A DNA stretch of 36,787 nt. Source: Candidatus Colivicinus equi. Lineage in GTDB: Bacteria; Bacillota_I; Bacilli_A; Erysipelotrichales; Erysipelotrichaceae. Below the pieces are notes generated by a model. The model was given only the letters and a program-made list of their open reading frames with translations, was not told where the DNA came from and made no database searches. The DNA is taken from positions 1 to 36,787 of the forward strand of contig JAGHUL010000037.1 in NCBI GenBank assembly GCA_018064825.1, written 5' to 3'. This document shows, in pieces, positions 1 through 36,787 of this stretch. The number at the start of each line of letters is the position of its first letter. Positions within the stretch are counted from its first letter, which is position 1. The position numbers and the translations under genes were made by a program.

Positions 1-593
1 AATCTATCAATAAATATTTTTGAAAAACCAGGGCTTATTACACTCATCAAAGCAACGATGATACTGGTGACTATAGTAAAGATAATTGCTGGTTCTGATC
101 CTTTTAATCTACGCTTTACAAATACAAGCATACTCTTTTGTTTACCAGAAGGTTCATATGTTGGACCTGGAGCAAAATTCAAAACAATACCTGTAAACTG
201 TTCATCAAAAGTGTCCATATCAACAGATATTTCTCCACGAGCTGGATCATTTAAATATGCTTTATTATGTTTGAAACCATTTAGAACAACGAAGTGGTTA
301 AAACCCCAGTGAATAATACAAGGGAATTGACCTTCTTCTTGTAAAGATTCAACTTCATAGCGATATCCTTTTGCTTCTAATCCATAGTATCGAGCAGCTT
401 TAAGCATATTCTTGGCATTTGAACCATCTCTAGAAACGCCACAGTCTGATCTAATCTGCTCCAAAGGAATCCATTTATCATAGTAAGCCAAAATCATCGC
501 TAAGCATGCAGCGCCACACTCTAAAGCTTCCAATTGCATAACAACTGGAACTTTGCATACTCCGTGATTTATTGGCTTCTTAATCTTCTTCAT
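1..593 (-). CDS. NHLM/PCAT-type peptidase-containing ABC exporter, N-terminal part (partial)
   Basis: The gene runs off the left edge; about 197 residues are visible. They form a C39 peptidase domain: the catalytic Cys is C26 in LECGAACL with the oxyanion Gln at Q20, the His is H100 in NHFVVLNG and the Asp is D116 in NDPARG. From about residue 166 the first membrane helix of the exporter begins. In this family the peptidase cuts the leader peptide after a double-glycine motif while the ABC module exports the core peptide; the ATPase domain would lie off-window. The ATG at 593 is 2 bases after the stop of the adaptor gene, with no clear Shine-Dalgarno site, so translation is probably coupled. 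Assignment to the NHLM family (rather than lactococcin-type exporters) rests mainly on the neighbouring adaptor, which I recognise as the NHLM short form. Confidence 0.88.
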   Translation of the reverse strand, partial: MKKIKKPINHGVCKVPVVMQLEALECGAACLAMILAYYDKWIPLEQIRSDCGVSRDGSNAKNMLKAARYYGLEAKGYRYEVESLQEEGQFPCIIHWGFNHFVVLNGFKHNKAYLNDPARGEISVDMDTFDEQFTGIVLNFAPGPTYEPSGKQKSMLVFVKRRLKGSEPAIIFTIVTSIIVALMSVISPGFSKIFIDR

Positions 594-595
594 AT

Positions 596-1072
596 TTAAT
601 TAGTAATTAGACTTAATGGTTTAATACTTTCTACAACAATCTTTGCCTCGTAAACACCAGGCTCTATTTCCGCATTAACAATCGCACGATATACCCATTC
701 ACCAACTTGTAGATTTCCAACGTGTAGAACGTAGTCAGGGAATGAATTATCAATACTAATAGGGTCTCTTTCTATTTCATCAATTGTATATTCTGAACCA
801 TTTATTTTTACTGTCTGTCCAACTTCAACTTCAGAGATTTTTGATTCTTTAACATAAATTCTTATTTCATTGCCTGTGGTGTTAATAGCTACAGTGCTTA
901 TTTCGGTATTCATGGTTCCAAAAATAGCCCATACTAATGCACCAACAAGTAGAATGATAACGGATGCCAAAAGAATCCATACACCTGGAGTAGTGACCTT
1001 TAAATAGTCATTTAATTCTTCAGGCGATGTTATTCGCTTTATGCTCTTCTCTCTAAATAGTTTTTCAGACAT
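596..1072 (-). CDS. Short NHLM-type HlyD-like secretion adaptor
   Basis: A 158-residue protein with a conserved N-terminal segment (KLFREKSIKRITSPEEL), one membrane helix at about residues 30-52, then a small beta-rich extracytoplasmic part ending in a segment like VYEAKIVVESIKPLS. The order and motifs match the short HlyD-like adaptors I know beside NHLM bacteriocin exporters in gut Bacillota. Full-length NHLM HlyD proteins are roughly 400 residues; this form lacks the long alpha-helical hairpin, so it probably contacts the exporter without spanning far beyond the membrane. The start has a good ribosome site (AAGGAG, 6 bases before ATG). It is the first gene of a unit that continues with the C39 exporter. 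Family identity is likely; the exact role is inference. Confidence 0.8.
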   Translation of the reverse strand: MSEKLFREKSIKRITSPEELNDYLKVTTPGVWILLASVIILLVGALVWAIFGTMNTEISTVAINTTGNEIRIYVKESKISEVEVGQTVKINGSEYTIDEIERDPISIDNSFPDYVLHVGNLQVGEWVYRAIVNAEIEPGVYEAKIVVESIKPLSLITN

Positions 1073-1107
1073 GATAACTCCTTAAGCCATAACAAAAGGG
1101 CTTTATT

Positions 1108-1136
1108 ATATAATTATATCACTATAGTAGTTTCAA
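1108..1136 (-). promoter_or_regulatory. Candidate promoter of the NHLM export locus
   Basis: On the minus strand TTGAAA (1131-1136) is followed after 17 bases by TTATAT (1108-1113), about 35 bases before the adaptor start. It lies between the rsmI terminator and the adaptor gene, so a promoter is expected here. The -10 match is only moderate. Confidence 0.42.
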
Positions 1137-1165
1137 TCGTAAACGCACTTTACTATTATCCGAAA

Positions 1166-1196
1166 ACAAAAAATCAAGCACTATAAGCACTTGATT
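1166..1196 (-). terminator. Rho-independent terminator after rsmI
   Basis: On the minus strand a stem of about 10 base pairs (AATCAAG pairing with CTTGATT, extended by U-G, G-U and C-G pairs) is followed directly by TTTTTT (1168-1173). It closes the Nudix-to-rsmI transcription unit and insulates the export locus downstream. Confidence 0.85.
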
Positions 1197-1206
1197 GTAT
1201 ATACTG

Positions 1207-2034
1207 TTATTTACTTTTAACATACAGATTATATAACTCGTTTTTTGAGACTTCGTATTTAGCGGCTATCTCTTGTATGGCGCTTTTGGTCTTATGGCCA
1301 CTAGCAACTAATTCATCAATTTGTGGAAGAAGATCCTCTAGATTAACTTCTGGTTTTGTATTGGTATTCCCCTCAATTAGCAGAACAATCTCGCCTTTCA
1401 CATCAGTTAGTTTAACAAGTTCTTCAAGATTGCCTCTTATATATTCCTCATGAATCTTCGTCAACTCTCTGGCTACTACTGCTTTTCTATTTCCTAATAC
1501 TTCTAAACATAACTTTAATGTTTTCTCAATACGATGTGGTGCTTCATAGAATATTAATGTATATGGGAAATCGGCTAGTGATTGTAATTCCTTCTTTGCA
1601 ATAGTCGATTTGGAATTCAAGAATCCATAGAACAAATAATGGTTGGTGCTAAGACCAGATGCGACTAATGCGTTGATACCGGCACTAGGACCTGAAATTG
1701 TTTGAATATTAAAGCCTCTTTCAATTACCTCATTTACGAGAACATACCCCGGATCAGATATTAGTGGGTATCCTGCATCAGATATTAGTGCAACATCTTT
1801 GCCCTCTTCTAATAAAGATATAATTCCTTTAGCACTATTTTCCTCATTGAAATTATGATAAGTAATTAACTTTGTATGAATATCAAAATGAGTTAATAAC
1901 TTAACTGAATTTCTTGTATCTTCACAAGCTATCACTTCAACGTTTCTAAAAATATCTAGTGCTCTAGGTGATACTTCATTTAGATTGCCAATAGGTGTGG
2001 CCACAAGAAAAAGTGTGGCGTTTTTATTCACCAT
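1207..2034 (-). CDS. rsmI: 16S rRNA (cytidine-1402-2'-O)-methyltransferase
   Basis: RsmI methylates the ribose of C1402 in the decoding centre of 16S rRNA using S-adenosylmethionine. The 275-residue length is normal. The tetrapyrrole-methylase fold signatures are present: LVATPIGNL at residues 10-18, ACEDTR at 36-41, SDAGYPLISDPG near 84-95 and SGPSA near 112-116. A GTG sits one codon upstream (2037), but I choose the ATG at 2034 because it is better spaced from the AGAGGA ribosome site. The start overlaps the end of ricT by 11 bases, so the genes are translated in one operon. It is followed by a strong terminator. Position after ricT matches the Bacillus order (yaaT-yabA-yabB-yazA-rsmI), with yabA, yabB and yazA missing. 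Confidence 0.95.
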   Translation of the reverse strand: MVNKNATLFLVATPIGNLNEVSPRALDIFRNVEVIACEDTRNSVKLLTHFDIHTKLITYHNFNEENSAKGIISLLEEGKDVALISDAGYPLISDPGYVLVNEVIERGFNIQTISGPSAGINALVASGLSTNHYLFYGFLNSKSTIAKKELQSLADFPYTLIFYEAPHRIEKTLKLCLEVLGNRKAVVARELTKIHEEYIRGNLEELVKLTDVKGEIVLLIEGNTNTKPEVNLEDLLPQIDELVASGHKTKSAIQEIAAKYEVSKNELYNLYVKSK

Positions 2035-2869
2035 CACTCTTATCCTCTTCTTCTTTCTCTTTCTTTACTGTCTTAATGAATTTACCTTTTTCTAGTAATT
2101 CATCTAAGGAAATAAATATAGCATGTTCACTGTTTTCTAACTTACAGTTCTTTGCGATAACATTCATTGAAGTAATACGGTATTTTTCGCCTTCATATTC
2201 AACGCTTGAATTAATTTTTGGAAGTTCTTTCCTTAAATCCTTATATGCTTCATCTTCATATTTTAGACAGCACATTAAATTGCCACATTGTCCTGATAAC
2301 TTTTGAATGTTTAAAGCTAATAATTGGTTTTTAGCCATATTGATAGATATACGATCAAAGTCACCTAAGAATTTAGCGCAGCATAATTCTCTGCCACAAA
2401 CACCAACGCCTGATACCATCTTCGCTTTATCTCTAGTACCAACTTGTCTTAAATCGATACGGCAATGGAAAATTGATGCCAATACCTTTAATAATTCTCT
2501 AAAATCTACACGATCATCAGCTAAATAGATAAAAGTAATTTTTGTTCTATCTAGTGTGTATTCTGCCGAGATAATATTCATACCAAGTTCTAACTTATCT
2601 GATTCTTCTTGGCATATTTCTTTAGCTTTTATCGCATCTTCTTTATTTATGTTGAATTGTTTTAAATCATCTTCGTTAGCCTTACGCATGATTGGTTTAA
2701 TCTCCATATCAACGTTAGGTTTTTCAAATTGGTCACCAACCACTGTCGCATATTCAACACCACGTTGTGTTTCTACAACAACACCTGATCCATTAACTAT
2801 CGTTTCATCCTCACAAGAGAATGTGTAACATTTATTAGTTGTTTCAAATTTAACTGATATATATTTCAT
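2024..2869 (-). CDS. ricT: RicT/YaaT, PSP1-domain protein of the Ric complex
   Basis: The 281-residue protein has the PSP1 C-terminal domain (about residues 58-145) and two cysteine clusters, CGRELCC (C158, C163, C164) and CGNLMCC (C195, C200, C201). In Bacillus subtilis YaaT/RicT joins RicA and RicF in a complex that binds iron-sulphur clusters and acts with RNase Y in mRNA processing. The cysteines here are consistent with cluster binding. The C-terminus is a charged Lys/Glu tail (KKEKEEEDKSDGE). The gene has an AAAGGTAG ribosome site and starts 11 bases after holB, inside the tmk-holB-ricT-rsmI unit that is conserved in Bacillota. RicA and RicF are not in this window. Confidence 0.93.
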   Translation of the reverse strand: MKYISVKFETTNKCYTFSCEDETIVNGSGVVVETQRGVEYATVVGDQFEKPNVDMEIKPIMRKANEDDLKQFNINKEDAIKAKEICQEESDKLELGMNIISAEYTLDRTKITFIYLADDRVDFRELLKVLASIFHCRIDLRQVGTRDKAKMVSGVGVCGRELCCAKFLGDFDRISINMAKNQLLALNIQKLSGQCGNLMCCLKYEDEAYKDLRKELPKINSSVEYEGEKYRITSMNVIAKNCKLENSEHAIFISLDELLEKGKFIKTVKKEKEEEDKSDGE

Positions 2870-2880
2870 AAACTACCTTT

Positions 2881-3849
2881 CTAGATATATGATATTATTT
2901 GACACGCAATTGAGTCAAACAACAATTTTCTTTCTGCATTGATAGCAATTTTGTCTTTTGCATTAGTAAAAATCTTTAATAATTTATCAGGTTTATAATC
3001 ATGTATTGTCTTTAAATGATTATTGTATTCTTCATCGTCAATACAATTATTGACTAAACTATCTTGAATCATCTGTAACATAATATCTAAATAATAATCT
3101 AAACATGTTCTTAAATCATCGCGGTCTTTGAATGATGGATATAACTCTTTATAGAATAAAACTGGAAGATATTCTGGCTCATTTAAACTTTCAATTGTTT
3201 TATATACATAATCTTTAGCTGTTAGATAAAACTCATCATTCAAATCAAAATTAGGATTATATTCATGAAGAATATTTGTTAACAAATAAGCATCAATATA
3301 ATCAAAACCGTTTGCCGTATATTCATTAATCAAATAACTAAAATCTCTTTGTAAAAAAGGAACTTCTTGGCACCTTGATACAATAGTTGGAAGCAAGCCA
3401 TCTTTATTGTCGCTGATAAAAATACCATAAGTATTTTCGTTACTAGGCTCTTCCATAAATTTCAAAATCATATTCATAACTTTTGTGCTTGAGTTATTAA
3501 TATTGGCTAGAATATAAATCTTCTTGCCTGAAGCTTCCAAAGAAGTACGAGAGAATTCATCCATTATTCTTTCAATATCATCTTTTTTGATTGAATCTTT
3601 ATATCCATCTATATAGATAACATCAAAGTATTCATTATTTAGTATTCTTTTACAAGTTTCGCATTCTTCACACGCGAAACCATTACCGTCTTCAACAATT
3701 GACATTGCTAACAAATATGCTGTATCAATCTTCAATCTTGAAAATTCACCAGAAAATAAGTAGCTATGAGCTACTTTATTATTCTTTAATGAATTAAATA
3801 AACTTTGATAAGCTACTGGCTCTTTTAGCTTTAAATCACTTTGAATCAT
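2881..3849 (-). CDS. holB: DNA polymerase III delta' subunit
   Basis: A clamp-loader AAA+ subunit. The N-terminal part has the typical HSYLFSG strand where a Walker A motif would be, but it is degenerate (no GKT), as usual for the delta' stator. A zinc-module cysteine cluster CEECETC lies at residues 60-66 and the sensor/arginine-finger motif VSRCQ near residue 158. Length (322 residues) is normal. The start overlaps the end of tmk by 14 bases and AGGAT lies about 9 bases upstream. In the holoenzyme it works with DnaX, encoded at 28399-30045 in this window, and with delta (not in the window). Confidence 0.93.
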   Translation of the reverse strand: MIQSDLKLKEPVAYQSLFNSLKNNKVAHSYLFSGEFSRLKIDTAYLLAMSIVEDGNGFACEECETCKRILNNEYFDVIYIDGYKDSIKKDDIERIMDEFSRTSLEASGKKIYILANINNSSTKVMNMILKFMEEPSNENTYGIFISDNKDGLLPTIVSRCQEVPFLQRDFSYLINEYTANGFDYIDAYLLTNILHEYNPNFDLNDEFYLTAKDYVYKTIESLNEPEYLPVLFYKELYPSFKDRDDLRTCLDYYLDIMLQMIQDSLVNNCIDDEEYNNHLKTIHDYKPDKLLKIFTNAKDKIAINAERKLLFDSIACQIISYI

Positions 3850-4465
3850 TTATTAATCCTATGATTAAGTCTAGTGCTTCATTAGCAACTGTTTCTCTAT
3901 CTTTAGAGGCATCAACGATTTTTATTCTATCTTTAAAACGTTTTAGCACCTCTTTATATCCTTGTTTAACTAGATGATGGAAATCGATTGACTCTTGGTC
4001 TAAACGATCTTTGAATTCTCTATCAGCTAATCTTGCCAAACCAACCTCTTCATCTATATCTAAATAAATAGTTAAGTCTGGATATGTATTTTCTGTCGCA
4101 AACATATTAACATTTAGCACTTCGTCTAAACCCAGTTTTCTTCCAAAGCCTTGATAAGCTAATGATGAATCTAGATATCTTTCACAAATAACAATCTTTC
4201 CTTGTTCTAAAGCAGGAAATACTCTTTCTACTAAATGTTGTCTTCTGCTCGCTGCATATAATAAGGCTTCAGTCTTTGGATCCATTGCAGTATTCTTTGG
4301 ATCTAAGATGACATTTCTTATTTGTTCAGCAATATCAATACCGCCTGGTTCTCTAGTATGCACAACCTCATAACCAAGCTCTGTCAATTTTTTGTCTAAA
4401 TTATTAGCGACAGTTGTTTTTCCACAACCATCAGGACCTTCTAAAGTAATAAAATAGCCTTTCAT
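3836..4465 (-). CDS. tmk: Thymidylate kinase
   Basis: Tmk phosphorylates dTMP to dTDP for DNA synthesis. The P-loop GPDGCGKTT is at residues 10-18, the substrate motif TREPGG at 37-42, the ERY motif at 95-97 and a LID region with LADREFKDR near 145-155. The length of 209 residues is typical. The start codon overlaps the stop of the upstream Phd-like gene by one base (TAATG), which implies translational coupling. The pairing with holB is the classical Bacillota arrangement. Confidence 0.96.
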   Translation of the reverse strand: MKGYFITLEGPDGCGKTTVANNLDKKLTELGYEVVHTREPGGIDIAEQIRNVILDPKNTAMDPKTEALLYAASRRQHLVERVFPALEQGKIVICERYLDSSLAYQGFGRKLGLDEVLNVNMFATENTYPDLTIYLDIDEEVGLARLADREFKDRLDQESIDFHHLVKQGYKEVLKRFKDRIKIVDASKDRETVANEALDLIIGLINDSK

Positions 4466-4764
4466 TAGTTTAAATTCTCCGGTTTTGGTTTAAGCGCATC
4501 ATCCAACATCTTCAAAACATTCTTTTTGATAGTTTCGTATTGTTCGTATGTAAGTTCAATATCTTCGTTAGAATTAATGATGAATCCTGGAGAATCAACA
4601 TTATCTAGCATCTGCTTTGTTTCTTCTATTTCCTCATATAATTCACTAGTCATAATCACATACTTACTTGTGCCATCTTCATTCACAAACAAAACATTGT
4701 CTTTATCATTAAGACTTTCTAATTCGTTTTTAATACTTTTTAACTTTTTAATATCAACTATCAT
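4465..4764 (-). CDS. Small Phd/YefM-like protein of unknown function
   Basis: A 99-residue acidic protein. Residues 1-50 read like the Phd/YefM antitoxin fold: a first helix with a segment like KKLKSIKNELESLND, then a short hairpin with VLFVNEDGTSKYVIMTS, then a helix beginning ELYEEIEE. No RelE/Doc-type toxin gene is adjacent; the following gene is tmk. In Bacillus the tmk-holB interval holds yaaQ and yaaR, which this protein does not resemble. Its ATG overlaps the TGA of the preceding gene (ATGA), yet a perfect TATAAT lies exactly six bases before the ATG, inside that gene, so it could also be the first gene of its own leaderless transcript. Function is unknown; the fold similarity is a judgement by eye. 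Confidence 0.75.
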   Translation of the reverse strand: MIVDIKKLKSIKNELESLNDKDNVLFVNEDGTSKYVIMTSELYEEIEETKQMLDNVDSPGFIINSNEDIELTYEQYETIKKNVLKMLDDALKPKPENLN

Positions 4765-5567
4765 ATATTTATTATACTATTTGTCATTTCCGCAATTGTT
4801 GCAAAGAAATCAGGTACAGAAAGAATTTTATCATAACATGAGTCAACGATGTCAAAGAAATCCGTCGCATCTTCTTCGTTAGTATCTAAATCCCATATTC
4901 TTCCTAGATATTCACCATACTTATATTTAGAGATGAATTCTCTCAATACACCTTTAGTTTTCAATTCTTCATCATTCTTTAATAACGTAATCATTAAAAG
5001 GATATACGATTCTATTGAAAGATCGTTATTTTCACAATATAACTTATACATCTCTTTTGCATCTTCCTTCATGTATAAGATATAAAACATTCGATCAGTC
5101 TCTTTATTTGTGCTTATATTAGAAAGTAACATTAATAAGTCTTCTATTTTTTGAGCTTGAGTGTAATTGCCAATATCAATCAAAAATTCAACATACAAAT
5201 CTAATATTTTTAAATAAGCAGCTTTTTCGTTGTCGCTAAGACCTGGATAGTCATCTTTTAATTTGTAATAATATTTGAAATAAGAGTTCGCATATGCTCC
5301 ATCAGAAATCATAGAAATAATAAATACTGCTTCATAACAAAAAACATATTTATCTATGGCTTTATAAGCTCTTTCCTCAATATCTATATGTGAGGAGAAC
5401 AAATATTTAAGAACAAGTTTATATGGAAGTGGGTTGTTTTTGTCGACCTCGTAGTTCTTAGAATTCTTGCTGACAAAGAAATTAGAAAGATATTCAAGAC
5501 GCTTACTCGGTTCAATTCTTATTACCGTATCTACTAGTTTATCGTAACTAATTTTTTCTTTATTCAT
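4761..5567 (-). CDS. Helical protein of unknown function
   Basis: I do not recognise this 268-residue protein. It is soluble (no membrane segment or signal peptide), predicted almost all helical, rich in Tyr, Asp, Glu and Lys, with repeated helix pairs such as YLKILDLYVEFLIDIGNY and YILLMITLLKNDEELK that look like tetratricopeptide-type solenoid repeats without a clean consensus. It starts inside the Nudix gene (8-base overlap) and ends overlapping the Phd-like gene (ATGA), so it is translated in the same operon as tmk and holB. Conserved position next to DNA-replication genes is suggestive only. Confidence 0.8.
   Translation of the reverse strand: MNKEKISYDKLVDTVIRIEPSKRLEYLSNFFVSKNSKNYEVDKNNPLPYKLVLKYLFSSHIDIEERAYKAIDKYVFCYEAVFIISMISDGAYANSYFKYYYKLKDDYPGLSDNEKAAYLKILDLYVEFLIDIGNYTQAQKIEDLLMLLSNISTNKETDRMFYILYMKEDAKEMYKLYCENNDLSIESYILLMITLLKNDEELKTKGVLREFISKYKYGEYLGRIWDLDTNEEDATDFFDIVDSCYDKILSVPDFFATIAEMTNSIINI
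4771..4776 (-). promoter_or_regulatory. TATAAT -10 element six bases before the Phd-like ATG (leaderless candidate)
   Basis: On the minus strand TATAAT, six bases, then ATG (4764). A transcript starting 7 bases after the hexamer would begin at the start codon. It lies in the last codons of the upstream gene. The bases before it (AATAGTATAAT) are the same as those at divIC. No clear -35 is seen. Confidence 0.55.
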
Positions 5568-6075
5568 TCTCTAACCTGTACATCAATGCAATAGTTTTTG
5601 AATCATCAATCTTTCCATCAATTATCATTTGTTTTATTTCTTCTAGGGTATACTCAAAAACATTCAGTCTTTCATCCTCATCTAGATTTTGACCCATATA
5701 TTCATCTGCTTCTCCAGTATATAGATATATTCTTTCCGAACAATATCCACAAGTTGGAATAATGCTGCCAAACTTTCTAACGTTCTTTGCTTTAAAACCT
5801 GTTTCTTCAATTGCTTCTCTTAAAATTGCTTCATCAGGATTCTCGTTTAATTCGATTTTGCCAGCAGGAAATTCTAACATCTCTTTACCCGTCGCATAGC
5901 GATATTGTTTAACCATGAAATACTTATCGCCATGTTTTAAACCGATACATACTCCACCATTATGAAGTACTACTTCTCTGATAGTCTTGCTTCCATCATC
6001 AAGCTCAACTTCGTCCTTTACGACGTGTATAACTTTGCCTTTGTATATTTCTTGTCTACTTATTTGTTTTTCCAT
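5560..6075 (-). CDS. ADP-ribose pyrophosphatase, Nudix family
   Basis: Hydrolyses ADP-ribose (and probably related ADP-sugars) to AMP and ribose 5-phosphate. A perfect Nudix box G-x5-E-x7-REUxEExGU spans residues 72-94 (G72, E78, R86, E87, E90, E91, G93). N-terminal features such as KQYRYATGKEMLEFPAGKI are typical of the NudF type, and the length (171 residues) fits. The start has an AGGGG ribosome site. This is the first gene of a long unit running through tmk, holB and ricT to the rsmI terminator; the divIC terminator lies just upstream. Confidence 0.92.
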   Translation of the reverse strand: MEKQISRQEIYKGKVIHVVKDEVELDDGSKTIREVVLHNGGVCIGLKHGDKYFMVKQYRYATGKEMLEFPAGKIELNENPDEAILREAIEETGFKAKNVRKFGSIIPTCGYCSERIYLYTGEADEYMGQNLDEDERLNVFEYTLEEIKQMIIDGKIDDSKTIALMYRLENE

Positions 6076-6129
6076 ATTTGCCCCTATATATTATTCAAAC
6101 AAAATCTTCATATTCTTATTTTTTTAATC

Positions 6130-6153
6130 AAAAAAGAGATGATTTCATCTCTT
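6130..6153 (-). terminator. Rho-independent terminator after divIC
   Basis: On the minus strand a perfect nine-base-pair stem (AAGAGATGA / TCATCTCTT, tiny loop) is followed by TTTTTT (6130-6135). The upstream arm overlaps the divIC stop codon, so termination is immediate. Confidence 0.9.
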
Positions 6154-6466
6154 AATCTTCATCGGTAGGTAAATAGAATATCTTTTCATCACCCTTTGAG
6201 AACATATACTCGCCTCTAGCGTAAGTTTGTACATAATCTGGATCTTCAAGTTTTTCCTTCGTCGAGATCAATGATGCGTTTTCATCTTTAAGCTTTTGTA
6301 GTTCTTGTTCAACAACTTCAGCTTGTTTTTGTAAGGAGAACACATTGTATACTCTCTTTAATACATTTGCCAATATAACGATAGAAGCGATAATAAACAC
6401 AATTGATACTATCTTAAGGCCAATGTTGTTTTTCTTCTTGTTCTTACTCTTAGTTTTTTTAGTCAT
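6152..6466 (-). CDS. divIC: Septum-formation protein DivIC/FtsB family
   Basis: A 104-residue bitopic membrane protein: a very basic cytoplasmic N-terminus (TKKTKSKNKKKNN), one membrane helix at about residues 16-36, then a leucine-zipper-like coiled coil (about 40-72) and a short C-terminal segment with DPDYVQTYARGEY, the conserved FtsB/DivIC signature. It forms the divisome FtsL-FtsB/DivIC-DivIB complex. It follows rqcP as in Bacillus, where yabP and yabQ lie between; both are missing here, in line with a non-sporulating organism. It has no Shine-Dalgarno site, but TATAAT lies six bases before ATG, and a terminator follows at once, so it seems to be its own transcription unit in addition to any read-through from rqcP. 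Confidence 0.93.
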   Translation of the reverse strand: MTKKTKSKNKKKNNIGLKIVSIVFIIASIVILANVLKRVYNVFSLQKQAEVVEQELQKLKDENASLISTKEKLEDPDYVQTYARGEYMFSKGDEKIFYLPTDED

Positions 6467-6472
6467 ATAAGT

Positions 6473-6478
6473 ATTATA
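6473..6478 (-). promoter_or_regulatory. TATAAT -10 element six bases before divIC ATG (leaderless candidate)
   Basis: TATAAT on the minus strand is followed by six bases and the divIC ATG (6466). The preceding bases are AATAG, as at the Phd-like gene. A poor -35 (TTAAAC, 17 bases upstream, overlapping the rqcP stop region) is possible. Confidence 0.6.
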
Positions 6479-6497
6479 CTATTTTATACCCTTTAGT

Positions 6498-6758
6498 TTA
6501 AGTGCGGTCCTTGTTTTCGCCAACGATACGATACATACCAAAAGCTTCAGCTTTACTAGCAGTTGTCTTTATTTCTAGGACCTCAATAGATATTTCTCTA
6601 TTACCGAAGATTATTCTAACAATATCACCAACGTTAACTTCACTTGATGGTTTTGCGAGTTTTTCATTGATATAAAGTCTATCGTTTAGTGCTAATTCTT
6701 TACCAACTTCTCTTCTTTTTAGGATACGTGATACTTTTAAATATTTATCGATTCTCAT
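6498..6758 (-). CDS. rqcP: RqcP (YabO), S4-domain ribosome quality-control factor
   Basis: An 86-residue S4 RNA-binding domain protein (MRIDKYLKVSRILKRRE at the N-terminus, S4 fold about residues 1-62). In Bacillus subtilis RqcP binds stalled 50S subunits and stabilises the P-site tRNA while RqcH adds alanine tails. Its start overlaps the end of mfd by 14 bases, the same neighbourhood as in Bacillus. The ribosome site is weak (AGAGAA), consistent with translational coupling to mfd. The name rests on the S4 signature, size and position beside mfd and divIC. Confidence 0.9.
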   Translation of the reverse strand: MRIDKYLKVSRILKRREVGKELALNDRLYINEKLAKPSSEVNVGDIVRIIFGNREISIEVLEIKTTASKAEAFGMYRIVGENKDRT

Positions 6759-9700
6759 TTTTCTCTAACTTGTCTAAATTATCCACTAATTTCAGTATTT
6801 TATTAATACTATCAGCTTGATTTGTAATGGATATCTCTAGTTTACTATTTTTATAACCTATATTAATATCTTTTGACAAATTGTTGCAGTACTCAAATAG
6901 TTTTAAACCATCAATATTATCGGAATACTCTTTAGATAAAACTATTCTAAATAATCCGGCTTTATTTGATACTTTTTCGATAAGATTTAGATTACATAGT
7001 AGTTCTAGACGTTTCTTTTCAAATAACGCTTCTACTTGTTTAGGAAGACGTCCATATTCGTCTAGCACTTTTAGATAGTAATTTAACAAATCTTGCTTAG
7101 TGTCTATTTTATCTAGTTCATGATATAGAGTAAGTTTTTCATAATCATTATCTGAGAAGGTTTCTGGAATATATGAAGATATTGGAACATTTACAATATT
7201 CTTTTCTTTTTCTTCTTCGACTTCTTCACCCTTCTTAATCTTTATTGCTTTATTTAACATTGCAAGATATAAATCTAAACCAACATTGTCAATAAAACCA
7301 GATTGTTTTGCGCCTAATAAATCACCTGCGCCACGTATCGTTAAGTCACGCATTGCAATCTTGTATCCTGATCCTAGTGAAGCGAATTCTTTAATTGCTT
7401 CTAGACGTTTTAATGATCCTTCGTTTAATTGTTTTCTCTCTGGTATTAACAAATAAGCATATGCAATCCTATCGGACCTGCCTACCCTACCTTTTATCTG
7501 GTATAGTTGTGACAAACCAAAGTTCTGCGCATTATCAATAATAATCGTATTCGCATTAGGAATATCTAATCCTGTTTCTATTATTGTTGTGCATATTAAA
7601 ACGTTGATTTCATTGTTATAGAACTTATACATGACATCTTCAATTTCTTCTCTTGCCATCTTGCCATGAGCGATGCCAATCTTTGCTTCAGGTAACTTTT
7701 TAGATAGTTTAGATGCAATTGAATATATCAAATCAACATCATTGTATAAATAAAACACTTGACCATTTCTCTCAAGCTCACGCATGATTACTTCTTCGAT
7801 TAGATTTTCAGATTTATGAACAACATATGTTTGAACCGGATAGCGATTACTTGGTGGAGTATCCAAAGTTGATAGACCTCTAACACCAATCAAAGACATC
7901 TGTAAGGTTCTAGGAATTGGTGTTGCGCTTAATGACAGAACATCAATTGAATTCTTCATTACTTTTATTTTTTCTTTGTGTTCTACACCAAATCTTTGTT
8001 CCTCATCTATTATCAATAGGCCTAAATCTTTATACACAACATCTTTAGAAAGAATACGATGCGTGCCAATCAATATATCGACTTTGCCGAGTTTTAAATC
8101 TTCTAATATTTGTTTAACGCCAGCATCAGAAACATATCTATTCAATAATTCAATTCTTACTGGGAAATCCGCAAACCTTTTAATAAAAGTTTCATAATGC
8201 TGTAAAGATAAAACAGTGGTTGGACATAGATACGCAACTTGTTTATTGTCTTTGACAGCCTTGAAGGCAGCGCGTATTGCAACTTCGGTCTTGCCAAAAC
8301 CAACATCACCACAAAGAAGCCTATCCATAGGCTTAGTCATTTCCATATCTTCTTTGACTTCTCTAGTAGCGATTATCTGATCGTTTGTTAGTTCATATTG
8401 GAAAGCATCCTCAAATTCTTTTGTCATTTCATCATCTTTTGAGAAAGCAAATCCAATGTTGGTATCTCTAGCGCTGTATAGCTCAATTAATTTTTCAGCA
8501 ATATCATTAACACTTTCTTCTACACGACGTTTGGTCTCAACCCATTCCTTAGAACCTAACTTATGTAGTTTAGGTACAACGCCTTCTTTAGATACATACT
8601 TTCTTACTAAAGAGAATTGAGATATTGGTACTAATAATTCATCGTTGCCTTTATAAATTATTTTCAAATAATCACAATCGATGCCGTTGATTGTTCTTGT
8701 TTCAATGCATAAATACTGACCAATACCATATTGATCATGCACAACATAATCACCTTTATGTAGTTCTTCATAAGAATTAAGCGTACGTGCTTCCGCATAT
8801 TTAGTAGCGAATTTCCCTTTATGTGGTCTTTGCTTAAATAACTCTTTACTTGAATATACACTTAAATCTAATTTATCAATTTCAAAACCACCATATAAGC
8901 TTCCATATCCTACATTAATTCCCGGATTAATTTTGTCATCATAAATGGAATATGTAATATTCTGTTTAATTAAACTATTAATTACTTCTTCGGTTTGTTT
9001 ATCATCTAAAATTATTAGCTTATATTTACTGCTATCATTGTTCAAGGTATTAAGAACATAATCTATAGGGCCATATGGCAAATCAATCTCACTAATATAT
9101 GAAACATCTTTAAAAGGTTCACCTTTGATTATGCCTTCATTTACACATTCTTGATGGAAATCACTATAAACGTAAAAACGTAGTGGTAATTTCTTTTCTT
9201 CATGCATTTCTTGAATATAAGAAATTGTTTCGTCGTTAAGCATCTTTAAATGTGCTTTAATCTTTTCTTCGTCACTTAAATATAATTCATGATCCTCAAC
9301 ATAATCTTTTAAATGTTCTTTTTTAAAATAACAATAATAAAAATATTGTGATTGACGATATACATCATTGTTAATATATTCGAGATTAAGTTCCATCTCT
9401 CCGGACAAGACTTCTACATTATCATTTAGATATTGTTTTTCCTCTTCGTTAAAGAAAACGTCCTTACCAAAACAAATTGTTACTTCATCAACTTTTTCTA
9501 GTGTTCTTTGTGTATTTACGTCAAAAAACCTAATAGAATCTACAACATCATCGAAGAATTCGATTCTTATTGGAAGTTCATAGTTAACACTATATATGTC
9601 AACGATATATCCTCTTGATGAATAACACATTGGCGTTTCAACGTGGTTCACAAGTTCGTATCCCATTGTTCTTAATTTGCTTGTTAAATCTTCTTTATTT

Positions 9701-10122
9701 AATTCGTCATCTTTTTTGATTGTGATAATGTTTTCTGACAACTCTTTTTTACTAGGTAAATGTCTTATAAAACCATAAGGAGATGTGATAATTATTTTTA
9801 GATTCTTATTGGTTACTATTTGATATAGGGCATTTAATCTTTCGGCACGATTTTCAAATGATGACGCAATCTCTTCAGCACGTAATGATTCTTCGGGCAA
9901 ATAAGTTACAAGTTCATCTTCATCAAAATACGATACCAATATTTCTTTTAAACGACTTGCGAGATAGTTGTTTTCTTTTACAACAATAATTGGTTTATTT
10001 TGGTTCTTTGCTCTAATAGATAGTTTTAGAGCTTCCTCTACTAGACTGTTATAACTTAAAAAAGAATGATTATTATCATTCGCTATGGTTTCAACACTAT
10101 TTAAAAGATTAATATTCTTCAT
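6745..10122 (-). CDS. mfd: Transcription-repair coupling factor
   Basis: Mfd removes stalled RNA polymerase from damaged DNA and recruits UvrA. The 1125-residue protein shows the full architecture: an N-terminal UvrB-homology region (for example ENRAERLNALYQI near residues 90-102), the CarD-like RNA-polymerase interaction domain at about 450-510 (HKGDYVVHDQYGIGQY), the SF2 translocase with Walker A GDVGFGKT at 605-612 and DEEQ at 706-709, the second RecA lobe with a GRVGRSDR motif, the TRG motif region, and the C-terminal autoinhibitory domain. The first base of ATG is shared with the pth stop (TAATG), so it is co-translated with pth. No break or unusual substitution is visible. Confidence 0.98.
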   Translation of the reverse strand: MKNINLLNSVETIANDNNHSFLSYNSLVEEALKLSIRAKNQNKPIIVVKENNYLASRLKEILVSYFDEDELVTYLPEESLRAEEIASSFENRAERLNALYQIVTNKNLKIIITSPYGFIRHLPSKKELSENIITIKKDDELNKEDLTSKLRTMGYELVNHVETPMCYSSRGYIVDIYSVNYELPIRIEFFDDVVDSIRFFDVNTQRTLEKVDEVTICFGKDVFFNEEEKQYLNDNVEVLSGEMELNLEYINNDVYRQSQYFYYCYFKKEHLKDYVEDHELYLSDEEKIKAHLKMLNDETISYIQEMHEEKKLPLRFYVYSDFHQECVNEGIIKGEPFKDVSYISEIDLPYGPIDYVLNTLNNDSSKYKLIILDDKQTEEVINSLIKQNITYSIYDDKINPGINVGYGSLYGGFEIDKLDLSVYSSKELFKQRPHKGKFATKYAEARTLNSYEELHKGDYVVHDQYGIGQYLCIETRTINGIDCDYLKIIYKGNDELLVPISQFSLVRKYVSKEGVVPKLHKLGSKEWVETKRRVEESVNDIAEKLIELYSARDTNIGFAFSKDDEMTKEFEDAFQYELTNDQIIATREVKEDMEMTKPMDRLLCGDVGFGKTEVAIRAAFKAVKDNKQVAYLCPTTVLSLQHYETFIKRFADFPVRIELLNRYVSDAGVKQILEDLKLGKVDILIGTHRILSKDVVYKDLGLLIIDEEQRFGVEHKEKIKVMKNSIDVLSLSATPIPRTLQMSLIGVRGLSTLDTPPSNRYPVQTYVVHKSENLIEEVIMRELERNGQVFYLYNDVDLIYSIASKLSKKLPEAKIGIAHGKMAREEIEDVMYKFYNNEINVLICTTIIETGLDIPNANTIIIDNAQNFGLSQLYQIKGRVGRSDRIAYAYLLIPERKQLNEGSLKRLEAIKEFASLGSGYKIAMRDLTIRGAGDLLGAKQSGFIDNVGLDLYLAMLNKAIKIKKGEEVEEEKEKNIVNVPISSYIPETFSDNDYEKLTLYHELDKIDTKQDLLNYYLKVLDEYGRLPKQVEALFEKKRLELLCNLNLIEKVSNKAGLFRIVLSKEYSDNIDGLKLFEYCNNLSKDINIGYKNSKLEISITNQADSINKILKLVDNLDKLEKNENR

Positions 10123-10676
10123 TAATTAAACTTGTTCATAACATCTTCAAAACTGTTGTCTAAAGCATATAACAAAGCATTCTTTGCTTTTATTGCGCCA
10201 GCTTCGAATGATTCTAATTCTTCTTTTGAAAATCTGCTCAACACATAATCTTTAGTATCGATTAGTTTATTGTTTGATATGCCAATCCTAATGCGATTGA
10301 TATCTTTCGTTCCTGTTAAATCTATGATGTTGCGCATTCCGTTTTGACCGCCACATGATCCTGAATGTCTTAATCTTAATTTACCCACAGGCAAATCTAA
10401 ATCATCATGAACCACGATTACATCTTTAATATCAATATCATAAAACTTCATCAAAGAGATTACTGCCTCTCCTGACAAGTTCATATATGTTTGTGGTTTA
10501 GCGATAATCACCTTTTCACCATTATGTCTAAAGACTGTATATTTTGCTTTGCATTTGCTTTTATCTAATTCCAGATTTAGTTCTTTAAGCAAAAGATCAA
10601 TAATATGAAAACCAGCGTTGTGACGCGTCTTTTCATATTCAGTCCCTGGATTTCCTAAACCAACTATAAGTTTCAT
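10122..10676 (-). CDS. pth: Peptidyl-tRNA hydrolase
   Basis: Pth recycles peptidyl-tRNA released during abortive translation. Catalytic and tRNA-binding residues are visible: N9 in GLGNPG, H19 in TRHNAGF, N66 in YMNLSG, D91 in HDDLDLP and the GGQNGMRN loop. The length of 184 residues is standard. AGAGGAAT precedes the ATG, and the start overlaps the upstream stop by one base. pth-mfd-rqcP is the conserved Bacillota order. Confidence 0.96.
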   Translation of the reverse strand: MKLIVGLGNPGTEYEKTRHNAGFHIIDLLLKELNLELDKSKCKAKYTVFRHNGEKVIIAKPQTYMNLSGEAVISLMKFYDIDIKDVIVVHDDLDLPVGKLRLRHSGSCGGQNGMRNIIDLTGTKDINRIRIGISNNKLIDTKDYVLSRFSKEELESFEAGAIKAKNALLYALDNSFEDVMNKFN

Positions 10677-11449
10677 TATTCCTCTTCTTGTTTATCACTT
10701 GATAGGTCAATACTTTCAAAAGTTTTGATATATGAATCGTATAAACCTAATTCAATCATATATTGCTTACCGATATATGATTCTGTAAAAATCTTCAAAT
10801 CTTCTTTATCATAATCAGAAATGTTTTCAGCTAAATATAACAATGTGCAAGCTGCAAATCTCTTATATATTCCAATGAATCTCTTTTCATATCTTAGTTT
10901 AGTGTATTCGCCATTTAACAACATGTTAAGAAATTCTACACCAGAATCCTCTAGTTTAGCTAAAGCTTTATAGATTGCTGCAGCAAGTTGATATTCAACA
11001 AGGACACCAAGTTCATCTTGGTATACACAAAGTTTTTTCATCAACTTTTCTAACAAATCAGTTCTGCCAACTCTTTTAGCTCTCGCAAGACACATAATAA
11101 ACCAAACAAAAGCATCAGCGTTTGTTAAAGCTTTTACAATCATAAAAGAGCCTTTATCTTCAAAAATCTCTTTAAAAGATAGTTCGTTAAATGTATCGTC
11201 TACTTTTTCAGGATATTTATCTAATTCAATATATAACTTGAAAAGCATTGCTTTATTTTTTAACATTTCTGATTTTTCATTATTAAGATATCCAACAATA
11301 TCATCATATGCACAATCACCTTGTTCTTTAACTTTATTGAAGCAATCAACATAACCCTTAGTTTGGCGATATTGTTTTATTGTTTGAATATTCTTAATTG
11401 TCATGTAGATAACAATCGCAAATGTTACTAATAATAGAATTAAATTCAT
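10676..11449 (-). CDS. Membrane-anchored helical protein of unknown function
   Basis: Not recognised. The 257-residue protein has one N-terminal membrane helix (about residues 2-18, followed by a basic stretch), then a soluble, mostly helical cytoplasmic or extracytoplasmic domain rich in Leu, Lys and Glu, without Cys or His motifs that would suggest an enzyme; helix pairs look like degenerate tetratricopeptide repeats (for example LLEKLMKKLCVYQDELG). An acidic tail (SDKQEEE) ends it. It has a good GGAG ribosome site and lies between tatD (12 bases) and pth (1-base overlap), so it is part of the mnmE-tatD-pth-mfd operon. Confidence 0.8.
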   Translation of the reverse strand: MNLILLLVTFAIVIYMTIKNIQTIKQYRQTKGYVDCFNKVKEQGDCAYDDIVGYLNNEKSEMLKNKAMLFKLYIELDKYPEKVDDTFNELSFKEIFEDKGSFMIVKALTNADAFVWFIMCLARAKRVGRTDLLEKLMKKLCVYQDELGVLVEYQLAAAIYKALAKLEDSGVEFLNMLLNGEYTKLRYEKRFIGIYKRFAACTLLYLAENISDYDKEDLKIFTESYIGKQYMIELGLYDSYIKTFESIDLSSDKQEEE

Positions 11450-11461
11450 ATTTTTTCTCCT

Positions 11462-12220
11462 CTATATACCAAATAGTTTATCGTAATTATCATTAATAAT
11501 AAACTTAAAGAATTCTTCGTTGATGCCTAATTCTTCACATATTTTTCTTCCTGTATAGACAACGTTGCTTGGTTCATTTCGTTTGCCACGATTAGGTACA
11601 GGTGATAAATATGGGCAATCAGTTTCGATTAATAACCTATCAACAGGAACTGTCCTTATTACTTCTAATGGTTCTCTTGCGTTTTTCCACGTCACAGTTC
11701 CACTGATAGAAATATAATAACCTAATTTAACTAGATTCTTTGCCATCATAGCGCTGTCTGAATAACAATGGATAACGCCTTTGCATGGATATTTTTTTAA
11801 GATGTCATAAGTATCTTGAATAGCGTCTCTAGTATGAACGATGATAGGCTTATCTAATTCTTGAGCTATCTTTAATTGCTTGATAAAAATCTCAATTTGT
11901 TTTTCTTTGTTTTCTTTTCCATAGTGATAATCTAGACCAATTTCACCAATTGCTGTTACATCATCTGATTTATACAGTTCATAGTATTTATTAAATAAAT
12001 CATCATCTACATTATCAGCATCACCAGGATATATTCCTAAAGATCTTTTAAATTTAATCTCTTTATGATTAATCGTCTTTGCAAATTCATAGTCTTCTAG
12101 ATAAGAAGATACAATCATTGCTTTCTTAACATCGTAGAAGACCATATTGTTTAAAACATTATCTAGATCATCTCTAAATGCAGCATCATTGATATGACAA
12201 TGAGAATCTAACCAACTCAT
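11462..12220 (-). CDS. tatD: TatD-family metal-dependent deoxyribonuclease
   Basis: A 252-residue TIM-barrel hydrolase. Metal ligands are seen in SHCHIND (H7, H9), GEIGLDYH, IVHTRDA, GVIHCYS and ETDCPYL. TatD proteins act as 3'-5' exonucleases on DNA and RNA, with proposed roles in DNA repair and in D-aminoacyl-tRNA or fragment turnover. The C-terminal NRGKRNEPSN loop is typical. The start shares one base with the mnmE stop; there is no clear Shine-Dalgarno site, so translation is probably coupled. In Bacillus tatD (yabD) lies beside metG instead; the mnmE-tatD linkage is specific to this lineage or related ones. Confidence 0.93.
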   Translation of the reverse strand: MSWLDSHCHINDAAFRDDLDNVLNNMVFYDVKKAMIVSSYLEDYEFAKTINHKEIKFKRSLGIYPGDADNVDDDLFNKYYELYKSDDVTAIGEIGLDYHYGKENKEKQIEIFIKQLKIAQELDKPIIVHTRDAIQDTYDILKKYPCKGVIHCYSDSAMMAKNLVKLGYYISISGTVTWKNAREPLEVIRTVPVDRLLIETDCPYLSPVPNRGKRNEPSNVVYTGRKICEELGINEEFFKFIINDNYDKLFGI

Positions 12221-13530
12221 TATTTGCCCAAACAGAAGTTTCTAAACATATGATCGATTAGATCCTCCTGATATTCCTTTCCTAAAATTTCGCATAAGAA
12301 GTGATACGCTTCATCTAGATTAGTAACTACCATATCAATACCATCTGTATCAATATGTTCAAACATTTGTTTTAATTCATTAAGACAAGATTTCATTAAT
12401 GCAATTTGTCTTTCGTTATTTAAGATATCGTCATCAACTAAACTGATATCTTCTTTATACTTTTCATTTAAATAGTCTACCAAACTCTCTATTTGTTTTT
12501 CTTTAGCACAGATGTTTATGTCGCCTATTTTATTTAAATCGGCTTTATTGTGAACGATGACTCTATTCATATCTTTTGTCATATCTAATAGTTTTTGATC
12601 TTGTGAATCAATGTTAGTTGAATCTAATACCAAAATAACTAATTCAGCTTCATTGATTGCTTGAATAGATTTTTCAATTCCTATTTTTTCAATGACATCA
12701 TCTGATTCATGAATGCCTGCTGTATCAATTAAATTAAGCGTAATATTTTTTAGATTTACTTTGCCTTCAACTAAATCTCTAGTTGTTCCTGCAATATCTG
12801 TAACAATAGCTTTGTCTGCTTGTAATAATGCGTTTAGTAGACTTGACTTGCCTACATTTGGTTTTCCAATAATAACAGTCTTAATTCCGTCTTTGACTAT
12901 TCTAAAACGTTCTGCTTTATCTACCATCTCTTCAGCATTAGTAATCCATTTTTCAACATATGGTTTAATAACCTCATTACTCATCTCAACTTCATCTTCA
13001 TACTCAGGGTAATCGATATTGACTTCAATCATTGAAATAACATCTTTCATTTCGTCCATTAATGGAGTGATTAGTCTTTCAACAGAACCATTAATTCCTT
13101 TGATAGCTGATTTTGCTTGAATAGATGTGTATGCTTTAATTAAATCGTTAATTGAATCAGCTTCAGAAAGATTAATTCTTCCATTTAGATAAGCACGCTT
13201 TGTGAATTCACCAGGTTCTGCTAGCCTACAACCTTTCTCTAATAAAAGATTTAATACGAGTCTAGTGACATATACTCCACCGTGGCAATTAATCTCAACC
13301 ATCTTTTCTTTAGTATATGATTTGCCCTCATCAAAAAACGATATCAAGACTTCATCTATTATTTCTTCGCCATTGTAGATATGGCCATAAACAATACTAT
13401 TTGGTTTAATGGTTTTTATTCTTGAGATACTTTTGGCAATTTCAAAACTGTCATCTCCTGACATTCTGACAATAGAGATAGCTCCATCTTTAAGAGCTGT
13501 AGAAATTGCGCAAATAGTATCACTTAACAT
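12220..13530 (-). CDS. mnmE: tRNA modification GTPase MnmE (TrmE)
   Basis: MnmE, with MnmG, installs the (carboxymethyl)aminomethyl group on U34 of tRNAs. It has the tetrahydrofolate-binding N-terminal domain (to about residue 118), a helical domain, and an inserted G domain: G1 GKPNVGKS (222-229), G2 GTTRD (248-252), G3 DTAG (269-272) and G4 NKAD (328-331). The C-terminal CLGK (433-436) supplies the conserved catalytic Cys. The 436-residue length is slightly short but complete. It overlaps the upstream lacX-like gene by 7 bases. MnmG is not in the window. Confidence 0.97.
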   Translation of the reverse strand: MLSDTICAISTALKDGAISIVRMSGDDSFEIAKSISRIKTIKPNSIVYGHIYNGEEIIDEVLISFFDEGKSYTKEKMVEINCHGGVYVTRLVLNLLLEKGCRLAEPGEFTKRAYLNGRINLSEADSINDLIKAYTSIQAKSAIKGINGSVERLITPLMDEMKDVISMIEVNIDYPEYEDEVEMSNEVIKPYVEKWITNAEEMVDKAERFRIVKDGIKTVIIGKPNVGKSSLLNALLQADKAIVTDIAGTTRDLVEGKVNLKNITLNLIDTAGIHESDDVIEKIGIEKSIQAINEAELVILVLDSTNIDSQDQKLLDMTKDMNRVIVHNKADLNKIGDINICAKEKQIESLVDYLNEKYKEDISLVDDDILNNERQIALMKSCLNELKQMFEHIDTDGIDMVVTNLDEAYHFLCEILGKEYQEDLIDHMFRNFCLGK

Positions 13531-14348
13531 AATTCAATATAGTAACCAATCTTATAAGTTTCTTTTGGATTTAGTTTAATTAATTCAAATTTATCATCAA
13601 ATGGATTTGTTGCTTCCTTGATGTTGTTGTTTGATAACCAAGGTTCAATACAAATGAAATCAGCTTTTTGATCAGCGTTCCATAAACCAAGATAACCAAA
13701 ACTAGACATATCAACTTTTACATTATATTCATCTGTTTTCATTAATAGGTATTTAGATTTTAAATCTTTTAAAACAATTGTTTGAAGTTCAGCAACATCT
13801 TTTAAGAAATTCTTGTATTCTCCAAGTTTCATCTTCTTGTTGATTCCAGCTGATTCTTTAATAACTGTTCCTTCTTCATCTTCTTCAAATACCAAAGACA
13901 TCTTATTGAAATCTCTAACGATAAAAGCAGGATGAAGGCCAAATGTAAAAGGCATCACCTTCTCATCATCGTTAGTAATATCGTAATTAATCAATACTTT
14001 ATTATTATCTAGAGTATATGTAATGTGATATGTGAATTCAAATGGATATTCTTTTAATGTTTCGTCACTTGATTTTAATTCCATGACTACTTTTTCACCA
14101 TCATCACATATCGTATCTAAGATTGCGTATCTGATAAGGCCATGATTACGACATGGATATTCTTTACCATCAAGAGTATATTTCTTACTATTTGGTGAGC
14201 TGATCATTGGGAATAAAGTTGGATTCTTACCAGACCAATATTGTCCGTCTCCTTTGTATAAAACGTCTAAGCCCTTATAAGTTAGGCTAGCCATTTCTCC
14301 ACCTTTATTACATAATTCTAATTTTAAAATTCCATTATCTAAGATCAT
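13524..14348 (-). CDS. Aldose 1-epimerase (galactose mutarotase) family, LacX-like
   Basis: A 274-residue beta-sandwich protein of the aldose 1-epimerase superfamily, LacX/YihR-like branch. Candidate catalytic residues are H69 in CRNHGLIR, H139 in GLHPAF and the Glu in CIEPW near residue 233. It would interconvert anomers of a hexose or hexose phosphate; the true substrate is unknown for this branch. The ribosome site AAGGAG is strong. It overlaps the gene before (14 bases) and mnmE after (7 bases), so a sugar enzyme is embedded in a tRNA-modification operon; no sugar transport gene is nearby. Confidence 0.88.
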   Translation of the reverse strand: MILDNGILKLELCNKGGEMASLTYKGLDVLYKGDGQYWSGKNPTLFPMISSPNSKKYTLDGKEYPCRNHGLIRYAILDTICDDGEKVVMELKSSDETLKEYPFEFTYHITYTLDNNKVLINYDITNDDEKVMPFTFGLHPAFIVRDFNKMSLVFEEDEEGTVIKESAGINKKMKLGEYKNFLKDVAELQTIVLKDLKSKYLLMKTDEYNVKVDMSSFGYLGLWNADQKADFICIEPWLSNNNIKEATNPFDDKFELIKLNPKETYKIGYYIELC

Positions 14349-15189
14349 TGCTTATCTCCTTTACACATTTTTCTAGCATATATGTTTTGGCCTTGCGTAA
14401 TGCTTTTAGGCAGTAAAATAATCCGTCATAATATCCTTTTTCTTCAACGCTTGAAGAAGGTGCATTTTCAATTTCATTACTCAACTTTTGTTCAAGCTCT
14501 TCTAAATAAGAAACGTCATTGACAGCAATTTCATAGTATTTGTTTATCGCCTTTATGTGGTTATCAACATAGTCGTTTGAATTTACTTCGCCATAAGAAA
14601 CATTCTCTAGGATGTGTCTAAATGCTTCAAAAACGCTATTATAGTTTGATGTTATATCTGGTACTTCTGGTTTAGAAAGCATGCCGGCATTATTGAAATT
14701 GCTGTTTATCTTTATTCTTGAAGTATCTATAGCATCTTTAAAATCGTAGCTGATATCTCTTTTATTTTTATTTACAACATAATCATTCAATTTGTCATAT
14801 ATCTTGTTGTACGAATTTCCATCATCTTCCAATAAATCGCTTAGCTTAGCAACATAATTGTTACGATAATAAATATTAAGTTCGCCAATGCTTCGATACG
14901 TTTTTGATTCTAAATATATATTTTCTGTCAAAGGAAAAATGTGATTATGATTAAAGTATTGCTCTAATGGCATATCAATATCGTTTCCTTCATGGAAATC
15001 TGATGCTCGTGTATCTTCGCCTTTCTTTCTATCAGTTATTGCACTAATTAATATTCTTGCGAAATAGACAATAATTGCAACTACCAACAAGATTGCGATA
15101 ATGGAGAATAATATTCTAAAAATTCCACCAAAAAGAAACAGTGGAATAATGATAATAAATGGTAAGAATCCTAAACCTGAACGTCTCAT
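14335..15189 (-). CDS. Membrane protein of unknown function
   Basis: Not recognised. The first 55 residues contain two closely spaced hydrophobic helices (LPFIIIIPLFLFGGIF and IIAILLVVAIIVYFARIL), after a basic N-terminus; the remaining ~230 residues are soluble, Asn/Asp/Tyr-rich and partly helical, with no Cys pair or catalytic signature. The start codon overlaps the stop of the upstream gene (ATGA) and GGGAG lies about 9 bases before it. Together with the 258-residue protein it forms the head of the mnmE operon, and the two are probably partners. Confidence 0.8.
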   Translation of the reverse strand: MRRSGLGFLPFIIIIPLFLFGGIFRILFSIIAILLVVAIIVYFARILISAITDRKKGEDTRASDFHEGNDIDMPLEQYFNHNHIFPLTENIYLESKTYRSIGELNIYYRNNYVAKLSDLLEDDGNSYNKIYDKLNDYVVNKNKRDISYDFKDAIDTSRIKINSNFNNAGMLSKPEVPDITSNYNSVFEAFRHILENVSYGEVNSNDYVDNHIKAINKYYEIAVNDVSYLEELEQKLSNEIENAPSSSVEEKGYYDGLFYCLKALRKAKTYMLEKCVKEISNDLR

Positions 15190-15962
15190 TTAATCTTCTC
15201 CCATATTGAAGAGATTGACATAAACCTTATCGCATCAGCATTTTCTTTGGCCCTACTTCTTTGAGCTTTTATATTATTATCGTGTTTTTGTTTTAACACG
15301 TTTTTATCAACCATATATTTTACGTATAAGCACTTCTTTAATAAGTACCATCTTCTTATACACGATCTAACAAACTCATCTTTGTTTTTATGGTCTTTAG
15401 GCAATTCTTCAATTTGTTTTTCTATTAACTGGGCTTGCTTTAAACAATTGTTATATACTTCATCATAATTCTTAAAATGTTTGCTATCTAACTTTCTTTG
15501 GAAGATACTAAATTTTAATTTTTGATTGTTCTCATCTACGACTGCATCAATATCGTTCAACGAAAGAGCCAATATGTTGTTACGCAATGGCTTAAATTCT
15601 TCGTGTTCAGTTAGTGCAAAATATGATGCAACAGCATATACATAATCATCATCAAAAATGATGTAGGCATTCCCGTCCTCTTTTCTTTCGTATATGATGT
15701 ATGGAATTACAATCGCTTCGTCTTGTAATTTGCTTATGTCCTTATATCTAATAATAGAATTAGAAATTGAATTTTCACAAACAGACAAGTGATAATTACA
15801 AATTACATAAAAGTCTTCATTAATTTTTAAGAACCTATTTAGTGCTTTAGAATTTTTTTCATCAGTGATAGATAGATAGTCCTGAAGGAAGCCATTGAAG
15901 CTGCAGGCATTTCCATTTCTTCTAGGATCCATCTTGGAAGATAATAGTGCATAAATACTCAT
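15186..15962 (-). CDS. Soluble protein of unknown function, first gene of the mnmE operon
   Basis: Not recognised. The 258-residue protein has no signal peptide or membrane segment. The first ~150 residues alternate strands and helices (for example AIVIPYIIYERKEDGNAYI), the rest is helical and basic, with IRRWYLLKKCLYVKYM and a C-terminal stretch rich in Lys, Arg and Asn, which might bind nucleic acid. A GAGG ribosome site precedes the ATG. A possible -10 (TAAAAT, 15986-15991) precedes it, divergent from the plus-strand gene at 16063, so this is the probable start of the nine-gene unit ending at rqcP. Confidence 0.8.
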   Translation of the reverse strand: MSIYALLSSKMDPRRNGNACSFNGFLQDYLSITDEKNSKALNRFLKINEDFYVICNYHLSVCENSISNSIIRYKDISKLQDEAIVIPYIIYERKEDGNAYIIFDDDYVYAVASYFALTEHEEFKPLRNNILALSLNDIDAVVDENNQKLKFSIFQRKLDSKHFKNYDEVYNNCLKQAQLIEKQIEELPKDHKNKDEFVRSCIRRWYLLKKCLYVKYMVDKNVLKQKHDNNIKAQRSRAKENADAIRFMSISSIWEKIK

Positions 15963-16013
15963 GTTTTACCTCAACTACTATCTTAATTTTACCTTAATGA
16001 TTAGGAAATTGTA

Positions 16014-16041
16014 TATAATGTCATCTTTAATCTAGTATAAT
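16014..16041 (+). promoter_or_regulatory. Candidate promoter(s) of the 11-mer repeat gene
   Basis: Two perfect TATAAT hexamers occur at 16014-16019 and 16036-16041, before an AGGAGG ribosome site (16048-16053) and the ATG at 16063. The upstream one gives a normal leader; the second would give a leader of about 15 bases. Neither has a convincing -35. Confidence 0.42.
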
Positions 16042-16062
16042 TGTAGTAGGAGGTAATTACAT

Positions 16063-16740
16063 ATGAGTAAAATTGATGAAACTATTCAAAAAATGCAAGA
16101 AAGCATTGATGATTTAGAGAATACTGTTAAACAAAAAACAGATAGACTAAATGAGGTGGCAAAAGAAAGAACTGCTGTATTAGTTGAAAAAACAGAAGCT
16201 GCTATCAACTCTTCAATCGAAAAGATTAAAGCTGTTGCTGAAGATGTAAAGGATGAAGAAAAGTTAAACGAATTCTTAGACAACGTACAAGCAAAGTCAA
16301 AAGAAGCTATCGATTATACTAAGGCAAAAGTTGAGGAATTCGCAAACACTCCTCCAAAACAAAGCGTTGATAAAGTATATGAAGATATCGTTGCTGAATT
16401 CGATAAAGTTAAAGATTCTGATATCGTAAAATCTGTTGGACAATTTATTAAAGGTGTTAGTGACAACGTTACTGAATACTTAAATAAACCAGAAGTTAAG
16501 GAAGCTATCAACAAAGCTAAGAAAACAACTATTTCTATCGCTGAAAAAGGTGTTGATGGATTAAAGAAAGTCCTTGCAACTGAAGAAGTTCAAGAAGTTA
16601 AAGAAAAAGTTGAAGATATAGTTGAAACTGCTAAAGATAAAGTTGAAGACGTTGTAGAAGAAATCAAAGACAAGGTTGAAGAAACTAAAGATAACGCAGA
16701 AGATGTAGTAGAAGAAATAAAAGAAGAACACATCGACTAA
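16063..16740 (+). CDS. Coiled-coil protein with C-terminal 11-residue repeats (LEA/apolipoprotein-like)
   Basis: A 225-residue protein made of amphipathic helices: no Cys, Trp or membrane helix, very rich in Lys, Glu, Val and Asp. The C-terminal 44 residues (182-225) are four consecutive 11-residue units: KVEDIVETAKD, KVEDVVEEIKD, KVEETKDNAED, VVEEIKEEHID. Eleven-residue periods are typical of LEA group 3 proteins and apolipoproteins, which form amphipathic helices on membranes or protect proteins during stress; function here is inference. It has the strongest ribosome site in the window (AGGAGG) and its own terminator, so it is probably highly expressed. It is one of only two plus-strand genes. 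An alternative reading is a YtxH-like or cytoskeleton-linked coiled coil. Confidence 0.85.
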   Translation: MSKIDETIQKMQESIDDLENTVKQKTDRLNEVAKERTAVLVEKTEAAINSSIEKIKAVAEDVKDEEKLNEFLDNVQAKSKEAIDYTKAKVEEFANTPPKQSVDKVYEDIVAEFDKVKDSDIVKSVGQFIKGVSDNVTEYLNKPEVKEAINKAKKTTISIAEKGVDGLKKVLATEEVQEVKEKVEDIVETAKDKVEDVVEEIKDKVEETKDNAEDVVEEIKEEHID

Positions 16741-16762
16741 TTATCTAATAACTAAAATGCTC

Positions 16763-16800
16763 AAAGCCCCAGTTCATACGAATTGGGGCTTTTATTTATT
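16763..16800 (+). terminator. Rho-independent terminator of the 11-mer repeat gene
   Basis: AAAGCCCCA pairs with TGGGGCTTT, extended by four inner pairs to a 13-bp stem with an ATAC loop, followed by TTTTATTTATT on the plus strand. On the minus strand the stem is equally strong but only TTT then GAG follows, so it may stop the lipoprotein transcript less well. Confidence 0.92.
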
Positions 16801-16801
16801 A

Positions 16802-17326
16802 TTATTTTGCTCTTATTTCGATTCGATCTACTGTATCTTGAACAAGATTCAAGATATCACCATAAAGAATAATTACATCATCTTTATTGTTGACTTCCTG
16901 TTCAATAACACAAGCATAGCCATTCTTTTCGATTAAACTTCCATTAAAAGTTTCACAATTCTTTTTAATACTTTCATCTAATTCGATGTCATTAATTTTT
17001 ATTGATTCTGCATCAATATCTTTTACATAAAAAGATAGTGAAGAAATAATGGCTTCGCTTGATTCCTTTTCCTCGTTTTCTTCATTGATAAAACTTGCGA
17101 TACCAAAATTCTTACCTAGGAACGATACATCAACGTCTTTTATTTCTTCAAATCCAGGTATAACTTCTGGTAATTCATAATCAAAAATTAAACTTGTATA
17201 TTCCGCATTATCATATCCTACAGACACAGAATAATCATCAAAAGATAAAATATAATAATCTTCTCTTTTTTCACTAGAACATCCTAGCAAAACGAAGCAT
17301 AATAATAAACATATTATCTTTTTCAT
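16802..17326 (-). CDS. Small lipoprotein of unknown function
   Basis: A 174-residue predicted lipoprotein: basic start, hydrophobic core and a lipobox LLGC with the lipidated Cys at residue 16. The mature part is acidic and beta-rich (strands such as DYYILSFDDYSVSVGYD), with two further Cys (NCETF and YACVI) that might form a disulphide. I do not recognise the family. It begins 2 bases beyond the argS stop and probably is co-transcribed with argS. No partner for extracellular assembly is nearby. Confidence 0.85.
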   Translation of the reverse strand: MKKIICLLLCFVLLGCSSEKREDYYILSFDDYSVSVGYDNAEYTSLIFDYELPEVIPGFEEIKDVDVSFLGKNFGIASFINEENEEKESSEAIISSLSFYVKDIDAESIKINDIELDESIKKNCETFNGSLIEKNGYACVIEQEVNNKDDVIILYGDILNLVQDTVDRIEIRAK

Positions 17327-17328
17327 CG

Positions 17329-18969
17329 TTACATCTTCTCAGGTGCTGACACACCTAATAAATATAATGCATTTCTTAATGTTATCTTAGTAGCCAAAGC
17401 TAAACATAATCTTTCATTGGTTAATTCTTTATTGGCTTGATCGTTAATCTTGCAAGCGCCATAGAAAGAATGGAAATATGTTGCGAGCTTTTGAATATAA
17501 TTGCAGATCTTATTTGGAGCTCTAGTTATAGCTGCATCTGCTACAACATCAGTAAATGAATTAATATGTTTTAATAAATCAGTTTCTTTTTCACTAGTCA
17601 ACAATGAATAAGATTCTTGCTTTATAGGTGTTGCTTGTCTTAGCACAGAGCATATTCTTGCATAAGCGTATTGGGCATAATATACAGGGTTGTCATTTGT
17701 TTGACTCTTTGCTAAAGACAGATCTAAATCCATGTGTGAATCTAGTGCTTTAGATAAGAAGAAATATCTTGCGGCATCTAAACCAATATCGTCAACTAAT
17801 TCTCTAATAGTAATGGCGTTACCTGTGCGTTTAGACATTTTAACTTCTTCGCCATTTTCTACTAATCTAACCATTTGGCATAAATCAACGTATAGCTTAT
17901 CACTAGGATAACCTAAAGCTTTCATTGCGGCTTTCATTCTTGGAATATAACCGTGATGATCTGCTCCCCATATATTAACTAGTTCGTCGTAACCTCTGTC
18001 GAACTTGTGTGCATGGTTTGCGATATCTGGAGTCATATATGTATATAGTCCGTCTTTTTTCTTTAGAACTCTATCTTTTTCATCTCCATATTCAGTTGAT
18101 TTGAACCAGATGGCATCATCTAATTCATATAACAAGCCTTTCTTATTCATGGCTTCGACTATTTCTTCAACCATGCCTTGATCATATATCCATTTCTCAG
18201 AAATCCAAGAATCGAATTCACATCCATAGTAAGCCAAATCTTCTTTGATTCTTTCTAGTTCAAGATCTCTGCCGGCCTTCTTTAGATGCTCAACTGCCTC
18301 TTCTTCAGAAACATTTAACCATTTATCACCGTCAGTTTCTTTGATTTTCTTTGCAATTTCAATTACATCTGGACCATGATATCCATCTTCTGGCAAAGTA
18401 AAATCTAATCCAAATAATTCTCTGTACCTTCCATATAAAGATTTACCAAGATTAGTTATTTGAGCACCAGCATCGTTAATATAATATTCTCTAGTGACAT
18501 CATAGCCGGCTGCTTTCATAATTCTTACGCAGCTATCACCCCATGCTGCACCACGCGCATGACCACAATGAAGTGGACCAGTAGGATTGGCGCTGACGTA
18601 TTCTTCTAATATTTTTGCGCCTTTACCAGCATAAGATTTTCCATATTCTTTATCTAAGTCAATAACTGTGTTTATACAATTAGCTAAAGCGTCTTTCTTC
18701 ATCCAGAAATTGATAAAACCAGGACCAGCGATTTCAATAGAATTAATATCATCTAATTTAGTAATTAAAACATCCTTGATATCTTTCGCAATATCTTGTG
18801 GTTTTTTCCCTACTAATTTTGTAAGTCGCATTGCAATGTTTGTAGAATAATCGCCATTGGTATTGTCCTTAGGTATTTCTATCATTATTATTCTGTCTTC
18901 AGGGACAATATCGTATACTTGTTTAACCGTTTCTTTTATTGCTGCTATTAACTTTTCTTCAATATTCAT
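17329..18969 (-). CDS. argS: Arginyl-tRNA synthetase
   Basis: Class I synthetase charging tRNA-Arg. With the start chosen at 18969 it is 546 residues. Motifs: HIGH-type HCGH at about residues 134-137 in ANPTGPLHCGHARG, KMSK in VKMSKRTGN, and the C-terminal DALR anticodon-binding domain (QYAYARICS region to the end). I prefer the ATG at 18969 over the in-frame ATG at 18987 because AAGGTGG is placed 5 bases before it. That start lies 10 bases after the DUF1667 stop, so argS sits at the end of the oxidoreductase unit. Confidence 0.96.
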   Translation of the reverse strand: MNIEEKLIAAIKETVKQVYDIVPEDRIIMIEIPKDNTNGDYSTNIAMRLTKLVGKKPQDIAKDIKDVLITKLDDINSIEIAGPGFINFWMKKDALANCINTVIDLDKEYGKSYAGKGAKILEEYVSANPTGPLHCGHARGAAWGDSCVRIMKAAGYDVTREYYINDAGAQITNLGKSLYGRYRELFGLDFTLPEDGYHGPDVIEIAKKIKETDGDKWLNVSEEEAVEHLKKAGRDLELERIKEDLAYYGCEFDSWISEKWIYDQGMVEEIVEAMNKKGLLYELDDAIWFKSTEYGDEKDRVLKKKDGLYTYMTPDIANHAHKFDRGYDELVNIWGADHHGYIPRMKAAMKALGYPSDKLYVDLCQMVRLVENGEEVKMSKRTGNAITIRELVDDIGLDAARYFFLSKALDSHMDLDLSLAKSQTNDNPVYYAQYAYARICSVLRQATPIKQESYSLLTSEKETDLLKHINSFTDVVADAAITRAPNKICNYIQKLATYFHSFYGACKINDQANKELTNERLCLALATKITLRNALYLLGVSAPEKM

Positions 18970-18979
18970 ACATACCACC

Positions 18980-19330
18980 TTATTCATTTATGCTCTTTGA
19001 TGCAATTAAATCAATATTTAAATCTAAGATATTACTTACTATTATTTCTCCCATCTTAATTGGAGCTTTAACTCTAACATCTTTTAACGATTTCATTAAA
19101 TCTGCTACTCTTGCTTTTGGAATAGGAGCAGAAGTTATTACTGGCAAACGACGATACAACTTAGATTCTATTTCTAACGTTGTCGTAACCGTCCTTAATG
19201 GGTTAGTTAATTCATTAGTCGCATAAACCTCACCTTTAGGACAAAAATTTCCTTCTACAATAATTCTGCCATTTACTTCATTTACTACAAGATGGCATCC
19301 CCTTGGACAATTGATACAAACTAGATTCAT
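18980..19330 (-). CDS. DUF1667 protein, partner of GlpA/GlpB-type oxidoreductases
   Basis: A 116-residue protein with N-terminal CINCPRGCH and, at NFCPKGE, another Cys, giving a four-cysteine set that may bind zinc or an iron-sulphur cluster. DUF1667 proteins are encoded with a BFD-type FAD dehydrogenase and a second FAD/NAD oxidoreductase, and are thought to be the third subunit of an anaerobic glycerol-3-phosphate dehydrogenase-like complex. The ribosome site GGGAGG is strong. The start overlaps the preceding gene by 4 bases (ATGA). Confidence 0.93.
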   Translation of the reverse strand: MNLVCINCPRGCHLVVNEVNGRIIVEGNFCPKGEVYATNELTNPLRTVTTTLEIESKLYRRLPVITSAPIPKARVADLMKSLKDVRVKAPIKMGEIIVSNILDLNIDLIASKSINE

Positions 19331-20562
19331 TCGATTACCTCCCAGTGAAGATTACCATCCAAATCGTCTAATTCTTCTTTTTTAATCATAACTTTCTGCA
19401 TCTCGCTAGGCACAATACCTAATTTATTAATGTATTTATCTATACCATCTCCATAGATATGAATCTTGCATTGTTTAAATACTCTATTAACTCTAAAACT
19501 GAATTCGATATCTTTACCTAAATGGAAATATTGAGGAACAATATATGATACACCATTTTCTAATACATTATTATGTTTTGCTGAAATGGTGCTGTTTCCG
19601 TTTATATAATCAGCGGCAGCCTGACCACATTTCTTTCCTTCTATCGAAACATAGTCTACTAAATCATGTACATGCAAAGCATTTCCACACGCAAAGATTC
19701 CTTCAACTGAAGTCATATACGTTTCATCAACAATCGCACCTTTAGTCTTCTTATCTAGCTCAACGCCTAAATCTTCTACTAAAGTATTTTCAGGAATTAG
19801 ACCGATTGATAATAACAGGCAATCACATTCAATTTCTTGTTCAGAGCCAGCTATCTTTTGTAATTTCTCATCAACCTCAATCAAAGTAATTGATTGTAAT
19901 CTTCCTTTGCCATGAATTGATTCAACAGTATGTGATAAATATAGTGGAATATCGAAATCTTCAAGACATTGTTTAATATTTCTAGCTAAACCATTTGAAT
20001 AAGGCTGCAATTCTGCAACACCAATTACTTTAGCGCCTTCCAAAGTCATTCGTCTAGCCATTATTAAGCCAATGTCTCCAGAACCTAAAATAAAGACTTT
20101 TTTGCCAACTAAGAATCCTTCTTTATTCAAATATCTTTGAGCAGTGCCAGCTGTATAGACACCCTCGCATCTATCTCCCTTTAAACCAATGGCACCAGCT
20201 GGTCTTTCACGACAACCAGTTGCTAAAACAATTGCTTTTGCTTCAATTCCAATTAAGCCATCATTGCATTGTATTGTCACGATTTTATCTTTAATCTCTA
20301 TGACGGCTGCGTTGTACATAAAATTGATGCCTTCTTTATCTTTGATTAAGGCATAATATTTTTCGGCATATGCAGGCCCAGATAATTCTTCATTGAATGT
20401 ATGCAAACCAAAGCCATTATGAATACATTGTTGCAAGATTCCACCATATTCAAAGTCTCTTTCAACAACCAAGATATCTTTAACACCGTGTTCATAAGCG
20501 CCTAATGCTGCAGCAATACCAGCACTTCCACCGCCAATAATAATTAAATCAGTTTTACGCAT
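19327..20562 (-). CDS. FAD/NAD-dependent oxidoreductase, GlpB-like or thioredoxin-reductase-like subunit
   Basis: A 411-residue pyridine-nucleotide-disulphide-oxidoreductase-fold protein. The FAD-binding GGGSAGIAAA is near the N-terminus, and the second dinucleotide motif LGSGDIG lies near residue 153. The cysteine pair in the active site of thioredoxin reductases is not seen in the usual position, so it more likely passes electrons between FAD, NAD(P)H and the partner subunits. I choose the ATG at 20562 over the GTG at 20565 because AAGGAGG is spaced 7 bases from it. It lies between the GlpA-like gene and DUF1667; the three form one functional unit. Confidence 0.9.
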   Translation of the reverse strand: MRKTDLIIIGGGSAGIAAALGAYEHGVKDILVVERDFEYGGILQQCIHNGFGLHTFNEELSGPAYAEKYYALIKDKEGINFMYNAAVIEIKDKIVTIQCNDGLIGIEAKAIVLATGCRERPAGAIGLKGDRCEGVYTAGTAQRYLNKEGFLVGKKVFILGSGDIGLIMARRMTLEGAKVIGVAELQPYSNGLARNIKQCLEDFDIPLYLSHTVESIHGKGRLQSITLIEVDEKLQKIAGSEQEIECDCLLLSIGLIPENTLVEDLGVELDKKTKGAIVDETYMTSVEGIFACGNALHVHDLVDYVSIEGKKCGQAAADYINGNSTISAKHNNVLENGVSYIVPQYFHLGKDIEFSFRVNRVFKQCKIHIYGDGIDKYINKLGIVPSEMQKVMIKKEELDDLDGNLHWEVIE

Positions 20563-21983
20563 CACAAATCCTCCTTTGCATAAGCAGTGAATATTTGCGA
20601 ATTGTTTTTATCTAATTTAACTTCTTCTAATTTTTTATCTAATTGTTTTTGTATTATTTTTACAACTTCAGGCTCACAGAAACCGCCTTGGCACCTTCCC
20701 ATTCCAGGACGGCATCTCATTTTGACACCCTTAATTGTAGTTGCACCACATTCACGATTTATTACGTCTTTTATTTCGCCAAGTGAAACTTTCTCACAAC
20801 GACATATTAATTTTCCAAAATCAGGATCTTTATGAATTAAATCGTTTTTTTCTTCTTTACTCATTTTTGCCATATTAATATATGGTTTTCTTTTTATATA
20901 TTTCTGTTTTAGTGCTACAGAAAACTTAGGAAGAATCATGTTCTCTACAACATCTTTCGCAATCGCAGGAGCTGCGCTAATGCCAGGCGATTCAATTCCT
21001 GCTACATGAATAAAGCCTTTTATTTCGTCATCTTCTTGAATATAAAAATCATTCAAATCAATATGTGGACGATTGCCCGCAAAAGTATGAATCATTTTAT
21101 TGAATGGAACATTTTTAATTGTCTTAGATAATTCTCTTTTTACATAATCTAAACCTGTTCCAGTTGCTACATCATCTTTGTCTTCGACAAAATCACTGTT
21201 AGGACCTAACAAAATATTGTGATGAACTGTTGGTACAGCTAAAACACCCTTGCCCTTGGCAGTTGGAACTGGATAGATGACATGATGAACTAATTGTTCA
21301 CCAGTATGATCCAAGACATAGTATTCTCCCTTTTTTGTTTCAACTTTGTATGGAGATACTCTTAATAGATTGGTAATGTCATCACAATGACTTCCTGCAC
21401 AATTGACAATAACTTTTGTTTTTATTTCATCATTTATTAAGAAATAATCATCTTTTTTATTTATTTGATTTACTTCATAATTTAGTCTTAGTTGAACATT
21501 GTTCAACATGCTTTCTTCCATTGCGGCCATTGTTACCAACCAAGGCGTTACTACAGCGGTTGTAGGAAGAGATAATGCTTTAGTGATGTTGTCGGATAAG
21601 TTTGGTTCGTTAACTCGTGCTTGTTCACCTGTTAATACCTCATAAGGAACTTCTCTTTCAATACATTGCTTCACAAGTACATCGATTTTTTGTTCTTCTT
21701 CTAAACTTGTTGCCACAACATAAGCACCGATCTGATCAAAATCAACTTGTAAATCAGCACATACATCTTTGTACATTCTGTTTCCTAATAGATTATATTT
21801 ACATTTTAATGTTCCAGGCTTTGGATCGTGCCCTGAATGAACCATTGCACTATTAGCGCCTGTTGCACCTAGAGCCACATCATTTTCTTTTTCCAAGACT
21901 AAAACATTCAAATTAAATTTGCTTAATTTGTGCGCAATCAACGCGCCACAGATACCTGCGCCAATTATCGTAACATCGATCAT
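20562..21983 (-). CDS. GlpA/GlpO-like FAD dehydrogenase with BFD [2Fe-2S] domain
   Basis: A 473-residue protein. Residues 1-380 form a DAO-type FAD domain (IGAGICGALIAHKL at the N-terminus, TGANSAMVHSGHDP following), the rest is a BFD-like [2Fe-2S] domain with Cys in LICRCEKVS and in CRPGMGRCQGGFC. This is the arrangement of the anaerobic glycerol-3-phosphate dehydrogenase A subunit: oxidation of glycerol 3-phosphate (or a related 2-hydroxy acid) with electrons to a second subunit. No glpK or glpF is in the window. The start has no good ribosome site (TTAAGGT), but TATAAT lies six bases before ATG. It overlaps the next gene, so the operon is GlpA-like, FAD/NAD oxidoreductase, DUF1667, argS, lipoprotein. 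Confidence 0.9.
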   Translation of the reverse strand: MIDVTIIGAGICGALIAHKLSKFNLNVLVLEKENDVALGATGANSAMVHSGHDPKPGTLKCKYNLLGNRMYKDVCADLQVDFDQIGAYVVATSLEEEQKIDVLVKQCIEREVPYEVLTGEQARVNEPNLSDNITKALSLPTTAVVTPWLVTMAAMEESMLNNVQLRLNYEVNQINKKDDYFLINDEIKTKVIVNCAGSHCDDITNLLRVSPYKVETKKGEYYVLDHTGEQLVHHVIYPVPTAKGKGVLAVPTVHHNILLGPNSDFVEDKDDVATGTGLDYVKRELSKTIKNVPFNKMIHTFAGNRPHIDLNDFYIQEDDEIKGFIHVAGIESPGISAAPAIAKDVVENMILPKFSVALKQKYIKRKPYINMAKMSKEEKNDLIHKDPDFGKLICRCEKVSLGEIKDVINRECGATTIKGVKMRCRPGMGRCQGGFCEPEVVKIIQKQLDKKLEEVKLDKNNSQIFTAYAKEDL

Positions 21984-21989
21984 ACCTTA

Positions 21990-21995
21990 ATTATA
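21990..21995 (-). promoter_or_regulatory. TATAAT -10 element six bases before the GlpA-like ATG (leaderless candidate)
   Basis: TATAAT on the minus strand is followed by TAAGGT and ATG (21983). The upstream terminator for the STAS gene ends 6 bases before it, so an independent promoter is needed here. No -35 is visible. Confidence 0.6.
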
Positions 21996-22000
21996 CAATA

Positions 22001-22029
22001 CAAAAAGAATAAGCCATTAGGCTTATTCT
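22001..22029 (-). terminator. Rho-independent terminator after the STAS gene
   Basis: A perfect 10-bp stem (AGAATAAGCC / GGCTTATTCT) with a four-base loop, followed on the minus strand by TTTTT. It lies 54 bases after the STAS stop. Confidence 0.92.
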
Positions 22030-22083
22030 TACACGCTCATCAATACATAAATAATTGCTATTATTTACTGAAGATGCATTAAT

Positions 22084-22386
22084 TTATTTTGTTTCAATAG
22101 TTAAAATGTTATCTAAACCAGTAATCTTGAATAAATCCATTATCTCTGAATTCGCATTAATCAACACAAACTTATTGCCTTTTGATGTCATTATGCTATT
22201 GTATTCAATAAAAATACGCAAGCCAGCCGAAGTAATATATGTTATTTTATCTAAGTCCATAACTACTGTTTTGTTTTCAATACCAAATAATTCTTCTTTT
22301 AATCTTTCAGAACTTAATGTATTGATTTCGCCTTCAATAAACAAGGTTGTAACATCATCTTTTATACTCTTTGTAGTTTTATACAT
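22084..22386 (-). CDS. STAS-domain anti-sigma-factor antagonist (SpoIIAA/RsbV-like)
   Basis: A 100-residue single STAS domain with the phosphorylation-site motif TYITSAGLR (phospho-acceptor S53). In partner switching, the dephosphorylated form binds the anti-sigma kinase and frees the sigma factor. The start codon shares one base with the end of the SpoIIE-type phosphatase gene, and GGAGG lies 10 bases upstream, so both are made together. No RsbW/SpoIIAB kinase or sigma gene is in the window; the kinase would be elsewhere. Confidence 0.93.
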   Translation of the reverse strand: MYKTTKSIKDDVTTLFIEGEINTLSSERLKEELFGIENKTVVMDLDKITYITSAGLRIFIEYNSIMTSKGNKFVLINANSEIMDLFKITGLDNILTIETK

Positions 22387-23921
22387 TATTTATTACCTCC
22401 ATATCTAAACAACAACATTGTAATATCGTCATATTGTTCCGTTCCATCCATATACGTAATGATTTCATTGCTGATTGTTTTTAAAACACCCTTATAATCG
22501 TTTTTATCGACATTTTCAAATGTAGATTTTAACCTATCAAAACCAAACTTTTCATAATCAGGGTTATGTTCATCCTCTACGCCATCAGTATAAAGAAGAA
22601 TCATATCTCCTTTATTAAGCTTAATAGTATTTTGCTTATATTTCTGATTTGGAGAAATTCCTAATACTAAATTTGTATGGCTTTCTAGTGGTACTACTTC
22701 GCCTTTATTGTTTGCAAATAAAGGTTTTTCATGTCCTGCATTAACATATGTTAATTCACCAGTTTCTATGTTTAATATGCCTAGCCAAGCAGTAATGAAA
22801 TAAAACTCTTTATTTCTTTCGTTAAGGCTCTTATTAACTCTAGTGAATATTTCTTCTGGCGATAAGTTCAGTGATGCGAAATTCTTGAAGCAAGCGAATG
22901 CTCTTGCCATAAACAACGATGAAGCTGTTCCTTTGCCAGAAACATCGCCAATGCCAAAGCATAGATGATTATCGTCAATCATGATGTAATCATACAAATC
23001 TCCACCAACTTCTTTAGCTGGATGCATAGCACCAAATACATAGAAGCTTTCATTTTCACCTATCAGAGCATTTTCTGGTAACATGCTTTGTTGCATGCTT
23101 GATGCAGCTACTAATTCATTTTGCTTTAATGACAGATCATATGACTTCATCGAATATGAAAGAACGAATGTTCCGATAAACGATAATTGCATGAATGCAT
23201 AAGAAACATAATATCTTGGGAAAACAGCAAATAGTAAGATACCAATGATAGATAGCGCTGGATTTCCAAGTGCAATTGCTCTTTTATATTTTGGAAGCTT
23301 TTCAATAATACTAGTAGTCATAAACAAAATCAAAGTAACTAATATCAAGCCTTTTAAAACATAAAATAAATTCGTATATACTATGGTATAGTCGGAATTA
23401 ATTACACACAAAACAGGGGTATAAGCATTTATTATTGCAGAAGCAACATTGATAACAACTTGCACTAAAATGAAAATGCTAATAAAGGTATCTCTAGACT
23501 TCTTATGAACATCGGTCCTAATATAGCTCCACAATAATGCGCCAATTGATATTTCACTAATCACCGTTATTGCAAAGAATGCTCTCGAAATAGATATCGA
23601 CCAACCCCAAAGTTGAATTATATACAACATTTCATCTGCCCACATTGTTATGCCATGTAACAAAGTGATTGGGATGAAAATGGATAATAGGCCAACATCA
23701 TAACAATAATCAAAAGTTAAGATAGTGGTCATCATAATCGAGTATATTATTGATAATGTATTTAACGCCAATTCAAACGTGAAAGACGATTTTAATGTAT
23801 CAAAATTAAAAGGTCGAATGAAAACAATAATACTTGTTAACATCAACCCCAAAATAATATCTGTGAAGATGAGTAATAACCTAATATGCGCGTCATCAAG
23901 AAGGATGTTTCTTTTTCTCAT
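22386..23921 (-). CDS. SpoIIE/RsbU-type PP2C phosphatase with membrane-spanning N-terminus
   Basis: A 511-residue protein. The first ~245 residues hold about seven membrane helices, probably a sensor; the C-terminal ~230 residues are a SpoIIE-type PP2C phosphatase with HPAKEVGGDLYDY, GIGDVSGKGTASSLFMA, YVNAGHEKP and LLYTDGVEDEHN, all metal-binding residues intact. It probably dephosphorylates the STAS protein encoded next. The N-terminal domain is not the SpoIIE sporulation type, so this is a general stress or signalling phosphatase (RsbU-like). An AAAGG ribosome site is placed properly and TATAAT lies 17 bases before ATG. Confidence 0.9.
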   Translation of the reverse strand: MRKRNILLDDAHIRLLLIFTDIILGLMLTSIIVFIRPFNFDTLKSSFTFELALNTLSIIYSIMMTTILTFDYCYDVGLLSIFIPITLLHGITMWADEMLYIIQLWGWSISISRAFFAITVISEISIGALLWSYIRTDVHKKSRDTFISIFILVQVVINVASAIINAYTPVLCVINSDYTIVYTNLFYVLKGLILVTLILFMTTSIIEKLPKYKRAIALGNPALSIIGILLFAVFPRYYVSYAFMQLSFIGTFVLSYSMKSYDLSLKQNELVAASSMQQSMLPENALIGENESFYVFGAMHPAKEVGGDLYDYIMIDDNHLCFGIGDVSGKGTASSLFMARAFACFKNFASLNLSPEEIFTRVNKSLNERNKEFYFITAWLGILNIETGELTYVNAGHEKPLFANNKGEVVPLESHTNLVLGISPNQKYKQNTIKLNKGDMILLYTDGVEDEHNPDYEKFGFDRLKSTFENVDKNDYKGVLKTISNEIITYMDGTEQYDDITMLLFRYGGNK

Positions 23922-23938
23922 TTTTTTACCTTTACCTA

Positions 23939-23944
23939 ATTATA
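23939..23944 (-). promoter_or_regulatory. Candidate -10 element of the SpoIIE-type phosphatase gene
   Basis: TATAAT on the minus strand, 17 bases before the ATG, with AAAGG between. This gives a short leader of about 11 bases, unlike the six-base spacing at the leaderless candidates. The -35 is weak. Confidence 0.5.
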
Positions 23945-23965
23945 CAGGAAAAGTTGACTATTTTC

Positions 23966-24733
23966 TTACAACTCGAAACTAGTTGATACTCCCACTTGTT
24001 TAATTTTGCAAACCTTACTCAAAGCAATCTTGCTATATAAATCTGTGCAATGGCACGGGCATACAACATTTACATGTTGTTTGGTAAAATATTCACAAAC
24101 TTCTTTAGTAACTTCTTCGTTATTTAGTAGATGGAATCCGCCGATAACGATATTAATATTTTCACATTTGCTAATCTTTTTTGCTTGTTCAACAATGTTG
24201 CATATTCCCGAATGGCTGCAACCTGTGATAATACTTATCGAATCATCACTCTGATAAAGGATGGCACTATCATCATATAATGGATCATCACCCAATTTTC
24301 TTAATGGTTGAATGCCTCTAACGATTTGGCCTAGGAAAGTTAAATGTTCGCTAATCTTTTGACTATCTTTGCTGATATGTAACTTAAAGTTATTTGGAAG
24401 GTCATTTAGTTTAATTGGGCTAGATATGTCTTTGCCATTATGCTCTTTATGTTCGTCGACATTTGGACAACAATATACATCGATATCTTGTTTTAATTCT
24501 TGTAGATATACTAGACCTCCAGTATGATCGTTATGGCCATGTGATAAAACTATGGTATTTATCTTTGTTAAATCAATATTCATCTTTTTAGCATTTCTAA
24601 CAATCACATCAGAATAACCTGTATCAAAAAGAATCTTTTTATTGCCATCTTCTAAAAAAAAAGACAAACCAGGCTCTGCAAGATAGTAATAGTCTATTAG
24701 ACTATTGTTGTCGACAATAACAGTAAGTTTCAT
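23966..24733 (-). CDS. Metallo-beta-lactamase-fold hydrolase
   Basis: A 255-residue MBL-fold protein with the metal motif HGHNDH (H65, H67, D69, H70), plus CSHSG and GFH elements as in the family annotated as dihydropterin (ribofuranosyl)aminobenzene phosphate synthase-like proteins of bacteria and archaea. The extra CPCHCTD near residue 235 is unusual. The substrate is unknown; names in this branch are not supported by biochemistry in bacteria. It overlaps the adenosine deaminase stop by one base. Confidence 0.88.
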   Translation of the reverse strand: MKLTVIVDNNSLIDYYYLAEPGLSFFLEDGNKKILFDTGYSDVIVRNAKKMNIDLTKINTIVLSHGHNDHTGGLVYLQELKQDIDVYCCPNVDEHKEHNGKDISSPIKLNDLPNNFKLHISKDSQKISEHLTFLGQIVRGIQPLRKLGDDPLYDDSAILYQSDDSISIITGCSHSGICNIVEQAKKISKCENINIVIGGFHLLNNEEVTKEVCEYFTKQHVNVVCPCHCTDLYSKIALSKVCKIKQVGVSTSFEL

Positions 24734-25725
24734 TAAAAATCTAATTGTTTCCTTAATTCTATTTTTTCTTCGTTAGAAATAAATGCTGCATCAATTGCAT
24801 TTAGAGTACATTGTTGTAATTGTTTTTCACTAACACCGATTAATTCTAACATTGAATATTCATGCAATAAATCTGCTTTAGAGAAAATAATGTTATCAGT
24901 ATTAATTGTTACTTTTGCACCAGCTTTGATTAATTGCCTAATTGGATGTTTAGTATAATCGTCATCAAAAGCTTTTAAATTTGATGATACACAAACCTCT
25001 AGTGGGATTTGACTATCAACTACAGCTTTTAGATATGCAGGATCTTGAACACAATTTATACCATGACCAATACGATATGGTTTCATTGCTAAGGCATCCA
25101 TAATATGTGAACCAATTCCCATTTCTGCAGCATGGATAGTATATGGAATATTCTTTGCTCTAGCTATTTCAAATAGATTTCCATAATCTTTGAAATCGCA
25201 ATTATTTTCATAGCCAGCTAAATCTATAGCAACAGCTCCATCATTTAGATATTCTTCTGTAGCTAAGATTGTATCAACGTTTTCTTGGTAGTTAAATGCT
25301 GCACTATCACCTTTATGCATCATGCAGTTAATAATGCCGATTTTGATTGGATATTTTTGGCACGCAGCTTTTGCACCATCGATTACGGCTTTTAATGCTT
25401 GTTTTTGACTTAAGCCCTGTAAGCAATGTTGTTGCGAAGCAAAACGAATCTCGGCATATATCAAGCCTCTTTTTGCTAATAGTTCAACAAGATTATATGT
25501 AGCTTCATATAAATCTTCTTCATATTGCAAAGCTTTACACAATAAATCAAACTTCAAAAAATTCTTAGCAGAATGTTCTTTATTTTTTGAATACAAAATG
25601 TCATAGAAATCTTCAAAAGAAGTTGTAGTATCCAATACTTTCCTTTGAAGCAATTTCTCATATGCCCATTTGATATTTAATGAGCCATCTAGATGTAAAT
25701 GTAATTCTACTTTTGCAGCATTCAT
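24733..25725 (-). CDS. add: Adenosine deaminase
   Basis: Converts (deoxy)adenosine to (deoxy)inosine in purine salvage. All zinc ligands are in place: H9 and H11 in HLHLDG, H198 in IHAAE, D277 in INTDN, with E201 as the proton donor and H221 in IGHG. The second Asp of the classical TDD motif is Asn here, which is common in the bacterial branch. Length (330 residues) is normal. GAGGGGG lies 10 bases before ATG, and the gene follows the M28 peptidase after 3 bases. Confidence 0.94.
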   Translation of the reverse strand: MNAAKVELHLHLDGSLNIKWAYEKLLQRKVLDTTTSFEDFYDILYSKNKEHSAKNFLKFDLLCKALQYEEDLYEATYNLVELLAKRGLIYAEIRFASQQHCLQGLSQKQALKAVIDGAKAACQKYPIKIGIINCMMHKGDSAAFNYQENVDTILATEEYLNDGAVAIDLAGYENNCDFKDYGNLFEIARAKNIPYTIHAAEMGIGSHIMDALAMKPYRIGHGINCVQDPAYLKAVVDSQIPLEVCVSSNLKAFDDDYTKHPIRQLIKAGAKVTINTDNIIFSKADLLHEYSMLELIGVSEKQLQQCTLNAIDAAFISNEEKIELRKQLDF

Positions 25726-25728
25726 ATT

Positions 25729-26952
25729 CTATTTCCCCCTCTTTCTAAATAGATATATATCTAGTCTTTCCTTCATGTTATCTGGAATTGTTCTTTCAAT
25801 TGGAATCCTTTTTGCATTAACCATGTTAGATACAAATTCTTCTATGAATTGATAGTCATCATTAAAAGAATCTTTGTTCATAAGGAACATCGTATCAAAA
25901 CAACAATGAATAGGTGTTGCTGGATTGCCCTGGCCAAAACTTACTGCTGGAATTCCATTATCCGCAAATGGCGTAGAATCACTAGAATAAACATCTTGAT
26001 AACAATGACATGCTTTACCTTTTATGCTTGATAAATAATCAATATAACCAACCATCTTTTCTTCACCAGTTACACAAGCTAAGAACTTACCAATAGTTGC
26101 GCCAATCATATCAAGATTGATACATAAATCATATTTATCTAATTCTTTTTTATGCTTCTTAACATATGCCTTTGAGCCACATAATCCTCTTTCTTCAGCA
26201 CCACACCAAATGAAAGTCATATTATGAAGTGGCTCATTCTTGCTAAAGTGCTCTGCCAACTTTAATAGGCCGACGCTTCCTGAGGCGTTATCCCACGATC
26301 CTTTGGATAAAGCGGTTGAATCATAATGAGCAGTTAAAACAACATGGCGTTTACTTCTTCCTTTGATATGCGCTACAACATTTTGGCTTGAGCCAACAAA
26401 AGCTTTTTGAACTGTTGTCATTTTTATTTGGCTTACACCTTTGCTTGCCATTTCATATAGGTCTTTTATGTTACATGAAACAATTGGAAGTTTACCAAGC
26501 TCTTGTAATTTTTCACGAAGTTCTCTTGTATCAATATCGTTGTCTTCAGCAAAAAGATGGCCATCGCCTAATACAATGCCTTTACATCCTGCTTCTATTA
26601 ATTCTTTATATTTCCAATATCTAATTCTTCCTTGTAGAAGAACTATCTTATTTTCAACATCATATTTTCTTAATTCGTTGATGTCTTTTACAAAAACGAC
26701 ATCTTTAACTAAATTTGTTGCATTACCTGCTAGCTTATAAAAATTGCAGGCATATTTCTTCTTATATGGTTTTGTTACTTCTAATGAGACTTTTTCTAAT
26801 TCTGAATTATTAAGTTTAAACTTTTCTAATGTGCTTTCGATTCCAATTTTCTTTAATGTTGTTTGAATATACTTTGCAGCTTTCAATTCTTCTTTGGAAC
26901 CCCAAGTTCTTGTATATTCTAATTCTTTTAGTATTTGCATCTCATCTAACAT
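25729..26952 (-). CDS. M28-family zinc aminopeptidase with a PA-like domain
   Basis: A 407-residue cytoplasmic protein (no signal peptide). The peptidase half begins about residue 190. Zinc and catalytic residues: H209 in TAHYDS, D221 in DNASG, E253/E254 in GAEERGL, D281 in NLDMIG and H349 in PIHCCFDT. A protease-associated-like domain spans about 75-185. M28 members cleave N-terminal residues from peptides. Ribosome site AAGGGG is strong. Next to adenosine deaminase and the MBL protein it may be part of a salvage or nutrient-recycling group, but the link is only positional. Confidence 0.9.
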   Translation of the reverse strand: MLDEMQILKELEYTRTWGSKEELKAAKYIQTTLKKIGIESTLEKFKLNNSELEKVSLEVTKPYKKKYACNFYKLAGNATNLVKDVVFVKDINELRKYDVENKIVLLQGRIRYWKYKELIEAGCKGIVLGDGHLFAEDNDIDTRELREKLQELGKLPIVSCNIKDLYEMASKGVSQIKMTTVQKAFVGSSQNVVAHIKGRSKRHVVLTAHYDSTALSKGSWDNASGSVGLLKLAEHFSKNEPLHNMTFIWCGAEERGLCGSKAYVKKHKKELDKYDLCINLDMIGATIGKFLACVTGEEKMVGYIDYLSSIKGKACHCYQDVYSSDSTPFADNGIPAVSFGQGNPATPIHCCFDTMFLMNKDSFNDDYQFIEEFVSNMVNAKRIPIERTIPDNMKERLDIYLFRKRGK

Positions 26953-26963
26953 ATTCTTTCCCC

Positions 26964-27809
26964 TTATGCGTTTAATAGATTATACAATGTTTCATCGTTG
27001 TTAGTTACTATAAATTTTAATTTTATTGTTTTTGGACATATCTTGGCAAAATAATGTCTATATAACCTTGCTTGTCCTAGTAAAGATTTAATATCAGTGT
27101 CTTTATCAACATAGAACATAATCGTAAGTTCATCGTCTCTTAATTCATAGATTTCATTACGGCAATTATGAACAAACTCGTAGTCAGTATTTTCTACATA
27201 TGCTTTTAAAAACTTATACGCTTTTTTATTGGCCTTAGTATCTTTAATCTTAGAATGAATCACATTTAAAGAATATAGAACTTCTTCTTTATCAATTTCT
27301 TCATCATCAAAACTTGCCCATAAGTCTTTACTAGTCTTAGCAAGTTCTAATAATTTAATGACAACCTCTTCTGGTTTTAAATAAATATATGATTCAACGT
27401 TAGTAGAAATGGTAACACCACATTCACTTAAATAAACTGGTTGGAAGAAACAAACATCTTCTAAATAAAAACTAGAGATCTTCTTTGGAAGTTGTTTATC
27501 TTTAGAGACTTTTAATAGAGCTTCTTTGAAATCCTCAAAAGAATTGTAGCCATTTAAAATGCCGTATTTATTCCACATCGTCTTAGCACTACTAACATCG
27601 ATGTTTTTTAGTTTGCCAAAACCGACAATTCCTTTTTCTTTACCCTTTAAATGTTGTTTATCTTTCGACAAGAAAAAGACTAGATCACCAATACTGAATT
27701 CTGAGAAGTTTACATTATTAGACAGTCTCCAAAAGTTCATCGTCTTGTGATTATTCAAACGATGAAGTTGTAACATTCTCGAATCAGTAATGTAGGCGAT
27801 ACTACTCAT
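26964..27809 (-). CDS. PUA/EVE-like domain protein next to recR, unknown function
   Basis: A 281-residue protein. The N-terminal ~150 residues resemble the PUA-like domain found before HNH nucleases in some restriction proteins: NFWR at 25-28, GDLVFF at 41-46, IVGFG at 61-65, a segment like TMWNKYGILNGYNSFEDFK and a CFFQPVYLSE strand. Here no HNH follows; instead a C-terminal part contains DDELTIMFYVDKDTD and LLGQARLYRHYF, an arrangement like the QXXXY helix of PD-(D/E)XK nucleases but without an ExK pair, so any nuclease activity may be lost. It overlaps the recR stop by 4 bases (ATGA), so it is in the dnaX-recR operon. PUA/EVE domains often read modified bases; that role here is inference. 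Confidence 0.7.
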   Translation of the reverse strand: MSSIAYITDSRMLQLHRLNNHKTMNFWRLSNNVNFSEFSIGDLVFFLSKDKQHLKGKEKGIVGFGKLKNIDVSSAKTMWNKYGILNGYNSFEDFKEALLKVSKDKQLPKKISSFYLEDVCFFQPVYLSECGVTISTNVESYIYLKPEEVVIKLLELAKTSKDLWASFDDEEIDKEEVLYSLNVIHSKIKDTKANKKAYKFLKAYVENTDYEFVHNCRNEIYELRDDELTIMFYVDKDTDIKSLLGQARLYRHYFAKICPKTIKLKFIVTNNDETLYNLLNA

Positions 27810-28399
27810 TCTTCTATCTTTCTTCTGTTATCAAATGCTTTTATTAACGTTAAATCATCAGCGTAATCGAGTGATGATCCCATCGGTAAGCCATGTGCCA
27901 ATCTTGTTACAAGAACATTTTTATCTGCCAATAATTTATTTAAGTATAATGACGTCATCTCACCATCCATTGTTGGAGATGTAGCAATTATTACTTCTTT
28001 TACTTCATCGTTAATTCTATGCATCAAAGCTTCAATATTGATGTCTTCAGGATATATTCCTTTTGAAGAAGAGATTAATCCATTTAAGATATGATATAAA
28101 CCATGATAACCATTTGTCTTTTCAATTGCGACAGCTTCTTGAGGATAGCCGACAACCATAATAGTTGATCTATCACGATGTTCATCCTTACAGATTTCAC
28201 ATTCATCTTCATCACTCAAGAATCCACATACTTTACATTTTTTAATGTTCTTTACATTTAATAAATCTTGAACGATTAGGTTTATTTCATCATCGTTTTT
28301 TTCTAACAAACTAAAAGCATAACGTTGTGCAGTTTTGTAACCAACGCCTGGTAGCTTTTCAAATAAAGTGATTAGTTCTTCAAATTTTGCAGGATACAT
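27806..28399 (-). CDS. recR: Recombination mediator protein RecR
   Basis: RecR with RecO and RecF loads RecA at gaps. The 197-residue protein has the helix-hairpin-helix start (LPGVGYKTAQRYAF), the C4 zinc module (C55, C58, C67, C70) and the Toprim domain (RSTIMVVGYPQEAVAIE and ATSPTMDGEMTSLYL). Its ATG shares one base with the dnaX stop. The ebfC/yaaK gene usually between dnaX and recR is missing. Confidence 0.97.
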   Translation of the reverse strand: MYPAKFEELITLFEKLPGVGYKTAQRYAFSLLEKNDDEINLIVQDLLNVKNIKKCKVCGFLSDEDECEICKDEHRDRSTIMVVGYPQEAVAIEKTNGYHGLYHILNGLISSSKGIYPEDINIEALMHRINDEVKEVIIATSPTMDGEMTSLYLNKLLADKNVLVTRLAHGLPMGSSLDYADDLTLIKAFDNRRKIEE

Positions 28400-30045
28400 T
28401 ATTCTTCAATCTTTAAGTTATCGCCAAATAGTTCTCTTAATTTTTCTTCTTTTGTTTTTTCTTTTGGTGCTAATTGATATTTCTCAACATATACTGGTTT
28501 ATTTCTTTCGCTAATAGGAGTGGCTTTGTATCTAGTGATTAACTTGTCTTTTTGTTCATTAGTTATCGCATAGATCATCTTATCAATACCAAATTCCTCG
28601 TTAACGAATTTATATAATTCTTTATTATTGTTTTCTTCATTAATGCTATCAACTTGTTTCTTATCGCCGACGACAATCATTGCATCCTTACTTGAAGCAA
28701 GTAATTCTGTGCCAATTAATAGTTGATAGAACTTTCTCTTCTCAGGTTCGTATAGATATAAATCTAATTTATTGTAGATAATCAAATCTGCTATTCTTAA
28801 ATCTCTATTAGCAGCCAATAATAGTTTTAAGATAAAGTCTTGATCAATTTCGTTTGTTTTGATTTCAACTTCTTCAACTACTGGTTTTGTCTCTTCAACT
28901 TTGACTTCTTGTTTTTCTTCTTTAATTTCTTTTACTTCTTGAACTTCTTTGTATTCAACATTCTTGGCAGTTTTAATATTTGCCATATTAATTAAACACA
29001 TTTCAAAATAAACCAAGAAATTTTGATTTTGTCTTTCTTTAGATATTACATCTTCTAAATTATTTGCGTCTTGTAATAGTCCAGGAATAGAAACATTTCT
29101 TAATATTTCTTGAGCTTCTATTGGACTAATCTTATTTAACAATCTATCGTTTGCGCTGTCAGAGTATATCAAAGCTTCTTTTACAATCTCTAATAAATCA
29201 ACTGCAAGTTTCTTGGTATCCATGCCTTGTTCATACATTGCTCTTAAAGTTGATATTGTTTCAGCGATTTGTTGTTGATGAATCTTGACTAGTAAATCAA
29301 CTTCAACTTCTGTAGAGGTTAGACCAAAGATATGTTCAACATCTTCAAGTCTCAATTCTGCATCATTATATGAAAGACATTGCTCAAGAATTGATAAAGC
29401 ATCTCTCATTCCACCTTCAGCCATTCTTGCGATTTGACCTACTGCTTTTTCATCATATGGAATTGCTTCTTTATCTAGAATTTCCATCATTCTTTTTTTG
29501 ATTTCAAAAGTTGTAATCTTTGAGAAATTGTATCTTTGGCATCTAGATAAAACAGTTGGAATAACTTTTTGTGGATCGGTTGTAGCTAAGATAAATATAA
29601 CGTGTGATGGTGGTTCCTCTAGTGTTTTTAATAATGCATTAAAAGCAGAGGTTGAAAGCATGTGAACCTCATCGATAATATATACTTTATATTTACCTAA
29701 CATTGGTGCATAAGGCACTTGTTCAATAATCTGTCTAATATCTTCTACTGAGTTATTACTAGCAGCATCTAGTTCAATAATATCAGGATGATTATTTTCT
29801 AAGAAAGCTTTACAATTTGGGCATTCATCACAAGCTTCATCATTAAAATTCTCACAATTTATAGCCTTACCAAAAAGTTTTGCGACACTAGTTTTGCCTG
29901 TTCCACGAGGACCCGCAAACAAATAAGCATGCGCAATCTTATCTTTTTTGATAGCGTTTAATAATGTTTTGATGATATAGTCTTGTCCAACTACTTCTGA
30001 GAACTTGCTTGGACGATATGTACGATATAATACTTGGTATCCCAT
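28399..30045 (-). CDS. dnaX: DNA polymerase III gamma/tau subunit
   Basis: Clamp-loader ATPase. Walker A GPRGTGKTS (45-53), zinc-module cysteines C64, C72, C75 and C78, Walker B DEVHM (about 127-131) and the SRCQR sensor near 170 are all present. The C-terminal tail (about 370-400) is a charged Glu/Lys linker before a short tau-like domain. The 548-residue length is typical of Bacillota. No ribosome site precedes the ATG; TATAAT lies six bases before it, so the mRNA is probably leaderless. It heads the dnaX-recR-PUA protein-M28 unit. Confidence 0.97.
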   Translation of the reverse strand: MGYQVLYRTYRPSKFSEVVGQDYIIKTLLNAIKKDKIAHAYLFAGPRGTGKTSVAKLFGKAINCENFNDEACDECPNCKAFLENNHPDIIELDAASNNSVEDIRQIIEQVPYAPMLGKYKVYIIDEVHMLSTSAFNALLKTLEEPPSHVIFILATTDPQKVIPTVLSRCQRYNFSKITTFEIKKRMMEILDKEAIPYDEKAVGQIARMAEGGMRDALSILEQCLSYNDAELRLEDVEHIFGLTSTEVEVDLLVKIHQQQIAETISTLRAMYEQGMDTKKLAVDLLEIVKEALIYSDSANDRLLNKISPIEAQEILRNVSIPGLLQDANNLEDVISKERQNQNFLVYFEMCLINMANIKTAKNVEYKEVQEVKEIKEEKQEVKVEETKPVVEEVEIKTNEIDQDFILKLLLAANRDLRIADLIIYNKLDLYLYEPEKRKFYQLLIGTELLASSKDAMIVVGDKKQVDSINEENNNKELYKFVNEEFGIDKMIYAITNEQKDKLITRYKATPISERNKPVYVEKYQLAPKEKTKEEKLRELFGDNLKIEE

Positions 30046-30051
30046 GAGACT

Positions 30052-30057
30052 ATTATA
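30052..30057 (-). promoter_or_regulatory. TATAAT -10 element six bases before dnaX ATG (leaderless candidate)
   Basis: On the minus strand ATGCTATAAT (extended -10 form, TGC before TATAAT), then six bases and the dnaX ATG (30045). It lies in the 26-base gap after tadA. Confidence 0.68.
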
Positions 30058-30071
30058 GCATTGCTAAAGAG

Positions 30072-30521
30072 TTATTTTTCCCTTTTAGCCTTAAAATAAT
30101 CCTTTAATAATGCGCTACTTTTTTCATTCAATAAACCTTCATGAATTTTAGGATAATGGTTCAGTTTTTTAACATCTTTTATATTAATACTAGACACTAA
30201 TGAACCGCCTTTTTCACTTCTTGAAGCAAAGTAGACATTAGAAATTCTGGCATTGACTATGGCGCCTGTGCACATCAAACATGGTTCTAAAGTCACATAC
30301 ATGTCGCAACCTATTAAATTCCAATTATCTATTTTCTTTGATGCTTTTTTAATACATTCTATTTCCGCGTGACCTAAGACGCTATTTTTCTTTTCTTTAA
30401 CATTATGAGACATAGCTAAAACAACATCATCTTTTACAATGACGCAGCCAACTGGGATTTCATCTTCTTGATAAGCTTTCTTGGCTTGTTTTAAAGCCAG
30501 CTCCATATAATTAATGTCCAT
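30072..30521 (-). CDS. tadA: tRNA-specific adenosine deaminase TadA
   Basis: Deaminates A34 to inosine in tRNA-Arg(ACG). With start at 30521 it is 149 residues: zinc motif H51-A-E53 and PCLMC (C81, C84), with the active-site Glu E53. Longer in-frame reading to 30584 would encode a stretch lying inside the SRP RNA, so it is not coding; the ATG at 30521 begins 10 bases past the SRP RNA stem. Another ATG at 30506 is possible but would drop the usual leading helix. Neither has a ribosome site, and transcripts that end at the SRP terminator would exclude it, so it may depend on read-through. Confidence 0.93.
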   Translation of the reverse strand: MDINYMELALKQAKKAYQEDEIPVGCVIVKDDVVLAMSHNVKEKKNSVLGHAEIECIKKASKKIDNWNLIGCDMYVTLEPCLMCTGAIVNARISNVYFASRSEKGGSLVSSINIKDVKKLNHYPKIHEGLLNEKSSALLKDYFKAKREK

Positions 30522-30525
30522 AAAC

Positions 30526-30610
30526 AAAAAAGTGGTACACACAAGCAGAGGTTCGTATGGCTGCTTCCTTCCGGACCTGACCAAGTTAGTAACATATTTG
30601 TTGTACCGCT
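30526..30610 (-). ncRNA. ffs: Signal recognition particle RNA, short 4.5S type
   Basis: The minus strand carries the hallmark domain IV sequence between 30559 and 30582, with AGGTCCGGAAGGAAGCAGCC including the GGAA tetraloop and the asymmetric loop bound by Ffh. The ends close with GGUACA pairing UGUACC (30602-30607 with 30534-30539), giving an RNA of about 80 bases, and it is followed by TTTTTT (30526-30531). It is the short form, without the Alu domain of the Bacillus scRNA. Ffh and the tRNA genes are not in the window. Confidence 0.97.
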
Positions 30611-30613
30611 TTT

Positions 30614-30642
30614 ATATTATCGTAATTTGTTATCTTAATCAA
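30614..30642 (-). promoter_or_regulatory. Promoter of the SRP RNA gene
   Basis: TTGATT (30637-30642) and TAATAT (30614-30619) are separated by exactly 17 bases, placing the start near the first base of the SRP RNA helix. This is the best -35/-10 pair in the window, as expected for a stable RNA. Confidence 0.72.
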
Positions 30643-31484
30643 TCTATAGGAACAATGCTCATTTGATCCTTTGCAATAATAACTTGCATTTGAATTAAAT
30701 TGCCATCGCCATCAGCAAGTGTTATCGGATATTCACCATAGCCATGAGCGTATGCAATTACATTGTTGCCATCAATAGATATTTCTATTTCTGCTGGAGC
30801 TTCAACAACCTCGATAGGTAAAGAAACATCTAAAGTTGTATCAACTGATGCATATATATCATTGCTAGAGTAGTTTTCGTAAATGAAACCACCAATTGCA
30901 AATAAAACAGTTAACGCTAATGAAGCAATCATAATCTTCTTATCTTTAAATAACAACAATGTGAACATTATTGAAATAGCTATAATAAATAGACAAGCTA
31001 ATAATTGATAAGGTGGATTAGAAATAAATGAATTGAAGTGTGCTGGAAATTCCATAAACATCAACAAGAAATTTGCGACACTATAAATTAATAAACTTAA
31101 TATATTTCCTTTCTTTGTATAGAAAGCGATAAAACCACCAGGCAAAGTTAATAACGTGATAATAAACCATCTCTTATAGAAAGAAAAAATCTCCCATGTT
31201 GTTTCATAAAATGGTACTTGGACTAAATATACTAGAGGTTGTGAAATCAAAAAGAAGACAAATGTTTTGATTGCAGCTTCTAATGGCTTTTTACAATTTA
31301 AGATTATGTACATTGCAAGTAAAATCCACATTTCAAAACAAACACCAATATTGCCTATTGATGTTCTAGTTAAGAATGGGCAAATCATAATTAAACCAGT
31401 AACAACACCACTAATAATTGCAAGTATTATTACTTTCTTATAACTCATTTCGTTTTCAAAAAATAATTTCTTAATCTTTTCCAT
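30639..31484 (-). CDS. Multi-spanning membrane protein of unknown function with a C-terminal beta domain
   Basis: Not recognised. About seven membrane helices in the first ~210 residues are followed by a ~65-residue non-membrane domain, probably outside the cell, with strands such as AEIEISIDGNNVIAY and GDGNLIQMQVIIAK that suggest an Ig-like fold. No catalytic motif is seen. Start is 2 bases after the stop of the BECR-like gene, with a weak AGG ribosome site. Its stop codon lies next to the SRP promoter. It is cotranscribed with the GNAT-CPCC and BECR-like genes and might be related to them. Confidence 0.8.
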   Translation of the reverse strand: MEKIKKLFFENEMSYKKVIILAIISGVVTGLIMICPFLTRTSIGNIGVCFEMWILLAMYIILNCKKPLEAAIKTFVFFLISQPLVYLVQVPFYETTWEIFSFYKRWFIITLLTLPGGFIAFYTKKGNILSLLIYSVANFLLMFMEFPAHFNSFISNPPYQLLACLFIIAISIMFTLLLFKDKKIMIASLALTVLFAIGGFIYENYSSNDIYASVDTTLDVSLPIEVVEAPAEIEISIDGNNVIAYAHGYGEYPITLADGDGNLIQMQVIIAKDQMSIVPID

Positions 31485-31486
31485 AA

Positions 31487-31897
31487 CTATTGCCTATTAA
31501 AATAATCTATTCCTGCATCAGGATTGAAATAAGTACGTATATATCCTTTTGTTGAAAGGATTACAAACTCATTTGTTTCTTCTAAATAATATACATCATC
31601 ACCATCTTTTGCTTCAATTTTGTGTAATGATTTAGGATTGCTTATAACTTTATTTGCGGCTTCTTGATATTCTTCTTGAGAAGCAAAGCCCATATCTTTG
31701 CCATGCTTTTCATAGTGTTCATTCAATAACTTTTTACTCTTGAAAGTATAGTCACTTATTTCATAACTTTCTTCAACTTCGCTAATCTCTTCATGAATCT
31801 CATTTTGATTTTGATTATCATTACCATTCATCAAGAAGAAGGCAATTCCGATTACAACTATTAATAAGATAATAAATAACCTAGTGTTTTTTCTCAT
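31487..31897 (-). CDS. Membrane-anchored BECR-like putative RNase
   Basis: A 136-residue protein (start at 31897, chosen for AAAGG before the ATG). A basic N-terminus is followed by one membrane helix (about 7-23), an acidic linker (24-48) and a C-terminal domain: FKSKKLLNEHYEKHGKDMGF, EEYQEAANKVI, DGDDVYYLEETNEFVILS and the C-terminal GYIRTYFNPDAGIDYFNRQ. This matches toxin domains of the Barnase-EndoU-ColicinE5/D-RelE (BECR) fold in polymorphic and phage-encoded toxins; H61, H65, T122 and Y123 are candidate active-site residues. By the positive-inside rule the domain would lie outside the cell. The start overlaps the GNAT-CPCC gene by 17 bases. Nuclease activity is inference. Confidence 0.7.
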   Translation of the reverse strand: MRKNTRLFIILLIVVIGIAFFLMNGNDNQNQNEIHEEISEVEESYEISDYTFKSKKLLNEHYEKHGKDMGFASQEEYQEAANKVISNPKSLHKIEAKDGDDVYYLEETNEFVILSTKGYIRTYFNPDAGIDYFNRQ

Positions 31898-32591
31898 GAT
31901 AAACCTTTCTTGCCTCATTTAGACTTAACTTGTTTGCACCGCCTTTATAGTCTTTATCTTTACTTTGTATTGGATCATATTCCCACCCACAAATAGGGCA
32001 GATATCATATTTTTCTAAAAAGCGATATTTACCACAGACAGGGCAAAGCATATCGTCTTCTTTAACAATTGAACATCCTTTTAATTCTTTTGCTTCACCA
32101 GTTATTGTATCTATAGTGTAACTGGTTAATTCTTCATTAGCTATCATTCCTGCTTTAAGCATCACTTTCTTAGATGCTTCGTTGTTTGAAAGATACATAG
32201 CGTTTATTGCATTAATATTATCTGTTTCTTTAAACATATAATCTATTACTGCTTTTAAAGCTTCTGTTGCATAACCATTATTGTGATAAGTTTGAAAGTA
32301 CCAATAGCCTATTTCACAATGGTTGCTTTTTGTCGAATAATCTAAGATGTTGATTCTGCCTATTGGCGCATTAGTATCTTTAATTACTACTAACCAATCA
32401 AAAAGATATTTTTTACGATTTTGTCTTTTGATTTCATCTTTAAAGCATTTAACATAACTATCGTTATGACGTGAATATATAAATAAAGATTTTGATAGTT
32501 CTTCATCATTAGCAATAAGATCACTAACAACTCCAATATCATCAACATTGATTTTTCTCAATATAAATCTTTCAGTTTCTATCGTTTTCAT
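31881..32591 (-). CDS. GNAT acetyltransferase fused to a CPCC zinc-ribbon domain
   Basis: A 236-residue two-domain protein. Residues 1-~170 are a RimJ/RimL-like GNAT fold (ETERFILRKI at the start, CEIGYWYFQTYHNNGYATEA for acetyl-CoA binding, NEASKKVMLKAGM). Residues 183-236 form a CPCC (Cys-rich) domain: CPVC (C183, C186) and CPIC (C198, C201) bind zinc, then KDYKGGANKLSLNEARKVYH, the conserved CPCC tail. I know CPCC as a stand-alone domain; a fusion to GNAT is uncommon. It lies just before the BECR-like gene, overlapping by 17 bases, so it is a candidate antidote. Start is 2 bases beyond the AEC stop. Confidence 0.85.
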   Translation of the reverse strand: MKTIETERFILRKINVDDIGVVSDLIANDEELSKSLFIYSRHNDSYVKCFKDEIKRQNRKKYLFDWLVVIKDTNAPIGRINILDYSTKSNHCEIGYWYFQTYHNNGYATEALKAVIDYMFKETDNINAINAMYLSNNEASKKVMLKAGMIANEELTSYTIDTITGEAKELKGCSIVKEDDMLCPVCGKYRFLEKYDICPICGWEYDPIQSKDKDYKGGANKLSLNEARKVYHEKKH

Positions 32592-32592
32592 A

Positions 32593-33612
32593 CTATAGAC
32601 ATCCTATTGCTTTCATCGCATAAATAATTAAGAATAGTGAAACCGCAGAGAAGACTGTAGACACTACAACAATTTCGTTTGCCAAGTCATAATCGCCGCC
32701 CATCTCTGCCGCCATAATTGCGCTAGATACTGCTGTTGGTGAAGCAAAGAAAGCGATCAATGTCGCAATAGCTGGACCATTGAAATAGTTAGTCTTATAA
32801 GCAATATATAGTGCTAAAATTGGGAAAACTAAATTCTTAAATGAAACAGATAAGAATATATATGTTTTATTCTTTAAACCATGTTTAATGTCTAAGCCAG
32901 CACCGACAACAATCAAGGAAAAAGGTGTAGCCATACTAGCAATATAACCAATTACTTTATATAGGAAATTAATATTGTTTTTAATAAAGAATGGTTCAAT
33001 ATTAAATAAATATCTGATACCAACAACCACAACTCCAACAAATATGCCGATGATACAAGGGTTAGTGACGATTTTGTATATCATCTTTTTTAAATCGTTA
33101 GATTTTTCTTTGCTAAAGATGGACAAGACAATTGTTGAGAGAACATTACTCAAAGGAATTGCGAACATCGTCACTAGAGAAACATCTAATAAAGTTTCTG
33201 ATACTAGGTTAGCTTCAGTGAACATTTGCGAAGCTAAAGGCAAACCGATATATGAGAAATTTGATCTAAACATTCCATGAGCAACTACACCTGTTCGATC
33301 GTCATTGCCTAAAATATTTTTACTGATGAAACAACTTAATATGCAAATAATAATAACTCCGATTACTGAGAACATAATCAGTCTTACTGGTATTTCTTGA
33401 ATATCTGAATCATATAAACTTTTAAATAGATTTACTGGTAATAACACATAAAAACAAAATCTCTTTGCATCTTTTAAGAAAGCATCAGAAATAAAATTGA
33501 TACGTTTTAAAAAGTAGCCAATCGCAATAGTAAGCGTCATTGGAAGCACTACAGATAATGAAAAAATAATATTACTTAACATCAATATAATGTTATCACT
33601 TTTAATATCCAT
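32593..33612 (-). CDS. AEC-family (auxin efflux carrier type) transporter
   Basis: A 339-residue membrane protein with about ten helices in the AEC (2.A.69) pattern: N-terminal TLTIAIGYFLKRINFIS, FRSNFSYIGLPLA, VTNPCIIGIFVGV and a C-terminal FASPTAVSSAIMAAEMGGD signature. AEC members move small carboxylates such as malate or unidentified metabolites. No ribosome site is seen before the ATG (33612). It is divergent from the MATE gene by only 45 bases, and is the first gene of the unit holding GNAT-CPCC, BECR-like and the membrane protein. Confidence 0.9.
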   Translation of the reverse strand: MDIKSDNIILMLSNIIFSLSVVLPMTLTIAIGYFLKRINFISDAFLKDAKRFCFYVLLPVNLFKSLYDSDIQEIPVRLIMFSVIGVIIICILSCFISKNILGNDDRTGVVAHGMFRSNFSYIGLPLASQMFTEANLVSETLLDVSLVTMFAIPLSNVLSTIVLSIFSKEKSNDLKKMIYKIVTNPCIIGIFVGVVVVGIRYLFNIEPFFIKNNINFLYKVIGYIASMATPFSLIVVGAGLDIKHGLKNKTYIFLSVSFKNLVFPILALYIAYKTNYFNGPAIATLIAFFASPTAVSSAIMAAEMGGDYDLANEIVVVSTVFSAVSLFLIIYAMKAIGCL

Positions 33613-33620
33613 GTTATTCT

Positions 33621-33648
33621 TTGTTTTATTAAGAAGTAGATATAAAAT
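33621..33648 (+). promoter_or_regulatory. Candidate promoter of the MATE gene, near-leaderless
   Basis: TTGTTT (33621-33626), 16 bases, TAAAAT (33643-33648), then nine bases and the ATG (33658). The transcript would have a leader of only two or three bases. No ribosome site precedes the ATG. Confidence 0.48.
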
Positions 33649-33657
33649 AGATACTGT

Positions 33658-35052
33658 ATGGAAGAAAATAGAAAAGAAATAGTTAATACTATAGGCGAGG
33701 ACTTTTCAACCTTTGGTTTGTTTAAATTCGCCCTACCTGCATTTTTTACTAATGTCTTTTCACAAATATTTAAGTCATTAGATGATGCTTTGTTTATTTC
33801 TAGATATGTTGGGCCAAAGGCTTTGGCTGGCTTGAACCTGTTATCGCCACTTGTATCTTTACAAATAGCTTTCAGTAATTTGTGTTCCCTAGGTGCGGCA
33901 ACAATTTCTGCCAAATACATGGGCCAAGATAAACAAAAAGACGCCAAACAAATTTTCTCTAAGATTATCATAGGAACAATATTTGTCGGCGCTGCTTTTT
34001 CACTATTTCTTAATTCGTTCACAAAACCTATCTTAACTTTCTTAGGTGCTGATGAAGAACTATATCCTTATGCGATTTATCAAATTAGATTAGTCTATTC
34101 TATTATGCCTATCATTTTTATAAATGCAGTTTTCTCAATGTATTATTCAACTGCCGGAAAACCAAAGATGGGCACAATTTGTTCTGTCGTTAATGGAACG
34201 ATCAATATCTTACTAGATATTGTCTTGATTCCATATTTACATTTAGGAACACTTGGCGCAGCTATAGCTACAGCTGCTGGAGAAATAGCCGTTTTCTTTA
34301 TCGGTATATCTTTCTACACGAATAAAAAGCACGAGATTCATTTTGTGAGAACTGAAGGAGAGATTATCCATCCATGTTTAGCTTGCTTTAAGTATGCAAT
34401 GCCACAATGTGTTAACAGCATCTCTTTTGGTGTAACAAACTTCATTATTAATAAACAATTACTTTCATTAATTGGTTCTAATGGTGTTGCAGCAAACGCT
34501 ATTATCTCAGATGTACGTAACATCCTAACCACTGGTTTGATAGGTATCGCTGCTAGTATAAGTCCTGTTATTTCTTATCGTTTTGGTGAAAGAAATATTT
34601 CAAAACTGAAAGATGCTTTAATTTCAACTGTTAAGATTTGGTTGCTAACATCTTTGTCATTAGTAATAATTGGTTTGTTTGTAAGAATGCCATTAATCAA
34701 AGTCTTTATGTCAGAAGATAGTTCAATTGAATTCTATAATTTGGCATTATATGGTTTAACAATCGAAATATTCTCAATACCATTTGTATCGGCGTGTTTC
34801 ACTGCTTCTAGATTATTCATCTCAGTGGGCAACGCCAAAATATCTACATTCATTTCTGTATTAAGAAACTTAGTATTTAGATCTGCTTCGTTATTAATAC
34901 TTCCTGCGTTCTTTGGTGTAAATGGTGTATGGTTTGCGATTCCATTTGGTGAATTCATTTCATTCGTCATGGTCGCAATAGTAATTTACCTTAACCGTGA
35001 TAACTATGGCTATGGAAAATCAGGAATCGCTAATTACATCACTAATTATTAA
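33658..35052 (+). CDS. MATE-family multidrug/cation antiporter
   Basis: A 464-residue exporter with the twelve-helix MATE pattern: FALPAFFTNVFSQIFKSLDD at the start, LGAATISAKYMGQDK, YYSTAGKPKMGTICSVVNGT in helix 5-6 and HLGTLGAAIATAAGE. Such proteins export drugs or metabolites with Na+ or H+. It ends overlapping the convergent DUF3021 gene by 11 bases, and no terminator is visible there. It is one of two plus-strand genes. Substrate unknown. Confidence 0.92.
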   Translation: MEENRKEIVNTIGEDFSTFGLFKFALPAFFTNVFSQIFKSLDDALFISRYVGPKALAGLNLLSPLVSLQIAFSNLCSLGAATISAKYMGQDKQKDAKQIFSKIIIGTIFVGAAFSLFLNSFTKPILTFLGADEELYPYAIYQIRLVYSIMPIIFINAVFSMYYSTAGKPKMGTICSVVNGTINILLDIVLIPYLHLGTLGAAIATAAGEIAVFFIGISFYTNKKHEIHFVRTEGEIIHPCLACFKYAMPQCVNSISFGVTNFIINKQLLSLIGSNGVAANAIISDVRNILTTGLIGIAASISPVISYRFGERNISKLKDALISTVKIWLLTSLSLVIIGLFVRMPLIKVFMSEDSSIEFYNLALYGLTIEIFSIPFVSACFTASRLFISVGNAKISTFISVLRNLVFRSASLLILPAFFGVNGVWFAIPFGEFISFVMVAIVIYLNRDNYGYGKSGIANYITNY

Positions 35053-35455
35053 TCTTATTGTTTAGTAATCTTCTAGTTTTATTACTAGCTAAATATGCAA
35101 CTAACCAAATAATAACGAAACCAACAATCACGCAAGCAGAAAAGATTGCGATGATTTCTTTTTTTAATGGAATCCAAGAATTAACTAAGTAAGTAGTAGT
35201 ATATATCACATAGATAATAAACAAATGAATAAATGCAGCTTTAGTTATAGACCATTCTTCAATCTGTTCAACAACAGTTACGCCTGCTTGTACAAAAGCT
35301 AATATATACGTACTGATAATGCCCATAAAAACTTGGCCGCCTTTCATTTCAATGCCATTTTTAGAAAGACATAAAGCAACAATTCCAAACACAATAGGAC
35401 CTAAGCCCGAAAACATAAAACCTCTAAATAAAAATTCTTTTATATATTTGTTCAT
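35042..35455 (-). CDS. DUF3021 membrane protein, partner of the LytTR regulator
   Basis: A 137-residue protein with four membrane helices (about 12-30, 42-60, 72-92, 100-122) and a basic tail. DUF3021 proteins are regularly encoded after a small LytTR regulator and are thought to restrain it. An AAGGAG ribosome site precedes the start, which overlaps the LytTR gene (ATGA). Confidence 0.9.
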   Translation of the reverse strand: MNKYIKEFLFRGFMFSGLGPIVFGIVALCLSKNGIEMKGGQVFMGIISTYILAFVQAGVTVVEQIEEWSITKAAFIHLFIIYVIYTTTYLVNSWIPLKKEIIAIFSACVIVGFVIIWLVAYLASNKTRRLLNNKINN

Positions 35456-35895
35456 AAACCCATTCTCCTTTTAACTTTTTTAATTTGTCTTCTTGATACA
35501 TAATCTGTATAACCGTTTTTCATTTCTACCATCAGCACTGCGCTCCATGAAGAATTGAATCGTTTAATATGTGAAAGATTTATTATGCACGATTTGTTTA
35601 TCTGTAAGAAGTTTTCTGGTAACATCTGCTCTAATTGATATAGCCTATATTTAATTTGATATTTTTTATTATTCACATAAGCAATTGTTTTTTCATCTTC
35701 TATCGTGATGTTAAATATATCAGCTATTTTTATAGGAACAATATCTTTTTCTAGATAACCATAAATATTAATTCCATCTAATGTTTTATCATCATTGAGA
35801 ATCAATTCTTCTATCTTTGAAATTAGCTCTGTTTTCTTAGGCGCACGAATTATACAAGACTCATCATTTTCATCTATAACAAATTTGTATTTCAT
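35452..35895 (-). CDS. LytTR-family transcriptional regulator without receiver domain
   Basis: A 147-residue protein. The N-terminal ~40 residues lack a phospho-acceptor domain; residues 45-147 form a LytTR DNA-binding domain (YLEKDIVPIKIADIFNITIEDEKT and CIINLSHIKRFNSSWSAVL). Paired with DUF3021, it is the LytTR regulatory system type of Bacillota in which the membrane partner controls activity. Excellent ribosome site GGAGGG. The target genes are not evident; it lies next to MATE and AEC transporters. Confidence 0.92.
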   Translation of the reverse strand: MKYKFVIDENDESCIIRAPKKTELISKIEELILNDDKTLDGINIYGYLEKDIVPIKIADIFNITIEDEKTIAYVNNKKYQIKYRLYQLEQMLPENFLQINKSCIINLSHIKRFNSSWSAVLMVEMKNGYTDYVSRRQIKKVKRRMGL

Positions 35896-36077
35896 TTTCC
35901 CTCCTTCAACTTAAGTGTATTTCTTATCTACTTTATTATCTTATTTTTTCTGTAAATGGTTGTATTTTAGATGTTAAAGGTATACAAAAAGCCATATTTC
36001 TATGACTTAGTATATTTAGTAAAGAAGATGAGCGTTTAATAAGCACTATCTAATGCATTTACCGATTAGCCTTTTTC
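35896..36077. other. Longest gene-free interval (182 bases) between LytTR and the XRE regulator
   Basis: The interval holds the LytTR ribosome site (35896-35908) and presumably its promoter: TTTACA or TTGTAT elements occur but with poor -10 partners. I see no RNA gene, attachment site or strong terminator. A weak CTAAT/ATTAG pair near 36050 with a T run is not convincing. Confidence 0.4.
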
Positions 36078-36787
36078 TTAAAACAATAATTTTCTATTAT
36101 CGTATTTTTCAACAGCATAAACGATAGCTGCATCAATTATTTTTTTATTAATTTTTTTCTTATGTGTCCCTTTTATCCAAAAATCACCAGCATTATATTC
36201 TATTTCAACATCAGAGTTATAAAAACTATAAATATATGTATAAAAATTTTCTTTTATTTCACTTATGTTTATCAAGGAAACAAAACTTGGAACATAGTCT
36301 GTTTTTTCTTTTACAAACGAATAACTGTATTCCAACACCGATAATATTCTATTGATATTCTCGAATGAAGCTTTATATAAATTTTCGTTGTTCTCATAGT
36401 ATTTAATTGTGTTTATACTAACAGAGGATAAAACCGCAAGTTCTCTTGCTGAATAACCTCTTTTCTTTCTAAGCTTTTTCAGAATACTTTCACCATATAT
36501 TTTGTTCATGAATAAATCAATAAATTTTGATTCATTTTGTTGGTGATATAATTCATAATATTTTTCGATCGTTGCTAATGGACACATTAAAAATAATTGT
36601 TTTAGTGGTACTCTTTTATTTAAAAAAATACTAATATATTGTTCTCCACACCAATATACAACTGGATCTATTTCTTCAGAAAATGCGCATTCTTTTCTGA
36701 ATAAATCATAAATTATCGCTTCATATGATTTATCATATATTATTGATATATTGTTGTTTTCAAAACAATCCAAAAATTCACTTTCTA
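36078..36787 (-). CDS. XRE-family helix-turn-helix regulator (5' end off-window)
   Basis: The gene probably begins beyond the right edge: a TTG at 36773 would be the only nearby start, but the same frame stays open to the end of the window with ...ESEFL before it and no stop. About 235 residues are visible. An XRE-type helix-turn-helix lies at about residues 96-150 (ESILKKLRKKRGYSARELAV and SINTIKYYENNEN). The N-terminal region with DPVVYWCGEQYISIFLNKRVP and a C-terminal domain ending KYDNRKLLF are a fixed architecture of a Bacillota family whose function I do not know. No partner gene is visible. Confidence 0.8.
   Translation of the reverse strand, partial: ESEFLDCFENNNISIIYDKSYEAIIYDLFRKECAFSEEIDPVVYWCGEQYISIFLNKRVPLKQLFLMCPLATIEKYYELYHQQNESKFIDLFMNKIYGESILKKLRKKRGYSARELAVLSSVSINTIKYYENNENLYKASFENINRILSVLEYSYSFVKEKTDYVPSFVSLINISEIKENFYTYIYSFYNSDVEIEYNAGDFWIKGTHKKKINKKIIDAAIVYAVEKYDNRKLLF

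Follow-up and report, generated by a model that had tools for sequence, protein, structure and literature searches.

The window, a 36,787-nt stretch of contig JAGHUL010000037.1 from Candidatus Colivicinus equi, contains exactly four TATAAT-N6-ATG strings when both strands are searched. All four lie on the minus strand, and each ATG is the called start of a gene without AGGA, GGAG or GAGG at the Shine-Dalgarno position. The genes concerned are a 99-aa gene (site 4762-4776; gene 4465-4764), divIC (site 6464-6478; gene 6152-6466; Pfam DivIC), a GlpA-like FAD-dependent oxidoreductase with a BFD-like domain (site 21981-21995; gene 20562-21983), and dnaX (site 30043-30057; gene 28399-30045). The initial annotation had described these sites and their lack of Shine-Dalgarno matches, and both observations were confirmed. 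For the 99-aa gene, labelled "Phd-like" there, no Pfam match was found. On the plus strand, a 464-aa ORF annotated as "MATE" (33658-35052) carries TAAAAT nine bases before its ATG (33643-33660), as had been reported; its start is possibly near-leaderless, although the sequence makes a weaker case here than at the four sites.

Four such sites had been said to exceed a chance expectation of well under one. For bare strings this does not hold, as dinucleotide shuffles of the window yielded 1.99 ± 1.32 TATAAT-N6-ATG strings and 13 of 100 shuffles reached at least four. When the count is taken at gene starts, however, the pattern is remarkable: with k defined as the number of nucleotides between a -10-like box and the start codon, exact TATAAT precedes four of the 40 called genes of the window at k = 6, and only three at all other spacings from 0 to 39 combined. 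The related proposal that each site heads a transcription unit is well supported for the GlpA-like gene, where a terminator-like hairpin followed by a T-tract (22005-22030, minus strand; z -4.84) ends 9 nt before the TATAAT, but not for the other three. At the 99-aa gene, the start codon and the stop codon of the ORF ahead of it on the same strand overlap (gap of -4), so the site there would be an internal promoter, if it is a promoter at all. Both divIC and dnaX closely trail same-strand genes, beginning 31 bp and 26 bp after them, respectively; folding of the region before divIC gave no clear hairpin, and a search before dnaX found no terminator-like site. The sites at all three genes may be internal promoters.

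We then considered a 411-kb sample of the host genome (24% of its length, 382 genes). A -10-like box is located exactly at k = 6 in 34 of these genes, 20 of which have exact TATAAT, compared with three genes at k = 5 and seven at k = 7. The count against shuffled sequence that the initial annotation had suggested was thus positive on this 24% sample, with 500 mononucleotide shuffles giving a mean of 4.7 and a maximum of 12 genes at k = 6. The peak persists with longest-ORF starts (27 genes). In these genes the box sits at the Shine-Dalgarno position, and a Shine-Dalgarno 4-mer match occurs in none of the 34 k = 6 genes and in two of 58 when boxes at all spacings from 6 to 9 are counted. A pyrimidine at -1 is present in 34 of 34 k = 6 genes versus 194 of 348 others in the sample (p = 1e-8), which is consistent with transcription from the A of the ATG. 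Enrichment was also seen for T at -15 (p = 1e-6) and for TG (p = 2e-5). No clear -35 element emerged, matches of at least 4/6 being found in 13 of the 34 genes versus 101 of 348 others at the same position. The k = 6 genes are enriched at divergent heads (p = 2e-5) and depleted in tight operons (p = 4e-4), and 16 of them come after a same-strand gene. The sample includes 78 divergent gene heads, of which 18 carry a box at k = 6, 28 a box at k = 6-9, and 25 a Shine-Dalgarno match.

These results depend on anchoring the counts to genes. Without it, the spacing spectrum of the host sample is noisy (21 at spacing 6, 22 at 28, and 20 at 16). A reversed-pattern control gave a marked contrast (85 versus 41 in genome G000; 64 versus 0 in G022) but was rejected as proof, since both TATAAT and ATG occur often around gene starts and the spectrum without anchoring has no clean peak. 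Gene-anchored counts and the same-phase spacing k = 9 served as replacement controls.

The layout is conserved in the upstream regions of relatives, a comparison also put forward in the initial annotation, with the reservation that ortholog counts are not independent events because the genus genomes are related. For dnaX, all 29 readable genus loci (including its own) keep the layout, each with a pyrimidine at -1. The divIC relatives show k = 6 in 16 of 17 cases (14 ATG, 2 GTG), the remaining one having k = 9. TATAAT precedes the 99-aa gene in 18 of 18 loci, again including its own, at k = 6 in 13, k = 7 in one, and k = 9 in four. Among 20 stretches from relatives of the GlpA-like gene, 15 contain TATAAT and five do not; the 15 boxes are placed at k = 7 in ten, k = 4 in three, k = 9 in one, and 23 nt from the first ATG in one. 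Farther upstream, the DNA of orthologs mostly differs, though the box layout is kept.

Beyond the genus, no k = 6 peak was observed in sampled genomes of a neighbouring family (G038, 2/294; G042, 0/83) or in two sampled genera of the host's own family (G107, 0/97; G124, 0/86). Whole-genome counts at k = 6 and k = 9 were 682:262 for the 14 own-family genomes and 4096:3253 for the remaining 145 genomes of the class draw, and the same test was positive in a few genomes of other families (G114, G200). The trait appears to span the genus and parts of its own family, which consist of Erysipelotrichaceae-labelled MAGs from uncultured gut bacteria. Loss of ribosomal protein bS21 was considered as an enabling change and rejected, as a bS21 match is present in the host and in all 14 own-family genomes (145 of 159 genomes of the class draw overall).

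With a probability of roughly 90%, we interpret these starts as belonging to leaderless or nearly leaderless mRNAs, produced from a -10 located shortly before the start codon throughout the genus and in part of the family. The TATAAT would be the -10 of a housekeeping-sigma promoter, in many cases extended by a T or TG directly before it, and would set transcription to begin with the A of the start codon or 1-3 nt ahead of that base. The resulting mRNA would carry neither a leader nor a Shine-Dalgarno site. Leaderless mRNAs elsewhere have their 5'-terminal AUG recognized directly, and translation here would probably start in this way too. The leaderless mRNAs predicted by the initial annotation are supported, at the level of sequence, by the spacing sharply at 6, by the absence of Shine-Dalgarno matches and the pyrimidine at -1 in 34 of 34 genes, and by the conserved layout in relatives.

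The strongest competing explanation, which we regard as unlikely, accepts real promoters but has transcription begin about 4-10 nt ahead of the start codon, giving a short leader, in which case translation would not be truly leaderless. Spacings of k = 7-9 in some orthologs fit this idea, as does the fact that start choice at such promoters shifts by a base or two; it is harder to reconcile with a peak sharp at 6, with the pyrimidine at -1 in every k = 6 gene, and with dnaX, whose start codon is fixed because the DnaX N-terminus is conserved from residue 3. Quite improbable is a TATAAT at -12 that involves no promoter and instead belongs to a longer leader, where it acts as an A/U-rich translation signal of a Kozak-like or S1-binding kind. 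Such a signal would suit genes without Shine-Dalgarno matches, and Kozak-like start contexts without Shine-Dalgarno sites are described for Bacteroidetes (PMC6847099), but the preference of the box for divergent heads over tight operons, the bases of an extended -10 in front of it, and the pyrimidine-purine step where transcription is predicted to start all argue against it. Moreover, back-to-back gene pairs leave only 22 bp between their starts, which would put the 5' end of any longer leader within the gene on the other side. Chance, in a genome this rich in AT, is scarcely credible, for although shuffled windows can reach four strings and the ungated spectrum is noisy, it accounts neither for the gene-anchored excess at k = 6 nor for orthologs that keep the layout while the DNA further upstream mostly differs.

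The back-to-back pairs extend the leaderless reading. In 28 of 36 genus genomes, 38 places were found where two start codons diverge from a palindromic core with 22 bp between them, and the same search at spacing 7 returned only two places. The start signature is present on both sides in 37 of the 38 genus places versus 3 of 21 outside the genus. Both ORFs run for 100 codons or more at 20 of the 21 back-to-back places read. One back-to-back place (L316) has an ORF of just 6 codons on one side. Several pairs recur in different species: HIGH-nucleotidyltransferase/partner, PfkB/Mur ligase, UDG/partner, and guanylate kinase/RlmA-like. The palindromic ATTATATAAT-type core would serve as the -10 for both divergent genes, with an intergenic region of 22 bp. 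Judging from these genomes, we lean towards the view that the genus has fused a single palindromic -10 core and two AUG-initiated divergent transcripts into an element that makes up the whole 22-bp intergenic region, its layout having been kept or re-evolved for the recurring gene pairs. If this is true, the paired genes would be coupled by competition, since polymerase occupies one orientation at a time.

A -10 positioned so that transcription starts on the start codon is known from leaderless transcription in Deinococcus. The same placement links our sites to leaderless transcription in Actinobacteria (PMC9581028), both lineages being unrelated to the host and mostly of high GC. The initial annotation had considered leaderless translation not usual in Bacillota, a view that published data contradict: of 209 Firmicutes genomes, 56 have predicted leaderless genes (PMC3160421), and RNA mapping in streptococci identified 8.6-9% leaderless mRNAs (PMC6431027). 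Leaderless genes in Bacillota are therefore already known. On the basis of TA-like signals, Zheng et al. 2011 found that those of Firmicutes concentrate in Lactobacillales and Mycoplasma, with a mean of 4.2% of genes, a maximum of 16.6%, and a stated average of 18.3% for five Mycoplasma genomes (PMC3160421). Our sites resemble these predictions in the distance of the -10 box from the start, about 12 nt, and in the TATAAT form and TG peak of low-GC genomes; in our sample the fraction at k = 6 alone is 34 of 382 (8.9%), obtained by a different method. The streptococci offer a further parallel within Bacillota, with about 9% of mRNAs leaderless and strong conservation between species, but there differential RNA-seq mapping was used (PMC6431027), whereas our predictions come from another order-level lineage and from its sequence alone.

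Bidirectional promoters of this type are characterized by a symmetric -10 with opposite-strand starts 7-25 bp apart. Those that arise from -10 symmetry have common start distances of 18, 10, and 23 bp (PMC10268837, PMC12825309; Warman 2021 as cited therein). The elements described here would likewise use one shared symmetric -10, and at 38 places the symmetric core comes with a predicted start separation of 23 bp, which is among these common distances (PMC10268837, PMC12825309). The difference is that both predicted starts here fall on start codons, which leaves 22 bp as the whole intergenic region and would make both mRNAs leaderless. The predicted back-to-back leaderless pairs look like a new extension, with the absence of an earlier report in the part of the literature searched being weak evidence.

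These findings add an uncultured Bacillota lineage in which, by prediction from one sampled genome, leaderless or near-leaderless starts occur at divergent heads about as often as Shine-Dalgarno starts (28 versus 25 of 78). In this lineage, gene starts may be misplaced by software that relies on Shine-Dalgarno sites. With their 22 bp, the back-to-back elements are a small natural system in which to ask how two genes share polymerase through one symmetric -10 and whether a two-way promoter is able to supply two leaderless mRNAs.

A string search of the window recovered the four TATAAT-N6-ATG sites that the initial annotation had read as leaderless mRNAs, all on the minus strand, ahead of a 99-aa gene (4465-4764; annotated as Phd-like, no Pfam match), divIC, a GlpA-like gene and dnaX. 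The accompanying estimate of well under one chance occurrence does not hold for the bare string, which averages 1.99 in shuffles and reaches at least four in 13 of 100. At the starts of the 40 genes called in the window, exact TATAAT lies six bases before the start codon (k = 6) four times, versus three times summed over all other spacings from 0 to 39. The motif is unremarkable as a bare string and remarkable at gene starts. The TAAAAT reported nine bases before the gene called MATE was likewise found (TAAAAT-N9-ATG, 33643-33660), a possible short leader.

Gene-anchored counts were made in the window plus 20 stretches of the host genome (373,900 bases), together 24% of its 1,693,028 bases, using a simple purpose-written codon-usage caller blind to upstream signals and defining a box as TATAAT with at most one change, allowed at positions 3-5. 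Such a box stands at k = 6 in 34 of 382 genes; the adjacent spacings k = 5 and k = 7 account for 3 and 7. After mononucleotide shuffling of the upstream regions the mean at k = 6 was 4.7 (maximum 12 among 500 shuffles). The excess anticipated for leaderless genes is present in this 24% sample. Using longest-ORF starts instead, the k = 6 count is 27; the ungated spacing spectrum is noisy (22 at k = 28, 21 at k = 6, 20 at k = 16).

The k = 6 genes of this sample share a start-site signature. A Shine-Dalgarno 4-mer was found before none of the 34, and T or C precedes the start codon in all of them; among the 348 remaining genes the figure is 194 (p = 1e-8). The enrichment of T at -15 and of TG at -15/-14 resembles extended -10 promoters, and no clear -35 signal was detected (13/34 versus 101/348). 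Divergent heads are over-represented (18/34, p = 2e-5) and tight operons under-represented (5/34, p = 4e-4), with 16 of the 34 sitting behind a same-strand gene. Among the 78 divergent heads, 18 carry a k = 6 box, 28 a k = 6-9 box and 25 a Shine-Dalgarno match. Upstream of the GlpA-like gene, a terminator-like hairpin (window 22005-22030) ends 9 nt before the box, with a T-tract between; among seven further same-strand k = 6 genes that were folded (gaps of 15-120 bp), three have a hairpin plus T-tract immediately ahead of the box. In stretches L039, L045 and L049, the preceding gene's terminator-like hairpin and T-tract adjoin the -10 box of the next, predicted leaderless gene.

Conservation among relatives, which had been proposed as a check, was found, with a shifted spacing at the GlpA-like gene. 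DnaX matches occurred in 61 of 61 genomes, those in genus genomes G010 and G035 probably being paralogs because they are weak. Among loci cut for the best 30 of 61, one (L023) begins within the gene and was left out; in the other 29, including the host's own, TATAAT-N6-ATG is always exact and T or C stands directly upstream of the ATG, and the DNA farther upstream is unlike among most of them. For divIC, 16 of 17 genus relatives show k = 6 (14 ATG, 2 GTG) and one k = 9; a pyrimidine precedes the start codon in all 17, and TATAAT is present in none of three outgroup stretches. The two GTG starts (L273 and L278, from two species) lie at exactly k = 6, with the layout kept. All 18 loci of the 99-aa gene, including the host's, have TATAAT (k = 6 in 13, k = 7 in 1, k = 9 in 4). 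At the GlpA-like gene the box was retained in 15 of 20 stretches and absent from five, but the spacing to the first ATG was mostly k = 7 (10 of 15; k = 4 in 3, k = 9 and k = 23 in 1 each). All ten k = 7 stretches have A or G directly before the ATG, and therefore a 1-nt leader would result.

Named records of the genus comprise six MAGs (five "Erysipelotrichaceae bacterium" and one Solobacterium sp. UBA1789), with gut of water buffalo or goat given in three isolate names. Gene-anchored k = 6 counts were 9/225, 5/132, 4/131 and 5/127 in genus genomes G012, G001, G003 and G028; 9/82, 4/110, 2/65, 2/60, 0/97 and 0/86 in other genera of the family (G156, G149, G195, G202, G107, G124); 2/294 and 0/83 in the neighbouring family (G038, G042); and 3/59, 3/68, 1/89, 1/29 and 0/11 in other families (G198, G066, G103, G203, G187). 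A pyrimidine occupies -1 in 57 of 57 k = 6 genes pooled from five genus genomes. The small samples of the more distant family f8 (G198, L212-L215; G066, L222-L225) have a pyrimidine before the start in every k = 6 match. In whole-genome counts across 159 genomes of the class, requiring a pyrimidine before ATG, the k = 6 to k = 9 ratio was 682:262 in the 14 family genomes, compared with 4096:3253 in the 145 from outside the family; nine genomes reached p < 0.001, seven of them from the family and the remaining two being G114 and G200. Among 80 named dnaX loci, the six of the genus have k = 6. Eleven of the other 74 are unreadable at the start (in ten the match does not reach residue 1; L138 is truncated), and among the 63 readable ones a TA-NNN-T box precedes the start codon at k = 6 only in L100. 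Five loci from other uncultured Bacilli MAGs (L117, L124, L126, L131, L135) carry TATAAT 7-12 nt upstream of dnaX, and no Shine-Dalgarno 4-mer was detected there, a combination that suggests very short leaders beyond the family.

Among 39 divergent pairs in the host sample, three have a k = 6 box before each gene; their gaps measure 22, 35 and 68 bp. In the 22-bp gap, between guanylate kinase and an RlmA-like methyltransferase (L042:3045-3072, host contig G000:C87), a palindromic ATTGTACAAT core apparently provides a single -10 serving two predicted leaderless genes. The pattern CAT-N6-ATTNTANAAT-N6-ATG was matched at 38 places among the 36 genus genomes, 28 of which carry it, nowhere in G036, the sole other family genome of that set, and at one place across 24 neighbouring-family genomes; read backwards as a control, it is absent from the genus genomes. 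With spacing 7 it occurs at two places in the genus and three in the neighbouring family, one of the former (G004:C53) being the stretch upstream of a GlpA-like gene. A class draw of 296 genomes contained the pattern in 23, of which 21 (21 places) lie outside the genus, four of them in the family. The pyrimidine-purine signature is present at both ends in 37 of 38 genus places versus 3 of 21 outside, and the core is ATTATATAAT in 33 of the 38. In 20 of the 21 places read, each ORF runs for at least 100 codons without a stop; at L316 one side has only 6 codons. Pairs at these 21 places were identified by N-terminal sequence, with Pfam run on 10 of the 42 proteins (one example per recurring pair plus one single). 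They comprise a HIGH-nucleotidyltransferase with a partner lacking a Pfam match (nine places), PfkB with a Mur ligase (three), UDG with a partner lacking a Pfam match, which we take to be FolC-like (three), guanylate kinase with an RlmA-like protein (two), and four single pairs. The predicted starts at the 22-bp elements would lie 23 bp apart, and the shared core would be active in both directions; 23 bp is among the common start distances of known bidirectional promoters (PMC12825309).

Leaderless genes are known in the phylum: prediction placed them in 56 of 209 Firmicutes genomes, mostly Lactobacillales and Mycoplasma (PMC3160421), and mapping in streptococci puts them at 8.6-9% of mRNAs (PMC6431027). 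Their description as not usual in Bacillota was thus too strong. The partial literature searched contained neither this lineage nor the shared 22-bp elements. The leaderless reading itself is strongly supported by sequence, as leaderless or near-leaderless mRNAs conserved through the genus, for which we infer both the 5' ends and the route of translation.
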